From Corynebacterium sp. P3-F1 (GTDB lineage Bacteria; Actinomycetota; Actinomycetes; Mycobacteriales; Mycobacteriaceae), in assembly GCF_030503635.1 (NCBI RefSeq), contig NZ_CP129965.1:930001-994000 (forward strand): a stretch of DNA of 64,000 nucleotides, written 5' to 3'. Position numbers and translations under genes: made by a program. Positions 1 through 64,000 of this stretch are shown here, piece by piece. The first letter of the stretch is position 1; every line of letters starts with the position of its first letter. The notes beneath the pieces are model-generated. The model had not been told where the DNA came from and made no database searches. It saw only the letters and a program-made list of their open reading frames with translations.

Positions 1-58
1 CGCACGACAAAAGGGGTCTCTCCTCGCGCCGTACAGATCGGACAGTTAGTGTGTCGGT

Positions 59-1702
59 GTGGCAACGGTGTTCAAAAATATGCGGGAGTCGATGCGCACC
101 ACCAGCCCGGTGGCGACCATCGACCAGGCGCGGACGTCTCCCCCGCCGTCCGTCCTCGCGCCCGTCGACCTGACCGACCCGACACAGGTGGCGGCAGTGA
201 TGACCATTGGCGCACGCGTCGGCGAGATTCTCATCGCGAACGGAACAACCAGCTCTGACGCGAAAGCTCAGATTCACGCTGTAACGTCGTCGTACGGTCT
301 CCACTACTGCCACGTGGACATCACGATGAACACCATCACGATCAACTCCCAGATCGGCACCGTGCGCAAACAGCCCGTCAACGTGTTCCGGGTTGTGACG
401 GACATGTCCGAGAACTTCTCCAAACTGCAAGAGGTGGACCGCCTGATCCGCTCAATCCGTGCGGGTGCGACACCACCAGACATCGCGGAGAAGATTCTCG
501 ACGAACTGGAAGCAGCTCCGCCACCGTACCCGGAGTGGGTATCCGTCGCCGGGTGGTCGCTTATGGGCGCGTCCATTGCGATCCTGCTCGGCGGCGATCT
601 ACTCATGGCTGCGCTCGGCACAGTCACCGCCGCATTGATCACCATCATCAACACCTGGATGAGCAAGAAGCAGCTTCCGTACTTCTACCACTGCGTCGTC
701 GGCGGCTTCGTGGCCACGGTGCCGGCCGCCGTGTTCTATTCGCTGGCCACGCGAGCAGGCACGACCATCGTGCCGAGTCAAGTCATCGCCACCGGCATCG
801 TCGTCTTGCTCGCCGGCCTAACCCTCGTCCAGTCACTGCAAGACGGCGTGACCGGCTCCCCCGTCACTGCCAGCGGCCGCTTCTTCCAAGCCATCCTTTT
901 CACCGGCGCGATCATCGCCGGAGTGGCCGGCGGCATTCAAGTGGCCGATCTCTTCGGTGCTGGCCTCCCCCCAATTGAGACGCAGCCCCCCACACCGACC
1001 TACGGATCGGCGATCGTGCGCAGCCTCGGCGGTGTTTTCGCCGCAGCCGGCTTCGCCCTCGCGGTGTATGCAGAAGTCCCCGCCATCATCGCGACCGCGG
1101 TCACCGCCTTCTTCGGCGGATTCACCTACTACGCCGTGCTCATCCCCTTCGGCTCGGGCCGCTTGTTCGCCACCGCACTGTGCTCGATCATGGTCGGTCT
1201 TGCCGGTGGTCTCATCGCCCGCCGCTACCTGATCGCCCCGCTGATCACCGAGGTCGCCGGTGTCACTCCGTTCCTGCCGGGTTCGGGCGTGTACCGCGGC
1301 ATGTACGCCCTGCTCAACGACCAGACCGTCCTGGGCCTGAACAACATGTTCATCGCGGTGAGCACCTGCATGGCCCTCGCTGGCGGCGTGGTGCTCGGCG
1401 AGTGGATCGCCCGACGCATCCGCCGCCCCCAGACGTTCAACCCCTACCGCGCCTTCCGCGCGGCAGGCCGCATGACGTTCCAGCAGATTCAACGCGCCGA
1501 GCAAGCCGCCGCCCGTCGCCGGGCCGAACAGCTTGCGAAGAACCAGGCGAAGAAAGAGCTGGCCAAGAAGACCCATCCACCGAAGCAGGTGAAGAAACAG
1601 CAGTCCAAAAAGCAGCAGCCGGTCAAGAATCCGCTGGCGAAGAAGCCCCCGAAGCAGACCCCGGGCGCGACCCCCAGCGCGGGCGGCGATGGCGTAGAAT
1701 AG
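59..1702 (+). CDS. thrE: Threonine/serine exporter ThrE
   Basis: Inner-membrane exporter of threonine and serine, driven by the proton gradient in the family. The 547-residue product closely follows C. glutamicum ThrE as I remember it: an N-terminal cytoplasmic DUF1212 part (ANGTTSSDAKAQ near residues 60-71, DVTITMNT-like segment after it), then about ten hydrophobic helices of the DUF1212/DUF3815 pair, ending in the conserved GEWIARRIRRPQTFNPYRAF region. The GTG at 59 is chosen because the following MATVFKNMR lines up with the known N-terminus; the ORF cannot go much further upstream. The last ~75 residues form an Ala/Arg/Lys-rich cytoplasmic tail (QAKKELAKK, KKQQSKKQQ) longer than in C. glutamicum (about 489 residues total). 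It sits 48 bases before the Lys-rich gene that precedes otsA, the same order as cg2905-cg2907. Identity is firm; the tail's role is unknown. Confidence 0.93.
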   Translation: MATVFKNMRESMRTTSPVATIDQARTSPPPSVLAPVDLTDPTQVAAVMTIGARVGEILIANGTTSSDAKAQIHAVTSSYGLHYCHVDITMNTITINSQIGTVRKQPVNVFRVVTDMSENFSKLQEVDRLIRSIRAGATPPDIAEKILDELEAAPPPYPEWVSVAGWSLMGASIAILLGGDLLMAALGTVTAALITIINTWMSKKQLPYFYHCVVGGFVATVPAAVFYSLATRAGTTIVPSQVIATGIVVLLAGLTLVQSLQDGVTGSPVTASGRFFQAILFTGAIIAGVAGGIQVADLFGAGLPPIETQPPTPTYGSAIVRSLGGVFAAAGFALAVYAEVPAIIATAVTAFFGGFTYYAVLIPFGSGRLFATALCSIMVGLAGGLIARRYLIAPLITEVAGVTPFLPGSGVYRGMYALLNDQTVLGLNNMFIAVSTCMALAGGVVLGEWIARRIRRPQTFNPYRAFRAAGRMTFQQIQRAEQAAARRRAEQLAKNQAKKELAKKTHPPKQVKKQQSKKQQPVKNPLAKKPPKQTPGATPSAGGDGVE

Positions 1703-1750
1703 ACGGGTCAAAACTGTTTACCGCCAGGCAAGACCCCCAGGAGGTTTTTC

Positions 1751-2155
1751 GTGCCCCCCAAGATCACCGACAGCCGCCCCAACCCGGACGCAGCCGTCCA
1801 CACGGTCGAGGAGCAGACGGCCTCCGGCGCGCGCCGCATCGTGGCCACCTACGCGGAGGATCTTGTCGACGGTGTGACGCTCATGTGCATGCTCGGCATC
1901 GAACCGCAGGGTTTGGTGTACAAGCAATTCGCCGAGGACTACGAGGCTGAGATCGCCGCGGCTGAGGAGGAAGAATCCTCCGCGAAGAAATCCACCAAGA
2001 AGACCACGAAGAAGGCATCCAAAAAGATGTCCAAGAAGTCCACTAAGAAAACTGCGAAGAAAGCCGCCAAGAAGACCACGAAGAAAGCCACCAAGAAGTC
2101 CACCAAGAAGACGACCAAAAAGGCCGCCAAGAAGACAACCGGCGATGAGGGATAA
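1751..2155 (+). CDS. Small protein with histone-H1-like Lys-rich tail
   Basis: A 134-residue protein made of a ~70-residue folded-looking N-terminal part (…RRIVATYAEDLVDGVTLMCMLGIEPQG…) followed by a tail from about residue 76 built almost only of STKK, TTKK, AAKK and ASKK units, then GDEG. The GTG start at 1751 is preceded by a perfect AGGAGG at 1739-1744 with six bases of spacing. The stop overlaps the ATG of otsA by 11 bases, so translation is probably coupled. Position matches cg2906 between thrE and otsA in C. glutamicum. Lys-rich repeats of this sort bind DNA or polyphosphate in HupB- and H1-like proteins; whether this one does is inference. Interestingly the upstream ThrE also ends in a Lys-rich tail. 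Confidence 0.8.
   Translation: MPPKITDSRPNPDAAVHTVEEQTASGARRIVATYAEDLVDGVTLMCMLGIEPQGLVYKQFAEDYEAEIAAAEEEESSAKKSTKKTTKKASKKMSKKSTKKTAKKAAKKTTKKATKKSTKKTTKKAAKKTTGDEG
1981..2145 (+). repeat. Imperfect tandem (S/T/A)KK codon repeats
   Basis: About 165 bases encode consecutive four-residue units such as STKK, TTKK, ASKK and AAKK using aag/aaa with acc/tcc/gcc codons. It is a coding low-complexity tract in the protein starting at 1751, prone to slippage, not a separate element. Confidence 0.7.
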
Positions 2156-3548
2156 CCAGTTCGTTGTCGTAGCCAACCGCCTGCCAGTCGACCGAGTCGA
2201 CGGCAGGTGGGTGGCTTCTCCGGGCGGGCTGGTTTCCGCCCTCGCACCCGTGCTCAGGGCCAATAAGGGCTGCTGGGTGGGGTGGCCCGGGGAACCGGGA
2301 GCGTACTTTGAGCCATTCGACAACGACGGCATCACCCTCCACGCGGTGCAGCTGGATGAGGAGGACTTCCACCAGTTCTACGAAGGCTTTTCCAATTCCA
2401 CCCTTTGGCCCCTGTACCACGATCTGATTGTCACGCCGGAGTACCACCGGTCCTGGTGGCAGCGCTACCGCAGCGTGAACGAGAAGTTCGCGCGTGTAGC
2501 CGCCGATGTCGCCGCCGAGGGTGCGACTGTCTGGGTGCAGGACTACCAGCTCCAATTGGTGCCAGGCATGTTGCGCGAGATGCGCCCCGACGTGACCATC
2601 GGCTTCTTCCTTCACATCCCCTTCCCCAGCCCTGACCTCTTCCGGCAGCTGCCGTGGCGTGCAGAGGTACTCCGCGGGCTGGAAGGCGCCGACCTGATCG
2701 GTTTCCAAAGGCAGCGCGACGAGTCCAACTTCCGCGACCTCGCCGTGACCTGCCGCAGCCCGGAGCTCCAAGGCAGGGAAGCCGGCAACACCGCAGGCAC
2801 CACAGGCACCGCAGTAGCCCGCGCAGCAGACGACGCGGCAAACATCCCCCGGACCGGCACCTTCCCCATCTCCATCGACGCCTCCGAGTTCAGCCTCGCA
2901 GACGAATCGGCGATCGCCGCAGTCCGCGGTTCCGTGGCCAACCCGCGGACGCTCATCCTGGGGGTCGACCGCCTCGACTACACCAAGGGGATTCTCCAGC
3001 GCCTCACTGCGATAGAGGAGCTGCTCAAGGAAGGTCGGCTCGAATCCGTCGCCATGATTCAGGTGGCCACACCGTCGCGCGAGCGCATCGCCAGCTACCA
3101 GAAGACCCGCGCGGGCGTGGAAGAAGCCGTCGGGCGCATCAACGGCCGCTACGGCTCTCTGGGCAACCCAGTCGTGCACTACGAACACCACTCCATGCCC
3201 AAATCGCAGCTGCGCAACTACTACTCCGCCGCAGATATCATGCTGGTCACCCCATTCAAGGACGGAATGAATCTCGTGGCCAAGGAGTACGTCGCGTGCC
3301 ACCCGGACGGCAGCGGCGCCCTGGTGCTTTCGGAATTCGCGGGGGCTGCAGTAGAGCTTGACCAGGCTCACCTGTGCAACCCGTTCGACGTGGAGTCGGT
3401 GAAGGGGGCGATCATGGCGGCCGTCGATAAGCACGGCTCTGAGGAGGCGCGCGACGCGATGCTTGCGATGAATGCCCAAGTCCTCGAACACGACGTCGCG
3501 CGGTGGGCTGATTCCTTCCTCGAGGCGCTCCGCGAGGTCGAGCGATGA
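2145..3548 (+). CDS. otsA: Trehalose-6-phosphate synthase (GT20)
   Basis: Transfers glucose from a nucleotide sugar to glucose-6-phosphate, giving trehalose-6-phosphate; with OtsB this makes trehalose, which corynebacteria also need for mycolate glycolipids. The 467-residue protein shows the GT20 landmarks in order: NRLPV at 10-14, GGLVSALAP, VWVQDYQLQLVP, FFLHIPFPSPDLF, DRLDYTKGI (Arg/Lys phosphate binders) and PFKDGMNLVAKEY. Between about residues 208 and 240 there is an Ala/Thr/Gly-rich stretch (GNTAGTTGTAVARAADDAAN) that looks like an inserted surface loop. Translation is coupled at both ends: the start overlaps the Lys-rich gene, the stop overlaps the lipoprotein ATG by four bases. Confidence 0.95.
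   Translation: MRDNQFVVVANRLPVDRVDGRWVASPGGLVSALAPVLRANKGCWVGWPGEPGAYFEPFDNDGITLHAVQLDEEDFHQFYEGFSNSTLWPLYHDLIVTPEYHRSWWQRYRSVNEKFARVAADVAAEGATVWVQDYQLQLVPGMLREMRPDVTIGFFLHIPFPSPDLFRQLPWRAEVLRGLEGADLIGFQRQRDESNFRDLAVTCRSPELQGREAGNTAGTTGTAVARAADDAANIPRTGTFPISIDASEFSLADESAIAAVRGSVANPRTLILGVDRLDYTKGILQRLTAIEELLKEGRLESVAMIQVATPSRERIASYQKTRAGVEEAVGRINGRYGSLGNPVVHYEHHSMPKSQLRNYYSAADIMLVTPFKDGMNLVAKEYVACHPDGSGALVLSEFAGAAVELDQAHLCNPFDVESVKGAIMAAVDKHGSEEARDAMLAMNAQVLEHDVARWADSFLEALREVER
3422..3432 (-). repeat. GCTTATCGACG motif copy
   Basis: Exact copy in otsA, antisense to the gene; the gene codons there read Val-Asp-Lys. Confidence 0.85.
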
Positions 3549-3994
3549 AACACCTCGTCACCGCCCTGTGGGTACTGTGCCTGTTCCTGTCCTTGGCTGC
3601 CTGCGGGAACGAACCCGACCACATGCTCGCGGGCCGCACGTGGGAGGTCACCGCCGTCTACACCGACCCCGAACTCCCCGGAGCCGTGCCCGGTGACGCC
3701 GCCGGTCGCGCCCTCATCGTCTTCGGCGCCGAGTCGCTCACCGCCCGCACCGCCTGCGCCCCGCTCCAGGCCGGCGCCGAGGTCAACGACGACGAAGTGC
3801 GCCTCAAAGGTGTCCGTGTCGGCGACGTCCGCGACGACTGCATCGGCGGCTCCCGCCGCGTCCACGACCAGCTGACCAGCCTTCTCACCGAGGGCGCCGA
3901 ATTCGATGTCGCGCACCTCACCGACGACGTAATCACCCTCAAGCTGCGCTCCGACGTCCTCGACCGCCCGACAATCAAACTGGTGGCGCAGTAA
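3545..3994 (+). CDS. Lipoprotein, META-like
   Basis: 149 residues with a short lipoprotein signal peptide: MKHLVTALWV, a hydrophobic core, then lipobox LAAC with Cys20 as the lipidation site, so it is expected on the outer face of the membrane. The mature part (LAGRTWEVTAVY…, repeated beta-strand pattern, two Cys about 25 residues apart, …DVLDRPTIKLVAQ) resembles META/HslJ-type domains, but I assign this only tentatively. It lies between otsA and otsB, starting with a four-base ATGA overlap with otsA, in the place of cg2908 in C. glutamicum. No catalytic motif is visible. A link to trehalose metabolism is only suggested by position. Confidence 0.8.
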   Translation: MKHLVTALWVLCLFLSLAACGNEPDHMLAGRTWEVTAVYTDPELPGAVPGDAAGRALIVFGAESLTARTACAPLQAGAEVNDDEVRLKGVRVGDVRDDCIGGSRRVHDQLTSLLTEGAEFDVAHLTDDVITLKLRSDVLDRPTIKLVAQ

Positions 3995-4019
3995 CACCAT
4001 CCGCCAGGAAGGATCAGCA

Positions 4020-4844
4020 ATGCTCCCCTCCCCGCACACCTCCATCGAACGCCTCGCAGGTGCCGACACTCTCCTGGTCTGCATGGATTTCGACGGCACC
4101 ATCTGCCCGCTCGGCACCGATGCCTACACCGTCACACCCGACCCGCGAGCCATCGCCGCATTAAAGACGCTCGCCCAGCTACCCGGCACCGACGTGGCCA
4201 TCCTGTCCGGCCGGCACCTCGATGGCCTGCGGAAGGTCTGCCCGCTCGGCCCACCCGTCACGCTGGTCGGCTCCCACGGCGCAGAACCCACTACAGGGGG
4301 ACCCGAACTCAGCCCCGACGACCTCGCGTACCTCGCGGAAATCCAGCACTCACTCGAGCAGCTTATCGACGCCTCCTCAACCACACTCCCCGGCGCCTTC
4401 GTCGAGATCAAGCCCTACCAGCGAGTTTTGCATGTGATGAAGCTCGCCGAATCCGATCCAGCCGCTGCAGCCGCGATCCTGCAGCAGGCCGAGGACCTGC
4501 CCAGTCACGGCCGCCCCGTCACCCCGGGCCACAATATCCTAGAGTTTTCTGCCCTCGACATCACCAAAGGCAGCTGGCTCGAAGCCGAGAAGACCCGGTA
4601 CTCCGCCACGCTCTTCGCCGGCGACGACGTGACCGACGAGACCGCCCTGAAAGTCCTAGACACCAGCCCCGGCGCGGATGTGGGCATCAAGGTGCGCCCC
4701 GCCGGGGCCGGGAACACCGGCGGGGCGTTCTCAGACACCGCGGCGAATTACCAGATCGGCTCGGTTTCCCAGGTCGCAGATTTCCTCACCGAGCTCGCGG
4801 CGGCGCGACAGTCCGCCCACGCCGAAACTCCGTCGGCAAAATGA
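4020..4844 (+). CDS. otsB: Trehalose-6-phosphate phosphatase
   Basis: HAD-superfamily phosphatase that removes phosphate from trehalose-6-phosphate. In 274 residues the expected motifs appear in order: DFDGTI (motif I with the nucleophile Asp, about residues 22-27), SGRHLDGL (motif II), GSHGAE, KPYQRVLHV, and GDDVTDE (motif IV, Mg2+ binding). Start ATG at 4020 follows GAAGGATC. It is separated by 25 bases from the lipoprotein gene and forms the end of the trehalose operon. Its last 59 bases overlap the convergent lacI-type gene, so no room is left for a normal terminator between them. Confidence 0.95.
   Translation: MLPSPHTSIERLAGADTLLVCMDFDGTICPLGTDAYTVTPDPRAIAALKTLAQLPGTDVAILSGRHLDGLRKVCPLGPPVTLVGSHGAEPTTGGPELSPDDLAYLAEIQHSLEQLIDASSTTLPGAFVEIKPYQRVLHVMKLAESDPAAAAAILQQAEDLPSHGRPVTPGHNILEFSALDITKGSWLEAEKTRYSATLFAGDDVTDETALKVLDTSPGADVGIKVRPAGAGNTGGAFSDTAANYQIGSVSQVADFLTELAAARQSAHAETPSAK
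4361..4371 (+). repeat. GCTTATCGACG motif copy
   Basis: Exact copy in otsB, sense; codons read Leu-Ile-Asp-Ala. Confidence 0.85.
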
Positions 4845-5928
4845 CCCGCGGCGCTGTCTCCGGCTCGGCGCGGCGCGAAGCAACTGGCGCGGGCTGGTCG
4901 TCGCCGGTCGCGTCGAGAAGCTCACTGAGCACCTGCCCGACTGTCACGCCTTTACGCCGATTCGGCTGCACAACCGTGGTCAGTCCGCGGGCGAGCGCCT
5001 GCTCCACCCCATCAAAACCCGTCACGGAAACATCCCCCGGCACATTCAAGCCAGCTTCCCCGCAATAGTCCAGCACACCGAACGCCATTGAGTCGGTGGT
5101 GCACAGAACAGCGGTCACGTCGGGGGCAAGAGTGAAGAGCTCACGGGCGGCGTCGATAGCCGAGGTGTGGTCGTTGAAGTGGCGGGTGACGATGGGCACA
5201 TCCCCAATGCCGGCTTCGGCGAACACCTCGAGCGCCCCCGTGATGCGTCCGCGCTGCACGTGCATGTCCGCGCCCGTCACGTCCGCCGGGCTCACCGCGC
5301 CCTCGCGCGACTCGTCGCCGAAGAGCCGCTTGCCCACAATGCCCAGGCGCCGGTGCCCCGCCTCCACCAAAGCACGGGCGGCGGGTTTGATGGCCTCCGC
5401 GTCCTCGATGCCCACATACGCGATCCCCGTCGTCCCGCCGCCAGCTGCCGCATCGGCAGGGTACGGCTGGTCGCACACCACCACCGGCACACCCCTGGCC
5501 CGGACAGCCTCGAGATGGGGCTCGGATTGGGGGACGGAGTAGACCACGAAGGCGTCGACAAGCGCCGCCCCGATGAGCGGGCTCGCCGCCGTTTCCTGAT
5601 TGGGGCCCAACGGAATGAGCGTCAGCGCATTACCCGCGCCCGCGGAGCTCTCACTGAGCCCCGCAAGAAAATCTATCGACGCCTGATCCTCAAACGCATA
5701 CGCTAAATGCTCCGTCAGAATCACCCCGACCGCACCCGCCTGACGCGTACGCAAACTCCGCGCCGTCGGATCCGGCCCCGCATACCCGCGCGCCCGCGCC
5801 GCCGCCAAAATCCGCTCCCGCAGCTCCGGCGACAACTGGTCCGGGTGGTTATACGCATTCGACACCGTCGTGCGGGACACCCCCACCTCCGCCGCGATCG
5901 ATGCCAACGTGCCCCGTCTTTGAGCCAT
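4786..5928 (-). CDS. ipsA: LacI-family regulator, IpsA-like
   Basis: 380-residue LacI-type repressor: N-terminal helix-turn-helix and hinge (TLASIAAEVGVSRTTVSNAY, then RARGYAGPDPTARSLRT), followed by a periplasmic-binding-protein-like effector domain (VCDQPYP, GIVGKRLFGDE, AVLCTTDSMAFGVLDY, SVTGFDGVEQA). In C. glutamicum the LacI gene directly after otsB is ipsA (cg2910), which senses myo-inositol and controls inositol-phosphate synthase; the same position is why I propose the symbol, so treat it as a synteny-based call. The gene is convergent with otsB (59-base overlap) and divergent from the esterase gene, with only 18 bases between the two starts. Confidence 0.85.
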   Translation of the reverse strand: MAQRRGTLASIAAEVGVSRTTVSNAYNHPDQLSPELRERILAAARARGYAGPDPTARSLRTRQAGAVGVILTEHLAYAFEDQASIDFLAGLSESSAGAGNALTLIPLGPNQETAASPLIGAALVDAFVVYSVPQSEPHLEAVRARGVPVVVCDQPYPADAAAGGGTTGIAYVGIEDAEAIKPAARALVEAGHRRLGIVGKRLFGDESREGAVSPADVTGADMHVQRGRITGALEVFAEAGIGDVPIVTRHFNDHTSAIDAARELFTLAPDVTAVLCTTDSMAFGVLDYCGEAGLNVPGDVSVTGFDGVEQALARGLTTVVQPNRRKGVTVGQVLSELLDATGDDQPAPVASRRAEPETAPRVILPTEFRRGRTVAPPRAR

Positions 5929-5933
5929 GTAGC

Positions 5934-5940
5934 TACCCTA
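5934..5940. promoter_or_regulatory. Divergent -10-like elements for lacI-type and esterase genes
   Basis: Only 18 bases separate the two start codons. TACCCT (5934-5939) lies 7 bases before the esterase GTG at 5947, and read on the other strand TAGGGT (5935-5940) lies 6 bases before the regulator ATG at 5928. Both fit TANNNT -10 boxes giving leaderless mRNAs, so the two promoters would overlap face to face. Inferred from spacing only. Confidence 0.4.
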
Positions 5941-5946
5941 TACAGC

Positions 5947-6846
5947 GTGATTGTGAACCGCCGCACCATCGAGCACGACGGCATGCAGCGCCGCTTCACC
6001 GAAGTGTTACCCGACTCCCCCGCCGACGACGCGCCCGTCGTTCTGTTCCTGCACGGTTCGCTCCAATCCGGCAGCGTCGCCCGCCGCTTCACCGGCAACA
6101 CCTTCGACGCGCTCGCCGACCTCGGATGCATCGTGCTCTACCCCGACGGCGTGGACAGGCACTTCAACGACCACCGCGTCGGCTTCCAGGAAAAAGCGCG
6201 CCAATTGCTTATCGACGACACCTCCTTCCTCTCCTCCCTCCTCCCCCCGACAACCGGCCCCGTGATCGGCTGCGGTTTCTCCAACGGCGGCGCGATGATC
6301 CAACGCTTCGCCCTCGAACGCCCCGGTGTGCTGGACGGCATCGCCTGCTTCGGCTCCGCCTGGCCCACCGACGACAATCTGCTCCCTGAGCTGGCAGCCC
6401 TCACCGGCAACTGGGTTCCCACACCAGTCCTGTGTGTGCAGGGCACCGCCGACCCCCTCGTGCCCTACAACGGCGGCCCGTCCGGCATCGGCACCGCCAA
6501 CCGCGGAACCGCCCGCTCCGCCATCGACTCCGCCCGCCACTTCGCCGAGCTCAACGGCCTGAACCCGGCACACCACACCACCGCCTCCGCCGACGGCGTG
6601 CGCGTGGACCGCTTCGGCCCCGGCCTGCCCGGCTCCCCCGCACGCGGGGGCTCCGCCTCCGCCTCCAGCGAATCCAGCCCCGTCCCCTCTGCCGTTCCCT
6701 TGCACACTCCCGCCCCTGTCGAGCTATGGAGCATAGAAGGCATGGGCCACCTCGTACCCAGCCCGAAAAAGCTGGATGACAAGATCGGCCCAGGCACGGA
6801 CATAGTAGTCGGCGCCGAGCTGGTGGCTCAGTTCTTCGGCTTGTGA
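5947..6846 (+). CDS. Secreted-type/PHB-depolymerase-like esterase (alpha/beta hydrolase)
   Basis: About 299 residues with an alpha/beta-hydrolase fold of the polyhydroxybutyrate-depolymerase/LpqC kind. Seen: VVLFLHGSLQSG (oxyanion region), GCGFSNGGAMIQRFA with the nucleophile Ser in G-F-S-N-G, VQGTADPLVPYNGG (acidic residue) and SIEGMGHLVP (His). No convincing signal peptide follows the start, so it may be cytosolic. Start: GTG 5947 (or GTG 5953); the open frame extends back to 5707 but that part is antisense to the regulator gene. A Pro/Ala/Ser-rich loop (GSPARGGSASASSESS) is inserted shortly before the catalytic His. Substrate unknown. Confidence 0.8.
   Translation: MIVNRRTIEHDGMQRRFTEVLPDSPADDAPVVLFLHGSLQSGSVARRFTGNTFDALADLGCIVLYPDGVDRHFNDHRVGFQEKARQLLIDDTSFLSSLLPPTTGPVIGCGFSNGGAMIQRFALERPGVLDGIACFGSAWPTDDNLLPELAALTGNWVPTPVLCVQGTADPLVPYNGGPSGIGTANRGTARSAIDSARHFAELNGLNPAHHTTASADGVRVDRFGPGLPGSPARGGSASASSESSPVPSAVPLHTPAPVELWSIEGMGHLVPSPKKLDDKIGPGTDIVVGAELVAQFFGL
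6207..6217 (+). repeat. GCTTATCGACG motif copy
   Basis: Exact copy in the esterase gene, sense; codons read Leu-Ile-Asp-Asp. Confidence 0.85.
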
Positions 6847-6953
6847 GCCTCCGGCATGGAGGCCTCCAGCGAGCATCCATGAGCATGAATTGGCACGCGC
6901 TTGCGGGGAATTATCCCCAGAGATCGGGAGACGGAGCCGGAGAGAAGCGGCAG

Positions 6954-7910
6954 CTACGCGTCGCCCGGTTTCGCGTTCACACGGCGCTGGCGGGCGAACT
7001 CGCTCAACACCACACCAGCTGCGACGGAGGCGTTGAGGGATTCCACCCAGTCCTCCGTGGGGATGGACATGATGACATCGCAGTTTTCGCGTACCAGGCG
7101 GGAGATGCCCTTGCCCTCGGAACCGACGACGATGACCACGGGGTCGGTGGCGGCATGGAACGTGTCCAGGGTGTGCTCCCCGCCTGCGTCCAAGCCGACA
7201 ACCATGTAACCGTTGTCCTTGAACTGCTTGATGGTGCGGGTGATATTCGTCGCGCGTGCCACCGGCAGTCGGGCGGCGGTGCCGGCGGAGGTGCGCCACG
7301 CAACACCACTGACCTGCGCGGACCTACGCTCCGGGATGATCACGCCGTGGCCGCCGAACGCCGCGGTGGAGCGGATCACTGCACCCAGGTTGCGCGGGTC
7401 GGTGATGTTGTCCAGCACCACGAACATGCCCGTCTGGTTCCGCTCGTTGACGGCCGCGATCAGGTCGAAGACATCGGCGTACTTGTACGGCTGGATCTTC
7501 AGGCCGATGCCCTGGTGCATGCCGTTGCCGGTCATGGCATCCAGCTCCCGGCGCGGAACCTCGTGGACCGGGATCTGCCGGGTGTTGGCCATGAGCACTG
7601 CCTCGCTGAGACGGTCGTCGTGGCCGGTGCCCTGCGCGACGATCAGGGCTTCGGCCGGCACCTTGGCCTGCAGGCACTCGATGACTGGGTTGCGCCCGAC
7701 GACGAGGTCGGCCTGCTCACGTTCGTGCCGGCCGGAATCGCGGCGCTGCCGCTCCAGCTTCTTCTTGTGGGCGGAGTGGTAGACACGGTCCTCGGCTTTC
7801 GGGGTCGGCCCCTTGCCGGCGAGACCACGGCGGCGTTGGCCGCCGGACCCTTTGGTGGCACCCTTCTTGTTTCTCTTCTGCTTATCGGGGCGTTCGTACG
7901 GTTTAGCCAT
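6954..7910 (-). CDS. rlmB: SpoU/TrmH-family RNA 2'-O-methyltransferase (RlmB-like)
   Basis: SPOUT methyltransferase expected to methylate a ribose 2'-OH of 23S rRNA (G2251 in RlmB). 318 residues: a very basic N-terminal extension (1-70, [16 protein letters not shown]), the substrate-binding domain ([12 protein letters not shown]), then the SpoU domain with motif 1 ([16 protein letters not shown]), motif 2 ([13 protein letters not shown]) and motif 3 ([20 protein letters not shown]) that form the SAM knot. It overlaps the 3' end of cysS by eight bases and is co-transcribed with it, a usual actinobacterial pairing. Confidence 0.92.
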
Positions 7911-9360
7911 TGCCGTCCTCCTTCGGGTCCTTCAGCGACCACGTTGCACCGTCGGGGGTGTCGGTGACCTCAATCCCAGCGGCAGCCAACCGGTCGCGCA
8001 CGTCGTCGGCGGTAGCCCAGTCTTTTTCGGTGCGGGCCTGCGCACGGCGGTCCAGTTCGGCCCGGACGAGCGTGTCCAAGGCGGCCTCGGCAGCCGCGCC
8101 ACCGCCAGCACCAGCACCGGATCCAAAGCCGGCGCCACTAGCGGCACCGGCCCTCTCCGCCCACTCGACAGGGTCCACACCGAGCACGGCAGTCATCGCC
8201 CGGACGGAACCAGCCAACTCGCGGGCCTTTGCCGCGTCGCCGTCCGCCAGTGCCTTATTACCGGCGCGTACAGCGTTGTGGATCTCGGCCAACGCCTTCG
8301 GCACACCGAAGTCCTCGTTCATCGCCGCGGCGAAGGCATCTGTCCACGTACCGCGCTCAACGGGGCCGGTGGCGGAGGTGCGGGAAATGAGGTCCTCGAT
8401 GCGTCGATAAGCAACTGCCGCTTCTTTGAGCGCTGCCAGCGAGTACTCGAGCACGCTGCGGTAATGCGCGGACCCAAGGTAGTAGCGCAGCTCGACTGGG
8501 CGCACAGTGTCCAGCATGTTGTCGATGCTGAGCACATTGCCCAGAGACTTGGACATCTTCTCGCCCGCCATGGTCACCCAGTGGTTGTGCATCCAGTAGT
8601 TCGCGAAACCGTCGCCCGCGGCATGGGACTGCGCCTGCTCGTTCTCGTGGTGCGGGAACTGCAGGTCAAGGCCGCCGCCGTGAATGTCGAACTCGCCACC
8701 CAGGTACCAGGTGGACATCGCGGAGCACTCCAAGTGCCACCCCGGGCGGCCGTCGCCCCACGGCGTAGGCCAGCTCGGCTCACCCGGCTTCGCCGCCTTC
8801 CACAACGCGAAATCGTGCGCACCGCGCTTGCCGCGGTTGTCCGACTCGCCTTGCTCCATCTCCTCGACACGGTTGCCGGACAAGGAGCCGTAATCCGACC
8901 CCTCGGCCGCGACCCACGCCGCGACGTCGAAATACACCGAGCCATCGGCGGCGTACGCAAAGCCGTTATCCATCAGGCGCTGCATGTAATCGACCATCTG
9001 AGTGACGAACCCGGTCGCGCGCGGCTCCACGCTCGGCGGAAGCACCCCCAACGTGTTGTAGGCGCGGGTGAATTCGCGCTCGTACGTGGACACCCACTCC
9101 CACCAGGGGCGGCCGTTCTCCGCCGCCTTGGTGAGAATCTTGTCGTCGATGTCCGTCACATTGCGCACGAACGCCACATCCTGGCCATTCGCCAGGAACC
9201 AACGGCGCACAATGTCGAACGCCACCCCCGAACGCAGATGCCCGATGTGCGGCGAGGACTGCGGAGTCGCACCACACACGTACATCGAGACATGCCCCTC
9301 ACGGACAGGCTCGAAATCGCGGAGAGAGCGGGTCGCGGTATCGAAAATGCGTTGAGTCAC
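7903..9360 (-). CDS. cysS: Cysteinyl-tRNA synthetase
   Basis: Class I aminoacyl-tRNA synthetase charging tRNA-Cys. 485 residues from a GTG at 9360. HIGH-type motif [10 protein letters not shown] near residue 36, the Zn-binding Cys at CGATPQ and in [18 protein letters not shown] with zinc-binding His/Glu, and KMSKSLGN (KMSKS loop). The helical C-terminal part carries a Gly/Ala-rich insert ([19 protein letters not shown]) between the DALR-like helices and the end, not typical for the family. Operon with rlmB downstream (8-base overlap). Confidence 0.96.
8402..8412 (-). repeat. GCTTATCGACG motif copy
   Basis: Exact copy in cysS, sense; here the codons read Ala-Tyr-Arg-Arg, a different frame from the usual Leu-Ile-Asp. 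Confidence 0.85.
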
Positions 9361-9369
9361 AACCGCAGT

Positions 9370-9936
9370 CTACAGATCCGCAGACTCCATCCTCAGCTCC
9401 GCATACCTCGCCTCAGGGAGGGTGAAAGCATATTGCTTGCCGACGGCACCCCACACCTGATCCTCCCCGCACCGCACGTCTTGGGCATCACCGTCGAGCA
9501 TGGTAAAGCCCCAGACAAGGCGGCCCTGGGTATTCGGGGTGAGTGTGTACGGACCGACCTTTTGATTCAGAACCCACGTCACCTGGTGCACGTACTTCCA
9601 GCCGTAAGCGCGCGACATATTCTTCACCAGGTCACCCTTCGGGGTGAAGGTCCCCGAGACCTCGAGTGTTTCCTCCCGCTTCTCCTTCACCGTCTGGGAG
9701 ACCGGGACTGGCTTATCGGTGAAATTAGCCACGCTGGCAGCGTCGGTCTGCTTGAACCAGCGCCGTTTAGCCGTCACGTACGTGTCCGTCTGCCCTGGTG
9801 TCGCGCAGTGCGATCCCGGTGCGAGATCATCGTTCCAGCGTTGCGGCAATTCGAACTCTGCTGGGGCCGTCTGCGCGGGCGCTGCGAGGGCCACAACAGT
9901 GGCAGCTGACAGGAGCGCCGCGGTGAATCCCTTCAT
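9370..9936 (-). CDS. Secreted protein of unknown function, paralogue A
   Basis: 188 residues with a Sec signal peptide (MKGFTAALLSAATVVALAAP, cleavage likely near AQTA-PA). The mature part has two Cys (HCATPGQ and VRCGEDQ), a central stretch VKEKREETLEVSGTF, and the phrase VLNQKVGPYTLTPNTQGRLVWG. The next gene upstream shares the same arrangement: N-terminal CAxPG, NxxDxPxPxxxxxKE, then VGPYxLxPxxxxxxxxG, then a second Cys. The pattern of alternating polar/hydrophobic strands suggests an all-beta fold; a resemblance to aerolysin-type pore formers is only an impression. Second of two adjacent short paralogues (1 base apart). Confidence 0.8.
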   Translation of the reverse strand: MKGFTAALLSAATVVALAAPAQTAPAEFELPQRWNDDLAPGSHCATPGQTDTYVTAKRRWFKQTDAASVANFTDKPVPVSQTVKEKREETLEVSGTFTPKGDLVKNMSRAYGWKYVHQVTWVLNQKVGPYTLTPNTQGRLVWGFTMLDGDAQDVRCGEDQVWGAVGKQYAFTLPEARYAELRMESADL

Positions 9937-10509
9937 TTACGCGCCCCGGTCCATGTTGTCGCGGGTGCTCACACGGACGTGACGCTCCTTCGGCATTGTC
10001 GCCGTGAACGTGTTGCCCGCAGCATGCCACGTGTTGTCATTGCCACACACGGTTTCCTGCCCCTTGAAATCGGAGACGATCCAGCCAGCCTGCATGACCG
10101 CCGTCTTGCCCGGCGCGACGTTGTACGGCCCTACCTGCTCGCCGACCTCATACGTCTGTTGGGTGGTGTAACTGGTGGAGAAGGTGAACTGGATCAATTT
10201 GGCCACGTCGAAGCTCAAGCCTGCGGTGACGTTCCACGTCTTGGTCTTCGTCTCTTTGATGGAACGGGTCAGCGGCAGCGGCTCGTCGTTGTAGTTCGAC
10301 ACCGTCCACGTGCCTGCGGACCCGTCGAAGTAGCTGCGGACGATCTCGACGGTCTGGCCGCGGTCACCTGGGTTGGCGCAGCGTTCGCCGATAGTAGTGG
10401 GGTTCGTGGCGTCGAAGTCGCGCTGCGGCAGTGCGTTCACGGCGGGCGCGACGACAGCAGGTGCAATGGCGAGGGTCACAGCGGTGGCTGCGGCAATGAT
10501 GCGTTTCAT
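9937..10509 (-). CDS. Secreted protein of unknown function, paralogue B
   Basis: 190 residues, Sec signal peptide (MKRIIAAATAVTLAIAPAVV…VNA-LPQ). Mature protein with ERCANPGDRGQ, YNDEPLPLTRSIKETKTK, an unusually Thr/Ser-rich strand region (FTFSTSYTTQQTYEVGEQ), VGPYNVAPGKTAVMQAG and VCGNDNTW. The two Cys could form a disulfide. The region order matches paralogue A (9370-9936) residue class by residue class, and the longer neighbour (10543-11796) shows a looser version. The stop codon touches the ATG of paralogue A, so the pair is probably one transcript. Function unknown. Confidence 0.82.
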   Translation of the reverse strand: MKRIIAAATAVTLAIAPAVVAPAVNALPQRDFDATNPTTIGERCANPGDRGQTVEIVRSYFDGSAGTWTVSNYNDEPLPLTRSIKETKTKTWNVTAGLSFDVAKLIQFTFSTSYTTQQTYEVGEQVGPYNVAPGKTAVMQAGWIVSDFKGQETVCGNDNTWHAAGNTFTATMPKERHVRVSTRDNMDRGA

Positions 10510-10542
10510 GTCCGATTCCTTTTTGGTTCAGTTGGGGCTTAG

Positions 10543-11796
10543 TTAAAGGTGGGTCTGGGTGGGGACGGGGAGGTTACGGTACTCCTCCGGCGTGACGTCG
10601 AGAGTTCGCGTTGCACCGCCCGGGCTTGTCACGGTGGCTTCGGCCCAGAAGCCGCTCGGTGCGCTGGACTGCGGTTGAGCAGTGATTCGGGAGTATGTTC
10701 CGTCGCGTCCGGCGGAAATCTCCCTGTAGTTGATTCGGATCATCGTCGTTCCGTATTCCACGCGGACGCGCTCACCCGGCTTCAAGTCGATCGGTTTCAG
10801 CGCTGTGCCCACCGGCATGTACGCGCGTTTGACCGCACCGACTGAGGTGAGCCAACCGGCGGGGAGTCGGCCGCTCTCGCCCATCCAATTGACGTACTGA
10901 TTGTTCTCCGCGCCGACGACGTAGTCCGTCACCGGCCGGAACGTGTAGTCGCCCTTGGACCAATTCAGGAAGTCCTGGGAGTACCCGGGTTTGCGGTAGG
11001 TCGGCGCGAGCGCCTCAATGTCGTACGGGTAGTAGGACTTGTCGCCGCTTTTGGCCGGCTGGCCTTTGGCCGGCCACTCCGCATCGCGCCGAAAGCTGGC
11101 ATCCGGCATCACTGTCGTGTCACGGTCGCTCGCGATCTTCTCCAAGCTTGGCCCTGAGGTTGCCGTGTACGTTTTGCCCGCCGGCTTCGAGTTCGCGCCT
11201 TCCGCCCGCGACGGGATCTCCATTGCCAGGTTGGACACGGAACCGTCAGCTTTGATGATGTAGGCGAATGCGTAGCGCTCCGCTGGGCCGGTGCCACGGA
11301 TAACGTTCGCACCCGGGGCGTTGCGGAGCACGCCGCCGTCGCAGGTTACGAACATGGAGATGAAGTCCTTCTCCAGCACCCCATAATCCACCCGGAATGA
11401 TTCGCCGGGGCCGAGCTTGATCGGGCCGAACGTCTCGCCCTCGATCCACCCATTAGATTCCTTCAGACCGATGTCCATCTTGGCCGTGGTGTCCCAGCCG
11501 TTTGGGAGCGCCGCCTTCGAATTGGCTTCGATCTTGTGGTTCGTTCCCGTCTCCACTGTCGCTGTGTAGGGAACAGTGTGGTCAGTGCGGTTGGTGAACT
11601 GGAACGTGCCGTCCGCGAGGTAGCGCCGCGCCGTTTCCCCATACCGCCATTCCGGGGTCACACCGGCAGCGCACTTCGTGTCGAGGTTCTCGATCGGGTA
11701 CCCCTGCGGCATCGCGGGGACCGCCTCGGCAACCGGCGCCTGTATGAGTGCGAGCGCCGCCGCAGCCGCCAGAGCCCGTCTTGTCAATGTCTGCAT
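10543..11796 (-). CDS. Secreted protein of unknown function, larger relative C
   Basis: 417 residues with a signal peptide (MQTLTRRALAAAAALALIQA…AVA). The first half repeats the plan of the two downstream genes: TKCAAGVTP, FTNRTDHTVPYTATVE, GPIKLGPGESFRVDYG, VTCDGG. The second half has a related block (VGAENNQYVNWMG…PIDLKPGERVRVEYGTTM), so the protein looks like two diverged units joined by an Ala/Lys/Asp linker. It heads the three-gene cluster, 33 bases before paralogue B. No enzyme motif is visible. The cluster interrupts the cysS-ispF-ispD-carD order that is otherwise conserved. Confidence 0.8.
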   Translation of the reverse strand: MQTLTRRALAAAAALALIQAPVAEAVPAMPQGYPIENLDTKCAAGVTPEWRYGETARRYLADGTFQFTNRTDHTVPYTATVETGTNHKIEANSKAALPNGWDTTAKMDIGLKESNGWIEGETFGPIKLGPGESFRVDYGVLEKDFISMFVTCDGGVLRNAPGANVIRGTGPAERYAFAYIIKADGSVSNLAMEIPSRAEGANSKPAGKTYTATSGPSLEKIASDRDTTVMPDASFRRDAEWPAKGQPAKSGDKSYYPYDIEALAPTYRKPGYSQDFLNWSKGDYTFRPVTDYVVGAENNQYVNWMGESGRLPAGWLTSVGAVKRAYMPVGTALKPIDLKPGERVRVEYGTTMIRINYREISAGRDGTYSRITAQPQSSAPSGFWAEATVTSPGGATRTLDVTPEEYRNLPVPTQTHL

Positions 11797-11861
11797 GACA
11801 TCAACGTAACCCTGTGTTCCGCTGGGCGAAACCTGAAACAGCAGGTAAGAGACTTAAGTTC

Positions 11862-12344
11862 TTAGAGTGGGTACTTTCGTTCCACCAGCGCGGTCGCAAT
11901 CGCAGCCCTGCCTTGGCCGTCCCCGGTGAAACCCATGTGGTCCGTCGTCGTCGCGCTCACAGACACCGGCGCGCCCAGCGCTTCCGACAACACCTGCTCC
12001 GCTTCCTCGCGTACCGGCCCCATCTTCGGCGTCTGCGCGATCAGCTGCGCCGACACGTTCACCACGCGGAAGCCACGCTTATCGACGAACCCCCTCAACT
12101 CCCCCAACAACCTCTCCCCCGTCACACCCGCATACTCCGGACGACCGACCCCCACGAAGCTGCCCAGGTCCCCCAGCCCCGCAGCGGAAAGTACCGCATC
12201 CACGATCGCGTGGGAAACCACGTCCCCGTCCGAATGTCCCTCACAACCAGCGGCGTCCTCAAATAGCAGGCCCGCGATCCAGCACGGTTTCCCGTCCTGA
12301 ATCTGGTGAGCGTCAAAAGCAGTGCCGACGCGCAAATCAGTCAT
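11862..12344 (-). CDS. ispF: 2-C-methyl-D-erythritol 2,4-cyclodiphosphate synthase
   Basis: MEP-pathway enzyme forming the cyclic diphosphate from CDP-methylerythritol-2-phosphate. Start placed at the ATG at 12344 because [13 protein letters not shown] gives the family's normal N-terminus (160 residues); 14 further residues upstream are open but unrelated. Metal ligands Asp and His in FDAHQ, His in [12 protein letters not shown], and the [15 protein letters not shown] loop are present. Follows ispD with an 86-base gap. In many bacteria ispD and ispF are adjacent or fused. Confidence 0.95.
12077..12087 (+). repeat. GCTTATCGACG motif copy
   Basis: Exact copy, antisense to ispF; gene codons read Val-Asp-Lys. 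Confidence 0.85.
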
Positions 12345-12430
12345 GACCCCGACCCTAGCTGTATGCCGGGGCTGCCGGTGCTGCAAGCGGAGCCGGATGC
12401 CAGAAGCAGAACTAGCTACCGACCGCGGAG

Positions 12431-13282
12431 CTAGCTGTCAGGCACGTCGAAGACAGTGGGCTCCGCTTCCTCAGTGATGCGCTCAGCGAGCACCAGGTCA
12501 ATGGGCGTGGTGATCTTGAAGGCCATCGGGTCGCCCTGCACCGTCGTCACAGGAACACCGAACCACTCCATCAAGCTAGCGTCATCCGTGGCGGTAAAGC
12601 CGGGGTGCCCAACACCGGTGGCTGCGTCAGCCCCTGAGGCGGCGGAGCCTGCGGCGACAGTTTGTCCGCCGGTATCTCCGCTGATTCTTCCAGCCGCAGC
12701 CGAGCCGACCTGAGCAAAGTATTTCTCATTCGCTGCGCGCAAGGTAGCCAAGTCGAAACCCTGCGGTGTCTGCACAGCCCGCAACGTCGCGCGGTCGGGA
12801 GTACCCGCCACGGTCGCACCGTCCTCGGTGACGCGCTTGATTGTGTCGGCAACCGGCAAAACTGGCACAACCGCCGGTGCCCCGTCCAGGACTGCACGGG
12901 CGACACGGGCGATCATTCCGGGCGGGGTCAGGGCGCGGGCGGCGTCGTGGATGAGCACAGTGGCGTCGATAGGCGAAAGTGCCTTGAGGCCCTCCCACAC
13001 AGAGTCCGCCCGCTCGCCGGCACCGTGAATGAACTGGACGTCGTGGCCGCGCAACAAATTGCGCGCGTGCGACTCCATGTCAGGGCTGACAATCACGCCG
13101 ATGTGATCGACGATCTCGGACGTCTCCATCGCGGTTACCGAGCGCTCCAGCAGCGACCGGCCGCGCAACGGCACGTACGCCTTCGGAATCTCCGCACCCA
13201 GCCGCGTCCCACGGCCGGCGGCGGCGATCAACGCGACGACTGGGGAACTCGTGCCGTTGCCCCCGCTAGTCCTCGCTGTCAT
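12431..13282 (-). CDS. ispD: 2-C-methyl-D-erythritol 4-phosphate cytidylyltransferase
   Basis: MEP-pathway cytidylyltransferase. The ATG at 13282 gives [10 protein letters not shown]…[15 protein letters not shown], the nucleotide-binding signature, with [15 protein letters not shown] after it; upstream codons of the open frame are carD sequence. Other landmarks: [23 protein letters not shown] and [11 protein letters not shown] Gly/Ala/Ser/Thr-rich insert of about 40 residues ([20 protein letters not shown]) sits between the ANEKYF helix and DDASLM, making the protein 283 residues against a usual ~230. It overlaps the carD stop by 17 bases, so the two are translationally linked. Confidence 0.94.
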
Positions 13283-13859
13283 CGTCGTCGAAGCTGAGAT
13301 CATCCAGATCGACGTCATCCTCAGGATCGAAATCCTCGCGCGGCTTCTCCACAAGCCCCTGCTCGACATGGCGCGCGATCACCGACTGGATCTCCTTCTC
13401 CATCCCGTCGGCCTTCTTCTCATCCACCGGCTCCGCAAGCGCCAATTCGCCCACGAGGATTTGGCGGGCCTTGCCCAGCATGCGCTTCTCGCCGGCGGAC
13501 AGGCCACGACCTTGGTCACGGCGCCACAGATCACGCACGACCTCGGCGACCTTATTAATGTCACCCGATGCGAGACGTTCCTGATTCGCCTTATAGCGCC
13601 GGGACCAGTTACCGGCCTCCTCCACATCCGTCTCACGCAGGACAGAGAAAACCTTCCGCAGGCCCTCCTCACCCACAACATCGCGGACACCTACCAGCTC
13701 CGCGTTCTTCACCGGCACACGCACCGAAAGATCAGACTGCAGGATGTTAAGGACCAAGAAGTCGAGTTCTTCCCCGCCCATCTCACGCTTTTCAATGTCG
13801 GCGATACGGGCCGCACCGTGGTGCGGGTAGACGACCACTTCTCCGACTGTGAAATCCAT
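13266..13859 (-). CDS. carD: CarD-type RNA polymerase-binding regulator
   Basis: Essential actinobacterial transcription factor that binds the RNA polymerase beta subunit and stabilises open complexes. 197 residues: RNAP-interaction domain ([19 protein letters not shown] to about residue 55), DNA-binding helical domain with the conserved Trp in [13 protein letters not shown], and [17 protein letters not shown]. The C-terminus is a long acidic tail ([18 protein letters not shown]) beyond the usual ~162 residues. RBS AGAGGAGAC lies just before the ATG. Co-transcribed with ispD and ispF. Confidence 0.96.
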
Positions 13860-13899
13860 GAAGTCTCCTCTTTAAGGCGGGTTCCAAAGCAACGAGACG

Positions 13900-13905
13900 A
13901 TTCTA
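13900..13905 (-). promoter_or_regulatory. Likely -10 box of carD
   Basis: Read on the minus strand, TAGAAT occurs 40 bases before the carD ATG and matches the corynebacterial TANANT -10 consensus. No good -35 is visible. Confidence 0.45.
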
Positions 13906-14126
13906 GCACCTGCTTTAACCCGGCTGCCCGCCCGCCGCCGGGACGACGACGCCGCACCGGCAGCCGCCCTTCGCCCGCGCCCGCCCCCACGCGGATACCC
14001 CCGGATGACCCCTGTTTGGGCGTGGGGTACGTCTCCGGAGCCCACAGAAACTGTGTATTGGGACTGCCGAAAGGCTAAGGTGAGTCGTTGATACGCCTTA
14101 AAAAACTCTCTATGGAGGACATCGAC

Positions 14127-14705
14127 GTGAAGTCCCTGAAGTCGGTCGCTCGCCGCGGAGGCGCTGTTTCTGTCGCCGCCGCTTCCGCATTGCTGCTCGC
14201 TGCATGCTCGGCAGGCCAGATCACCCAGACCTCTTCCCAGGTCGCGGCCGTCAACGGCGCCAGCGCCCAGACCGAGGACGGCTCCGTCGCCGTCCGCGAC
14301 GTCACCGTGCTCCTCGACGAGTCCGGCCAGGCCGCGCTGAAGTTCACCGCCACCAACCAGGACTACGACATGCGCGAGCACCAGCTGCAGTCCGCGGAGG
14401 TCGACGGCCAGGCAGTCCAGCTCGGTTCCGTCAAGCCGATGGGCTACAACACCAGCATCGTCGGCGACTCCACCGAGGGCCTGCAGAAGATGCCGCAGTC
14501 CGACAGCGAAACCATCCAGTACGTGGAGACTTCTCTGAACAACCGCGACTTCGCCTACGGCGGCAACCTCCCGGTGACGTTCACCTTCGACTCCGGCACG
14601 ATCGAAACCGTCGCCACCATCTCGGCTCCGACCGTCGAGTCCGGCCAGACCGACCGCGAGCCGGAGGCCGAGAAGGCCCTCGAGGAAAAGCACCACTCCA
14701 ACTAG
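14127..14705 (+). CDS. Lipoprotein, LpqE-like
   Basis: About 192 residues. The GTG at 14127 is preferred because GGAGG (14114-14118) stands eight bases upstream and gives MKSLKSVARRGG, a proper signal peptide ending in lipobox LAAC (…ASALLLAACSAGQ). Earlier in-frame starts (TTG 14088, ATG 14112) lack a better RBS. The mature domain is a predicted beta sandwich (VRDVTVLLDESGQAALKFT, VATISAPTV) with an acidic end, as in mycobacterial LpqE, which sits in the same place between carD/ispD and radA in mycobacteria. Divergent from carD with a 267-base gap that must hold both promoters. Confidence 0.82.
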   Translation: MKSLKSVARRGGAVSVAAASALLLAACSAGQITQTSSQVAAVNGASAQTEDGSVAVRDVTVLLDESGQAALKFTATNQDYDMREHQLQSAEVDGQAVQLGSVKPMGYNTSIVGDSTEGLQKMPQSDSETIQYVETSLNNRDFAYGGNLPVTFTFDSGTIETVATISAPTVESGQTDREPEAEKALEEKHHSN

Positions 14706-14776
14706 TCCTTGGACAGGCAGTGCCACCTCTGCGCGGCGGTGCCACGGACTAATCAGGCTAATCAGGCTGCCGGGGG

Positions 14777-16276
14777 ATGAAGAAACGCACCGTCCACACC
14801 TGCACCGAGTGCGGTTACTCGTCCCCGAAGTGGCTCGGCCGCTGCCCAGAATGCGGCGCGTGGGGCACCCTCCAGGAGCTGTCCAGCGCCCCGGCCGCGA
14901 GTTTGTCCCGCTCGCCCGGCTTGAGCGCCGGCGCACCCCGCGGACTCACGCCCACCAGCGCCGCCCAGCCAATCACGAAAATCACGGCCAGCTCGGCTTA
15001 TCGACGCCCCTCCGGCATCTCCGAACTCGACCGCGTCCTCGGTGGCGGCGTTGTCCCCGGCTCAGTGGTTCTCCTTTCCGGCGAGCCCGGTGTGGGCAAG
15101 TCGACCCTGTTGCTTGAGGTCGCGAGCCGCTGGGCTGCCGCTGACGGCACCCCGGCCACGGCCTCCGGTGCTACGGGCACCGCAGATGCCGTCGCTCAAA
15201 GCCAGGCCAGCCAGAGCGGTTCCTCGCAGAACCACACCGATCAGAACCATCTCTCTTACGGGCGCACCGCCCTTTACGTCACCGCGGAGGAGTCCGCTGC
15301 CCAAGTCCGCGGCCGCGCGGAGCGTACCGGCGGACTCAACGACAGGCTCTACCTCGCCGCAGAATCCAATCTGGACGTGGTGTTCGGGCACGTCGAACAG
15401 GTGAAGCCGAGTTTGCTCATCGTCGACTCAGTGCAGACCATGCAGGCGCCGGGCGTAGAGGGCGTCGCGGGCGGTGTCGCCCAGTCGCGCGCTGTCACCG
15501 CAGCGCTGACCACTCTGGCGAAAACGACGAATCTGCCCATTCTTCTCGTCGGCCACGTAACCAAAGACGGCAACGTCGCCGGGCCCCGGGTCCTGGAGCA
15601 CCTCGTCGATGTTGTCCTCACTTTCGAAGGCGACCGACAAACAAGCTTGCGCATGCTCCGCGGGCTGAAAAACCGTTTCGGGGCCACCGACGAAGTCGGC
15701 TGCTTCGAGCAGACGTCCGACGGCATCCGCGAAGTCGCCGACCCATCCGGGCTCTTCCTGTCCCACCGCGGCCAGACCCCGGACGGCTCCGCCGTCACTG
15801 TGGCAATGGACGGGGTGCGCCCGATCCTCGCCGAGGTGCAGGCCCTCACCGTCGACCCCGTCAACAAATCGCCCCGCCGCGTTGTGACCGGGCTGGACTT
15901 CAACCGTGTCCCCATGGTGCTGGCGGTTCTCCAGGCGCGCTGTGGGGAGCGCACCAACGACAAAGACGCCTACGTCGCCACCGTCGGCGGAATGCGCATC
16001 ACAGAAACGGCGACAGATCTCGCGGTAGCGCTGGCTACCTGGTCGAGTCTCCACAACCAGCCCCTTCCCCCGAAGACAGTCGTGATCGGCGAGGTTGGTC
16101 TCGCGGGCGAGCTGCGGCGCGTCCCCAACCTCGACCGCCGCCTCGCTGAAGCTGCGCGACTCGGGTACCAGAACGCCATCGTGCCCGCCGGCAGCGACAC
16201 CCGGATCCCCGGCATGAGAGTCCAGGGGATGGGGACGCTGGGGGAGGCGATCGCGTGCGTCGATAAGCGGAAGTAG
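14777..16276 (+). CDS. radA: DNA repair ATPase RadA
   Basis: Helicase-like ATPase that promotes branch migration during recombination. N-terminal zinc finger with Cys9, Cys12, Cys23 and Cys26 (CTECG…CPECG), Walker A GEPGVGKST at about residue 102, the RadA-specific KNRFG near 297, and a C-terminal Lon-protease-like domain. 499 residues; about 40 of these (122-160) are a Thr/Ala/Gln/Ser-rich loop (TASGATGTADAVAQSQASQS) between the Walker A helix and the next strand, absent from typical RadA (~460). disA follows after 12 bases, the usual actinobacterial pairing. Confidence 0.95.
   Translation: MKKRTVHTCTECGYSSPKWLGRCPECGAWGTLQELSSAPAASLSRSPGLSAGAPRGLTPTSAAQPITKITASSAYRRPSGISELDRVLGGGVVPGSVVLLSGEPGVGKSTLLLEVASRWAAADGTPATASGATGTADAVAQSQASQSGSSQNHTDQNHLSYGRTALYVTAEESAAQVRGRAERTGGLNDRLYLAAESNLDVVFGHVEQVKPSLLIVDSVQTMQAPGVEGVAGGVAQSRAVTAALTTLAKTTNLPILLVGHVTKDGNVAGPRVLEHLVDVVLTFEGDRQTSLRMLRGLKNRFGATDEVGCFEQTSDGIREVADPSGLFLSHRGQTPDGSAVTVAMDGVRPILAEVQALTVDPVNKSPRRVVTGLDFNRVPMVLAVLQARCGERTNDKDAYVATVGGMRITETATDLAVALATWSSLHNQPLPPKTVVIGEVGLAGELRRVPNLDRRLAEAARLGYQNAIVPAGSDTRIPGMRVQGMGTLGEAIACVDKRK
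14996..15006 (+). repeat. GCTTATCGACG motif copy
   Basis: Exact copy in radA, sense, frame reading Ala-Tyr-Arg-Arg. Confidence 0.85.
16258..16268 (-). repeat. GCTTATCGACG motif copy
   Basis: Exact copy at the very 3' end of radA, antisense; gene codons read Val-Asp-Lys, three codons before the stop. Confidence 0.85.
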
Positions 16277-16288
16277 ACTGCGTTTCTT

Positions 16289-17329
16289 ATGACCTTCATG
16301 CGTGACACGCTGCAACGCCTCGCGCCCGGGACTGAGCTGCGCAACGGCCTCGAGCGCATCAAACGGGGCCACACAGGCGCGCTGATTGTGCTCGGCGACG
16401 GCCCCGAAGTGGCGGAGGTGTGCGACGGCGGCATCGAATTCGACGTGCCGTTCACCCCGACGCTGCTGCGCGAGCTGTCCAAGATGGACGGCGCCGTCAT
16501 TCTTTCCGACGACGCCACCCGCATCACCCGCGCCAACGTCCAGCTCGTGCCGTCGCCCGCGTTCCCTACGTCGGAGACCGGCACCCGCCACCGCGCCGCC
16601 GAGCGCACCGCTCTTCACACTGGTGTGCCGGTGGTGTCCGTGTCCGCGTCGATGAACATTGTCACCGTCTACGCCGACGGCAAACGGCACGTGGTCGAGG
16701 AGCCCGTCGTCATGATGACGCGCGCCCGCCAAGCGATCGCGACGGTGGAGCAGTACCGCTCACGCGTCGACAAAGCCAACCAGCGCCTCAGCGTCGCGGA
16801 GATGAACCGCTACGCCACGGTCGAGGACGTCCTGCACCTCCTCCAGCGCCAGCTGCTCCTGCAGCGCGCCGCCCGCGACGTCGACGACCAGATCCTCGAG
16901 CTCGGTTCCGACGCACGCCAGCTGCGTCTCCAGCTCAGCGAACTCCGCGGCAATATCTACCACGACATTGCCATGCTGGTGTGCGACTACCTCGTCGCCG
17001 ACGGCACGCCGAGCAATTCGCTTATCGACGACACGATCGCCTCCCTCGACCTCCTCCCCGACCCCGAACTTCTCAACACCTCCGCCCTGGCCAGCACCCT
17101 CGGCCTGCCCGCGACCGAGGAGAACCTCATGGAGGCCGTCACCCCTCGCGGCTACCGCGCCCTGACACGCATCCCCCGCGTGCAGAAATTCCTCATCGAC
17201 TACATCGTCTCCGAATTTGGCGACCTGGACGCCATTCGCGCCGCCGATGCTCAGCAGCTCGCCGCCGCCGAGAATGTCTCGCCGCTGTGGGCGCGCCACA
17301 TCGTGGAGGGGCTGCGCCGCTTCGCCTAG
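16289..17329 (+). CDS. disA: Diadenylate cyclase DisA
   Basis: Makes the second messenger c-di-AMP from two ATP and scans DNA for branched structures. 346 residues: N-terminal DAC domain with the DGA motif at 67-69 (KMDGAVIL) and RHR at 100-102 (TRHRAAERTA), a helical linker (VEDVLHLLQRQLLLQRAARD), and a C-terminal helix-hairpin-helix DNA-binding part (SPLWARHIVEGLRRF). All catalytic residues are present. It follows radA in a two-gene unit; the functional link between RadA and DisA is known from other Gram-positives. Confidence 0.96.
   Translation: MTFMRDTLQRLAPGTELRNGLERIKRGHTGALIVLGDGPEVAEVCDGGIEFDVPFTPTLLRELSKMDGAVILSDDATRITRANVQLVPSPAFPTSETGTRHRAAERTALHTGVPVVSVSASMNIVTVYADGKRHVVEEPVVMMTRARQAIATVEQYRSRVDKANQRLSVAEMNRYATVEDVLHLLQRQLLLQRAARDVDDQILELGSDARQLRLQLSELRGNIYHDIAMLVCDYLVADGTPSNSLIDDTIASLDLLPDPELLNTSALASTLGLPATEENLMEAVTPRGYRALTRIPRVQKFLIDYIVSEFGDLDAIRAADAQQLAAAENVSPLWARHIVEGLRRFA
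17020..17030 (+). repeat. GCTTATCGACG motif copy
   Basis: Exact copy in disA, sense; codons read Leu-Ile-Asp-Asp. Confidence 0.85.
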
Positions 17330-17392
17330 CTGCTGGGCCGGGCGCCTCGGGGGCCGGGCTGCACCGCGTGCCGGCACCCGAATTCCCTTGTG

Positions 17393-18304
17393 CTAGCCGG
17401 TGATGTTGAAGGTCACCGGGTCAGAACTCTTTTCACCAAGGAATCCGACGGCGGCGTAGGCGCCGGGGGCGGCGGTCTGGCGGGCGTCGCAACGCTGGGG
17501 TGCGGAATCCAGACCGGACCACTCCGCGGTGAACTTGCGGCTCTCACCGGCAGCGAACGTCTCTTTGCCAGTGATCATCGGCTTGTTGCAGTCGGTGTCG
17601 CTCCAGATCTGCTGAAAGCCCTCGCGCTCAATGGAGAACGCGGCGAAACGCAGCGGATTCTCATCAGTGTCGATCACGCAGTCCCCACCCGTCGGGTTAT
17701 GGATAACCACGCTGAATTTCCGCTCCGAGGCAGGATCCCCCGGGGCGAAGGCAGTCTTGTTCAGCTCGGTGGTCAGCTGCAGATCACTCAACTCACAAGT
17801 CGTCTTGGCTGCCAAGGCCTCAGCGTCCTCCTTAGCGGTGGGTTCTGCCCCCTCAGACTCGCCGAGCTTCTGCTCCTCCGTCGCTGCGGCATCGCTCGAA
17901 GCCGTCTCGGTGCCGGAGGAATTGGTCTCCGTCGCTGTTTCGGTGCCTGATGTCTCCCCCGGGTTCGGCTCCGTCGGAGTGGTCACAAGCGTCGACGGCG
18001 CAGCCGTCGGAGTCTCCTGCGCATCATCCCCACCTGACCGCGCGAACGCGGTCAGAGCCCACACCACCAGCGCCACAAGCGCCAGAATCACCACGACAGC
18101 CGCGATACGGCGCCGGGTGTAAATCTCCTGCGGCAGCGGCTCTCGACGCTCCTCCCCATAACCATCGGAAGAACCGTGGGGATCTGCGCTGTTCACACCG
18201 TTCACACGGCCAGAGCGGCCGGAGTGGCTAGAACGGCCCGCAAGGTCCGGTCGGCTGGAACGGTCGCTAGGGCGGTCAGGTCGGTAGGGCGGTTGGTGTG
18301 TCAC
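17393..18304 (-). CDS. Membrane-anchored protein of unknown function
   Basis: 303 residues from a GTG at 18304. The first ~65 residues are Arg/Ser/Pro-rich and cytoplasmic (SSHSGRSGRVNG), then one membrane helix (IAAVVVILALVALVVWAL, about 68-86), a Thr/Ser/Glu-rich stalk, and an extracellular domain with three Cys (TTCELSDLQ, GGDCVID, DTDCNKP, QRCDARQ) that looks like a beta sandwich (FAPGDPASERKFSVVIHNPTGG; FAAGESRKFTAEWSG). A similar layout is found in many corynebacterial envelope proteins. It is 9 bases downstream of the carbonic anhydrase gene and may share its transcript. Function not recognised. Confidence 0.8.
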   Translation of the reverse strand: MTHQPPYRPDRPSDRSSRPDLAGRSSHSGRSGRVNGVNSADPHGSSDGYGEERREPLPQEIYTRRRIAAVVVILALVALVVWALTAFARSGGDDAQETPTAAPSTLVTTPTEPNPGETSGTETATETNSSGTETASSDAAATEEQKLGESEGAEPTAKEDAEALAAKTTCELSDLQLTTELNKTAFAPGDPASERKFSVVIHNPTGGDCVIDTDENPLRFAAFSIEREGFQQIWSDTDCNKPMITGKETFAAGESRKFTAEWSGLDSAPQRCDARQTAAPGAYAAVGFLGEKSSDPVTFNITG

Positions 18305-18313
18305 ACCGTGATC

Positions 18314-18928
18314 CTATCCCGCGAAATGCTCCTGAACGCTTGTGACGCGGCCATCTTCAAGCCTGTATCTTGCGGCGACAACACCGACGCTGCCATCCTC
18401 AACCTTCTCCTGCAGGGAAGGAATGCGCGCCATGATGTGCTCCGCGGTCACCTCCGCATGGACTTCCTCGATCCCGGCGCGGTCCGAACGCCCGGACTTC
18501 TTCGCAGCCAAGACACTCGGCGCGATCTTCTCCACGAACACGCGTGTCAGGTCCGCCGGCAGATCCCCGTCCTCGAAAGATGTCACCGCCGCCCCGATCG
18601 CGCCGCAGCTCTCGTGGCTCAACACCACGATCAGCGACACGCCCAGCGACTCCACCGCGTACTCCAGGGAACCGGTCACAGTCGCGTCGACACAGCCGCC
18701 GGCGGTGCGGATGACAAAGAGGTCGCCGAGGCCGGCATCGAAAAGCATCTCCACCGGCACCCGCGAATCCGAGCACGCCAGCACAGCGGCGAAGGGTTCC
18801 TGGCCGGAGCGGAGCTCGAGACGTCGATAAGCATTGGTGTTCGGGTGCTCAGGGGCATCGCTTGCGAACCTCGCGTTACCCGCGGCGAGACGCTCCCACG
18901 CATCCCGCGGAACCTTCCGGAAAGTCAT
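18314..18928 (-). CDS. Beta-class carbonic anhydrase
   Basis: Interconverts CO2 and bicarbonate. 204 residues from the ATG at 18928. Zinc ligands are in ACSDSRVPVE (Cys, with the Asp-Arg dyad) and LSHESCGAIGA (His and Cys), and VIRTAGG is the usual third signature. The open frame continues 83 codons upstream but that DNA encodes MutY. The start codon shares the sequence CATG with a possible mutY ATG on the other strand. Confidence 0.93.
   Translation of the reverse strand: MTFRKVPRDAWERLAAGNARFASDAPEHPNTNAYRRLELRSGQEPFAAVLACSDSRVPVEMLFDAGLGDLFVIRTAGGCVDATVTGSLEYAVESLGVSLIVVLSHESCGAIGAAVTSFEDGDLPADLTRVFVEKIAPSVLAAKKSGRSDRAGIEEVHAEVTAEHIMARIPSLQEKVEDGSVGVVAARYRLEDGRVTSVQEHFAG
18822..18832 (-). 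repeat. GCTTATCGACG motif copy
   Basis: Exact copy in the carbonic anhydrase gene, sense, frame reading Ala-Tyr-Arg-Arg. Confidence 0.85.
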
Positions 18929-18934
18929 GGCCAC

Positions 18935-18940
18935 TATTCT
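18935..18940 (+). promoter_or_regulatory. -10-like box that fixes the mutY start
   Basis: TATTCT ends 10 bases before the GTG at 18951, the spacing of a leaderless transcript. It supports GTG 18951 as the mutY start over the ATG at 18927, which would overlap the divergent gene's start codon. Confidence 0.4.
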
Positions 18941-18950
18941 TGCACGCATT

Positions 18951-19874
18951 GTGATTGATACCGCCACAGTGATCGCCTGGTACCGCGCCAACGCCCGCGA
19001 CCTTCCCTGGCGCCGCCCCGGAACCACCCCATGGGGCGTGCTCCTCTCCGAAGTGATGAGCCACCAAACCCCCGTCGCCCGCGTCGCCCCCATCTGGGAA
19101 GAATGGATCGCTCGCTGGCCCACTCCCGCCGACCTCGCCGCCGCCTCCACCGACGACGTCCTCCGCGCCTGGGGCACCCTCGGCTACCCGCGCCGCGCGC
19201 TACGCCTCAAAGAATGCGCACAAACGCTTGCCGATGACTGGTCCAACCACGTTCCCCCTTCCGTCCCCGCCCTACTCGCCCTCCCCGGCATCGGCGACTA
19301 CACCGCCCGTGCCGTCGCCGCCTTCGCGTACGGCCAAGCCGTACCCGTCGTGGACACCAATGTCCGGCGCGTTTACGCCCGCGCTGTCCTCGGCCGGCCC
19401 ATCGCTCGTCCACAGAAAGCGGAGCTCGAGTGGGTTGCCGAGCTGCTTCCCGGCGCTGCCGCTCCCGCCCCCGATGCCGCCGGTGCTGCTCCCGCCCCCC
19501 GCACTCCCGACCGCGCTACCGACGCCGCCATGTTCTCCGCCGGCCTCATGGAACTCGGCGCCCTTGTCTGCACCGCTACGAACCCGGCATGTTCCTCATG
19601 CCCCCTCCGCGATGATTGCGCCTGGCTCGCAGCCGGCTCTCCTGCCCCTACCGCCGAAGAGCTCGCCCGCCGCAAAGTCCAGAAATTCGCCGGCACCGAC
19701 CGCCAAGTGCGGGGCAAGATCATGAAAATCCTGCGCGAGGCATCCGAACCCGTCCCCCAATCCGAGATCGACCTGGTCTGGTCCGACGATGCCCAGCGCT
19801 CGCGCGCCCTCTATTCGCTCCTAGAAGACGGGCTGGCCACCCAAGACGCCAATGGGCGGTTCCGCCTTCCTTAG
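18951..19874 (+). CDS. mutY: A/G-specific adenine glycosylase MutY
   Basis: Removes adenine mispaired with 8-oxoguanine. About 307 residues. RDLPWRRPGTTPWGVLLSEVMSHQT holds the catalytic Glu; the helix-hairpin-helix LPGIGDYTARAVAAFAYGQ ends in VVDTNVRRV with the catalytic Asp; the 4Fe-4S ligands are C-X6-C-X2-C-X5-C in CTATNPACSSCPLRDDC. An Ala/Pro-rich loop (GAAAPAPDAAGAAPAPRTPD) is inserted just before the iron-sulfur domain. The C-terminal NUDIX-like 8-oxoG domain of longer MutY proteins is absent, as usual in this group. GTG 18951 chosen; ATG 18927 is the alternative. Confidence 0.93.
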   Translation: MIDTATVIAWYRANARDLPWRRPGTTPWGVLLSEVMSHQTPVARVAPIWEEWIARWPTPADLAAASTDDVLRAWGTLGYPRRALRLKECAQTLADDWSNHVPPSVPALLALPGIGDYTARAVAAFAYGQAVPVVDTNVRRVYARAVLGRPIARPQKAELEWVAELLPGAAAPAPDAAGAAPAPRTPDRATDAAMFSAGLMELGALVCTATNPACSSCPLRDDCAWLAAGSPAPTAEELARRKVQKFAGTDRQVRGKIMKILREASEPVPQSEIDLVWSDDAQRSRALYSLLEDGLATQDANGRFRLP

Positions 19875-19882
19875 CCTAGAGC

Positions 19883-20062
19883 GTGCAGGTCGACTGGGAC
19901 CCCTACTTCCAACGCCCCCGGTACGTCATACCACCGGGCAACTTCACCCACACGCCACCGCGCGAGTTGACCGTAACCGGCCCCATCTTCGTGGACATCG
20001 ACGCACCCGATTTGGACACGTTGATCCACGAATTCTTGCCGACCTTCTTCTTATCCCTGTAA
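19883..20062 (+). CDS. Possible 59-residue protein
   Basis: GTG-initiated frame of 59 residues starting MQVDWDPYFQRPRYVIPPG and ending LIHEFLPTFFLSL, eight bases after the mutY stop. Composition is protein-like with no rare residues, and the frame is intact, but there is no clear ribosome binding site and I do not recognise the family. Could be a real small protein or the remnant of a longer one. Confidence 0.35.
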   Translation: MQVDWDPYFQRPRYVIPPGNFTHTPPRELTVTGPIFVDIDAPDLDTLIHEFLPTFFLSL

Positions 20063-20173
20063 AGCAAGCCCATGTCGAATCATCTTACGGCGGGTGAGGC
20101 TGGGCGGCCCCGCCCTCATATTCTTCAACCTAAAACCTCTATACCGAACCAGTAGTCACCTACGATTCCTCGC

Positions 20174-20360
20174 ATGAACGTAATTTCACGGGCGACCCGT
20201 GCCACCGTCGCTCTTGCCTGCCCTCCCGCCCCTCACCCCCGGCCTCAAGACCGGAGGTAACCACTTGGTCGGCGTGTACTCGCATGTGCGCCCGTCGATG
20301 CGGTGGATGGTTAACCGCTTCAACGGGATTCCCAACCACTCGAACTGCGGCACGTTCTAA
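20174..20360 (+). pseudogene. Remnant of a secreted lipase gene
   Basis: An ATG at 20174 opens a signal-peptide-like start (MNVISRATRATVALA) that soon becomes a Pro-rich nonsense frame. From about 20247, in another frame, follows LKTGGNHLVGVYSHV then MVNRFNGIPNHSNC and a stop at 20358. The second piece resembles the last ~30 residues of corynebacterial secretory lipases (…DRFAG-P…NC). The two ends without the ~400-codon middle point to a large internal deletion. An intact lipase of this family lies at 55080-56387. Confidence 0.5.
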
Positions 20361-20466
20361 CCCGTTCAAGGGAACAGGGTGAGCCAGCCCCCGACCACCC
20401 AGTGGTTGCACCGCCGCCCCCAGCGAGTAGACCCGCCGTCTCCAAGTCCGGCGAGGAGGTCGGTGG

Positions 20467-20634
20467 ATGAAAGGAGATTCCGCCGCCCAACGCAGAACGC
20501 TCCCCGCTACCGAGCGATCACGAGAGATCGTCTCCAGCTGGCGGGAAGCGCTTTTCTTGCTGGTTGTTCTGGCTACGGGCGGCGCAGCGTTCTTGGCATT
20601 CGCTGGGTGCGCTGCGCGCGGTACCTTTCCCTGA
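20467..20634 (+). CDS. Possible small single-helix membrane protein
   Basis: 55-residue frame starting ATG at 20467 with a perfect AGGAGG at 20454-20459, seven bases upstream. The first ~28 residues are polar (MKGDSAAQRRTLPATERSRE), followed by one hydrophobic helix (ALFLLVVLATGGAAFLAFAG) and a short end. The stop is four bases from the convergent end of clpC. The strong RBS and clean polar-then-hydrophobic plan argue that it is made; function unknown. Confidence 0.45.
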   Translation: MKGDSAAQRRTLPATERSREIVSSWREALFLLVVLATGGAAFLAFAGCAARGTFP

Positions 20635-20637
20635 GCC

Positions 20638-23589
20638 CTACGCCTTCTCGCCGTCGTCGCCGTCGGAGAGGTCGTCGGGTTTCGGGCCGTTGTCGTGACC
20701 CGCGCCGGTGCCGAATTCACCGGTACCGGACTCACCGGTGCCGGATTCAGCGTCGCCACCATCACGAGGCGGCTCGAGCGTATCGGTTCCCGTCCCGGTG
20801 CCACCGTCCTCGCCACCGCCATAGGTGGAGTCGAGGCCAGGCTGCGAGTCGGTGGATTCACCGTCAGCGGCCGAGTCGTCGGAGTTCGGGCCATCAGCGT
20901 CAGGCCCTTCGCTGTCATTCGGGTCCGGCGGGGTGGTCGCGCGGATCTGCACGTCCTCCTGGCCGTCTTCCGGAACGATGTCGCGGACCTCGTCCTCGTC
21001 AAGGTCGCCGAAGGTGTCCTCGGGCAGCGGCTTCGGCTTCGGGGAGAACGTGAACTCGGCCGATTCGTAGTCGCGCGGGCTATCGGTCTTGCCGTCCCAG
21101 TTCTTCACATCGACCTCGATGATCTCGCCTGCACCGATCTCACCGAAGAGGATCTTCTCGGACAGCACGTCCTCGATCTCGCGCTGCAGGGTACGGCGCA
21201 ACGGGCGGGCGCCGAGAACTGGGTCGAAGCCGCGGGCGGCGAGGAGGTTCTTGGCGGCGTCGGAAAGCTCGATGCCCATGTCCTGAGCGGCGAGGTTCTT
21301 CTCCAGACGAGATGCCAGGAGCTCGACCATCTCCACGATCTGCTCCTGAGTGAGCTGGTGGAAGACGACGATCTCGTCGATACGGTTGAGGAACTCGGGG
21401 CGGAAGTGCTTCTTCAGCTCGTCGTGGACCTTGTTCTTCATGCGCTCGTACTGGGCGTCCGCATCCGTGGCGCTGTCACCGGTGAAGCCGAGACCGACAG
21501 CCTTCGAGATATCGGAGGTACCCAAGTTCGAGGTGAAGATGAGAACGGTGTTCTTGAAATCGACGTTGCGACCCTGGCCGTCGGTAAGCCGGCCCTCTTC
21601 GAGCACCTGCAAGAGGGTGTTGTAGATCTCCTTGTGGGCTTTCTCGATCTCGTCGAAAAGCACGACGCTAAACGGCTTGCGGCGCACCTTCTCGGTGAGC
21701 TGCCCGCCCTCCTCGTAGCCGACGTATCCCGGAGGCGCACCGAACAGCCGGGAGGCAGTGAAGCGGTCGTGGAACTCGCCCATATCGACCTGGATCAGCG
21801 CGTCCTCCTCGCCGAAAAGGAACTCCGCCAACGCCTTCGACAGCTCGGTCTTACCCACACCGGACGGGCCGGCGAAGATGAACGAACCAGACGGGCGGCG
21901 CGGATCCTTCAAACCGGCGCGGGTGCGGCGGATCGCACGGGAAACAGCCTTGACGGCGTCATCCTGGCCAATGATGCGCTTGTGCAGCTCTTCTTCCATG
22001 TTGAGCAGGCGCGACGATTCGGACTCGGTGAGCTTGAACACCGGGATGCCGGTCCAGTTGGCCAGCACGTCGGCGATCTGCTCCTCGCCGACCTCGGCGA
22101 TGTCCTCGAGCTCGCCGGAGCGCCACTGCTTCTCTTTCTCGGCGCGCTCCTCACCCAGCTTGCGCTCGGTGTCGCGCAGGCCGGCGGCCTTCTCGAAGTC
22201 CTGGGCGTCGATCGCCGCTTCTTTCTCCTTGCGCACGTCGGCGATGCGGTCGTCGACGTCCCGCAGACCCTTCGGGGCGGTCATGCGCTTGATACGCATG
22301 CGGGCACCGGCCTCGTCGAGCAGGTCGACGGCCTTGTCCGGCAGGAAGCGGTCGTTGATGTAGCGGTCCGACAGGTTAGCGGCAGCCGCGAGCGCGTCGT
22401 CGGTGTAGGACACGCGGTGGTGCGCCTCGTAACGGTCGCGCAGACCCTTGAGAATCTGGATCGTGTCCTCGATGCTCGGCTCGTCCACCTGCACCGGCTG
22501 GAAGCGGCGCTCGAGGGCGGCGTCCTTCTCGATGTGCTTGCGGTACTCGTCGAGCGTGGTGGCACCGATGGTCTGGAGCTCACCGCGGGCGAGCTTCGGC
22601 TTCAGCAGGGAGGCCGCGTCGATTGCGCCCTCTGCAGCTCCGGCGCCGACGAGCGTGTGGATCTCGTCGATGAACAGGATGATGTCGCCGCGCTGGTTGA
22701 TCTCCTTGAGGACCTTCTTCAGGCGCTCCTCGAAGTCACCGCGGTAACGGGAACCAGCCACCAGGGATCCCAAGTCGAGAGAGTAGACCTGCTTGTCCTT
22801 CAAGGTCTCCGGAACTTTGCCGTTGGCAATGTCCAGAGCCAAGCCCTCGACCACAGCAGTCTTACCCACACCCGGCTCACCAATGAGCACCGGGTTGTTC
22901 TTGGTGCGGCGGGACAGCACCTGCATGATGCGCTCGATCTCCTTGTCGCGTCCCACGACCGGGTCGAGCTTGCCCTCCTTCGCAGCTGCGGTGAGATTGC
23001 GGCCGAACTGGTCGAGCACCAGCGAATTGGAGCGCTCGCCGCCGCCACCCCGCGGGCCGCCCATACCGCCCTGGCTGGAGCCGGCGCCAGCAAGGCTCGG
23101 GCCGTTGCGGCCCTGGCCTTCGGCGACCTCGGGGTTCTGGCCGTCTCCACCCTCGTAACCGGAGAGCAGCTGGATGACCTGCTGCCGCACGCGTGGCAGG
23201 TCGGCACCGAGCTTGATCAGCACCTGAGCAGCCACGCCCTCACCCTCGCGGATCAGACCGAGCAGCAAGAACTCGGTGCCGATGTACTTGTGGCCCATCT
23301 GCAGGCCCTCGCGTAGAGCGAGCTCCAGCACCTTCTTCGCACGCGGCGTGAACGGCACGTGGCCGGTGTGCGGCTGCGAACCGCGGCCGATAATGTCGAT
23401 GACCTCGCGGCGCACATCCTCGAGGTTGATCCCCATCGACTCGAGCGCCTTAGCCGCAACGCCCTCGCCCTCCTGAATCAACCCGAGCAGAATGTGCTCG
23501 GTGCCGATGTAATTGTGGTTCAGGTCGCGCGCTTCCTGCTGGGCCAGCACGATCACGCGACGTGCACGGTCGGTAAACCGCTCGAACAT
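20638..23589 (-). CDS. clpC: ClpC ATPase (AAA+ unfoldase)
   Basis: Hsp100 unfoldase feeding substrates to ClpP. 983 residues from the ATG at 23589 ([20 protein letters not shown], the standard start). Order: double Clp-N repeats (to ~145), a Gly-rich linker ([15 protein letters not shown]), AAA-1 with Walker [10 protein letters not shown], the UVR-type middle domain, AAA-2 with GPSGVGKTE, and the LGF-type loop for ClpP. From about residue 845 a ~140-residue Asp/Gly/Thr/Ser-rich tail follows ([16 protein letters not shown]), far longer than in other ClpC (~850-925 total). Upstream a ClgR-like operator is visible. Confidence 0.96.
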
Positions 23590-23644
23590 GTGGCAACCCC
23601 TTTTTTCGCTGTTCGTTAGAGCTAATGTGGTTTTAAGTTCCACC

Positions 23645-23654
23645 CACCATAACG
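23645..23654 (-). promoter_or_regulatory. Possible clpC promoter -10 region
   Basis: On the minus strand GTTATGGTG, about 57 bases before the clpC ATG, offers a weak TATGGT -10. The operator at 23729 is roughly 80 bases further upstream, an activator-like distance. Confidence 0.3.
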
Positions 23655-23728
23655 CGCAGGTACACGACACAATCCCGCCTCGAAAGAGCAAACCAGCAAA
23701 TTACCGCAAAACAGCAGTTCCTGGGGCT

Positions 23729-23745
23729 GTTCGCTGGTAGCGAAC
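23729..23745. promoter_or_regulatory. ClgR-like operator
   Basis: Perfect palindrome GTTCGCT-GGT-AGCGAAC. It agrees with the CGC-N5-GCG core of the ClgR box known upstream of corynebacterial clpC and clpP1P2 genes, with one core position differing from the consensus as I recall it. ClgR activates Clp genes under proteolytic stress. The assignment rests on motif and position; the argF-like gene on the other side could also be affected. Confidence 0.65.
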
Positions 23746-23757
23746 GGGGGGTTGGGA

Positions 23758-23768
23758 CGTCGATAAGC
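23758..23768 (-). repeat. GCTTATCGACG motif copy (intergenic)
   Basis: Exact copy 22 bases before the ornithine carbamoyltransferase start, between the ClgR-like palindrome and its ribosome binding site. Confidence 0.85.
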
Positions 23769-23790
23769 GATAAAGAGAGGAGCACCCGCC

Positions 23791-24780
23791 ATGCCAATCA
23801 GCCTGTCCGGCCGTAATTTCTTGAAACTGCTCGATTTCACCCCCGAAGAAATCCGGTACCTCATCGACCTGTCGCGGCAGTTCAAGAACCTTAAGCTCGC
23901 CGGCACGCCGCACCGCCATCTAGAAGGTAAGAACATCGTGCTGCTCTTCGAGAAGACCTCGACGCGCACCCGTTGCTCCTTCGAAGTCGCCGGCTACGAC
24001 CTCGGCATGGGCGTCACCTACCTCGAACCCGGCTCGTCGCAAATGGGCAAGAAGGAATCCATCGCCGACACCGCCCGCGTGCTAGGCCGCATGTTCGACG
24101 GCATCGAATACCGCGGCTACGGCCAGGACATCGTCGAAGAGCTCGCCGCCAACGCCGGCGTCCCCGTCTGGAACGGCCTGACCAACGAATTCCACCCCAC
24201 CCAAATGATCGCCGACATGCTCACCATCGAGGAGAACTTCCCGCAAGGGCTACGCGGCCTCAAACTCGTTTTCATGGGGGACGCGCGCAACAACGTCGCC
24301 AATTCGCTCATGGTCGCCTGCGCCAAGCTCGGCATCCACTTCGTCGCCTGCGGGCCGAAAGAGCTCATGCCAAAGCAATCGCTTATCGACGCCTGCACCT
24401 CCCTCCCCTCCTCCGCCCCCATCACCCTGACCGAAGATGTCGACGAAGCCGTCGCCGGCGCCCACGTCGTCTACACCGACATTTGGGTCTCCATGGGCGA
24501 GCCAGACGACATCTGGGCAGAACGCATCCAGCTTCTGGAGCCCTACCGCGTCACCTCCTCCGTCATGGCCAAAGCCGCCCCCGACGCCATCTTCATGCAC
24601 TGCCTGCCTTCCTACCACGACACCAAAACCGAGATCGGCGCCGAGATCGCCGACAAATTCGGCATCACCGAAATGGAAGTCACCGACGAGGTCTTCGAAT
24701 CCGCCCAGTCCAAGGTCTTCGACGAAGCCGAGAACCGCATGCACTCCATCAAGGCCATCATGTACGCGACGCTCTCCTAG
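23791..24780 (+). CDS. arcB: Ornithine carbamoyltransferase, catabolic (ArcB) type
   Basis: Interconverts ornithine plus carbamoyl phosphate with citrulline. 329 residues with STRTR at 57-61 (carbamoyl phosphate), HPTQ in NEFHPTQMIAD, DARNNVANSLM, and MHCLPSYHD with the catalytic Cys. Phrases such as MGKKESIADTARVLGRMFDGIEYRG and VVYTDIWVSMGEPDD are typical of long ArcB-type enzymes rather than biosynthetic corynebacterial ArgF (~320, in the arg operon). No arcA, arcC or arcD is next to it, so its direction of use is open. GAGAGGAG precedes the ATG. Confidence 0.9.
   Translation: MPISLSGRNFLKLLDFTPEEIRYLIDLSRQFKNLKLAGTPHRHLEGKNIVLLFEKTSTRTRCSFEVAGYDLGMGVTYLEPGSSQMGKKESIADTARVLGRMFDGIEYRGYGQDIVEELAANAGVPVWNGLTNEFHPTQMIADMLTIEENFPQGLRGLKLVFMGDARNNVANSLMVACAKLGIHFVACGPKELMPKQSLIDACTSLPSSAPITLTEDVDEAVAGAHVVYTDIWVSMGEPDDIWAERIQLLEPYRVTSSVMAKAAPDAIFMHCLPSYHDTKTEIGAEIADKFGITEMEVTDEVFESAQSKVFDEAENRMHSIKAIMYATLS
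24381..24391 (+). repeat. GCTTATCGACG motif copy
   Basis: Exact copy in the ornithine carbamoyltransferase gene, sense; Leu-Ile-Asp-Ala. Confidence 0.85.
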
Positions 24781-25129
24781 CCTCCGCCCGGCTCACGCCC
24801 CGGGTTCTCACCTCGCTTCCGCCCGGCGCGTCCCCTGGGCCCTCACCTAGCCACCGAGCTTCCTGGTCTCACGACTTCCCAGCCCCCTGACTTTCGAGTC
24901 TGCTGGCCTCGCTAGTCGCCAGTCGGCGCACGCTCGCAGGCGGGCATGCCGAAACCGGCAAACACCCCAGCCCCTTGCTCACTCGGGTCTGCGCCGCAAA
25001 ACGACATGCCGAAACCGGCCATCTCGCCCTCTTTGAGTGAGATCGCCTGGATCGCAGCTGGCGGTTGGTGCCGGCCGGTGGTTGTTAGTTACGAGATTCG
25101 GTTGGACGAAGGGTTCCGCCGGGCGGTTG
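24781..25129. other. 349-base gap with a 15-base direct repeat and a possible 36-residue peptide
   Basis: CATGCCGAAACCGGC occurs at 24945-24959 and again exactly 60 bases later at 25005-25019. On the minus strand these repeats lie in an open frame 24912-25022 (start MAGFGMSFCGADPSEQ, containing AGFGM twice), preceded by AGAGGG. The remainder (24781-24911) shows C-rich filler without a clear terminator. The peptide is unproven. Confidence 0.4.
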
Positions 25130-26245
25130 TCACTTGTTGAAGAGCAGCTTCATCGCCCCGAAGGGATGTCGTTCGTTCTGGGCCGGTCTGCCTCTAGGGG
25201 ATATCCAGATCGGCGAGCCGTTTCGGTTTTCTATTCGGCCGCGGTGCTGGTGGTTGGGGTCGTCGTCGTTAGTTCTGTTGTGGTACCTGCAGAGAATGGC
25301 CAGGTTGTCCATGTTCGTCGGCCCGCCTCGAGCCCACGCCTTGATGTGGTGGACCTCGCAGTTGTCGGCGGCGTGCCGGCAGTCCGGAACCGGGCACGTG
25401 GTCAGCGTCGCGCGGGCGAGATCGCGTTGTTTGGTGTTGGCGAAGCGTTGGGCATCGTAAAGATTCACCGCACCAGCCTGAGGGTGGAACAGGGCCGCTT
25501 CGAGTTGCTCGCCGTGGTAATTTGCCAGGTACTCGGCACCCGTCATCGTGGTCCCGTCCGACAAGCCAAGAACGGTCTCGTCCCCGTCACCGGCAAGGAT
25601 GCGAATGTAGTCCGGTAGCGGGATCAGGATCAACGGGCGCGGCACAGCTTGGGGGATGCCCTTTCCCGCTAAGACGCCGACGTCGCTAGCCGAGCCGCCG
25701 TTTCCTCGTAGCAACTCCCGGAACGCCTCGTACATCTGCGGGCCCTCCGGCCTGCTCGGGTCGATCTTCTGGCGTAGGGAATGCTCGAGAGCGGCGATGA
25801 GGTGTTCTTCGCCAAGCACAGAGAAGGGTCGTTTGCCTTTCTTCGACCCTCCGAAGCGCACCGTCGGCTCAGGTGCCGGGCGATCATCTTCCGGGACGAT
25901 GTCTTTTGCCTTGCGTTGCAGGGTGGCGTAGTCGCCCCGGGCAGAGAGCAGAGCAAGGCGCAGCTTCCACTTCGCCCTTTCGTTCGTGACAACCTTCACG
26001 CACTTTTCGACGAAAGCAAGCTGGTCCATCGCCTTCCCCGTCTCACGAGCGACGCGAACCGCATTCGCTTGCTGACGAGTGAACCGCGTTTTTCCGTAAT
26101 AGACCTTGTGCAGCTTTTGCCACTCGTCGACAGTGGCAGGCTTCACACCGACGCCTAGGGCAGCCTGGCGGTCGAAACCAGCCAAAACGTCCATGGGGCT
26201 CCCCAAGGACTCGAGCAACGTGTCGAACAATGTCATGCCCAACAC
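25130..26245 (-). CDS. HNH endonuclease-domain protein (DUF222/13E12 type)
   Basis: 371 residues from GTG 26245 (ATG 26236 is equally possible). The N-terminal two thirds are helical and Arg/Lys/Ala-rich, as in the DUF222/13E12-repeat proteins of actinobacteria. The C-terminal HNH domain is complete: CPVPDCRHAADNCEVHHIKAW with the first His pair, then MDNLAILCRYHNR. These proteins are multicopy and mobile-looking in actinobacteria; true function is unsettled. It stands alone between arcB and the PTS operon, next to the DnaA-box repeat, and could have arrived by transfer. Confidence 0.85.
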   Translation of the reverse strand: MLGMTLFDTLLESLGSPMDVLAGFDRQAALGVGVKPATVDEWQKLHKVYYGKTRFTRQQANAVRVARETGKAMDQLAFVEKCVKVVTNERAKWKLRLALLSARGDYATLQRKAKDIVPEDDRPAPEPTVRFGGSKKGKRPFSVLGEEHLIAALEHSLRQKIDPSRPEGPQMYEAFRELLRGNGGSASDVGVLAGKGIPQAVPRPLILIPLPDYIRILAGDGDETVLGLSDGTTMTGAEYLANYHGEQLEAALFHPQAGAVNLYDAQRFANTKQRDLARATLTTCPVPDCRHAADNCEVHHIKAWARGGPTNMDNLAILCRYHNRTNDDDPNHQHRGRIENRNGSPIWISPRGRPAQNERHPFGAMKLLFNK

Positions 26246-26287
26246 GCTAAGGCGAGAAAACTGATCGCGGAAGCGCGCCCCGAAAAT

Positions 26288-26339
26288 CCTGTGGATAAGT
26301 GCGCTGACGCGTCACATACGTAGGCGTCTTATCCACAGG
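26288..26339. repeat. Inverted repeat of two perfect DnaA boxes
   Basis: CCTGTGGATAAG at 26288-26299 and its exact complement CTTATCCACAGG at 26328-26339, separated by 28 bases. Each arm contains TTATCCACA, the perfect DnaA-box consensus, in opposite orientation (26290-26298 minus, 26329-26337 plus). It lies 43 bases upstream of the HNH gene. dnaA and dnaN are not nearby, so it is not the origin; it could titrate DnaA, regulate the HNH gene, or simply be a hairpin. Confidence 0.7.
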
Positions 26340-26361
26340 CTCCCGCGGGAAAGGAACACGA

Positions 26362-26395
26362 AACCGCCCCCTGACCTGAGGAAAAGGGGGCGGTT
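26362..26395 (-). terminator. Hairpin downstream of ptsI
   Basis: AACCGCCCCC and GGGGGCGGTT are perfectly complementary with a 14-base loop; on the minus strand a short T-containing stretch (TTTCGTGTT) follows. It stands about 130 bases after the ptsI stop and fits the end of the PTS operon. Confidence 0.6.
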
Positions 26396-26527
26396 CCATC
26401 GACGCCGAAAAATCCTGGCGCGGGGCGCGGGCCGCTGGTGGGTCAGAGCGGTACGGGACCGAACTGCCGGCCCGGCCGAGCAACAAGCGCGTAGGCGGGG
26501 GCGGGGGCAGCCCGGGCGGCGGGCGCG

Positions 26528-28222
26528 CTAGATCAGGTCGCGGAGCACCGGGTCCGCGAGCCGAAGGGCGGCATCGCGGGCTTCCTTGGCGCTCCAGGCG
26601 TCGACGGCGTAGTTGGCCATTTGCTTGCAGGTCTCAAAGTCGTGGAGCCGGAGGGCGGCGCGGACTGCGGCGACCTTGGATGGCGCCATGGACAAGGAGG
26701 AGACGCCAAGGCCGACGAGGACGAGGGCCATGAGCGGGTCGCCGCCGGCTTCGCCGCAGACGCCGATGTGCTTGCCGGTGGCGTCGCCGCCGCGGCAGGT
26801 TTCGCGGATCATGGACAAAACGGCGGGCTGCCACGGGGACAGCAGCGGCGCGAGTTCACCTTGGAGGCGGTCGGCGGCCATTGTGTACTGCGACAGGTCA
26901 TTGGTGCCGATGGAGGCGAAGTCGGCGATGGACAGCACATTCGAGGAGCGGATCGCGGCGGCGGGGGTTTCCACCATGATGCCGGCCTTGGGCAGACCTA
27001 CGGCACGGCACTTATCGACGAACCACCGCGCCTCCTCCACCGTCGCCACCATCGGGGCCATGACCCACAGGTCGGACGACGGAACGGCTTCGCGTGCGGC
27101 GGCGAGAGCGGCGAGCTGATTGTCCATGAGCTCTTCGCGGACTTGAGTCAGGCGCACGCCGCGCTGGCCCAGGGCGGGGTTCTCCTCAGGGCCGAGGTCA
27201 GCGAAGGCGAGCGGCTTGTCGGCGCCGGCGTCGAGAGTGCGCACGACGACGCGGCGCTCCCCGAATGACTTCAGCACGGAGGTGTAGGTCTCGGTCTGCT
27301 CTTCCACGGTGGGTGCCTGTTCGCGGTCGAGGAAGAGGAATTCGGTGCGGAACAGTCCGGAGCCTTCGAGGTCGAGCGAGGCGGCGGAGGCGGCGTCGGC
27401 GGCGGTGCCGATGTTGGCCAGCAGCTTCACTTTCCGACCGTCTTTGGTGGCGCCTTCACCGGAGGACCCGGCGAGGGCACGTGCGCGACGGCGGGAGCGC
27501 TCTTCCAGCTCTTCGACGTCAGAGGCGGACGGGTTGACGATGACTTCGCCGACGCCGCCGTCGAGGGCGAGGGGGGTGGCGTCGATAAGCGATTCGGTGA
27601 TTCCTGAGACCTTGACGGCGGCTGGAATGCCGAGCTGCGCGGCGAGAATCGCGGTGTGCGACGTGGCGCCGCCGGCTTCAGTGACGATGCCGAGGACCAT
27701 GTCGCGGTCGAGCGTGGCTGTCTCGGCGGGCGCGAGGTCGTGCGCGACGAGGACGGACGGCTCAGTCAGGTCGGGCACACCCGGCTCCGGCAGCCCGCGG
27801 AGGCGCGCGGTGGCGCGGTCGCGGATGTCGTAGAGGTCGGTGACGCGCTCGGCCATGTAGCCACCGATTTTGCGCAGCTTCTTGGCGTAGACCTCCACCG
27901 CGTCGTGCACGGCGGCGGTGACACCCTTGCCGTTCTTGAGCTCCTTGTCGATGCCCTTGATCAGCCCGCGGTCCTTCGCTAGCGCCGCGGTGGCCTCGAG
28001 GATCTGCTTCGACGAGTCCGTTGCGTGCGCCGCGCGCTCCGTCAACCCAGCTGCGACCTGGTCGAGCGCGTCGCGCACCCGCTGGCCGTCGACCTCCACG
28101 TCAGCCGAGGCGGGCTCGTTGTGGTCGATACCCACTGCTGGTGTCACAAACGCGGCCGGACCCGATGCCGTGCCCGCTGAAACGCCGATGCCGTAAAGAA
28201 CTTTCCTGTCAGTCATGCTCAT
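26528..28222 (-). CDS. ptsI: PTS enzyme I
   Basis: Cytosolic phosphoenolpyruvate-protein phosphotransferase, the first step of the sugar PTS. 564 residues: N-terminal His domain with the phospho-His in GGATSHTAILAAQLGIP (about residue 189), PEP-binding C-terminal barrel with LDLEGSGLFRTEFLF, DAGADKPLAF and GVCGEAGGDP containing the active-site Cys. It overlaps the upstream antiterminator gene by 14 bases, so the general PTS enzyme is here encoded in a sugar-specific operon; ptsH is not in the window. Confidence 0.95.
   Translation of the reverse strand: MSMTDRKVLYGIGVSAGTASGPAAFVTPAVGIDHNEPASADVEVDGQRVRDALDQVAAGLTERAAHATDSSKQILEATAALAKDRGLIKGIDKELKNGKGVTAAVHDAVEVYAKKLRKIGGYMAERVTDLYDIRDRATARLRGLPEPGVPDLTEPSVLVAHDLAPAETATLDRDMVLGIVTEAGGATSHTAILAAQLGIPAAVKVSGITESLIDATPLALDGGVGEVIVNPSASDVEELEERSRRRARALAGSSGEGATKDGRKVKLLANIGTAADAASAASLDLEGSGLFRTEFLFLDREQAPTVEEQTETYTSVLKSFGERRVVVRTLDAGADKPLAFADLGPEENPALGQRGVRLTQVREELMDNQLAALAAAREAVPSSDLWVMAPMVATVEEARWFVDKCRAVGLPKAGIMVETPAAAIRSSNVLSIADFASIGTNDLSQYTMAADRLQGELAPLLSPWQPAVLSMIRETCRGGDATGKHIGVCGEAGGDPLMALVLVGLGVSSLSMAPSKVAAVRAALRLHDFETCKQMANYAVDAWSAKEARDAALRLADPVLRDLI
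27580..27590 (-). repeat. GCTTATCGACG motif copy
   Basis: Exact copy in ptsI, sense; Leu-Ile-Asp-Ala. A one-mismatch copy lies at 27010-27020 in the same gene. Confidence 0.85.
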
Positions 28223-29279
28223 TCCTTTCCGTGTCCGCCAACCTGGCGATGTGCAAGGTCAGGTAAGCGATTTCGTCTTCCGTCAAAGTCTGGTCGAACC
28301 GCAGCTCAGCAACGCGCGCGACTTTCCGGGCAAGCCTGTCATGCTGCGGAAATGCTTGCGCGATCTGCGTGCTCACCGCGTCGCTGCTGTGGTCGAGCTG
28401 CTCCCCGCGCGCCAGCCGCACAAACAGGTAGCGGACGTGTGTGATGAACCGCGCCACGCTTATCGACGCCTGCTGCAGTCCCACACCCCACTCCGCCCCG
28501 ATGACGTCCAGCATCTGCTGGATCACGCCCGTCATCTGGTACGTGTAGCTCAGATCACCGGTGGTGAACCCCGCGTTCACGAGGTGCAGCGCGAGTGCCG
28601 TGGCCTCTTCTGCGGGCAGTTGCTTATCGACGCCGCCGTGCTCCCCTTCCAGCTCACCCCCCCTTTCGCCGGCGCCGTGCCCCCCGACTGCAAGCCGCTC
28701 GTTGATCTCGCGGAGCAGCGTGCGCGCGAGGGCGTGCTCATCGGGGTAGAGGCTGGCGACCTCCGCTTCGAGCGGGTACTGAATGGTCTCACCGCGCTCT
28801 GCTCGTACCTGAGCTTGCGCGACGTGGTCCGCGAGCGCGGTCACCAGAGTGAGCTTTTCCGGCAGCTTCGCCGACGCTCCGGCAGCGGCGACTGCTGCGC
28901 TGAGTGCCTCCGCGACCAACCTCATCGCGTCATAGGGCACATAGGCCATCATTTCGCCGGCGTGGTCCGGATCGCGTCCGTCCTCCGGGACGAAGATCTG
29001 GGCAATCTTGGACTCGTCGACGTCGTCGCCCTGGTGCGCCCCAAAGCCAACGCCTCGGCCAGTGACCACGACCTGTTCGACGGCGGGATTCATCGCTCCC
29101 GCACCGCTCGAAGGGACACCAGACACCGCGAAGCCCACAGTGCTGGACGTGCCCGAGGTGCTGGACGTGCCCGACGCGTGGGCCGGGCCTGTGGAGTTTC
29201 CACACGCGTAACCCGCCCCAGCTGGGCGCACGCGGCTCGCGAGAACCACGTTGTTGTTGAACACGCGCAGGATCTTCAT
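28209..29279 (-). CDS. BglG/LicT-type transcriptional antiterminator with inserted loops
   Basis: RNA-binding antiterminator controlled by PTS phosphorylation. The N-terminal CAT domain begins MKILRVFNNNVVLAS and resumes at VVVTGRGVGFGAHQGDDVDESKI, but between them about 45 Gly/Ser/Thr/Ala residues (ASGTSSTSGTSSTVG) are inserted into the RNA-binding fold. Two PRD domains follow; the first has the His in TLVTALADHVAQA and a second insert (GGHGAGERGGELEGEHGG), the second has FITHVRYLFVRL and EDEIAYLTLHI. 356 residues against a usual ~280. It sits between EIIBCA and ptsI and is expected to bind the RAT at 31645-31679. Confidence 0.88.
   Translation of the reverse strand: MKILRVFNNNVVLASRVRPAGAGYACGNSTGPAHASGTSSTSGTSSTVGFAVSGVPSSGAGAMNPAVEQVVVTGRGVGFGAHQGDDVDESKIAQIFVPEDGRDPDHAGEMMAYVPYDAMRLVAEALSAAVAAAGASAKLPEKLTLVTALADHVAQAQVRAERGETIQYPLEAEVASLYPDEHALARTLLREINERLAVGGHGAGERGGELEGEHGGVDKQLPAEEATALALHLVNAGFTTGDLSYTYQMTGVIQQMLDVIGAEWGVGLQQASISVARFITHVRYLFVRLARGEQLDHSSDAVSTQIAQAFPQHDRLARKVARVAELRFDQTLTEDEIAYLTLHIARLADTERNEHD
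28458..28468 (+). repeat. GCTTATCGACG motif copy
   Basis: Exact copy, antisense to the antiterminator gene; gene codons read Ala-Ser-Ile-Ser, the only copy in this frame. Confidence 0.85.
28622..28632 (+). repeat. GCTTATCGACG motif copy
   Basis: Exact copy, antisense, inside the inserted loop of the antiterminator's first PRD; gene codons read Val-Asp-Lys. Confidence 0.85.
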
Positions 29280-29328
29280 GCTTTCCGTTCTACCGGTTTC
29301 CCCAGTCGTGTGACCGGGACTGGCCCGG

Positions 29329-31497
29329 TTACTTGGTCACCCGGAGCAGAGGATCGCCGGGCGTGACGTGGCCGGGGGCGATGTCGTCGATGCTCGTCAT
29401 CTTCTTTGAGTTGACCACGCTGGTGATCACCGTGGGGTCGAATCCCGCGGTGTCAACCGCCGCGAAGTCGACGTCCGCCAGGGGCTCGCCGACCTCAACA
29501 CGCTGCTTCTTCTCCACGCGCGGGGTGAAGCCCTCGCCGTCCATCTGCACTGTGTCGATGCCGATGTGAACGAGGATTTCCACACCTTCGTCAGTCTTGA
29601 TGCCGTAGGCGTGGCCGGTCTTGGCCACCGAGATGACCTTGCCGGAAACCGGTGCGAGGATCGTGCCGTCAGTCGGGATCACACCGACTGCCTGGCCGAG
29701 TGCGCCGGCCGCGAATGCGGGATCCTTGATGGCTTCCTGCGCGACGACCTCGCCAGCCACTGGGGCTGCGACGTCGGTGGTCACAGCTTCGGCAGCGGCG
29801 GTGTCAGTTGCGGTGGACTCGGAAGCCTCGGTGGCTGCCGGAGCGGCGGTGGCACCAGCGGCCGGAGCGGCGGTGGCACCAGCGCCAGCCGGGACGGCGG
29901 CGGGAGCGGCGTCAGAGGTGGAGGGGGCAAGCGTGGCGTCAATAAGCTCTTGCTCCTTGCCCTCGCGGGCGAGGCGTGCGCGCTCGAGTGCTTCTTCCTT
30001 CTCTTCCGGTGTGCGGTAATCGGTGAACAGGATGATGAAGAAGGAGGTGAAGAACGCGACGGCGATGGCGATCATGTATACCCACCTAGGTTCGAACACG
30101 AACATGGTGGGGATGGAGGTGAACACGAAGGTGTAGGTCTTCACGCCGCCGAACGGGGTGCCCAGGATGGCGATGGTCAGGCCGCCGGCGAAGCAGCCGA
30201 CGAGCATGCGCGGGTAGATCTTCTTGTAGCGCAGGTGGATACCGTATAGGGACGGCTCGGAGATGCCGCCGAGGAGGCCGGCGGCGAGGGCGGAGCCGGA
30301 GGTCTGGCGCATCAGCGGGTCGCGGTCGCGCATCGAGATGGCCAGGACTGCCGCGGTGGCGCCGAAGCAGGCGAAGTTCCAAGCGCCCATCGGACCCTGG
30401 ATGAAGTCGTAGCCGAGGGTGTTGATGTTCACCAGCATCAGCGCGTTAAGCGGCCAGTGCAGGCCGAGCGGCACGAGGAACGGGTAGAGCATCGGGATCA
30501 GGATGGCGAAGAGGAACGGCGCGTTGCCGTTGAGCCATGCCAGGCCGGAGCCGATCCAGGCGCCGAGGAGGTAGCCGAACGGACCGATGACCAAGGCGGT
30601 GACCGGGATCATCACCAGCAGCGTCAAGAACGGCACGAAGACCATGTGCACAGACGACGGGATGATCTTCTGCAGGCCCTTGTACACGAGCGCGGCGATG
30701 GCGGCCATGATCAGCGGGACGAACACATTCCCTTCGTAGTCGTTGAGCACCAGCGGAAGACCGAAGACGTCGATGATATTCGTCTGGGTGCCCAGCACCG
30801 CGTTGTCGATGACGCGCACATCGGGGTGGTCCTTTAGCCCGACGAATTCGGGGGTGAACAGCGCCAGCATGATCGTTGCGGGCACCCACGGGTCGATCTT
30901 GAGTTTCTTGCCCGCGTTATACGCCACGGCGACGGGCAGGAAATAGAACACGCAGCGCCACATCGCGTCGACGAATTGCCAACCAGGGCTCTTCACGTCC
31001 GCGCGGAAATCGACGATGTTGAACGCGTCGAGGACAGCGGCGAACGCAATGATGAGCGACGCGCCGAGCAGCACGCCGAGGATCGGGCGGAACGAATCCG
31101 ACAGGTACTCGAAGAAGGTGTCCAGCCACGGGAAGCGGCCCTGCGCTTTGGCGCGCTGTTCGGCTTTGACGTCGTCGTTGGATTTCGTCGAGCGGTTCTT
31201 CATGGCAGGCAGCGACTTGATGTCGTTGTACACGTTCGCTACATCGCCGCCGATGATCACTTGGTAGCGGTTGCCCGCCTGCGGGACTGCGCCCATCACC
31301 TTCGGGATCGCCTCAAGCTTTTGCTTATCGATGACACCCCCATCCCCCAATTCAAACCTCAACCGCGTCGCGCAGTGTGTAAGGGAAACGACGTTATCCG
31401 CGCCGCCGATCCCGTCGAGGATCTCCTGCGCCACCGACGTGGTCGGTGCAGCGCCGCCCGCGGCGGTCCCCGCACCGCTTCCGTGTGCCGTGGTCAT
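29329..31497 (-). CDS. Beta-glucoside-type PTS permease EIIBCA
   Basis: Takes up and phosphorylates a beta-glucoside or similar sugar. 722 residues from ATG 31497, which has AAAGGAGC at the right distance; the 84 open codons before it cover the leader. Domain order B-C-A: EIIB with the phospho-Cys in NVVSLTHCATRLRFEL, a ten-or-so-helix EIIC (GVLLGASLIIAFAAVLDA … QGPMGAWNFACFG … SVALAAGLLGGISEPSLYG-like region), an Ala/Thr/Pro-rich linker, and EIIA with the phospho-His in VEILVHIGIDTVQMDGEGF. First gene of the operon, controlled by the RAT/terminator in its leader. Exact sugar not decidable from sequence alone. Confidence 0.93.
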   Translation of the reverse strand: MTTAHGSGAGTAAGGAAPTTSVAQEILDGIGGADNVVSLTHCATRLRFELGDGGVIDKQKLEAIPKVMGAVPQAGNRYQVIIGGDVANVYNDIKSLPAMKNRSTKSNDDVKAEQRAKAQGRFPWLDTFFEYLSDSFRPILGVLLGASLIIAFAAVLDAFNIVDFRADVKSPGWQFVDAMWRCVFYFLPVAVAYNAGKKLKIDPWVPATIMLALFTPEFVGLKDHPDVRVIDNAVLGTQTNIIDVFGLPLVLNDYEGNVFVPLIMAAIAALVYKGLQKIIPSSVHMVFVPFLTLLVMIPVTALVIGPFGYLLGAWIGSGLAWLNGNAPFLFAILIPMLYPFLVPLGLHWPLNALMLVNINTLGYDFIQGPMGAWNFACFGATAAVLAISMRDRDPLMRQTSGSALAAGLLGGISEPSLYGIHLRYKKIYPRMLVGCFAGGLTIAILGTPFGGVKTYTFVFTSIPTMFVFEPRWVYMIAIAVAFFTSFFIILFTDYRTPEEKEEALERARLAREGKEQELIDATLAPSTSDAAPAAVPAGAGATAAPAAGATAAPAATEASESTATDTAAAEAVTTDVAAPVAGEVVAQEAIKDPAFAAGALGQAVGVIPTDGTILAPVSGKVISVAKTGHAYGIKTDEGVEILVHIGIDTVQMDGEGFTPRVEKKQRVEVGEPLADVDFAAVDTAGFDPTVITSVVNSKKMTSIDDIAPGHVTPGDPLLRVTK

Positions 31498-31614
31498 GTT
31501 CAGCTCCTTTCGCTGTGTCGGGGTCGTGGTCGCGCAGCGCGGCTCGCCACCCAGTTCAGGCCGGCGCAGCCCTGCGCATGTGCGGTTTCCCCGTTCGCGG
31601 GTGTTTGAGGCACG

Positions 31615-31650
31615 AAAAAAGACCCGGGCGTGTTTAAACGCCCAGGTCTT
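31615..31650 (-). terminator. Leader terminator of the PTS operon
   Basis: On the minus strand AAGACCTGGGCG pairs with CGCCCGGGTCTT (one bulge-free G-T/A-C imperfect position) around TTTAAACA, followed by TTTTTT. It stands about 120 bases before the EIIBCA start, so it would stop transcription unless prevented. Its 5' arm overlaps the RAT. Confidence 0.8.
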
Positions 31651-31679
31651 GCCCCGCATCCGCGTGCGGGTAACAACCC
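31645..31679 (-). promoter_or_regulatory. RAT: ribonucleic antiterminator target
   Basis: Minus-strand RNA begins GGGTTGTTAC and ends GGGGCAAGACC, matching the GGATTGTTAC…GGCAAAACC ends of bgl/lic-type RAT elements, with a GC-rich hairpin (CCCGCACGCGGATGCGGG) between. The last bases form the first arm of the leader terminator, the standard mutually exclusive arrangement. This ties the operon to its own BglG-type antiterminator. Confidence 0.8.
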
Positions 31680-31776
31680 TGTTGGTATGTTCCGGACATG
31701 AGTCTACCCCCGAGGGGCGGTGAAACCGGAAGAAGGGCCCCGGTTCCACTCCACTTTCGGGGGTAGCGGGCTGGTC

Positions 31777-32235
31777 TTACTGCAGGGGGACGCCGTTCGC
31801 GTCGCGGTCGTATCCACCGCCGCCGGTGAGAACCATGACGAACTCGACCATCTTCCAGATCCACAGTGCACCGAGGATCACGGCGCCGATGATGAAGATG
31901 AAGGTGAAAACGCCGATGAAGAACAGGACCAGCTTGGTGATACCGAGGTTGGTCTGCCCCATATAAAAGTTACCGATTCCGAGCTCACCCAAGAAGAAGA
32001 ACAACAACGCGGCGACGATCTTGTTCTTCGGCGTCGCCATCGGCTGCTGGTACTGGTTGTACGGCTGGACCTGGCCGTGCTGCGGCTGCGCGTAGTTCGG
32101 CTGCGCCTGCTGCTGCTGCGGCTGAGCGAATGCCGCGTAGTAGTCGTTGTTGGAGCCTGCACCGGAGTTGTTCACGGGCAGACCGTCTTTGTCGTATTGC
32201 TGGCCGTGGGAGTTGCCCTGCCAAGAGGTGCTCAT
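31777..32235 (-). CDS. TM2-domain membrane protein
   Basis: 152 residues from ATG 32235 (RBS GAAAGGACCC). The first ~65 residues are Gln/Pro/Asn/Tyr-rich and disordered (QPQQQQAQPNYAQPQHGQ). Then the TM2 domain: two helices with the GxGxxYxG-type turn (ELGIGNFYMGQTNLGITKLV), ending in DRDANGVPLQ. TM2 proteins are small envelope proteins of unclear role. Not co-transcribed with its neighbours as far as visible. Confidence 0.85.
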   Translation of the reverse strand: MSTSWQGNSHGQQYDKDGLPVNNSGAGSNNDYYAAFAQPQQQQAQPNYAQPQHGQVQPYNQYQQPMATPKNKIVAALLFFFLGELGIGNFYMGQTNLGITKLVLFFIGVFTFIFIIGAVILGALWIWKMVEFVMVLTGGGGYDRDANGVPLQ

Positions 32236-32260
32236 GGGGTGGGTCCTTTCAAAGATCAAC

Positions 32261-32266
32261 AGTCTA
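32261..32266 (-). promoter_or_regulatory. -10 box of the TM2 gene inside a small palindrome
   Basis: TAGACT on the minus strand fits TANANT, 26 bases before the ATG. It is part of CAGTCT-AGGA-AGACTG (32260-32275), which could also be an operator. Confidence 0.45.
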
Positions 32267-32375
32267 GGAAGACTGTATCGCGCCGTTGCGTTTCGTGCGA
32301 GATTCGTAATCAGCTTCATCCCGGCGCACGCTCACCGTCGAGCGCCGGCTAGGCCCAATCCGACACCGGCACGGT

Positions 32376-33314
32376 TTAACAGGGGTCGAGAGCGCCCCGC
32401 ACTTCATCAACATCCGAGTCAGAGGCATCGGGGAAAGATCCATTCTTCAGCGGGCGGACACTGCCTCCGTAGGTAGACTTCGCTCTGCAGGCTGCCGCCA
32501 TGTCGGAACCGAAGTCCAAATAGACCGGGTAGATGTCGTTTCCGTGGACGCTCTTGCGCAGCGAGTCACACTGGCCCGGGACGGTGAATTCCTTACCAGA
32601 GGGGTTAGCGTGCAAAACAGCCTCAGCTAACTCATAGAACGTATCTAAGCCATCGCCAGAGTCGACCACCGAATCGAGGAGCAGAATGTAGCGTCCGTCG
32701 CACGCCGGGAACGAGGCCTTCTGCCCAGCTTCGCCGAGCCCCACCTCGACGATGTACCCGTCGCTGTTTCTCCTCGGGTAGCCGGATTGACCGCCGCCAC
32801 CCGATGAACCGGAGCCACCCGAGTTCCCGTTCCCGCCGAAAAGCTCCTCCGAGGCGCAATCGTAAAGATGCGCCCTGACGCGGGGACCGACACCGAGACG
32901 ATCAAGCGTGGACTTGTTGTAGCACGCTGGCTGGATTCCGTCTTCAAGTCGCCCGTCGGCCTTGAAGGTAGTCCACTTCCCGTCTTCCCACATGACTGGG
33001 AAAACGAAGTCGCTGTCGCTTTGACCGACGAAGGCGAAGTCTCCCTCGCACTCCATGACGACCCATTGTTCACCTTCGTGCCCCACTGAACCCTCCACCG
33101 CCTCGGGCGAGCAATCGGGCTTAGATCCGTTAGACATCGGCTCCGGTGATGCGGAGGGCTCGTCTTCAGCCTCTGCTTCAGCGCTGCTGGAGTCGGAGCT
33201 GACTTTGGTCAATTCTGGTTCTTCGATCGACCCGCCGGAGCAGCCGACTGCGGCGGAGGAAACAAGAACAATGCCGCAGACTGCGGACAAAATAGGGCGG
33301 GAAAATGAGCGCAT
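32376..33314 (-). CDS. Lipoprotein of unknown function
   Basis: 312 residues with a lipoprotein signal (MRSFSRPILSAVCGIVLVSS, lipobox AVGC, Cys25). The mature protein has an acidic Ser/Glu linker, two similar beta-rich Cys-containing halves (KPDCSPEAVEG…VMECEGDF and FPACDGRYILLLDS…GQCDSLRKS) joined by a Gly/Ser hinge (GGNGNSGGSGSSGGGGQSG). The second half, ending in an Ala-Cys-Arg-Ala stretch, recalls the extracytoplasmic domain of the protein at 35206. GC content is a little lower than the neighbours. Not recognised. Confidence 0.8.
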   Translation of the reverse strand: MRSFSRPILSAVCGIVLVSSAAVGCSGGSIEEPELTKVSSDSSSAEAEAEDEPSASPEPMSNGSKPDCSPEAVEGSVGHEGEQWVVMECEGDFAFVGQSDSDFVFPVMWEDGKWTTFKADGRLEDGIQPACYNKSTLDRLGVGPRVRAHLYDCASEELFGGNGNSGGSGSSGGGGQSGYPRRNSDGYIVEVGLGEAGQKASFPACDGRYILLLDSVVDSGDGLDTFYELAEAVLHANPSGKEFTVPGQCDSLRKSVHGNDIYPVYLDFGSDMAAACRAKSTYGGSVRPLKNGSFPDASDSDVDEVRGALDPC

Positions 33315-33415
33315 GAATTCACTTTATCCCGTCAGTCATGCCGCCACGTGTCTAAGCGCGACAACGTGGAACGAGGCCAGTCGAGCCGGCAACCGGGAGC
33401 GCGCCTAACGGTGTC

Positions 33416-34996
33416 CTACGCCTCGGGGCGAACCATCGGGAAGAGGACGGTCTCGCGGATACCCAAGCCGGTCAGGGCCATGAGGAGGCGGTCGATGCCC
33501 ATGCCGGTTCCGGAGGTCGGCGGCATGCCCTGCTCCATTGCTGCGAGGAAGTCCTCGTCGAGGACCATGGCTTCGTCGTCGCCGTCGGCAGCGAGGCGGG
33601 CCTGGTCTTCGAAGCGTTCGCGCTGTATAACGGGGTCAACGAGCTCGGAGTACCCGGTGGCCAGCTCGAAGCCGCGGACGTAGAGATCCCACTTCTCAGT
33701 GACGCGGGGCTTGGAGCGGTGGTCGCGGGTGAGCGGGGAGGTCTCGACAGGGAAGTTGATCACGAAGGTCGGCTCGTAGAGCTGGTCGGAGCAGAGCTCT
33801 TCCCAGATCTCTTCGACGAGTTTGCCGTGGCCCCATCCGGCGTTCTCGGGGACCTTGAGGCCGATCTCGGCGGCGATGCCCTTGAGTTCCTCAACGGTGG
33901 AGTCGATTGTCACCTCGGGCTGGCCGGGGAATTTGCGCGCCAGCGCTTCATTGAGGGACGGGTACATCTCCAGGACTTTCCATTCGCCGCCGAGGTCGTA
34001 CTCGGTGCCGTCGGCAAGCGTAACGGTCGTGGAACCGAAGACTTCCTGGGCGCAGAACTGCACGGCGCCTTTGATCAGCTCGGCGCCGTCGCGGTAGGTG
34101 CCCCACGCCTGATAGGTCTCCATCATGGTGAATTCGGGGCTGTGGGAGCTGTCCACGCCTTCGTTGCGGAAGTTGCGGTTGATCTCGAAGACGCGCTCGA
34201 TGCCGCCGACGACGCACCGCTTGAGGTACAGCTCGGGTGCGATGCGCAGGTAGAGATCGATGTCGAGGGCGTTGGAGTGGGTCGCAAACGGCCGGGCTGC
34301 GGCCCCGCCGTGGAGGGTCTGCAGCATCGGCGTCTCGACCTCGACGAAATCCTCACCGGTGAGGTATTTGCGCAGGGCGGCGATGACCTTGATGCGGGTC
34401 AGGGCGTTCGTGCGAGCGTCTTCGCGCATGATCAGGTCGGTGTAGCGGTAGCGGACGCGCTGCTCTTCGTTCATGTCGGCGAACGCAACGGGCAGCGGAC
34501 GCAGCGCCTTGGATGCCATGTGCCAGGATTTCGCCATGACGGACAGCTCGCCGCGCTTGGATGCGATGACGCGGCCGCGGACGGAGACGATGTCGCCCAG
34601 GTCGGTGTCGGACTTCCAATCCGCGAGGGCTTCCTCGCCGACCTCGGCGAGCGAGAGCATGACCTGCAGCTGGGTGCCGTCGCCTTCTTGCAGAGTAGCG
34701 AAGCAGAGCTTGCCCGTGTTGCGCTGGAACATGATGCGGCCTGCGACCGCGACCTCGTCCTGCGTCTCCTGGCCAGCTTCGAGGACGGTCACGCCCTTTG
34801 AGAAAGCGGCAGAGCCAGCAGCCTCGCCCTCGGTGCCGAGAACGTCATCGGTGGCGACAACATACTTCGCACGCAGATCGCGCAGGGACGTGGTCCGGTC
34901 CACCTCGACCGGGTACGCCTCCTTGCCCTGCTCGAGGATTTTTTCGCGCTTGGCGCGGCGGATCTGTTCCTGCTCTGAAAGGTCCTGGTTAGTCAC
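33416..34996 (-). CDS. lysS: Lysyl-tRNA synthetase (class II)
   Basis: Charges tRNA-Lys. 526 residues from a GTG at 34996. OB-fold anticodon domain ([16 protein letters not shown]), class II motif 1 region ([14 protein letters not shown]), motif 2 [23 protein letters not shown] and motif 3 [15 protein letters not shown] are all intact. A 20-residue Ala/Glu/Gly stretch ([16 protein letters not shown]) is inserted near residue 50. Monocistronic in appearance. Confidence 0.96.
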
Positions 34997-35205
34997 GATG
35001 TCCTACCGTAGTCGCTTCCGCCTACCAATAGTCCGGAAGGGTCCACACAGGCGGGTAGTCGACGCGGCCGTGCGGGGTGATGGTGCCACGCGCGCCGGAG
35101 ATGGTGTAGCTCATGGCGTCGTCGGAGGAGCAGCGTAGCGTCGCATCGTCCGGCTAGGAGCAGAAACGCAGCTGGCACTTCTGCTCCCGCTGTTGGCGCT
35201 GCCGG

Positions 35206-36456
35206 TTATCCGCGCGATTTCTCACACAGGTTGAGGTACATGCGCTTGCTCTCCGCCTCGCCACCGTTGACAAGGAGGAGGTACTGCGAGTCCGCGCCTT
35301 CCGGGGCAATCCGGTACGCCGGCGGGGTCACGCCCTCCATTTTGTAGGAGCGTGCGGAACACACGTTGTTGCCGATGACTTCCGCGTCCCCCTCAGGCAG
35401 CTGCGCATCACGGTTGGCTTGGGTGCCGAAGTCCATGATGCTCACGCCGAGGTCTTTGTCGGAGCAGCGGATGCGGGCATCTTCACCGTTTGTCGCAGGC
35501 AGGGACGTGCACTTCATGCCCATCCAGCCGCGCTGGCCATCTTTCTCGGAGATGATCTGCGGGAAGGTGTCCGCCATCTCTTGCTCAGTAGCGCTCCATT
35601 CGGTGCCCTGGTTCTTCCACAGCCACCAGCCACCAGCGGCGATAGCCAACAGAACGAGGACGATCGCACCGATCAGCCATGGTGACGCGCCCTTCTTTTC
35701 CGCGTTCCCCTGGCCGGCCTCGCTGGATGCCGGAGCTGGTTGCGCGCCCGGGTCGGGTTGCACCGGCTGCATCTGTTGGACCGGCTGCACCGACGGACCC
35801 GTTTGCTGTGCTGGGTAGGGGTACTGCGGCTGGCCGGGGTTGTGCCCCTGGAAGCCGTACTGGCCGCCGGGCACGGCCCCTTGACCGGGGAACTGACCGT
35901 TCGTCGGGCCTTGGTACACGGGAATGTTGGTGGTGGTCGGGTAGGTGCCCGGGGCCCAGCCCGGCGCGGTGGGCTGCCCGTTCTTTGTGGGGCTCACTGT
36001 CTCCGCATTCGGGTCTGTGTCCGGGAAGTACTGCTTCGGCTTCTTGTGCTTTGGAGCAGACGGTTCGTGGGTATCGGATGCGGAGTCTGCGCCGGTGCTG
36101 TTCCCAGTGCTGCTGGCTGTCACCTTTGTGCTGCCGGAGCCGACCGAAGGGAACCCTGTCGTGGGAGCGCCAGGGCTGAACGGAGCGCCGGAGGCGGGAG
36201 CAGGACCCGGTTCGGCTGCTGCCATCTGGCGGAGAGCGCGAACATCGACGGTGGGGGCTGCCGGGTCGTCGAGACGCGTGTCGTAGACCTTTCGGCGGCC
36301 GGTATCGCCCAGGATGCGGCGGGCGACCTGGAGTTCGTCGCGGGTGGCGTCGTTAAGCTCTTGCGATTGGAGACGCTGATCGATCTCCTTGCCCAGCGCT
36401 TCCGCGTCCTTGCCGCGGTCGAGTCCGAGCGAGTCGTAGAAATTGTAGTGTGCCAA
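35206..36456 (-). CDS. J-like membrane protein without HPD motif
   Basis: 416 residues from TTG 36456 (AAGGACC upstream), which gives MAHYNFYDSLGLDRGKDAE. The open frame continues 20 codons further without a better start. Residues 1-65 look like a DnaJ-type J domain (NFYDSLGL … LGDTGRRKVYDTRLD) but lack the HPD tripeptide required to stimulate DnaK, so it may be a J-like adaptor. Then a long Pro/Gln/Gly-rich segment (YPYPAQQTGPSVQPVQQMQP), one membrane helix (WLIGAIVLVLLAIAAGGWWL), and an extracytoplasmic domain with Cys pairs ending near the stop. Confidence 0.8.
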   Translation of the reverse strand: MAHYNFYDSLGLDRGKDAEALGKEIDQRLQSQELNDATRDELQVARRILGDTGRRKVYDTRLDDPAAPTVDVRALRQMAAAEPGPAPASGAPFSPGAPTTGFPSVGSGSTKVTASSTGNSTGADSASDTHEPSAPKHKKPKQYFPDTDPNAETVSPTKNGQPTAPGWAPGTYPTTTNIPVYQGPTNGQFPGQGAVPGGQYGFQGHNPGQPQYPYPAQQTGPSVQPVQQMQPVQPDPGAQPAPASSEAGQGNAEKKGASPWLIGAIVLVLLAIAAGGWWLWKNQGTEWSATEQEMADTFPQIISEKDGQRGWMGMKCTSLPATNGEDARIRCSDKDLGVSIMDFGTQANRDAQLPEGDAEVIGNNVCSARSYKMEGVTPPAYRIAPEGADSQYLLLVNGGEAESKRMYLNLCEKSRG

Positions 36457-36548
36457 AGCGGTGGTCCTTATTGGTCCTTCTGCGTGGTCCGGGGCGCGGC
36501 CGGGCGTGACGAACAATCTGCTGCATTAAACATAGCGCGCAGATTATT

Positions 36549-37352
36549 TTAAGGCTCGGGCTGTTCGCCCATGTTCTTGAAACCGATACCGAGAGGCACC
36601 CCGACATTGTCGATCAGGCGCACGCCCCCGAAGGTCGCGGCGGCGAGGAGGCGGGCATCGCCAACCGCCGGTGCCTTACTGAAGCTGAGCGAACGCAGCG
36701 CCAGGTAATCGGGCTCGATGCCCGCCGCCTCGAGAACCCCGCGGGCAGTCTCAAGCACCACGTCAGGGCCGTGCTCAGCGGCGTGCGCGCCGGCAGTAAG
36801 GGCGGCCGACAGAGCAAGGGCGGCGTCTTGGTCCTGCTCCGGAACGCCGACGTTACGCAGCGACATGGCCACGCCGCCACCCGCCCGAACGGTGGGAAGG
36901 CTGTGGAGCTGAACCTCCATACGCAGGCCGGACACCGCTTGCTGAAGCGCGACGAGCTCCTCGAAGTCCTTCTCACCCACCACCACATCAGTCGCGTGCG
37001 TGGCGTTGATTGCGGCGATCGCGCGCGTGACGGATTCAGCGACCGCGGTGGGGTCCTCGAGGTGGTCCAGCTGCGGCACGACGCGAACCGGGGTGTCCAG
37101 CTCGCCGTGGAAGACGACATCGACGCCCTCGCGCGCGAAGTCCTCCGGGACCTCATCGCCGCAAAACGTCACCATGACCACCCCGCCGAGCAGCGACTTC
37201 GCGGCGCGGATCAGCGCAATATGCCCCGCGTGCAGCCCGCGCCCCAGCGGCACGAGCACCACCCGCTTGCCGGTCTTGCGGAACGCGCGGCCGTACGTGG
37301 CCAGCTGCGCGGCATCCGTGACCACCACAGCCTTCCCAGGTTCGAAACTCAT
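36549..37352 (-). CDS. panC: Pantothenate synthetase, divergent
   Basis: Condenses pantoate and beta-alanine. About 267 residues from ATG 37352 (GTG/ATG 37379 is upstream). Family pattern is present but worn: the HIGH-like PTMGALHEGH is here PLGRGLHAGH, GEKDFQQL is GEKDFEELVAL, and the usual SSRN is SLRN. LVPLGRG and the KxGK-type FRKTGKRVVL are kept. The position next to the DUF2520-like gene and folate cluster is conserved. It may have reduced or altered activity; checking whether panB or a second panC exists elsewhere would settle it. Confidence 0.82.
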   Translation of the reverse strand: MSFEPGKAVVVTDAAQLATYGRAFRKTGKRVVLVPLGRGLHAGHIALIRAAKSLLGGVVMVTFCGDEVPEDFAREGVDVVFHGELDTPVRVVPQLDHLEDPTAVAESVTRAIAAINATHATDVVVGEKDFEELVALQQAVSGLRMEVQLHSLPTVRAGGGVAMSLRNVGVPEQDQDAALALSAALTAGAHAAEHGPDVVLETARGVLEAAGIEPDYLALRSLSFSKAPAVGDARLLAAATFGGVRLIDNVGVPLGIGFKNMGEQPEP

Positions 37353-37384
37353 GGGCTCCAGGGTACGGTGCTCACGCAATCCGC

Positions 37385-38035
37385 CTATCGACGCCTCCCC
37401 GCACGCCGTTCCAACCCCTCATACAGCTCCCGTGCTCCTGGGTCCGCAATCGCCGAACGCATTGCTTCAATCGCTTCCGGGCTCTGCGGGTAGGCGTAGG
37501 GCCGCTCGGAACCGTAGAGGAATTCGTCGGCCTTCACCTCGATGCCGGGGATCTCGCCGCGGAGAAGGGTGTAGGCGTCGAGCCGCACCAAGTACTCCAG
37601 CGCCCGCAGGCGCTGCGCAGCCATGAGCACCGGGCGCTGAGCATCGTCCACGGGGATCGGGGTACCGCCGATCTCACTGACGAGCAGGCTCACGGTCGCC
37701 TCCCCCAGCTCGTCCGCCGCCGCTGTCACCCAGATGTCGTCGAAGATGTGGTGCGCGGCCATCACCACCGCACCGTGAACTTCTAGGGGGTCAAGGAGCT
37801 GCACGCCTTCGTCGAGAAGCGTGTGCAGCACCATCTGGCCGTGCCGGACGTGCGGTTCCACAGCGGCGATGAGGGCGGGGGTGTGGGAGAGGTCGGCGGC
37901 GTCGATAAGCAGCAGATCGTTGTTCGCCGCTTCCGCGACGGGCGCATCGACGGTGACTGCGTGCCCCACACGCGCGAGTTCGTCGGAGAGCGTGCTGCCG
38001 TGGGAGGCCCACACCCGCAGGCGCGGTGGATGCAC
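37385..38035 (-). CDS. Rossmann-fold/DUF2520-like protein
   Basis: 216 residues, beginning like a shortened NAD-binding fold (LRVWASHGSTLSDELARVGH) with the dinucleotide Gly-rich loop missing, then a helical C-terminal part (VLMAAQRLRALEYLVRLDAY) as in DUF2520 proteins. In mycobacteria and corynebacteria the neighbour upstream of panC is a protein of this class. It overlaps the 3' end of the upstream gene by one base (38035). Function unknown. Confidence 0.75.
   Translation of the reverse strand: MHPPRLRVWASHGSTLSDELARVGHAVTVDAPVAEAANNDLLLIDAADLSHTPALIAAVEPHVRHGQMVLHTLLDEGVQLLDPLEVHGAVVMAAHHIFDDIWVTAAADELGEATVSLLVSEIGGTPIPVDDAQRPVLMAAQRLRALEYLVRLDAYTLLRGEIPGIEVKADEFLYGSERPYAYPQSPEAIEAMRSAIADPGARELYEGLERRAGRRR
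37900..37910 (-). repeat. GCTTATCGACG motif copy
   Basis: Exact copy in the DUF2520-like gene, sense; Leu-Ile-Asp-Ala. A one-mismatch copy lies at 37383-37393 at its 3' end. Confidence 0.85.
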
Positions 38036-39399
38036 TACTGGCCTTTCTTGCTGCGCGCGAGCAGCTCGGCGACAGTCAACGCGCCGTCGCGGTTCTCGTC
38101 CGCGCGGCGGCGGCCCCGGCTCTCCTGCTCCTGCGCAGCTGCTTCCGCGCGGCGAGCTTCTTCCTCGCGCTGGCGGCGCTCACGCTCCGCGCGCTCGCGG
38201 GCCTCACGCTGCTGGCGTTCCTGTGCCTCACGCTGCTGACGCTCGCGCTCGGCTCGCTCACGCTCGAGCTCTTCCTGGCGCTCGCGGATGAGGTCCGTCA
38301 GCGGGTTGCGGCCCTCGGGCGCGCGGTGCGTTCCCACGCGACCGGCGACAGCGTCCGACGACGGTGCCCCATGCACACGCATCGAGCCCTCCGCCGGGCG
38401 TGCCTGCTGCTCGGACGCGGGACGTTGCTGTTTCGGGGCCTGGGGCCAGGCCGGCGACTGGCGTTGCTCCTGCTGTTTCGGCTGCTGCGGCTGCTTCATC
38501 AGCGCATTGATCGCCTGGTCTTCGTCGGCATCGCGCACTGGGGTGATGCGGGAGGTTTCCTCCGTGGAATTGGGGGCATCCCACCGGGTGGAGGCCCGAC
38601 GCTGAGGCTGCTGAGCAGGGTTGGGCGCAGGCTGCGCCGGTGTGGGCGGACGGGTCTGCTCCGTGCGCGGCTGGTCGAAGGGGTTCTTCTGCGTGACCGG
38701 CTCCGGGCGCGGGTGCGCGCCAGGCTGCTGCGGTTCCTGCGGTTGCTGCGGGGTGCGAGCCGGCTCGGACGGAGCCTGGTGCTGTGCTTGCGGCTCGGGC
38801 TGCTGGGGGCGCGGTTGCGGTGTCGACTTCGCCTGCTGCGGTTCCGGATGCGGCGCGGGTTTAACGGGCTGCTCCTGGGGCTGGCTCGGCGTGGCAGTAG
38901 TGGAGGATTCAGCGGTCGGGGCGACGCGGCTGGCGCGGGCCTCGATCTCCTTGACGCGGCGGGCCTCGGCCTGAAGAGCGGCGGGCTCGTAACCGAACTC
39001 GCGGCCGGACAGGTCCTCGAGCTGTGCGCGGAGGGTGGCCAGCTCGGCACGGATCTCGCGGAGGACTTCCACGTCGACGGCCGGGGGCAGGCCCTCGCCG
39101 GCGCGGGCTGCTTCGAGGGCGGAGCGGTCAGTATCATTGCGTGCGCGGAGCACCTCAATCTCGGCTTGGTGCTCGCGCTCGCGGGCGTCGAGCTCGGCGC
39201 GGACACGGTCACGATCATTTCGGGCACGGCTGACCAACAGGAACCCGCATATCGCGGCCCACAAGGCAGCGAGGAGGGCGACCTGTAGCCACACTGCGGA
39301 ATCGCTGAACAGCATGATCACCGTGGCGATGAGTGCCAGAGCGATCAGGACGATCATCCACACGTTGCCGCCGTCGCGCGACCGATTCTCCGCAGTCAT
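38035..39399 (-). CDS. Membrane protein with long coiled-coil tail (DUF6779-like)
   Basis: 454 residues from ATG 39399. Two N-terminal membrane helices (MIVLIALALIATVIMLF and VALLAALWAAICGFLLVS), then a cytoplasmic coiled coil (RARNDRDRVRAELDAR), a Pro/Gln-rich spacer (about 170 residues), and an Arg/Glu/Gln-rich helix (ERERAERERQQREAQERQQR). The same position in M. tuberculosis is an Ala/Arg-rich membrane protein. Likely a cell-envelope scaffold; no enzyme motif. Part of the panC-folE cluster. Confidence 0.8.
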   Translation of the reverse strand: MTAENRSRDGGNVWMIVLIALALIATVIMLFSDSAVWLQVALLAALWAAICGFLLVSRARNDRDRVRAELDAREREHQAEIEVLRARNDTDRSALEAARAGEGLPPAVDVEVLREIRAELATLRAQLEDLSGREFGYEPAALQAEARRVKEIEARASRVAPTAESSTTATPSQPQEQPVKPAPHPEPQQAKSTPQPRPQQPEPQAQHQAPSEPARTPQQPQEPQQPGAHPRPEPVTQKNPFDQPRTEQTRPPTPAQPAPNPAQQPQRRASTRWDAPNSTEETSRITPVRDADEDQAINALMKQPQQPKQQEQRQSPAWPQAPKQQRPASEQQARPAEGSMRVHGAPSSDAVAGRVGTHRAPEGRNPLTDLIRERQEELERERAERERQQREAQERQQREARERAERERRQREEEARRAEAAAQEQESRGRRRADENRDGALTVAELLARSKKGQ

Positions 39400-39409
39400 G
39401 CTCAATACT

Positions 39410-39877
39410 CTAACCCGCAGCTTCACCTTCAGCAGGCGGCGACACCTCGCAGGAGCGTTCAAGAACCACACCAGCAACGGCCAGTGCCGCCCCACCGAGG
39501 GTCCCGGCGATAACACCGGGCAAGTCTGCTTCCGCCGCGGCAAGCGTGCTGATCCGCGGCAGCACCCACACCGCCAAGCCGAGGAACCAGCCGCCGAGGA
39601 TCGCTCCCGACCAAGCGCTGGCCTTGCCGACAACCATGAAATTAGCCATCATCATCGGGTTGATCTGCGAGCGGTCCAACCCCACACGGCCTTCCTCGCG
39701 CCGGCGGCGCACCATGACGGCGAGGAACGCGCACAGTGCCGCAACCGCCCACAACGGCAAGGACCACACCACGGAGATTGTCTGCCACGCGCCGTAGAAC
39801 CGCCGCACCAGAATCAGGGCGGCGGCCGCGAAGAATCCGGCCGCGCCCACCAGGGCGGTCACGTTGGTGCGGTTCAT
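39410..39877 (-). CDS. DUF3180 membrane protein
   Basis: 155 residues with four predicted helices (LVGAAGFFAAAALILV, LPLWAVAALCAFLAVM, AWSGAILGGWFLGLAVWVL, LGGAALAVAGVVLE). A conserved companion of the folate genes in actinobacteria. Overlaps folK by four bases (ATGA-type), so it is translated with it. Function unknown. Confidence 0.85.
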   Translation of the reverse strand: MNRTNVTALVGAAGFFAAAALILVRRFYGAWQTISVVWSLPLWAVAALCAFLAVMVRRRREEGRVGLDRSQINPMMMANFMVVGKASAWSGAILGGWFLGLAVWVLPRISTLAAAEADLPGVIAGTLGGAALAVAGVVLERSCEVSPPAEGEAAG

Positions 39878-40344
39878 AGCGGGGTCACCTCGTCGTCGAG
39901 TTCAGTTACAAGCTTATTCACGTCCCGCTCACCCAACTGTGCTTCCCCATCCACCGCAAACCACGGGACGAGGACAAAAGCCCGCTCGTGGGCCCGGGGG
40001 TGCGGGACGGTGAGGTCGGGGGTGTCCACGGTGATCTCTTCCCCGTCGTCGCCGTAGAGGGCGATGATGTCCACGTCGAGTGTCCGCGGCCCCCACCGCA
40101 CCTCCCGGACACGGTGCGCCTCCTGCTCGAGGCGCTGGCACCGCGCAAGCAGCTCGTGCGGCGACTCGTCCACGTCCACGATGAGGATCTGGTTGTAGAA
40201 GTCCGCCTGCTCCACCCCGCCCCACGGTGCAGTGCGGTATACGCGGGAGGCGGCGACCAGGTCCGCGGCGAACTCCTCTTCCACCGCCGCGAGGTGCGCC
40301 CGGGAATCCTCCATGTTCGACCCTGTGGACAACACTGCACGCAT
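39874..40344 (-). CDS. folK: 2-amino-4-hydroxy-6-hydroxymethyldihydropteridine pyrophosphokinase
   Basis: Adds pyrophosphate from ATP to the pterin before DHPS. 156 residues: LSTGSNMEDSRAHL, VYRTAPWGGVEQADFYNQI, RWGPRTLDVDIIAL (metal-binding Asp pair) and TVPHPRAHERAFVLVPW. The operon runs folE, folP, folB, folK on the minus strand with small overlaps, so the whole dihydropteroate route is encoded together. Confidence 0.95.
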   Translation of the reverse strand: MRAVLSTGSNMEDSRAHLAAVEEEFAADLVAASRVYRTAPWGGVEQADFYNQILIVDVDESPHELLARCQRLEQEAHRVREVRWGPRTLDVDIIALYGDDGEEITVDTPDLTVPHPRAHERAFVLVPWFAVDGEAQLGERDVNKLVTELDDEVTPL

Positions 40345-40353
40345 GCGGGGCTC

Positions 40354-40767
40354 CTATTTCTCCGGGGCGGCGGCCGAGCCAGCGTAACCAGCCGTGGCGG
40401 CATGCTTGCGGGAGCGGCGGGCGGTGACGGCGACGTCGTCAAGCACGAGACCGACAGGCGCATGCGGCTTGTGCACGGTGACTTCCACGGCGTGGACCTG
40501 CGCGAACGCGGCCATGGCCTGCTCGGCGATCTCGGTGGCCACTGTCTCCACGAGCTGGCGGCGCGTGCCCGAAACCGTGTCGGCGGCGAGCTGGGCCAGT
40601 TCGGCGTAGTTGACGGTTTGGGCCAGGTCGTCGTCGCGCGCAGCGTCGGCGAAGTCGAGCCAGGCGGTAATGTCCACGATGAACGGCTGGCCGTACTCCG
40701 CCTCGTGCGGCAGGACACCGTGGCCGGCGTGGACGCGGATGCCGGTGAGTTGGATGCGGTCGGCCAT
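40354..40767 (-). CDS. folB: Dihydroneopterin aldolase
   Basis: Cleaves dihydroneopterin. 137 residues: RIQLTGIRVHAGHGVLPHEAEYGQPF (Glu near the active site), VNYAELAQLA, ETVATEIAEQA with the catalytic Glu, and VTVHKPHAPVG with the Lys. The C-terminal ~20 residues (SRKHAATAGYAGSAAAPEK) are a low-complexity tail. Directly abuts folP (stop/start at 40767/40768) and precedes folK by nine bases. Confidence 0.95.
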   Translation of the reverse strand: MADRIQLTGIRVHAGHGVLPHEAEYGQPFIVDITAWLDFADAARDDDLAQTVNYAELAQLAADTVSGTRRQLVETVATEIAEQAMAAFAQVHAVEVTVHKPHAPVGLVLDDVAVTARRSRKHAATAGYAGSAAAPEK

Positions 40768-41637
40768 CTAGGCCTGCCCGTACCCGGCGCCGAGGTGCCA
40801 TGCGGCGGCCACGTCGACAGCGTCACGGGAGACGTCGACCTCGTGCACACGCACACCCCACGCGCCGAGGTGCGCACTGATCGCAGTGACCGCGGCGGTG
40901 GCGGGGTCCGCGAGCGACGGGTTCGCTTCCAGACCGCGGTTCGCCCGGATCTCCGTGAGGAAACGCTTGCGGGACGCGCCGACGAGAACCGGCAGGTCAC
41001 CGGCGATGAATTCGGGCAACGCCTGCAGCAGCGCCCAGTTGTCGGCGGCGGTCTTGGCAAAGCCGAGGCCCGGGTCGAGCACGATCTGGCTTTGCTCCAC
41101 TCCGGCGGCCACAGCATTGTCCGTCAGGCGGGCGAGCGTCTCGCGGACATCGCGCACGACGTCGCCGCCATGGTCCGCGGAGCCGGCCGCGTTGCCGAAC
41201 TCAGCGTTGTGCACCGTGCGCCAGTGCATCAGGCACACCGGCAGACCGGTCTCCGCCATGACCGCGTACATGTCTGGGTCCGCGAGCCCGCCGGAGACGT
41301 CGTTGATCATGTCCACGCCGGCCTCCGCCGCAACGCGGGCAGTGGCCGCGCGCATCGTGTCTACGGACGTGCGGATTCCCTCGGCGCGCAGCGCCTCGAT
41401 CACGGGTTTCACGCGCTGGGCTTCCACACCCGCGTCGACGCGCGTGGCACCGGGCCGGGTGGATTCAGCGCCGACATCGATCATGTCCGCGCCTTGCGCC
41501 ACCAGTTCCTTCGCGTGCGCGATGGCCGCGTCACGGTCTAGCCACTTCCCGCCGTCGGAAAAACTGTCCTGGGTCACGTTGACAATGCCCATGACCATCG
41601 TGCGGCCGGGCGCGGTCAAATCTTCGACGGTGACCAT
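40768..41637 (-). CDS. folP: Dihydropteroate synthase
   Basis: Joins pterin and p-aminobenzoate; the target of sulfonamides. 289 residues from ATG 41637, two bases after the folE stop. MGIVNVTQDSFSDGGKW (pterin loop), DVGAESTRPGA, DMINDVSGGLADP, LVGASRKRFL and GAWGVRVHEVDVSRDAV are all present. The 45 open codons upstream belong to folE. A small loop (GNAAGSADHGGDV) is inserted near the substrate region. Confidence 0.95.
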   Translation of the reverse strand: MVTVEDLTAPGRTMVMGIVNVTQDSFSDGGKWLDRDAAIAHAKELVAQGADMIDVGAESTRPGATRVDAGVEAQRVKPVIEALRAEGIRTSVDTMRAATARVAAEAGVDMINDVSGGLADPDMYAVMAETGLPVCLMHWRTVHNAEFGNAAGSADHGGDVVRDVRETLARLTDNAVAAGVEQSQIVLDPGLGFAKTAADNWALLQALPEFIAGDLPVLVGASRKRFLTEIRANRGLEANPSLADPATAAVTAISAHLGAWGVRVHEVDVSRDAVDVAAAWHLGAGYGQA

Positions 41638-41639
41638 TT

Positions 41640-42284
41640 CTACCCCCTGATCAGGCTCAATACCTCCGCGCGGGAGGCAGCGTTGCGTTTGAATCCTCCG
41701 CGCACAGCCGACGTTGTCGTCGTCGCGCCCGGCTTGCGGATGCCGCGCATAGCCATGCACAGGTGCTCGCATTCGATCACGACGATCACCGATTGCGCAT
41801 GCAGCTTATCGACGAGCGCATCCGCGATCTGACTCGTCAACCTCTCCTGCACCTGCGGCCGTTTGGCGTACATATCCGCCAACCGCGCCAGCTTGGACAA
41901 GCCGGTGACGTGGCCGTCCTCGCCCGGGATATACCCGATGTGCGCCACACCATAGAACGGCACGAGGTGGTGCTCGCAGGTGGAGTAGATCGGCACATCG
42001 CGCACGAGCACGAGCTCCTCGTGGTTCTCCGCGAATGTCTTCTCCAGCACGGTGGTCGGGTCGGTGTGCAGCCCGGCGAAGACTTCCTCGTACGCCCGCG
42101 CGACGCGTGCCGGGGTTTCTTGCAAGCCCTCACGGTCCGGGTCCTCCCCTACCGCAAGCAGCAGCTCACGCACGGCGGCCTCGGCGCGCTCGCGGTCGAA
42201 GTGCGGACGCGTCTCCAACAGTTCGCCGGTTTCCGGGTTCTTTTCCACATCACTCGTGGTCGGGACTTTTGTGTCTTCACTCAT
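41640..42284 (-). CDS. folE: GTP cyclohydrolase I
   Basis: First step of folate synthesis, GTP to dihydroneopterin triphosphate. 214 residues. Zinc and active-site residues lie in [21 protein letters not shown] and [16 protein letters not shown]. The first ~30 residues ([16 protein letters not shown]) are a disordered extension. The start overlaps ftsH by eight bases, so ftsH and the folate genes are one unit, as in mycobacteria. Confidence 0.96.
41804..41814 (+). repeat. GCTTATCGACG motif copy
   Basis: Exact copy, antisense to folE; gene codons read Val-Asp-Lys. Confidence 0.85.
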
Positions 42285-44907
42285 TGTCGGGTCTCCCGTG
42301 TCGCGGTTCGGACGGCACTAACGGTTCAGTCCACGTTGCCGGCGAATCCGGGCGCGGCAGCTGCTCCGTTGGTGCGTCGCCCTCGCGGGGTGTCGGTTCC
42401 GCGACACCGGCCGCGTCGATGCTCGGCGCTTGCTCTCCCGAGTCCTTTGAGCCGTCTGCCCCGTTCGTGTCGCCTTCGCGGTTCGTGCTCTCGGCGCGGT
42501 CGTCCCAGACGTGGTCTGGCTGCTCATTTTCCGGCAGGCGGAAGCCGATGATCTCAGTCTCCGGTGCCGGCGCGGCTGCCGGGGTCGGCTGGCCCGGCTG
42601 AACCGGGTACTGCGTTTGCCCGAGGTGCTGCCACGGGCTTCGCCCGGGATCGTGGGCGGGCTGGTGCTGTGGCTGCGGCGTCTGCTGCTGCGGCTGGGGA
42701 GCACGCCCGTCACCGGTGAAGGACCAGTCGGCGGGCGGCTGCGGTCCGTCATAACGCGGCTGGGTCTGCTGGGTTCGCTGAGGCTGCCCCTGCACCCCCG
42801 GCGCGGACGAGCCCGGCTGCCAGCGGGTGGAGCCGTCGCCCTGGGGACCCGGCTGACCCTTCGCGGGCTGGTTGCCCTGCGGGAGCCATCGGTTGTTCAG
42901 CTCGGCTTCGCGCAGCGCCTGTCGGCGGGCACGGGCCTGCTGGGACGCCTCGAGCAGGGAGAACTTCTTGGGCGGCTCCTCACCGCGTTCCTCGGCCAGC
43001 TCCACCGGGGTCTTCACGGGTTCGCGGCCGGGCTGGCGGGGGAAGCGGGCGTCGACAAGCTCGAGGCCCGAACCCTGCGGTTCGATGCCATCGAAGATGG
43101 CCTCGAGGTCGCCACGGCGCAGCGTCTCCTTCTCCAGCAGCTTGGAGGCGAGAGTGTCCAGGTAGTCGCGGTTCTCGGCGAGGATGGAGTAGGCGCGCTG
43201 ATGGGCGGCGTCGATAAGCTCGTGCACCTCGCGGTCGATGGTCTCAGCGACAGCGGGCGAATAGTCGAGGCTGCCGCCGCCCATTGCGCGCGCGAACGGG
43301 TCGCCGTCCTCGTCGCCGTACTTGACTGCACCGAGCGCGGCGCTCATGCCGTATTCCATGACCATGCCGCGCGCGATCTTGGTGGCTTGTTCGATGTCGG
43401 CAGACGCGCCGGTGGTCGGCTCGCCGAAGACGAGTTCCTCGGCGGCGCGGCCACCCATGGCGAAGACGAGGCGGGCGAAGAGCTCGTCGCGGTTGTACAT
43501 GCCCTTGTCGTCCTCGGCGGCGGTCATGGCGTGGCCGCCCGTGCGCCCGCGAGCGAGGATGGTGACCTTGTACACGCGCTCGATATCCTTGAGCGCCCAG
43601 GCGGACAGAGTGTGGCCGCCCTCGTGATAGGCGGTGACCTTCTTCTCCTTCTCGGAGATGACTTTCGACGAGCGGCGCGGACCGCCGATCACGCGGTCGG
43701 ACGCTTCCTCGAGCGCATCCGCGGTGATCACGTTGCCGCCGATGCGGGCGGTGAGCAGCGCGGCCTCGTTGAGCACGTTGGCCAGATCCGCACCCGACAT
43801 GCCGGCCGTGCGCTTGGCCAGGGACTTCAGGTCCACATCCGGGCCGAGCGGCTTGCCTTGCGCGTGGACGGCCAGGATCTGCTCGCGGCCCGCGAGGTCC
43901 GGGTTGGTAACCGGAATCTGACGGTCGAAACGGCCCGGACGCAACAGCGCCGGATCGAGGATGTCCGGGCGATTCGTCGCCGCGATGAGGATGACGCCCT
44001 CGCGGTCGCCGAAGCCGTCCATCTCCACCAGCAGCTGGTTGAGCGTCTGCTCGCGCTCGTCGTGGCCGCCACCCGTGCCGGAGCCGCGCTGGCGGCCCAC
44101 CGCGTCAATCTCGTCGACGAAGATGATGCACGGGCTGTTCTCGCGGGCCTGTTTGAACAGGTCGCGGACGCGGGAGGCGCCGACACCGACGAACATTTCC
44201 ACGAAGTCTGAACCGGAAATGGAGTAGAACGGCACGCCCGCCTCACCTGCGACGGCGCGGGCGAGCAGCGTTTTACCGGTACCCGGCGGACCATAGAGCA
44301 GCACGCCGCGCGGAATCTTCGCCCCCAGCTGCTCGTAGATCTCCGGATCCTGCAGGAAGTCTTTGATCTCCTGCAGCTCATCCACCGCCTCGTCCGCGCC
44401 GGCGACATCCGCGAAGGTGTTCGTTGGCATGTCCTTGGTCAGCTTCTTCGCGCGCGAACCGCCGATGCCGAACATGCCGCCGCCCGACTGCATGCGGGAC
44501 ATGAAGAAGAAGATAAGACCGAAGATCAGCACCATCGGCAGCATGAACCCGAGCATGGACAGCAGGAAGGACTCCTGCGTCACATTCGTGGTGTAGGAAT
44601 CCGCCTCCGCGCCCTTCACCGCATTGAAGATGTCCGGGGTGGTTCGCGCGGGGTACTGCGCCTGGATATCCTCGATCCCCTCGCGCTCCTCGACGGTAAT
44701 CGGCTCACGCAGAGTCAGACGGACCCGCTGCTCGCGGTCATCGATCTGCGCTTCCTCGACGTTCTTGTCGGCGAGCTGTTGCAGGGCCACCGAAGTATCC
44801 ACCTCGGCGTAATTGCGCGAATCGTCCCCGATCAGGGTGACCAGGTACAGCAGAATCAAAAGGGTGGCGCCGATGATGCCGTAGCGCGCGACAGTTTTGT
44901 TATTCAT
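42277..44907 (-). CDS. ftsH: ATP-dependent zinc metalloprotease FtsH
   Basis: Membrane AAA+ protease for quality control. 876 residues: two N-terminal helices ([37 protein letters not shown]) flanking an external domain, Walker A GPPGTGKT, Walker B ending [12 protein letters not shown], the second-region-of-homology RPGRFDRQI, and the zinc motif HEGGH with a downstream Asp. The tail after ~residue 650 is ~200 residues of Pro/Gln/Gly/Asp-rich sequence ([17 protein letters not shown]), unusually long. First gene of the ftsH-folate unit. Confidence 0.97.
43209..43219 (-). repeat. GCTTATCGACG motif copy
   Basis: Exact copy in ftsH, sense; Leu-Ile-Asp-Ala. A one-mismatch copy lies at 43050-43060. 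Confidence 0.85.
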
Positions 44908-45039
44908 CTAGTCCTGTTGTGGGTGATTAGCCGGAAGTTGTAGTTCTTACAGCCTACTCACCGTGGCAAATTCGGGCCCCGCGGTGGTGCACCGTCCCCG
45001 TCGCGTGGCCCTTTGGCGCTGCCGTGGCGCCGCGGGGAC

Positions 45040-45696
45040 CTAGATCTCGACGCTCTCCGGGCCCTCGTTCCGCGACGGCACCGGCTCCTCCCCGGTTTCG
45101 GAGTACACGCGCGGGTGCAAGGTGCCCACATACGGCAGGTCGCGGTAGCGCTCGGCATAGTCGAGGCCGTAGCCGATGACGAACTCGTTGGGGATGTCGA
45201 AGCCCACGTCGAGCAGGTCGATTTTCGCCGTCTGCACCTCCGGCTTACGCAGCAGGGTGATCACGTTGAGGCTCTTCGGCTGGCGGCCCGACAGGTTCTT
45301 CAGCAGCCAGGACAGCGTCAGGCCCGAATCGATAATGTCCTCCACCACGAGCACATCGCGGCCGGAAATCTCCTTGTCCAGATCCTTCATGATACGCACG
45401 ACGCCCGAGCTGGTCGTCGAGTTGCCGTAGCTGGACACGGCCATGAACTCCACCTCGGACGGGATGGACAGAGCACGAGCGAAATCGGTGAGGAAGTACA
45501 CCGCGCCCTTGAGCACGCACACCAAGACGAGGTCGTCTTCCGCATCGCGGTAGAGCTCGGAGACCTTGTCCGCCATCTCCTGGATGCGCTCTTTCAGCTC
45601 ATCCTCCGGGATGAGGATCGCTTCGACGTCATCGCCGTAGCGGTGCGCCGGGACATCGAAATTTTTGCTTTCGCTCAGCCTCGTTCCATCAGCCAT
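45040..45696 (-). CDS. hpt: Hypoxanthine phosphoribosyltransferase
   Basis: Purine salvage enzyme making IMP or GMP from the base and PRPP. 218 residues from ATG 45696. The PRPP loop VLVVEDIIDSGLTLSWLL (catalytic Asp), VCVLKGAVYFLTDFAR, and VGFDIPNEFVIGYGLDYAERYRDL are the family landmarks. The tilS-hpt-ftsH order is widely conserved. The 22 extra open codons upstream (start GTG/ATG 45762) are Gly/Asp-rich and unlikely. Confidence 0.95.
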   Translation of the reverse strand: MADGTRLSESKNFDVPAHRYGDDVEAILIPEDELKERIQEMADKVSELYRDAEDDLVLVCVLKGAVYFLTDFARALSIPSEVEFMAVSSYGNSTTSSGVVRIMKDLDKEISGRDVLVVEDIIDSGLTLSWLLKNLSGRQPKSLNVITLLRKPEVQTAKIDLLDVGFDIPNEFVIGYGLDYAERYRDLPYVGTLHPRVYSETGEEPVPSRNEGPESVEI

Positions 45697-45748
45697 ACCG
45701 GCTATCTTGCCACGAGTTCGGTTGTGTGCGATGCCCCCGCCCCCACCA

Positions 45749-45865
45749 TCACCCCAGTCCAAGCTGAAGTTTAAGAGTCTCGTCTATTTCCGCCATGAGG
45801 TCCGGCGGCACCATTCCGAGCATGGGACCGATGCGCGTCACATCTTGACGGACCGGCGGGGAGGG
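45749..45865 (-). pseudogene. Possible MazF/PemK-type toxin 3' remnant
   Basis: In the 197-base gap between hpt and tilS the minus strand ends a frame with DVTRIGPMLGMVPPDLMAEI and DETLKLQLGLG, then stop. The pattern R-[IL]-G-x-x-x-G-x(4)-L-x(2)-[IV]-[DE]-x(2)-L-x(3)-LGL is how MazF-type toxins end. Nothing upstream belongs to a complete toxin, since that frame runs into tilS. Weak, short evidence. Confidence 0.3.
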
Positions 45866-45893
45866 GTGGCGTCCGCGGGAAAGCCCGGACAGC

Positions 45894-46859
45894 CTAAGAC
45901 GCGCTGGTGAGCTTGAGAGTTCCGCCGGCTCGAGCGACGCTGAAACCGCCACCAATCGTGACCGGCCCTTGACCATGCCAGTGCCTGCACAGGCGCTCGA
46001 TGTCGGTGAGCTGGGCGCTGCTTGCTGTCAGCGGCTCCCCGGCCACACGCACCCCCTCCTTACGCAGCCACGCGAGGATGCGACGCTGCCGGACGGGCGA
46101 GGGGTCCGCGGCAAGGGCATCGCAGTCGTCTGTGGGACTGAGATCCGTACGTGCTGCAAGGAGTGCCTGGTCCGCCGCGATCCGCTCCGCTGTCCGCGCG
46201 AGTGCCGGCACCGCATCCCCGCCAATGAGGTTGCTCAGGGCGGGAATGATGTCGTGGCGGACGGCGACGCGCCGGTACGCGCGGTCATCATTCATCGGGT
46301 CGTGCCACGGCTCCAACCCCAGCTCATTGCATGCGCCGACGGTGTCTGCGCGGCGGATACCCAGGAACGGGCGGGAGAGGCGGAACGCGTGGGCACCGGT
46401 CTCAAATGAGGACACGGGCGCCATGCCCGCCGGGTTGCCGCGCAGGGCTCCGAGCAGCAGGGTCTCCGCTTGGTCGTCGAGGGTGTGGGCGACCCAGATC
46501 TCGCGGCCGTCTTGGGCGGCGGCGCCGGCGATGGCGGCGTACCGCGCGGTGCGGGCGGCAGCTTCGAGGCTCTCCCCCGGCGCGGTATCGACGGTCACGC
46601 GGACAACATCGGCGGGGACACCGAACCTCTCCGACTGGGCGGCGGCGCGGGCGGCCACATCGGCGGAACCGGGTTGCAGACCGTGGTCCACCACTACAGC
46701 ACGGACATCCTTGCCTTCGGCGGCTGCGGCAGCAACCAGGGCCAAGGAGTCGGGGCCGCCGGAGAGCCCGATAAGGGCGGGGCGAGGAAAGGGGCGGACG
46801 GCGCGTCGGCAAGCGAGAAAGTGCGGCGATTGGCGCGGCCAGAACGGAGTCTGCGGCAT
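45894..46859 (-). CDS. tilS: tRNA(Ile)-lysidine synthetase
   Basis: Modifies the wobble C of tRNA-Ile(CAU) to lysidine so it reads AUA; essential. 321 residues. PP-loop ATP motif LSGGPDSLALVAA near residue 34, VVVDHGLQPGSADVA, and AHTLDDQAETLLLGALRG are clear, with the helical TilS core after them. The C-terminal domain seen in longer TilS is absent, as usual in this lineage. It is preceded by the PBP4-type gene with only five bases between them, hence one transcript. Confidence 0.94.
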   Translation of the reverse strand: MPQTPFWPRQSPHFLACRRAVRPFPRPALIGLSGGPDSLALVAAAAAEGKDVRAVVVDHGLQPGSADVAARAAAQSERFGVPADVVRVTVDTAPGESLEAAARTARYAAIAGAAAQDGREIWVAHTLDDQAETLLLGALRGNPAGMAPVSSFETGAHAFRLSRPFLGIRRADTVGACNELGLEPWHDPMNDDRAYRRVAVRHDIIPALSNLIGGDAVPALARTAERIAADQALLAARTDLSPTDDCDALAADPSPVRQRRILAWLRKEGVRVAGEPLTASSAQLTDIERLCRHWHGQGPVTIGGGFSVARAGGTLKLTSAS

Positions 46860-46864
46860 GGCGG

Positions 46865-48130
46865 CTAGTACCGGCGGAGCGTGGACGCGAATTCGTCCAT
46901 GAGGCGGCGTGCGGTGAGGATGTCGCTGCCGTTGCTGATCATCGCGAACGTGTACACGTTACCAACTTCGGACGTGACGGTGCCCACGAGCGCGGATGTG
47001 CCCGTCAGCGTGCCTGTCTTGGCACGGACCCAGCCCTTGCCGGGGAGGTCGCTGTAGCGCTCGTAGAGCGTGCCGTCGCCGCCGGCGATAGCGAGAGCTG
47101 GGAGCAGTTCGCGGAGCTCGTCGGTGGAGGTGGCGCGGAGCATGACATCGTCAAGCAAGCGCGGCGGGATGAGGTCGAAGCGCGACAGGCCGCTGCTGTC
47201 CGCCAACGTCACGCCGGCGATGTCGAAACCGTGCTCGGTCAGCGTATCCAGCGTGGCCTGCGGCGATGTTCCCCCGCGTGCGCGGGCGACCTCCCGGCCG
47301 ATCGCTTCCGCCATGACGTTGTCGGAGTGCTTCATCATTTCCGGCAGACGCTGCGAGAGCGGCGGGGACTCCACGCTAGCCACCACCTGGCCGTCGGCGG
47401 GCGCGGGACCGAAACCGACAGTCTGCGCACCCACACGGTCCGCGAGCGCCTGAGCCACATCCCGCGCTGGCGTATGGGAACGCGGCACGTCGCCGCTTTC
47501 CTCGCCGCCGAGGCGCGCACCGTGAATCATCGCGGGCTCCATCGGGGCGACGAAGCCGCCGTCGATGTCCTGCAGGTCCCAACCCGGCATCACCGTTTCT
47601 TCGGGCCAGGCTGACGTGTCGATGAACACGGCGGAAGCGGTATCGATCTTTGCGGCGAGATTATCGAGTTTTGCAGGCGTCAACCACACGTCACCTGCAG
47701 CTTTGATGGTCACCGCGTCACCTGCGCGCACAACATCCGTTGTGATCGTCGCGTCCGGTTCAAGCGTGTACAGCGCAGCCGCCGCGGTGAGCACCTTCGT
47801 GGAGCTCGCCGGTTGCAGCGGGTCATTGGAGTCCTGCTCAAAGACCGTGGCTCCCGTCGTGCCGTTGCTCACCCGCACGTGCAGTGTGCCCAACTGCGGG
47901 TTAGCCGCCTGCGCCGACAGCTCCGCGCGCAACTTCGCTTCATCGACGGGCTCCGCCGACGCCGGCTCAACCGGAAACGCCTCCGGCTCCGCCATCGAAT
48001 ACGCCGGCGCATGGTTGAGATCACGCAGCTCCTGCTGCACCCACACGCCGGTGCCCACTGCCCCACCGACAGCAAACACCGCTGCAGCGCCCACGACCCA
48101 CGGCCACACTCGTTTCATCATCGGGGACAA
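46865..48130 (-). CDS. dacB: D-alanyl-D-alanine carboxypeptidase/endopeptidase (PBP4/DacB family)
   Basis: Low-molecular-mass penicillin-binding protein trimming peptidoglycan stem peptides. 421 residues: N-terminal anchor helix ([19 protein letters not shown]), then the serine-protease-like fold with SxxK in [12 protein letters not shown], SxN in [16 protein letters not shown], and KTG in [17 protein letters not shown]. All three catalytic motifs are intact. In mycobacteria the same neighbour of tilS is annotated as a D-Ala-D-Ala carboxypeptidase. The ATG at 48130 is used; Met4/Met5 are equally possible starts. Divergent from ppa. Confidence 0.92.
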
Positions 48131-48503
48131 GCGTAGTGCAGGCTGGCGCTGTGTCTGCCCGGTGGGCGGTTCAAGCGCCTCGAGCTCCAGCGATCAGTCA
48201 GCGGGCATCTCTGACCTGAATAACGACATCATTGGCCACTGCCTCAGCAACACCGGCTTCAATGAAACGGCGAAGAACAACAGGACTTCTTCCACCTCTT
48301 CAAGTGCACCCCGTGCCGTGCGATGTGCGCTTCATTTGAGGTCAGTCCGTTTCAGTTCAATATTCTTCAAACCCCGTCCCCCATTCATGTACATATCGTG
48401 CACACGATTCGCGCACCTACGCTGGACTGAACAGCACGCCACGCACACCCCGCAGGCTACGATGGTGCCCAGACAAAAGCCCCCTCTACGTAAAGGAGCA
48501 ACC
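48131..48503. other. 373-base divergent region between dacB and ppa
   Basis: Besides promoters it holds the small antitoxin-like remnant listed separately. The long plus-strand frame that runs through it from dacB is a shadow: it is antisense to dacB and Ser/Asn-rich. A RBS AAAGGAG at 48491 belongs to ppa. Confidence 0.55.
48198..48299 (-). pseudogene. Possible ribbon-helix-helix antitoxin 3' remnant
   Basis: A short minus-strand frame reads [20 protein letters not shown] then [13 protein letters not shown] and stop. R-S-x-V-[LI]-R-R-[FL]-[IV]-E-A-G is typical of CopG/RHH-type antitoxin helices. A stop codon stands directly before it and no intact start is present. Low-confidence decay product. 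Confidence 0.25.
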
Positions 48504-49040
48504 ATGGCCATTGAAGTCATCATTGAGATCCCCAAGGGTTCCCGCAACAAGTACGAGGTCGACCACGAGTCCGGCCGCGTCTTCCTGGACCGTTACCTGT
48601 TCACACCGATGGCGTACCCGGCGGATTACGGCTTCATCGACAACACCCTCGCGGACGACGGCGACCCGCTGGATGCCCTCGTGATCACCCCGGAGCCGGT
48701 CTTCCCGGGTGTCACGGTGATCGCCCGCCCGATCGGCGTGTTCAAGATGACGGACGAGGCCGGCGGCGACGACAAGCTCCTCTGCGTCATCGACGATGTG
48801 CGTTACGAGTCCTACCAGGACATCGACGACGTCTCCGACTTTGTCAAGGACGAGATCGAGCACTTCTTCGTCCACTACAAGGACCTCGAACCCAACAAGG
48901 AAGTCACCGGTTCCGGCTGGGGCAACAAGGCCGAGGCAGAGAAGATCCTTGAGGAGTCCCTGCAGAACTTCAAGGCCCAGGGCGAGGAGAACTCCCGAGA
49001 GAACCTTGAGGAGACCAAGGACGCCCAGACCAAGAACTAA
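48504..49040 (+). CDS. ppa: Inorganic pyrophosphatase
   Basis: Hydrolyses pyrophosphate and pulls biosynthetic reactions forward. 178 residues from ATG 48504 with AAAGGAG upstream. [46 protein letters not shown] (metal-binding Asp cluster), and KVxD-type [18 protein letters not shown] are all present. The C-terminal ~18 residues ([16 protein letters not shown]) are an acidic extension. Terminated by a strong hairpin 15 bases downstream. Confidence 0.96.
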
Positions 49041-49049
49041 AGTATTCGC

Positions 49050-49060
49050 GCTTATCGACG
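49050..49060 (+). repeat. GCTTATCGACG motif copy (in ppa terminator)
   Basis: Exact copy; its last five bases form the outer end of the ppa terminator stem. Confidence 0.85.
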
Positions 49061-49106
49061 CCCCGTGCGCACCCCACACAACGGTGCCGCGGGGCGTCGG
49101 TGTTTC
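49056..49106 (+). terminator. ppa terminator
   Basis: CGACGCCCCG (49056-49065) pairs perfectly with CGGGGCGTCG (49090-49099), followed by GTGTTTCT. The loop of 24 bases is long. Confidence 0.7.
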
Positions 49107-49112
49107 TCCCCC

Positions 49113-49868
49113 TTACTCAGGCTGATCCACAACCTCCTGCAACTGCCACCCCACTACTGCAAAGCTCACTTCGGCATCAGAACTGCCAGTGTCCCCGATA
49201 CGAGCAATAGTGAGCAACCGCCCAGGCATGGGAACATTGCCCCAGATCTCGGTGGTTTGGGGGAGAGCACCCACGTAGGGTTTGTGCAGATCAGTGACCT
49301 GGTACTTCAGCCACCGGCCACCGGATTCACGGGTCTCCAGATACATGGAGTCGCCCGGTGACAATGACTGATCTCCACCGAGCAGCCGAAAGGCCCCCGT
49401 GTCGGCAGCGTCGCCGGCCAGAACCACGATGTCGCTGGAGGAGGTGCCAGGAAGCACGTAGGGCCGGTTGTCGACGGTGAACGCGCAGGCACGATCGGCG
49501 CTGGAAGACACGATGGCGCCCTCGATAAGTCGGCAGTCCTTGTCCTCGAATTCCGCGGTCATGTCCAGTCCCGGGATCTGCATCTCCACGGGGCGCGACG
49601 GTGGGATCTCCTCCCCCACGTCGAGAGGTTGCTGGGTCGCGAGGTTGGCTTGTTCCTTCCACGCCTTCATTTCGCGGTCGTGCTCGCTGGGCACGCAGGC
49701 GCGGATGAACAGGAGGACGAGCAGGATCAGCAGCAGGACGGCGACCCGGCGACGTCTCCTGTACACGTGCGGGGGTTGGGGTGCGAAGCGCCGCGGGGGC
49801 GCGGCGGGGTGGACACGGGCCGGCGGGGTTCTCCGCGGAGGGTATCCACGCACGTCATCGCCAGCCAT
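49113..49868 (-). CDS. Sortase-fold protein lacking catalytic Cys and His
   Basis: 251 residues: Arg/Pro-rich cytoplasmic start, one helix (VAVLLLILLVLLFIRACV), then an outside domain that lines up with class E/F sortases: MQIPGLDMTAEFED, SDIVVLAGDAADTGAFRLLG, LSPGDSMYLETRESGGRW, GRLLTIARIGDTG. In sortases the second block carries the catalytic His (LAGH) and the last the Cys (TC); here they are LAGD and TIA. The protein therefore keeps the fold without the chemistry, perhaps a binding or scaffold role. A copy of its 3' end lies at 50264-50341. Confidence 0.7.
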   Translation of the reverse strand: MAGDDVRGYPPRRTPPARVHPAAPPRRFAPQPPHVYRRRRRVAVLLLILLVLLFIRACVPSEHDREMKAWKEQANLATQQPLDVGEEIPPSRPVEMQIPGLDMTAEFEDKDCRLIEGAIVSSSADRACAFTVDNRPYVLPGTSSSDIVVLAGDAADTGAFRLLGGDQSLSPGDSMYLETRESGGRWLKYQVTDLHKPYVGALPQTTEIWGNVPMPGRLLTIARIGDTGSSDAEVSFAVVGWQLQEVVDQPE

Positions 49869-49900
49869 AGCAACGACAATAGTTCATCTACACTGGCGCC

Positions 49901-50194
49901 ATGCAGTCAGTACAAGTCACCGAAGTGCCAGAAAACGCCCAGCTTATCGACGTCCGCGAACCCGACGAGTTCTCCGATGTCCACGCCGAAGGCGCCGTGA
50001 ATCTCCCTCTGTCCAATTTCGTCGCACTGGCGGGCCAGATCGATCTGGAGCAGCCGGTTTATGTTATTTGCAAGTCCGGCGGCCGGTCCGTAGAGGCGTC
50101 GCAGTACATCGAGGAAGTCCTCGGCACGGAGGCGATCAATGTGCTCGGCGGGACCCAGGCGTGGGTCAGCGCGGGGCTGCCCACGGCGCAGTAA
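49901..50194 (+). CDS. Single-domain rhodanese-like sulfurtransferase
   Basis: 97 residues, small cytosolic rhodanese fold. Residues QLIDVREPDEFSDVHAEGAVNLPL form the first half; the active loop is VICKSGGRSVEA with the catalytic Cys after VYVI. ATG 49901; divergent from the sortase-fold gene with 32 bases between starts. These proteins move sulfur or protect thiols; the specific partner is unknown. Confidence 0.92.
   Translation: MQSVQVTEVPENAQLIDVREPDEFSDVHAEGAVNLPLSNFVALAGQIDLEQPVYVICKSGGRSVEASQYIEEVLGTEAINVLGGTQAWVSAGLPTAQ
49942..49952 (+). repeat. GCTTATCGACG motif copy
   Basis: Exact copy in the rhodanese gene, sense; Leu-Ile-Asp-Val. Confidence 0.85.
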
Positions 50195-50263
50195 CCACAG
50201 GTAAGCACCAAAAGACACGGGCATGAGCCGGGTCCGCGAGAGGTTGGATCCGGCAGCGGGACG

Positions 50264-50341
50264 CTAGCTATTCAGCTGCGCCTCTTCGGCCGGTACAACG
50301 CCCCGCAGCTGCCAGCCGACCACGGCATCTATCACAACCGC
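50264..50341 (-). pseudogene. Decayed copy of the sortase-fold gene's 3' end
   Basis: Minus strand reads AVVIDAVVGWQLRGVVPAEE then AQLNS and stop; the sortase-fold protein ends VSFAVVGWQLQEVVDQPE. An in-frame stop lies just upstream, so only ~25 codons remain. It indicates an old tandem duplication flanking the rhodanese gene. No other gene is visible in 50195-50456. Confidence 0.5.
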
Positions 50342-50456
50342 TTTTCATACTGGAAAATGGCCCTTCGACGACCTGGTTAACCGCGCCTAGAACCATCCAG
50401 CAAACCGTGATACTCCACCAACCATGGGCGTGACCAACGGATGCTAGATTGGGTTC

Positions 50457-50906
50457 ATGGCTGAAACTCTCGCGCACCCGCTTTTACTGGTCCAGTCCCC
50501 TTCTTTCCAGATCGAGCGCATTCGCCGCGCGACACGGGAAGAAGTGGAGAAGGCCTTGGCGGAGTTCAGCACCACCATGCGCGAGTTCTGGGTGCTCACG
50601 TGCACGCTTGAGCATGCCGCGAGCCAGACTCAGCTCTCGGAGCTTCTCGCGGTCGATGCTTCCGACATGGTTCGCCTGATCGATTCGCTGGAGACGCACG
50701 GTTGGGTCGCCCGTGAACGTGATGCGAAGGATCGCCGGCGCCAGATTGTCGTGCCCACAAAGAAGGGCGCGAAGATGCACACACGGCTCGCTCAAGTGGT
50801 GGCCGACGCGGAGAACCGCGCCCTCGACGCCACGACGACGAAGCAGCTCAAACAGTTGCGCAAGCTGTCCAAGGCCATCATGGCTCCGTCCGCGCCCCAG
50901 CCCTAA
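50457..50906 (+). CDS. MarR-family transcriptional regulator
   Basis: 149 residues with the winged-helix MarR arrangement: helical start, TQLSELLAVDASDMVRLIDS as the recognition region, LETHGWVARERDAKDRRRQIVVPTKKG as the wing, and a C-terminal dimerisation helix. Monocistronic with its own terminator. Target genes and ligand cannot be read from sequence; no palindrome stands out directly before the ATG. Confidence 0.9.
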   Translation: MAETLAHPLLLVQSPSFQIERIRRATREEVEKALAEFSTTMREFWVLTCTLEHAASQTQLSELLAVDASDMVRLIDSLETHGWVARERDAKDRRRQIVVPTKKGAKMHTRLAQVVADAENRALDATTTKQLKQLRKLSKAIMAPSAPQP

Positions 50907-50925
50907 ACGCTTTCAGGTACGCGAA

Positions 50926-50965
50926 AAGGGCCCGCCTTAAGCATTGCGCTTATCGACGGGCCCTT
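50926..50965 (+). terminator. MarR-gene terminator with motif in its loop
   Basis: AAGGGCCCG (50926-50934) pairs with CGGGCCCTT (50957-50965). A second small stem TAAGC/GCTTA forms within the loop and uses part of the GCTTATCGACG motif. No long T-run follows. Confidence 0.6.
50948..50958 (+). repeat. GCTTATCGACG motif copy (in terminator)
   Basis: Exact copy spanning the loop and the first bases of the 3' arm of the MarR-gene terminator. Confidence 0.85.
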
Positions 50966-51091
50966 GCTCATCGCATCCCCACCCACCCATATCCTTCTGC
51001 AGGTTCTCCTTCCCATTTCCGGTGTCAACGAACCAGCAGATATATGCATGCGCGCCCTTGCTTGTCGTATCGGGCGCGGAATTAGGTCCAA

Positions 51092-51700
51092 TTATTCACT
51101 GAAATAAGTACTTTTGATCGACGCTATCGTCGCCGGATTGCCCGCTGCACAGACTTTCGCAACTTCGACTGCATCGTCGTACATGCCACGGAGTGCAGCG
51201 AAACCAGAGTCGACAGCCACTGCAGCATTGAGCGGCATGCCCGTCATGAGCATCGTCCGGGCCCGAGCACCACCCACGAGACCAGCAAGTTCGGCCGCCA
51301 GGCCAGGCGGAACGGGAACGCCCATCTTCGCCACTGGAATGGCGAACCGCGCAGACGGCGCCACCACGCGGATATCGCACGCCCCCGCCAACATCGCGCC
51401 GGCACCGATCGCAGGGCCATTCACGTACGCCACCACGGCTTTCTCAGCGCCGCGGATCATGTCCACCACGCGCTTGAGCGACGGGTAGATCCCGGCGGGA
51501 TCACCGGCCGATAGATCAGCACCAGCAGAAAAGGCGGAGCCGGCTCCGGTAAGGAGGACAGAGGAGGCGTCGATAAGCGCGCGCTCCAGCTCCCCCTCGA
51601 GCGCAACGAGCAATTCTTCGCTCAGCGCGTTACGTTTTTCATCGCGGCTGAGAGTCAGCGCGACGATGCCGTCGGCGGGGCGGGTGACGTTGATCAGCAC
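51092..51700 (-). CDS. Enoyl-CoA hydratase/isomerase-family protein, short
   Basis: Crotonase fold. About 202 residues from GTG 51700, which follows a TAGTGT -10 at leaderless distance; the open frame before it is not protein-like. Oxyanion-hole motifs GAGSAFSAGADLSAGD and AVVAYVNGPAIGAGAMLAGACDI are present, with IPVAKMGVPVPPGL after them. It is ~55 residues shorter than normal (255-260), stopping before the C-terminal trimerisation helices, and the usual catalytic Glu region is not obvious. Physiological substrate unknown. Confidence 0.82.
   Translation of the reverse strand: MLINVTRPADGIVALTLSRDEKRNALSEELLVALEGELERALIDASSVLLTGAGSAFSAGADLSAGDPAGIYPSLKRVVDMIRGAEKAVVAYVNGPAIGAGAMLAGACDIRVVAPSARFAIPVAKMGVPVPPGLAAELAGLVGGARARTMLMTGMPLNAAVAVDSGFAALRGMYDDAVEVAKVCAAGNPATIASIKSTYFSE
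51568..51578 (-). repeat. GCTTATCGACG motif copy
   Basis: Exact copy in the enoyl-CoA hydratase gene, sense; Leu-Ile-Asp-Ala. Confidence 0.85.
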
Positions 51701-51707
51701 AGTGTTG

Positions 51708-51713
51708 ACACTA
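51708..51713 (-). promoter_or_regulatory. -10-like box of the enoyl-CoA hydratase gene
   Basis: TAGTGT on the minus strand ends seven bases before GTG 51700, indicating a leaderless mRNA. Confidence 0.4.
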
Positions 51714-51795
51714 GGCCCCCCGGATAGGGCGCACAACGGTAACGCGAGATTTCGCGCGGAGGGGCCGGGACGAAAACGTTGGCACCAAAGAAGAA

Positions 51796-51825
51796 CGCCT
51801 AGGAGCAAGCAACTGCTCCTAGGCG
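51796..51825 (-). terminator. ppk2 terminator
   Basis: CGCCTAGGAGCA and TGCTCCTAGGCG form a perfect 12-base stem with loop agcaac; on the minus strand TTCTTCTTT follows. It lies 20 bases after the ppk2 stop. Confidence 0.8.
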
Positions 51826-51844
51826 CATTCTCAGGCTGCGGCGA

Positions 51845-52738
51845 CTAGTCCCCGATCTGGTCGCGGCCGCGCTTGACAATCAGCGGGTCCGGCTCCCCCA
51901 CCACGTCGTGGTCCTTGTTCGTGTACTCGAACTTGGACAAGATGTAACGCATCGCGTTGATGCGGGCACGCTTCTTGTCGTTAGACTTGATGGTCACCCA
52001 CGGGGATTCGTCTGTGTCCGTGTAGCGGAACTGCTCCTCCTTCGCGCGGGTGTAGTCGTCCCACTTGTCCAGGGAGGCGAGGTCCATCGGCGACAGCTTC
52101 CACTGGCGCACCGGGTCCACCTGGCGGATGGCAAAGCGGGTGCGCTGCTCCTTGCGCGTCACGGAGAACCAGAACTTGGTCAAAGAAATGCCCGAGCCGA
52201 GAATCATGTTCTCCAGCATGGGCACCTCACGCAGGAACTCCGCGTGCTGCGACTCGGTGCAGAAGCCCATCACACGCTCCACACCAGAGCGGTTGTACCA
52301 GGAACGGTCAAAGAAAACGATCTCGCCACCAGCCGGGAAGTGCTCGATATAGCGCTGGAAATACCAGCTCGTGGACTCACGCGGGCTCGGCTTTTCCAGC
52401 GCCACCGTCCGCGCACCGCGCGGGTTCAAGTGCTCGTTGAAACGCTTGATGGTACCGCCCTTACCTGCGGCATCGCGGCCCTCAAAGATAATGATGTGAC
52501 GCTGACCCGTGTCCTTCGTCCAGTTCTGCCACTTCAGCAGCTCAATCTGCAGCGCACGCTTCACCTTCTCGTACTCGTCGCGCGTCATGCGCTCGTCATA
52601 CGGGTAGTTCTCACGCCACGTCTGGATCGGAGTGCCGTCCGGCATCAGCAGCGTCGGGTCGTCCTCGTCCGTGTCATCGACGTAGTAGCCTTCGGTTTCC
52701 GTCAGATCGATCAAGGGCATGTCATCGTCATTTGCCAT
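51845..52738 (-). CDS. ppk2: Polyphosphate kinase 2
   Basis: Phosphorylates nucleotides with polyphosphate or the reverse. 297 residues. Walker A FEGRDAAGKGGTIKRF, the basic lid LEKPSPRESTSWYFQRYIEH, and Walker B VFFDRSWYNRSGVERVMGF mark a one-domain PPK2 of the class I kind (NDP-using in C. glutamicum). The N-terminal ~35 residues are acidic (LTETEGYYVDDTDEDD). A -10 box directly before the ATG suggests leaderless expression; a strong terminator follows. Confidence 0.94.
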   Translation of the reverse strand: MANDDDMPLIDLTETEGYYVDDTDEDDPTLLMPDGTPIQTWRENYPYDERMTRDEYEKVKRALQIELLKWQNWTKDTGQRHIIIFEGRDAAGKGGTIKRFNEHLNPRGARTVALEKPSPRESTSWYFQRYIEHFPAGGEIVFFDRSWYNRSGVERVMGFCTESQHAEFLREVPMLENMILGSGISLTKFWFSVTRKEQRTRFAIRQVDPVRQWKLSPMDLASLDKWDDYTRAKEEQFRYTDTDESPWVTIKSNDKKRARINAMRYILSKFEYTNKDHDVVGEPDPLIVKRGRDQIGD

Positions 52739-52745
52739 GCCCGCT

Positions 52746-52751
52746 AGTTTA
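52746..52751 (-). promoter_or_regulatory. -10 box of ppk2 inside a palindrome
   Basis: TAAACT on the minus strand matches TANANT and ends seven bases before the ppk2 ATG, a leaderless spacing. It is embedded in CCCGCTA-GTT-TAGCGGG (52740-52756), a perfect palindrome that could serve as operator. Confidence 0.55.
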
Positions 52752-52895
52752 GCGGGGGTCGCGCCCCACCGCTTGGCCTAACGCAGCCACTTCATCGAGG
52801 TTTCGGCGCTCCTCCATGCCCAGCATCAGACCGAGCCGCGGAATGGAGAAATCCCGCCTCCGGCCCCTCAGGTAGTGAAGCCGGATGAGTTTCAA
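52749..52895 (-). pseudogene. MerR-family regulator remnant
   Basis: A 48-codon minus-strand frame from TTG 52895 reads IRLHYLRGRRRDFSIPRLG then LMLGMEERRNLDEVAALGQA. This is the pattern of the middle of MerR regulators (…RLHFIRRARELGFSLEEI…). The HTH before it is missing. It ends in the ppk2 promoter palindrome. Confidence 0.4.
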
Positions 52896-53010
52896 AATTC
52901 AGTGACAGCCCGGCCGACTTAAGCCCCCCTCTCTTGCCTCCCGTATGGGGTAGACCAGCCACGCGGTTGCGGCTTACGGCCCCATCGGCCCCACGCACAA
53001 ACGCGAAGCA

Positions 53011-53041
53011 GCCCCTCCAGTTCGAAAGGAACTGGAGGGGC
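53011..53041 (-). terminator. groEL terminator
   Basis: GCCCCTCCAGTTC and GAACTGGAGGGGC are perfectly complementary (13-base stem, loop GAAAG), 25 bases after the groEL stop. Confidence 0.8.
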
Positions 53042-53048
53042 AAGGATT

Positions 53049-53059
53049 CGTCGATAAGC
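53049..53059 (-). repeat. GCTTATCGACG motif copy (intergenic)
   Basis: Exact copy between the groEL stop and its terminator, flanked by ATTCG/CGAAT that can pair across it. Confidence 0.85.
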
Positions 53060-53065
53060 GAATGC

Positions 53066-54852
<1,787 letters not shown>

Positions 54853-54860
54853 AGCCAGTT

Positions 54861-54887
54861 TTAGCAGTGCGAGGCTACGAGTGCAAG
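54861..54887. promoter_or_regulatory. Second, degenerate CIRCE-like element
   Basis: TTAGCAGTG-N9-GAGTGCAAG, 14 of 18 positions with the correct nine-base spacing, eight bases from the first element. May help cooperative HrcA binding. Confidence 0.55.
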
Positions 54888-55079
54888 GTCGGAATGAAGA
54901 GCTGAGAGCTCACCGCCGCAGCCCTGCAGGGCCGCACCTGGCAACCCGCACAGATTTTCCATTAGCGGTCATCTCCTGGAGCAGGAATTTCCAGACCAAC
55001 AGCAGCCTCCGCCAAGCAGAGGGGCACAATTGGCTATAAAGGAACAAGAAGCACACGTACCACTAGTGGGAGTTCACTC

Positions 55080-56387
55080 ATGACCCTCAGGTCCAAAACT
55101 CAGGTGACCGCCTGCGCGGCAGCCGCCCTTACGGTTGGAATGGTCGGCGCAGTAGCCGCCGCTCCAGCCCACGCGCAGTCATCTCAGTCTTCATCGCAGC
55201 TGGCGCAGCGCTTCGTCGACAACGGAGACCCCATGCGGCCTGTTGCCCCGTACGACGGCACGCTCTACCGCAGTGACCTGCCCCATGTTGAACCGTCAGG
55301 CGAGCCCGGCACCGTTCTGGCCGAAGTACCCCTGGACCCAAAGGTCGGGCTCCCCAATGCCGCCGAGCAGTACCGCATCGCGTACACGACCACAGACAAA
55401 CTGGGAAAGCCCGCAGTCGCCACCGCCGCGGTTTTCCTGCCCCGCGGCGAGCGCCCAGACAGCGGCTGGCCAGTTGTCGCCTGGACCCACGGAACAGTCG
55501 GACTGGGCGACGAATGCGCCCCGTCCATCAACCCGCGCATTCCACGGGACGTGGAGTACCTGGGCAGGTGGCTCGACCTCGGATACGCGATCGTAGCGCC
55601 GGACTACGTCGGCCTCGACACCCCCGGGCTCCACAGCTACCTCAACGGTAAGCAGTCCGCGGTTGAATCCGTCGACTCCGTAGCTGCCCTGCACAATATG
55701 AAGGCCACCAAAGACAAGAACGGGCCGGTCCTGGACAAGAAATGGGCGGTCATCGGTCAATCCCAGGGCGGAGGCGTCGCCCTACACGTCGCCCACCGCG
55801 CAACCGAGCTCAGCCAGAAACTCGGCCTGGACTACCGCGGTGCGGTGGTGACAGGAGCGCCCGCCTACATCGAAGAGTTCATCACCAAGCTCGGCCCCTC
55901 CTTCCCGCCAGTTCCTCTGCCCGCCGGAATGCAGGTGTACGGCCTGTACATCCTGGGCGCGGTGCGCGAAGCCTACCCAGACATCGACTTCGATTCAGCT
56001 CTCACCGACGAAGGCCGGCGGATGATCGCCGCGGCGCAGCACGGCTGTTACTACGAAGTCGAAGACGCGGTCCGGAATGTCAATCTCACCCGCGCTTTCA
56101 AGAAGCCGCTTAGCGACGTCCCCGGCGCAGACCGCGCCATCCGCGAATTCATGGCGACCCCTGTCTCGGGTTACGACAAACCGGTGTTCATCGCCCACGG
56201 ACTCAAGGATGTCGACATGCCGGCCCCCATCGGCATGGCCTTGAACTCGGACATGTGGCTGCGCCAATTCATCGGCGCAGAGAAGAACAGCAAGGTGGAG
56301 GTTCGTTGGTACCCGACCGACCATGACGGAACGGTCAATGCCTCGACCCAGCACTCCGTTCCGTTCCTGCAGCAAATCATGCGTTAG
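55080..56387 (+). CDS. Secretory lipase (LIP family)
   Basis: Exported triacylglycerol or ester hydrolase. 435 residues, signal peptide MTLRSKTQVTACAAAALTVG…AHA-QSS. Alpha/beta-hydrolase features: WPVVAWTHGTVGLGDECAPS, WAVIGQSQGGGVALHVAHRA with the nucleophile Ser, FIAHGLKDVDMPAP with the acid, and RWYPTDHDGTV with the His. Similar lipases scavenge host skin lipids in lipid-loving corynebacteria. AGTGGGAG precedes ATG 55080. A bidirectional terminator follows. Confidence 0.9.
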   Translation: MTLRSKTQVTACAAAALTVGMVGAVAAAPAHAQSSQSSSQLAQRFVDNGDPMRPVAPYDGTLYRSDLPHVEPSGEPGTVLAEVPLDPKVGLPNAAEQYRIAYTTTDKLGKPAVATAAVFLPRGERPDSGWPVVAWTHGTVGLGDECAPSINPRIPRDVEYLGRWLDLGYAIVAPDYVGLDTPGLHSYLNGKQSAVESVDSVAALHNMKATKDKNGPVLDKKWAVIGQSQGGGVALHVAHRATELSQKLGLDYRGAVVTGAPAYIEEFITKLGPSFPPVPLPAGMQVYGLYILGAVREAYPDIDFDSALTDEGRRMIAAAQHGCYYEVEDAVRNVNLTRAFKKPLSDVPGADRAIREFMATPVSGYDKPVFIAHGLKDVDMPAPIGMALNSDMWLRQFIGAEKNSKVEVRWYPTDHDGTVNASTQHSVPFLQQIMR

Positions 56388-56455
56388 CACCGCCCCAGAT
56401 CGGGTACCGGCCCAGTGCGGGCATCGACCCGGGCGGGTACCGCCTGGAACGCGGC

Positions 56456-56481
56456 GAGGCACGGCGATGATGCCGTGCCTC
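56456..56481. terminator. Bidirectional terminator between lipase and OPT genes
   Basis: GAGGCACGGC-gatgat-GCCGTGCCTC is a perfect ten-base stem followed by GTTCATTTC, standing between convergent genes. Confidence 0.75.
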
Positions 56482-56531
56482 GTTCATTTCATGCCCTCGT
56501 ACAGCGCCTCGAGTCCGTACGGGGACTCAGG

Positions 56532-58541
56532 TCACTTCGACCGGTCGACAGCTGCCATTTTCTCCGCGGCAACCGCATCGGCTGGCGCAATGATAGGCAG
56601 GTCCTTCGCAGCCTTGGCAGTGCGGCTGTAGATGAACACGATTGCGGCCGTGAAGAGGACGCCACCGACCAGGCTGGTCCAGGCGTTCTCCTCGAAGATC
56701 TCCAGCGGGCTGTCACCCTGGGCGGCGGCAATGATGCCCGCGTTGACCACACCGAAAAGCGACTCACCGACGATGAGGCCGGTAGCACCGAGAGTGCCCA
56801 TGCGGATCGCGGACTCCGGGTTGCGCTGGTGGGATGCCCAGCGGTTGTAGAAGTGGCCGATGATCGCGCCCAACGGCACCATCACGGTGACGCTGACGGG
56901 CAGGTACATGCCCATGCCCACGGCCAGCGGAGGCAGGGAGTACTTCTTGTCCGTGGTGGCAGTGAGAATCTCATCGACGATGATCACCGCAGTGCCGATG
57001 GCGGCGCCGAGGAAGATCAGATTCCAGTTGAGGGAATCGTCGAAAATGCCGGTGGCCACCGACGACATCAAGGCGGCCTGCGGCGCGGCCAGCGCATCGG
57101 GGCCGGCCCCCTCCATGCCCTGGAAACCGAAGCCGGTCAGCATGAGGTGCAGCACCGGCGGGATGACCACGGAACCGAAGAGCACACCAATGACCAAAGC
57201 GACCTGCTGTTTCCAGGGGGTCGCGCCGACGAGCTGACCGGTCTTGAGATCCTGCAGGTTGTCGTTGGAAATGGTCGCGATGCCGAAGACGATCGCCGCA
57301 GTGAAAAGTGTGTAGGCCACCAGGGAGGTCGCACTCGCGTCGGTGCCAGCCATGAACGCGGCGATGACCAGAGCGGACGTGATCACGGCGATGATGCCCA
57401 CCGAAGAGATCGGCGAGTTCGACGCACCGATCAAGCCGGCCATGTAACCGCAGACCGAAGCGATGACCAGACCGACAACCAGAATGAAGATCACGGAGAT
57501 CGCGGTCAGGCCGAACGCGTGCTCGTGAATATCGGTGCCGCGCTGGAAATCCCACAGCAAGAAGCCGATCGGGAACATGGACAGCAAGATCACACCGACG
57601 ACGATCGGGAACGGGATGTCCTTCTCCGTGACATCCACCTCCGTGCCGGCCGCGCGCTTGCGCGAGCTGGACAGGGAGGCGCTCACGCCTTTGACCACGG
57701 GGCCCGCGATCTTCACCAGGGTCCACAGCGCCGCGACCGCCATGGTGCCCACGCCGATGAAACGGATCTCCGAGGCGAAGGTGGTGGATACGATCTCGGA
57801 GAGGTCGGTCACGGAGCCGTCGATAAGCGCGGATGTGCGCCACGGAAGCAACACGAAGAAGGAGATGACCACGCCGACGAGCATTGCGATACCGACCGTC
57901 ATGCCCACGAGGTGGCCCACGCCGATCAGCGCGAGGGAGAGCGATCCGCCCAGCATGGTCGCGCCCTTGGCGAATTTGAATGTTCCCGCGATCTCGCTGG
58001 CCGCGGCCTTCATCGCTGCGAGCAGACCGTAGAGTGCAGAGACGATGCCGCCGATGACGATGATGCGGAGGCCCTTGATATTCTCCTCGTTATGCGGGTC
58101 ACCGTCGCCGACCCGCAGCACCTCAGCCGCGGCCACGCCCTCGGGGTAGGGCAGGTCCGAGCCCGTGACCAGCGCGCGGCGTAGCGGGACCGAGAACATC
58201 ACGCCCAAGATTCCGCCGAGGGCGCACACCAACGCAGTCGTCCAGAACGGGAAGCCCTGCCAATAGCCGATCATCACCAGACCCGGCAGCACAAAGATGA
58301 TCGCGGACAAGGTTCCCGCCGCCGACGCGATCGTCTGCACAATGTTGTTCTCCTTCACATTGTGCCCGGCGAATTTGCGCAGGACAGCCATGGAGATGAC
58401 CGCCGCAGGGATGGACGTGGCAAACGTCAAGCCCACCTTCAGGCCCAGATAGACGTTCGCCGCGGTGAACACGAGCGTGATCAAGCCGCCGATGATGATT
58501 CCGCGCAGCGTGAGCTCGCGCAGTTCCGTCCGATTATCCAT
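56532..58541 (-). CDS. OPT-family oligopeptide transporter
   Basis: Polytopic inner-membrane importer of peptides or metal chelates. 669 residues from ATG 58541 with about 15 hydrophobic helices (LRGIIIGGLITLVFTAANV; TFATSIPAAVISMAVL; AALWTLVKIAGPVVKG; TALVGGVLFTAAIVFIY). The NVYLGLKVGLTFATSIPAA start and QTIASAAGT segment are OPT hallmarks. Short Lys/Arg-rich loop near residue 305. Divergent from the M20 peptidase gene 104 bases away, so peptide uptake and cleavage may be linked. Confidence 0.92.
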   Translation of the reverse strand: MDNRTELRELTLRGIIIGGLITLVFTAANVYLGLKVGLTFATSIPAAVISMAVLRKFAGHNVKENNIVQTIASAAGTLSAIIFVLPGLVMIGYWQGFPFWTTALVCALGGILGVMFSVPLRRALVTGSDLPYPEGVAAAEVLRVGDGDPHNEENIKGLRIIVIGGIVSALYGLLAAMKAAASEIAGTFKFAKGATMLGGSLSLALIGVGHLVGMTVGIAMLVGVVISFFVLLPWRTSALIDGSVTDLSEIVSTTFASEIRFIGVGTMAVAALWTLVKIAGPVVKGVSASLSSSRKRAAGTEVDVTEKDIPFPIVVGVILLSMFPIGFLLWDFQRGTDIHEHAFGLTAISVIFILVVGLVIASVCGYMAGLIGASNSPISSVGIIAVITSALVIAAFMAGTDASATSLVAYTLFTAAIVFGIATISNDNLQDLKTGQLVGATPWKQQVALVIGVLFGSVVIPPVLHLMLTGFGFQGMEGAGPDALAAPQAALMSSVATGIFDDSLNWNLIFLGAAIGTAVIIVDEILTATTDKKYSLPPLAVGMGMYLPVSVTVMVPLGAIIGHFYNRWASHQRNPESAIRMGTLGATGLIVGESLFGVVNAGIIAAAQGDSPLEIFEENAWTSLVGGVLFTAAIVFIYSRTAKAAKDLPIIAPADAVAAEKMAAVDRSK
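57818..57828 (-). repeat. GCTTATCGACG motif copy
   Basis: Exact copy in the OPT gene, sense; Leu-Ile-Asp-Gly. Confidence 0.85.
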
Positions 58542-58645
58542 GTCGAACCTTTCTAACGGTGTGTTTGCAGGAATATTACTTCCTGCGGGAACTTCACCCC
58601 AACCGTGCATACGCCGCTTTTCCAGGCGCTGGTACGTTCGAGGTC

Positions 58646-60052
58646 ATGAGCACTTTCGAACCGAACCGCGAACGGATCTTCAACGACCTTTCCGCACTCG
58701 TGTCCTTCAACTCGCCCCACTCGGTGCCGGAACTCGCCGACCAGCACGCGGCCGCCGCCGACTGGGTGGCCAGCGCGCTCGCCGAACGGGGACTCGAGGT
58801 GGAGCGCCACGCAACGGTGGACAACGCCGACGCCATCATCGCCCGCAAGCACGTCAGCGACGACGCGCCGACCGTCCTGCTCTACTCCCACTACGACGTC
58901 GTCCCGGCCGGCGACCCATCCGCATGGACAGCCGACCCCTTCACCCTCACCGAGCGCGACGGCCGCTGGTACGGACGCGGTGCCGCAGACTGCAAGGGCA
59001 ACGTCGCAATGCACCTCGAGGCACTACGGCTTATCGACGCTTCCGGCGGCACCGACGCCAACCTCGTCCTCCTCGTCGAAGGCTCCGAGGAGCTCGGCGG
59101 CGGTGGCCTGGAAAAGCTGATCGAGGAGAAACCGGAACTCTTCGCGGCCGACATCATCCTCATCGCGGATTCCGGCAACGTGGCCGTGGGCACGCCGACT
59201 CTGACCACCGCCCTGCGCGGAGGCGCCCAGCTCAAGGTCACGGTGGAAACCCTCCGCGGCGCCATCCACTCCGGCACCTTCGGCGGCCCCGCCCCGGACC
59301 CGGTCGCGGCGCTCATCCGCACTCTCGATTCGCTTCGCGACGACTCCGGCCGCACCACCATCGACGGCCTCGGCGACGCCTTGTCCGCCACATGGCCTGG
59401 CGAGCCCTACACCGCCGATGCGTTCCGCAAGGATGCCGGCGTACTCGACGGTGTCTCCCTCATGGGCGACATCGACAACGGAGGCGAGAACGCCTCCGAC
59501 ATGGTCTGGGCCCGCCCAGCCGTCACCGTTATCGGCTTCACATCCACCCCGGTCAGCGAGGCCGTCAACGCCATCATCCCGCGCGCCGAAGCCCAGCTGA
59601 ACCTCCGTGTCCCCGCCGGCATGGACCCCGCCGCAGCCGCCGATGCCCTGAAGCAGCACCTCATCGACCACACCCCATGGGGCGCCAAGGTCGAGGTAGA
59701 GATCTTCGACATCAACCACGGCTTCGCCACCGACCCCTCCCGCCCCGCCATCGCCCTGCTCGGCGAGTGCCTCGAGGAGTCGTACAAGGAGGCCTCCACC
59801 TCCGACTCCGCGCCCGCTGCCTCCGAACCCGCCGCCTCCGCGTCCTCCGACCTGGTCACCGTCGGCTCCGGCGGTTCCATCCCGCTGACCGCGACCCTGC
59901 AGAAGCACTTCCCGGACGCTGCCATCGCCATGTACGGCGTAGAAGACAACAACGCTGGCATCCACTCCGTCGACGAGTCAGTCCATCCGTTCGAGATCGA
60001 GCGTGTCGCCGTCGCCGAGGCAAAGTTCCTGCAGCGCGTGACCTCGCTGTAG
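58646..60052 (+). CDS. M20-family dipeptidase/peptidase
   Basis: Zinc amino- or dipeptidase. 468 residues from ATG 58646. Metal ligands: YSHYDVVPAGD (His, Asp), GRGAADCKGNV (Asp), VEGSEELGGGGL (Glu pair), IADSGN (Asp) and the His near the end (NNAGIHSVDESV). The lid domain follows LRGGAQLKVTVETLRGAIHSG. A Ala/Ser/Pro-rich loop (STSDSAPAASEPAASASS) is inserted before the last metal ligand. Divergent from the OPT transporter, consistent with use of imported peptides. Confidence 0.92.
   Translation: MSTFEPNRERIFNDLSALVSFNSPHSVPELADQHAAAADWVASALAERGLEVERHATVDNADAIIARKHVSDDAPTVLLYSHYDVVPAGDPSAWTADPFTLTERDGRWYGRGAADCKGNVAMHLEALRLIDASGGTDANLVLLVEGSEELGGGGLEKLIEEKPELFAADIILIADSGNVAVGTPTLTTALRGGAQLKVTVETLRGAIHSGTFGGPAPDPVAALIRTLDSLRDDSGRTTIDGLGDALSATWPGEPYTADAFRKDAGVLDGVSLMGDIDNGGENASDMVWARPAVTVIGFTSTPVSEAVNAIIPRAEAQLNLRVPAGMDPAAAADALKQHLIDHTPWGAKVEVEIFDINHGFATDPSRPAIALLGECLEESYKEASTSDSAPAASEPAASASSDLVTVGSGGSIPLTATLQKHFPDAAIAMYGVEDNNAGIHSVDESVHPFEIERVAVAEAKFLQRVTSL
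59029..59039 (+). repeat. GCTTATCGACG motif copy
   Basis: Exact copy in the M20 peptidase gene, sense; Leu-Ile-Asp-Ala. Confidence 0.85.
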
Positions 60053-60173
60053 CTTCCCGCAGCCTGCCCCGGTGGGCCTGCCTGCCGGGACCGCACCTCC
60101 ACGCCCGCGCCGCACCCTTCCACGCTGGCGCCGCCCGATCGGCGCCCCAGACGGCCCGTCGACGAACAACAAT

Positions 60174-60246
60174 CCAAATGCAGCTACCACCTTGCAGCTA
60201 AAGCCCCTTTTGAGCCGCTTAGCTGCAAGGTGGTAGCTGCATTTGG
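60174..60246. repeat. Perfect 28-base inverted repeat
   Basis: The arm at 60174-60201 (starting CCAAATGCAGCTACCACC) is exactly complementary to 60219-60246, with a 17-base spacer. It would fold into an uninterrupted 28-bp hairpin. It stands 121 bases after the M20 stop and ~200 bases before the leader peptide. No T-run follows, so it is not a plain terminator. Confidence 0.9.
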
Positions 60247-60433
60247 TGTTTAGGGCGCGCTTGAGACTCGGTCGGCCGCGTTGGGGCGCATCCCAATCCG
60301 TTCCACATACCGGGAAAGTGAGAGTTTTTCTTCGAGATTGGTTTTGCCGCACTGAGCAGCACATATGCAGAAACTCGGGGAGATACGGAAAATATGATCT
60401 CCGAAATGTGTTGCGCGTCACCTTCGGTGCCGT

Positions 60434-60439
60434 TAATGT
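60434..60439 (+). promoter_or_regulatory. -10-like box before the leader peptide
   Basis: TAATGT ends seven bases before the leader ATG at 60447, so the peptide would be translated from a leaderless mRNA. Confidence 0.4.
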
Positions 60440-60446
60440 CTCAGTC

Positions 60447-60521
60447 ATGCGTAAGCCGATTCTTCTACGAGCCCTAGTACTCAAGGTGGTACTACAGGCC
60501 ACCGACCCCAACGCGGAGTAA
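60447..60521 (+). CDS. Possible Leu/Val-rich leader peptide
   Basis: 24 codons beginning MRKPILLRALVLKVVL, with 5 Leu and 3 Val in the first 16 residues, ending DPNAE. It is placed before a folded leader and a gene that resembles the regulatory domain of isopropylmalate synthase, which makes a Leu-controlled attenuator likely. The codons sit partly in a small AGTAC/GTACT hairpin (60476-60493). No experimental support. Confidence 0.5.
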   Translation: MRKPILLRALVLKVVLQATDPNAE

Positions 60522-60596
60522 CCGACTCCCCGCGGCGTGGGGCAGTGGTCGTTAACCACCCAGTACAGCGAGTCGGTACAACCCCACACACTCCGC
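60513..60596 (+). promoter_or_regulatory. Multi-hairpin leader, possible attenuator
   Basis: Nested pairings: GCGGAGT (60513-60519) with ACTCCGC (60590-60596); CCGACT (60522-60527) with AGTCGG (60571-60576); inside, CCCC/GGGG (60528-60542) and GTGGT/ACCAC (60545-60559). The outermost arm overlaps the last codons of the leader peptide, so ribosome position there would change the fold ahead of the next RBS (AGAAGGAC). Confidence 0.5.
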
Positions 60597-60617
60597 GAAA
60601 CGTAGAAGGACACCGAC

Positions 60618-61217
60618 GTGTTTTCCACCTCGACTCAGAACACGACCAACACGACCGACACCACCTCCACCCGCTTCACCCACACCGCTGACCAGCCCAC
60701 CGATGTCGAGCAGATGTCGGCTCCGATTGCCCAGACGCCGATCCAGACCGTCGAGCGCGACCCGTTCCAGATCCGCTTCGACTCACCGCGCCGCTTGCCG
60801 CGCGAGCTGCGCGAGGAAGCAATGGGCATGAGCTGGTCTCTGTTCAGCGCCACGTACGCTCCGACCCCGCCGGTCAAGATCTCCGGAATCGAGTCGCGCC
60901 GGGATAATTGGTGCTACACTACTTACACCGCGGATATCACCCGCACGTCGAAGACTTTCCCTCCTCAGACCACTCACCACGAGGTCACGGCCTCTGGCCC
61001 GGCGCACGCGTTCGCGGCGATGCTGGCTGACGAGGGCCGTTACATCGAGATCCTCGAATTCCACCAGTTCCAGCTGCACGAGGCCACCTTCACCGCCATC
61101 AAGGCCGCACACCAGATCAACGAGCGCTGCACCGCATGGGCGGTCGGATTCGGTGCGACGAGCGAAACCTCCATCGCCGCGGCAATGGCGTCGGGCGCAC
61201 AGCGTATCTACGGCTAA
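60618..61217 (+). CDS. Stand-alone LeuA-regulatory-like domain protein
   Basis: 199 residues from GTG 60618 (AGAAGGAC upstream). The first ~45 residues are Thr/Ser-rich and disordered. A middle part (RDPFQIRFDSPRRLPRELRE) is unknown. The C-terminal ~90 residues (HEVTASGPAHAFAAMLADEG, IEILEFHQFQLHEATFTAI, CTAWAVGFGATSETSIAAAM) follow the allosteric domain of 2-isopropylmalate synthase, which binds leucine; no catalytic barrel is present. Together with the leader it suggests a leucine-sensing or LeuA-partner role. Inference. Confidence 0.7.
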   Translation: MFSTSTQNTTNTTDTTSTRFTHTADQPTDVEQMSAPIAQTPIQTVERDPFQIRFDSPRRLPRELREEAMGMSWSLFSATYAPTPPVKISGIESRRDNWCYTTYTADITRTSKTFPPQTTHHEVTASGPAHAFAAMLADEGRYIEILEFHQFQLHEATFTAIKAAHQINERCTAWAVGFGATSETSIAAAMASGAQRIYG

Positions 61218-61626
61218 GCGCAGTCCGCAATGATGCGTGGCCTGAGAGGTTGAGACTGCTGGGCCTGAAGGGCTGAGGTTACCGGGGAATGCTGACTCGG
61301 AAACCAAATCGCATGCGACTGCACGTAGGTCGAACTAAATAGGTAGACTGCAAACGTTGGCTGCGCCTGCGATGACGCGCCTTTTTAATTTGGTTTTACG
61401 TTTTCCCAAGTTGGCAGGGTGTTTTCTCGCCCGCGCGCTGTCGGCCCATGCTCGTTCCGGTCGGATCACACTCGGATCACGTTCGGTTCGCCGGTGGGCT
61501 GGCATATTTTTTGACCCTGCTGTCTACGGGGCTTCACACGGTGGCTTTCCACACTGTTGGAAAACACTGTCGTAGAGCACTGTCGGACTCGTGGCTGGGA
61601 TTTGAACTTGGGAGGGCCGTGACACC
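61218..61626. other. 409-base AT-richer gap before mrpA
   Basis: Lower GC than the rest of the window. Features: TAGACT (61346-61351), a plausible -10; a tandem CGGATCAC pair (61457-61475 region); a T-rich tract (TTTTTAATTTGGTTTTACG) near 61382. No protein-like frame. Likely the mrp operon control region. Confidence 0.5.
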
Positions 61627-64000
61627 ATGATCACTTTGCTCGTGGCACTGATCGCCGCCACTGCCGCGGCACCTGTTCTGCTCCGCACGATGGGCAGGCC
61701 GGCGTTCGGTGTCCTGGCGTTGGTGCCGGGGGCGGGGTTCGCCTGGCTGGTGTACCAGTTCGCGAACGGGACGTTCAAGAACGGGGGCGAGATCCTGGCG
61801 GCGTATCCGTGGATGCCGGGGATGCACTTGAATATCGAGTTCCGACTCGATGTCTACGCCGGGCTGTTCAGCCTGATCATCTTGGGTGTCGGGGCGCTGG
61901 TGCTGCTGTACTGCTGGGGGTATTTCGATTCCAACCCGCGGCGCCTGAGCGTCTTCGGTGCTGAACTGACCATGTTCGCGATGGCCATGTACGGGCTGGT
62001 CATCTCCGACAACTTCCTGATGATGTACATCTTCTGGGAGATCACCTCGGTGCTGTCGTTCCTGCTGGTCTCCTACTACGGGGAAAGGGCGTCGTCGCGG
62101 AGAGCGGCAACGCAGGCGCTCCTGGTCACCACGTTCGGCGGGTTGGCCATGCTGGTGGGCATCATCCTCTTCGGCACCGAGACCGGCGTGTGGAAGTTCT
62201 CGGAGCTGTCCGGGATGCAGGACCTGGACCAGGTCACGGGCATCACGGCTGCCGTGGTTTTGATCCTGCTCGGCGCGCTGACTAAATCGGCGCAGGCCCC
62301 GTTCCACTTCTGGCTCCCCGGGGCGATGGCGGCGCCGACACCGGTGTCGGCGTACCTGCACTCCGCTGCCATGGTGAAGGCAGGGGTGTATTTGGTGGGG
62401 AGGTTGGCGCCGGATTTTGCGTCAATAAGCGCGTGGCACGTTGTTGTCCTTCCCGTGGGCGTGTTCACGATGCTGCTGGGCGGCTGGATGGCGCTGAAGC
62501 AGCGCGATTTGAAGCTGATCTTGGCGTACGGCACGGTCTCGCAGCTGGGGTTCATGACGGCGGTGGTGGGTATCGGCTCGCGCGAGGCGGCGATGGCCGG
62601 GCTGGCGCTGGTGTTCGCGCACTCGCTGTTCAAGGCGGGTCTGTTCATGATCGTCGGCGCGATCGACCACACCTCGGGCACACGCGATATCCGCGAGCTG
62701 TCCGGGCTGGGACGCAAGGAGCCGCTGGTGGCAGTGCTGGCCACGGTCGCGGCGGCGTCGATGGCGGGCATCCCGCCGCTGTGGGGCTTCGTGGCCAAGG
62801 AAGCCACGCTTGAAGCCACGCTCCACGAGGAGCTGCTGGTGGGCATGCCGCGCCACATGCTGCTTGTCGGCTTCGTGCTCGGCTCCATTCTCACCATGGC
62901 GTACTCGCTGTACTTCCTGTGGGGGGCGTTCGCGCGCAAGTCCGACGACGATGTGCGCGTTGAGCTGGATCGCGGCACCTCCCCCGCCGTCCGCGACATG
63001 GAGCCCATCGAATTCCTGCAGTGGGCTCCCCCTGCCTTGCTTGTCCTGCTCACGGTCATTTTCGGGCTCATCCCGGCGCCGCTGTCGAACCTGTTCAACC
63101 AGTACCTGAACGTGCGCTTCCCTGACGCGGAGCGCCAGGACTTGGCGCTGTGGCACGGCATCACCATCCCGCTCGGTTTGAGCGCGGTCATCATCGCCTG
63201 CGGCGCGGTGATGTTCTGGCAGCGCGAGCTGGTCAAGAAGGCGCAGTTCGAGCGGCCTGCCCTGGGCGACGCGAATGTGCTGTGGGACAACATTTTGAAG
63301 GTGCTACGGCAGGCGTCGCTACGCCTGACGGCATCGACGCAGCGCGGTTCGTTGACCATCAACCTCGCCGTGATTTTCAGCGTGCTCATGATTGTGCCGC
63401 TTGGTGCGCTGATCCTCGGCGAGCGCACGAGCACGCAGATGATCCTGTGGGACAACCCGTGGCAGGGCATGATGGTGCTGGTGATGATCAGCGCCGCGGT
63501 GGCCGCGACGGTGATCCGCAACCGCCTGTCCATGGTGATTCTCGTCGGCCTGACCGGCTACGGCTCTGCGCTGATTTTCGCGCTGCACGGTGCCCCGGAC
63601 CTCGCGCTGACGCAGGTGCTGGTGGAGACCTTAGTCATGGTCGTGTTCATGCTGGTTCTGCGCAAACTGCCCACCGAGGTAGATGCGAATAAGGACACGG
63701 ATAACCGCCTGCGCGCGTGGCTGTCGGTGGGCACGGGCCTTTCCGTCGTCGTGGTGGCCATGGCGGCGATGTCCGCGCGGATCCACGAGCCGATCTCGGT
63801 GCTCATGCCGGACCTCGCCTACGAGATCGGCCACGGCCGCAACACGGTCAACGTGCTTCTCGTGGACCTGCGCGCAGGCGACACGCTGGGCGAGATCTCG
63901 GTCTTGGTCATCGCCGCGACCGGTGTGGCCAGCCTGATCTACCGCACCGAATCCTTCACCCGCGAGTCGCGCCGCCCGACCCTGTCCACGCGCCGCCCCC
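61627..64000 (+). CDS. mrpA: Na+/H+ antiporter subunit MrpA (partial)
   Basis: Large subunit of the Mrp multi-subunit Na+(K+)/H+ antiporter, related to NADH-dehydrogenase proton channels. 791 codons lie in the window and the frame is still open at the right edge. From ATG 61627: many helices; MMYIFWEITSVLSFLLVSYY carries the conserved Glu, LTKSAQAPFHFWLPGAMAAPTPVSAYLHSA the channel Lys and His, and the C-terminal MrpB-like part begins near LTGYGSALIFALHGAPDLAL. GGAGG at 61611 is a distant RBS. First gene of the mrp operon. Confidence 0.95.
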   Translation, partial: MITLLVALIAATAAAPVLLRTMGRPAFGVLALVPGAGFAWLVYQFANGTFKNGGEILAAYPWMPGMHLNIEFRLDVYAGLFSLIILGVGALVLLYCWGYFDSNPRRLSVFGAELTMFAMAMYGLVISDNFLMMYIFWEITSVLSFLLVSYYGERASSRRAATQALLVTTFGGLAMLVGIILFGTETGVWKFSELSGMQDLDQVTGITAAVVLILLGALTKSAQAPFHFWLPGAMAAPTPVSAYLHSAAMVKAGVYLVGRLAPDFASISAWHVVVLPVGVFTMLLGGWMALKQRDLKLILAYGTVSQLGFMTAVVGIGSREAAMAGLALVFAHSLFKAGLFMIVGAIDHTSGTRDIRELSGLGRKEPLVAVLATVAAASMAGIPPLWGFVAKEATLEATLHEELLVGMPRHMLLVGFVLGSILTMAYSLYFLWGAFARKSDDDVRVELDRGTSPAVRDMEPIEFLQWAPPALLVLLTVIFGLIPAPLSNLFNQYLNVRFPDAERQDLALWHGITIPLGLSAVIIACGAVMFWQRELVKKAQFERPALGDANVLWDNILKVLRQASLRLTASTQRGSLTINLAVIFSVLMIVPLGALILGERTSTQMILWDNPWQGMMVLVMISAAVAATVIRNRLSMVILVGLTGYGSALIFALHGAPDLALTQVLVETLVMVVFMLVLRKLPTEVDANKDTDNRLRAWLSVGTGLSVVVVAMAAMSARIHEPISVLMPDLAYEIGHGRNTVNVLLVDLRAGDTLGEISVLVIAATGVASLIYRTESFTRESRRPTLSTRRP

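What the first reader, a model, noticed from the sequence alone, without database searches (positions are those of the whole stretch)
3422..59039. GCTTATCGACG, an 11-mer repeated 24 times across the window
Exact copies (start on the plus strand; m = motif on minus): 3422m, 4361, 6207, 8402m, 12077, 14996, 16258m, 17020, 18822m, 23758m, 24381, 27580m, 28458, 28622, 37900m, 41804, 43209m, 49050, 49942, 50948, 51568m, 53049m, 57818m, 59029. One-mismatch copies: 12964m, 27010, 29937m, 31323, 37383, 43050m, 62420m. A random 11-mer should appear about 0.03 times on both strands of 64 kb. Within genes it is read in four ways (Leu-Ile-Asp 11 times, Val-Asp-Lys 5, Ala-Tyr-Arg-Arg 3, Ala-Ser-Ile-Ser 1), so selection is on DNA, not protein. 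The next base is often C. The 13/11 strand split argues against Chi- or KOPS-like polar signals and favours a DNA-uptake-sequence-like, HIP1-like or protein-binding role. I know of no described equivalent in Corynebacterium.
Basis: partly seen in the sequence, partly recalled or inferred. Interest (0 to 1): 0.95.

Follow-up and report, generated by a model that had tools for sequence, protein, structure and literature searches.

The report
Corynebacterium's password for its own DNA
A short DNA word, GCTTATCGACG, and close variants of it recur hundreds to thousands of times in most Corynebacterium genomes, usually trailed by a C-rich stretch, yet are rare on the plasmids examined; the word likely acts as a password by which these bacteria would recognise and take up DNA of their own kind.

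Summary
In detail: 24 exact copies (13 +, 11 -). It is genus-wide: in 180 of 242 Corynebacterium genomes the core GMTTNNCGAYG occurs 253-2071 times, at least 5 times a reversed-word control; 50 genomes are near background. Strands balance 109,798:109,690. Species use dialects at the two free bases and position 10. All 24 window copies have C>G in the 25 bases at offsets 15-39; this tract follows the motif's strand in sense, antisense and intergenic copies. Plasmid DNA of 11 species (488 kb) has 0 exact copies, 37.9 expected at host rates, and 32 cores, 192 expected. Dialects, plasmid scarcity, no polarity and core-plus-tract design match DNA uptake sequences (DUS/USS) of Neisseriaceae and Pasteurellaceae. 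comEC is in 241 of 242 genomes, the Tad ATPase in 79 of 80 tested. Best reading: a genus-wide uptake sequence in Actinomycetota; my literature searches showed no report of one. Uptake bias is untested, no receptor was identified, and the competence genes persist in motif-less species.

The parts
3422..3432 (-). exact GCTTATCGACG; antisense in otsA-like gene
   Evidence: C13/G3 at offsets 15-39 on the motif strand
4361..4371 (+). exact GCTTATCGACG (Leu-Ile-Asp)
   Evidence: C14/G3
6207..6217 (+). exact GCTTATCGACG (Leu-Ile-Asp); conserved in L001 and L002
   Evidence: C17/G0
8402..8412 (-). exact GCTTATCGACG in cysS-like gene (Ala-Tyr-Arg-Arg); conserved in L001, L002
   Evidence: C11/G5
12077..12087 (+). 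exact GCTTATCGACG, outside my gene calls; not conserved in L001
   Evidence: C15/G0
14996..15006 (+). exact GCTTATCGACG in radA-like gene (Ala-Tyr-Arg-Arg); conserved in L001, L002
   Evidence: C11/G6
16258..16268 (-). exact GCTTATCGACG, antisense at end of radA-like gene; conserved in L001-L003
   Evidence: C14/G4
17020..17030 (+). exact GCTTATCGACG in disA-like gene; conserved in L001-L004
   Evidence: C15/G3
18822..18832 (-). exact GCTTATCGACG, outside my gene calls; conserved in L001, L002
   Evidence: C11/G7
23758..23768 (-). exact GCTTATCGACG, outside my gene calls; conserved in L001, GCTTAACGACG in L002
   Evidence: C12/G4
24381..24391 (+). exact GCTTATCGACG (Leu-Ile-Asp) in ornithine carbamoyltransferase-like gene; conserved in L001, L002
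   Evidence: C19/G1
27580..27590 (-). exact GCTTATCGACG (Leu-Ile-Asp) in ptsI-like gene
   Evidence: C14/G7
28458..28468 (+). exact GCTTATCGACG, antisense (Ala-Ser-Ile-Ser)
   Evidence: C15/G3
28622..28632 (+). exact GCTTATCGACG, antisense (Val-Asp-Lys)
   Evidence: C15/G3
37900..37910 (-). exact GCTTATCGACG (Leu-Ile-Asp)
   Evidence: C17/G2
41804..41814 (+). exact GCTTATCGACG, antisense (Val-Asp-Lys)
   Evidence: C10/G4
43209..43219 (-). exact GCTTATCGACG (Leu-Ile-Asp) in ftsH-like gene
   Evidence: C13/G3
49050..49060 (+). exact GCTTATCGACG, outside my gene calls
   Evidence: C11/G7
49942..49952 (+). exact GCTTATCGACG (Leu-Ile-Asp)
   Evidence: C9/G6
50948..50958 (+). exact GCTTATCGACG, outside my gene calls
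   Evidence: C14/G2
51568..51578 (-). exact GCTTATCGACG; outside my gene calls, but within an enoyl-CoA hydratase-like frame (51095-51808)
   Evidence: C11/G6
53049..53059 (-). exact GCTTATCGACG, outside my gene calls
   Evidence: C11/G3
57818..57828 (-). exact GCTTATCGACG (Leu-Ile-Asp)
   Evidence: C9/G6
59029..59039 (+). exact GCTTATCGACG (Leu-Ile-Asp)
   Evidence: C12/G7
4911..4921 (-). variant core GCTTCTCGACG
   Evidence: class GCTTNNCGACG enriched in relatives
5553..5563 (-). variant core GCTTGTCGACG, identical in L001
21579..21589 (-). variant core GCTTACCGACG, identical in L001 and L002
21651..21661 (-). variant core GCTTTTCGACG, identical in L001-L004 and L006
36348..36358 (-). variant core GCTTAACGACG
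37810..37820 (-). variant core GCTTCTCGACG
43050..43060 (-). variant core GCTTGTCGACG
56108..56118 (+). variant core GCTTAGCGACG
31323..31333 (+). variant GCTTATCGATG, the position-10 form of the T dialect

Best explanation
GCTTATCGACG, with the core GCTTNNCGAYG and a C-rich tract on its 3' side, is likely the DNA uptake sequence of Corynebacterium, the mark by which the natural-transformation machinery would prefer DNA of the same species. Shown: genome-wide enrichment, strand balance, species dialects, a strand-specific tract of about 30 bases, scarcity on plasmids and in low-GC stretches, and conservation between close species. Inferred: a surface receptor on or with the Tad pilus (or ComEA) binds the core, the C-tract helps binding or deformation of the DNA, ComEA and ComEC take the DNA in, and recombination of preferentially imported fragments keeps the copies in place. 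That would be the molecular drive proposed for Neisseria and Haemophilus (recalled).
For: Copy number: 180 of 242 genomes have at least 5 times the reversed-word control (median 1200 cores), 12 lie at 2.9-5 times, 50 below 2.9; exact word up to 782 copies. Outside the genus (348 genomes new in a 401-genome family sample) the core stays below about 4 times control, read from the table by eye. DNA-level selection: 55 of 74 Leu-Ile-Asp tripeptides coded CTTATCGAC, 5.2 expected; the C-tract is equal in sense, antisense and intergenic copies (C 0.46-0.48, G 0.18-0.20) and absent from the other 19 Leu-Ile-Asp codings (C 0.33, G 0.34); 24 of 24 window copies have C>G. C minus G above zero in 23 of 24 motif-bearing sequence sets, several of them small. 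Dialects: positions 5-6 and 10 vary by species (AT, CT, GA, TG, GC+T); the 10 CGATG-dialect genomes placed on a tree need one change (the branch itself has poor support). Self versus foreign: plasmids of 11 species (10 rich, C. maris intermediate) 0 exact (37.9 expected), 32 cores (191.6 expected, control 16); phage BFK20 2 cores in 43 kb (control 3), phi674 0 in 22 kb (control 1). In G156, 2-kb windows under 60% GC hold 0.10-0.15 cores/kb, 60-64% 0.69, above 64% 0.94-1.00. Maintenance: 8 of 9 aligned exact copies unchanged in L001 at 88% identity (p 8e-5), 7 of 8 in L002. No polarity: 64:71 in 400 kb; neighbouring cores prefer opposite strands, 121 same of 318 (p 2e-5). Machinery: comEC 241 of 242, Tad ATPase 79 of 80, comEA found beside comEC in 58 of 60.
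Against: No uptake or transformation data; natural competence in Corynebacterium was not found described in my searches. comEC, comEA and Tad genes are also present in motif-less genomes, so they do not track the motif. No receptor gene was found. comEC evolves only slightly faster relative to holA where the motif is absent (median ratio 2.28 against 2.01, p 0.013; seven scattered losses p 0.007; comEA p 0.08). The C-tract is absent in G062 and almost so in C. callunae. Plasmids are lower in GC than their hosts' chromosomes are likely to be (0.54-0.61), and their scarcity of the word would also fit a chromosome-organising or Chi-like signal.
Confidence: 0.68

Rival explanations
1. A Chi-like recombination hotspot: a helicase-nuclease (AdnAB/RecBCD type) reads the word and its 3' C-tract on one strand during end resection and switches to recombination.
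For: Dense, chromosome-biased, oriented signal with a strand-specific 3' tract.
Against: No polarity: 64:71 over 400 kb of G156 (75% polarity rejected, p<1e-7) and no 100-kb block beyond 23:14, though where the origin and terminus lie in that contig is not known; the 75% Chi polarity of E. coli is recalled. Eight fixed positions and one two-fold position in an 11-mer are more than known Chi words have (recalled). No helicase-nuclease family was searched here.
Confidence: 0.12
2. A chromosome-organising site (matS-, KOPS- or nucleoid-protein-like) bound by a chromosome-specific protein.
For: Frequent on chromosomes and rare on plasmids.
Against: Not polar (against KOPS); present in each of four 100-kb blocks of G156 rather than one domain; dialects and background levels in 50 of 242 species are unexpected for a segregation system. 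ori-ter position was not mapped.
Confidence: 0.08
3. A HIP1-like or methyltransferase-linked word raised by modification or mutation bias.
For: High copy, present in genes in several frames.
Against: Not palindromic; plasmids from the same genomes are poor in it; one-mismatch neighbours are common only at particular positions; a separate tract of about 30 bases goes with it. Methylases were not searched.
Confidence: 0.04
4. A coincidence of codon usage and composition, or remnants of a mobile repeat.
For: Over half of in-gene exact copies in G156 share one frame (54 of 98).
Against: Reversed-word controls of a few copies against up to 782; copies in several frames, antisense and intergenic; no common longer repeat seen in the 25-base contexts of the window copies.
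Confidence: 0.01

Closest known systems
DNA uptake sequence (DUS) of Neisseriaceae, with dialects and the ComP minor pilin receptor
   Same: 10-12 base non-palindromic word in very many copies, species dialects around a fixed core that follow phylogeny (PMC3630211, abstract read; word length and strand balance recalled). DUS dialect distributions have been used to find mobile elements (PMC7371117, title and start of abstract in a search listing).
   Different: Unrelated sequence, other phylum, diderm Actinomycetota with Tad genes rather than classical type IV pili; here two central bases are free and a C-rich 3' tract is present; no ComP-like receptor identified.
Uptake signal sequence (USS) of Pasteurellaceae
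   Same: Core word plus composition-biased tracts beside it (H. influenzae 9-base core with flanking AT-rich segments; PMC7811141, passages read).
   Different: Here the tract is C-rich and G-poor on the motif strand, about 30 bases, not AT-rich; sequence unrelated.
Chi sites
   Same: Frequent, oriented chromosomal words (recalled).
   Different: No strand polarity here; longer word; dialects.
HIP1 of cyanobacteria
   Same: Overrepresented word of debated role (PMC4390886, start of abstract in a search listing).
   Different: HIP1 is palindromic and linked there to methyltransferases; this word is not palindromic and is rare on plasmids.
Tad/ComEA transformation machinery of Micrococcus luteus
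   Same: Actinobacterial transformation with TadA and ComEA (PMC6667448, passages read); the same gene types occur in Corynebacterium.
   Different: The term 'uptake sequence' does not occur in that paper's main text.

Membership tests
DNA uptake sequence (DUS/USS) | Hundreds to thousands of dispersed copies far above expectation | tested here: met
   180 of 242 genomes
DNA uptake sequence (DUS/USS) | Both strands, no replication polarity, in coding and intergenic DNA | tested here: met
   polarity tested in the window and one 400-kb stretch
DNA uptake sequence (DUS/USS) | Dialects that follow the phylogeny | tested here: met
   one change suffices for the 10 CGATG-dialect genomes placed on the tree (of 14 strong ones); quick tree, that branch poorly supported
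DNA uptake sequence (DUS/USS) | Scarcity in plasmids and foreign DNA | tested here: met
DNA uptake sequence (DUS/USS) | Host carries transformation genes (pilus, ComEA, ComEC) | tested here: met
   but motif-less species carry them too
DNA uptake sequence (DUS/USS) | Motif-bearing DNA is preferentially bound, taken up and recombined | not testable with these tools
   needs an uptake experiment
DNA uptake sequence (DUS/USS) | A cognate receptor protein | tested here: inconclusive
   Tad clusters of 10 rich and 10 motif-less genomes show no family of three or more members exclusive to the rich ones; nothing else was screened
Chi site | Strand polarity relative to replication | tested here: not met
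   64:71 over 400 kb; origin and terminus not mapped
Chi site | Modulates a RecBCD/AddAB/AdnAB enzyme | not testable with these tools
   biochemistry needed
HIP1-type word | Palindromic | tested here: not met
   sequence itself
HIP1-type word | Cognate orphan methyltransferase | not tested
   no methyltransferase search made
KOPS | Polar along each replichore | tested here: not met

The most novel reading that the evidence does not exclude
Corynebacterium has the first DNA uptake sequence system outside Neisseriaceae and Pasteurellaceae: a genus-wide, dialect-forming bipartite mark (GCTTNNCGAYG plus a strand-specific C-rich tract) read at the cell surface by a Tad-pilus transformation machine that must cross a mycomembrane. 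Most of the genus would then be naturally competent and sexually isolated by dialect.
Probability: 0.62. Interest if true: 0.96.

Novelty: new variant of a known kind. Interest (0 to 1): 0.92.

Why it matters
Uptake sequences are known, as far as I recall and the papers seen here say, from two Gram-negative families. An unrelated, independently evolved one in a diderm actinobacterial genus that includes industrial strains and skin commensals would mean that natural transformation with self-recognition is widespread there. It would also give a third independent case for the old question of why such sequences exist, and a practical handle: DNA carrying the right dialect could make harmless industrial strains transformable. 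About 50 motif-less species beside 180 motif-bearing ones make the gain and loss of the system testable.

Tried and rejected
comEC presence as the discriminating gene: 241 of 242 genomes have it. Tad ATPase: 79 of 80 (44 motif-less and 36 rich genomes given); the 27 lowest-scoring full matches (381-416 bits) are all motif-less, but 16 other motif-less genomes score 440-487, near or within the rich range (451-483, one partial match apart). Tad gene content: no family of three or more members exclusive to the 10 rich loci; one neighbouring family (F16) is in 7 rich and 1 motif-less locus and was not followed up; flp, tadE and tadF are found in all 20 loci by profile. Relaxed selection on comEC/comEA in motif-less genomes: small effect only (56 of 60 rows used for comEC, 4 without holA dropped; 54 for comEA). 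Chance, codon usage, KOPS, Chi and HIP1 readings: see rivals. Two motif-less genomes (G029, G051) were searched for another frequent word in 80 kb each without a clear result; they hold only 6 core matches each in 97 kb, too few to judge a C-tract. BMC Genomics 2017 (PMC5217627, passages) names Corynebacterium only for CRISPR repeats in the passages seen. Literature: searches for the word, its reverse complement and dialect forms gave 2 papers and 51 papers, of which I saw the listed 2 and 20 with no Corynebacterium title; none was opened. Counts outside the genus were read from the table by eye. The host chromosomes of phages BFK20 and phi674 (C. glutamicum) and of pTP10 (C. striatum) were not identified among the handles, so those three comparisons lack a host rate.
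Full report
1. Observation. The window is a Corynebacterium chromosome: its disA is 94% identical to that of C. urinipleomorphum, and 16.3 kb align to locus L001 at 87.8% DNA identity. Gene names used in the parts list rest (otsA, cysS, radA, disA, ornithine carbamoyltransferase, ptsI, ftsH; otsA and ornithine carbamoyltransferase scores are below some models' cut-offs). The window's own genome is not held.

2. The word is genus-wide. Nine named relatives have 123-679 exact copies against 0-4 of the reversed word. Over 242 Corynebacterium genomes, 165 have at least 20 exact copies, 113 at least 100, and 77 at most 13. In 400 kb of the rich genome G156 positions 5 and 6 vary most (for example GCTTCTCGACG 34, GCTTGTCGACG 17 against GCTTATCGACG 135), position 3 less (GCCTATCGACG 10), while changes at positions 7, 8 and 10 were not seen and position 11 once. 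With the core GMTTNNCGAYG, 180 of 242 genomes reach 5 times the control, 12 lie between 2.9 and 5, and 50 below. In the 180 the strands hold 109,798 and 109,690 cores. In 68 loci of Rhodococcus, Mycobacterium and relatives the exact word does not occur, and in a family sample of 401 genomes the 348 not seen in the genus searches stay below about 4 times control by reading.

3. Dialects. Genomes poor in the exact word have other forms: GCTTGCCGATG in G010 and G013, GATTGACGACG and GCTTGACGACG in G062. GCTTNNCGATG is a main form in 14 genomes (490-1337 copies). NN preferences differ by species: AT in the window's group and G156, CT in G084, GA in G064, TG in G078, GC with T at position 10 in G010 and G013 (some samples are 20-60 kb). 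On a tree of ComEC and HolA from 60 genomes (10 T dialect, 30 C dialect, 20 motif-less, chosen for known comEC coordinates), the T dialect needs one change and the motif-less state 8; this is a quick tree with 12 open forks, and the branch that sets off the T rows has support 7.

4. A second element. From about 12 to 45 bases after the start of the motif the motif strand is rich in C and poor in G (0.50 and 0.17 at offsets 20-29 in G156; background 0.32 each). In the window 24 of 24 copies have more C than G at offsets 15-39. The bias is the same for copies sense, antisense or outside genes, is seen with the variant NN forms and with the CGATG dialect, is missing at the 17 GCTTNNCGACG sites of the plasmids and in G062, and is weak in C. 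callunae. In motif-less genomes there are too few matches to judge. So a DNA signal, not codon use, shapes it. Of 74 Leu-Ile-Asp tripeptides in G156, 55 use CTTATCGAC, with an uncommon leucine codon (CTT 979 of 9347 leucine codons); the other 19 have no tract.

5. Where it is not. Plasmid contigs of 11 species (10 rich, C. maris intermediate at 4.2 times control), 488 kb read (some plasmids in part), have 0 exact words where the genome-wide host rate predicts 37.9, and 32 cores against 191.6; the reversed control gives 16. Chromosome samples of four of these hosts gave 14, 3, 5 and 7 exact words in 80, 60, 60 and 40 kb. In 50 kb of C. striatum plasmid pTP10, 5 of 7 GCTTNNCGACG cores lie in a 5-kb stretch of chromosome-type genes (mshC, dihydroorotate dehydrogenase, undecaprenyl-diphosphate phosphatase, phosphoribosyl-ATP diphosphatase; p 2e-4). 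pET44827 and pJA144188 have 0 and 1. Phages BFK20 and part of phi674 are at control level. In G156, 2-kb windows under 60% GC have 0.10-0.15 cores/kb, 60-64% 0.69, above 64% 0.94-1.00; the longest empty stretches include an rRNA operon, an OLD-type ATPase/nuclease region and a siderophore region.

6. Maintenance and spacing. Between the window and L001, 8 of 9 aligned exact copies are unchanged, where 88% identity predicts about 2; with L002 7 of 8. Towards more distant species sites come and go or change NN form. Neighbouring cores prefer opposite strands (121 same of 318); paired opposite copies are reported for H. influenzae terminators (PMC5217627, passage read). Whether the pairs here act as terminators was not tested. 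Spacing is not more even than random (CV 1.19 exact, 1.05 core).

7. Machinery. comEC (PF03772) is in 241 of 242 genomes; the exception, G188, has a reduced motif (312 cores, control 92). The Tad ATPase is in 79 of 80 tested. comEA lies beside comEC in 58 of 60 loci by frame search. These genes do not separate motif-bearing from motif-less species. comEC is slightly faster-evolving in the latter. I take this as weak support at best.

8. Interpretation. A non-polar, chromosome-biased, dialect-forming core with an oriented flanking tract, in genomes with transformation genes, matches uptake sequences in the sequence features I could test, apart from even spacing, which is not seen. Uptake itself and the receptor are untested. 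Chi-like and chromosome-organising roles remain possible; the lack of polarity and the presence of dialects and motif-less species speak against them.

9. Literature. Seen: abstract of PMC3630211; passages of PMC7811141, PMC6667448 and PMC5217627; listings for the rest. Searches for Corynebacterium with uptake sequence, natural transformation, comEC/comEA, overrepresented words, and for the words themselves gave no report of this motif in the titles, abstract starts or passages I saw. Most subscription-journal papers are not in that library.

Noticed in passing
L151 8609-13582 (plasmid pTP10 of C. striatum): A stretch of chromosome-type genes inside a resistance plasmid carries 5 of the plasmid's 7 core motifs, as if the motif marks its chromosomal origin.
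   Followed up: partly
genome G188: The only one of 242 genomes without a comEC match also has a thinned-out motif of the T dialect (211 copies; strong T-dialect genomes have 490-1337).
   Followed up: no
G127:C1 543012-543797 (L248): comEC match with an in-frame stop in a motif-less genome.
   Followed up: no
G001, C. urinipleomorphum: comEC is found as two separate matches of lower score; gene break, frameshift or draft error not resolved.
   Followed up: no
window, whole: CCTGCAG (36 against 14 expected) and TGGCCAA are also above a third-order Markov expectation; CCTGCAGG is high in motif-less G051 too (22 against 4.9).
   Followed up: no
L087-L106 (G156), joined positions 64962, 335372, 386574: Three copies share a longer right side, GCTTATCGACGGCTCCGC, perhaps a preferred extension or local duplication.
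   Followed up: no
Tad ATPase matches: 27 motif-less genomes have clearly lower TIGR03819 scores (381-416 bits) than every full-length match of a motif-rich genome (450 or more), suggesting a divergent Tad system; whether they form one clade was not tested for all.
   Followed up: partly
L131-L140 against L141-L150: A family beside the Tad cluster (F16, about 207 aa) is in 7 of 10 motif-rich and 1 of 10 motif-less loci.
   Followed up: no
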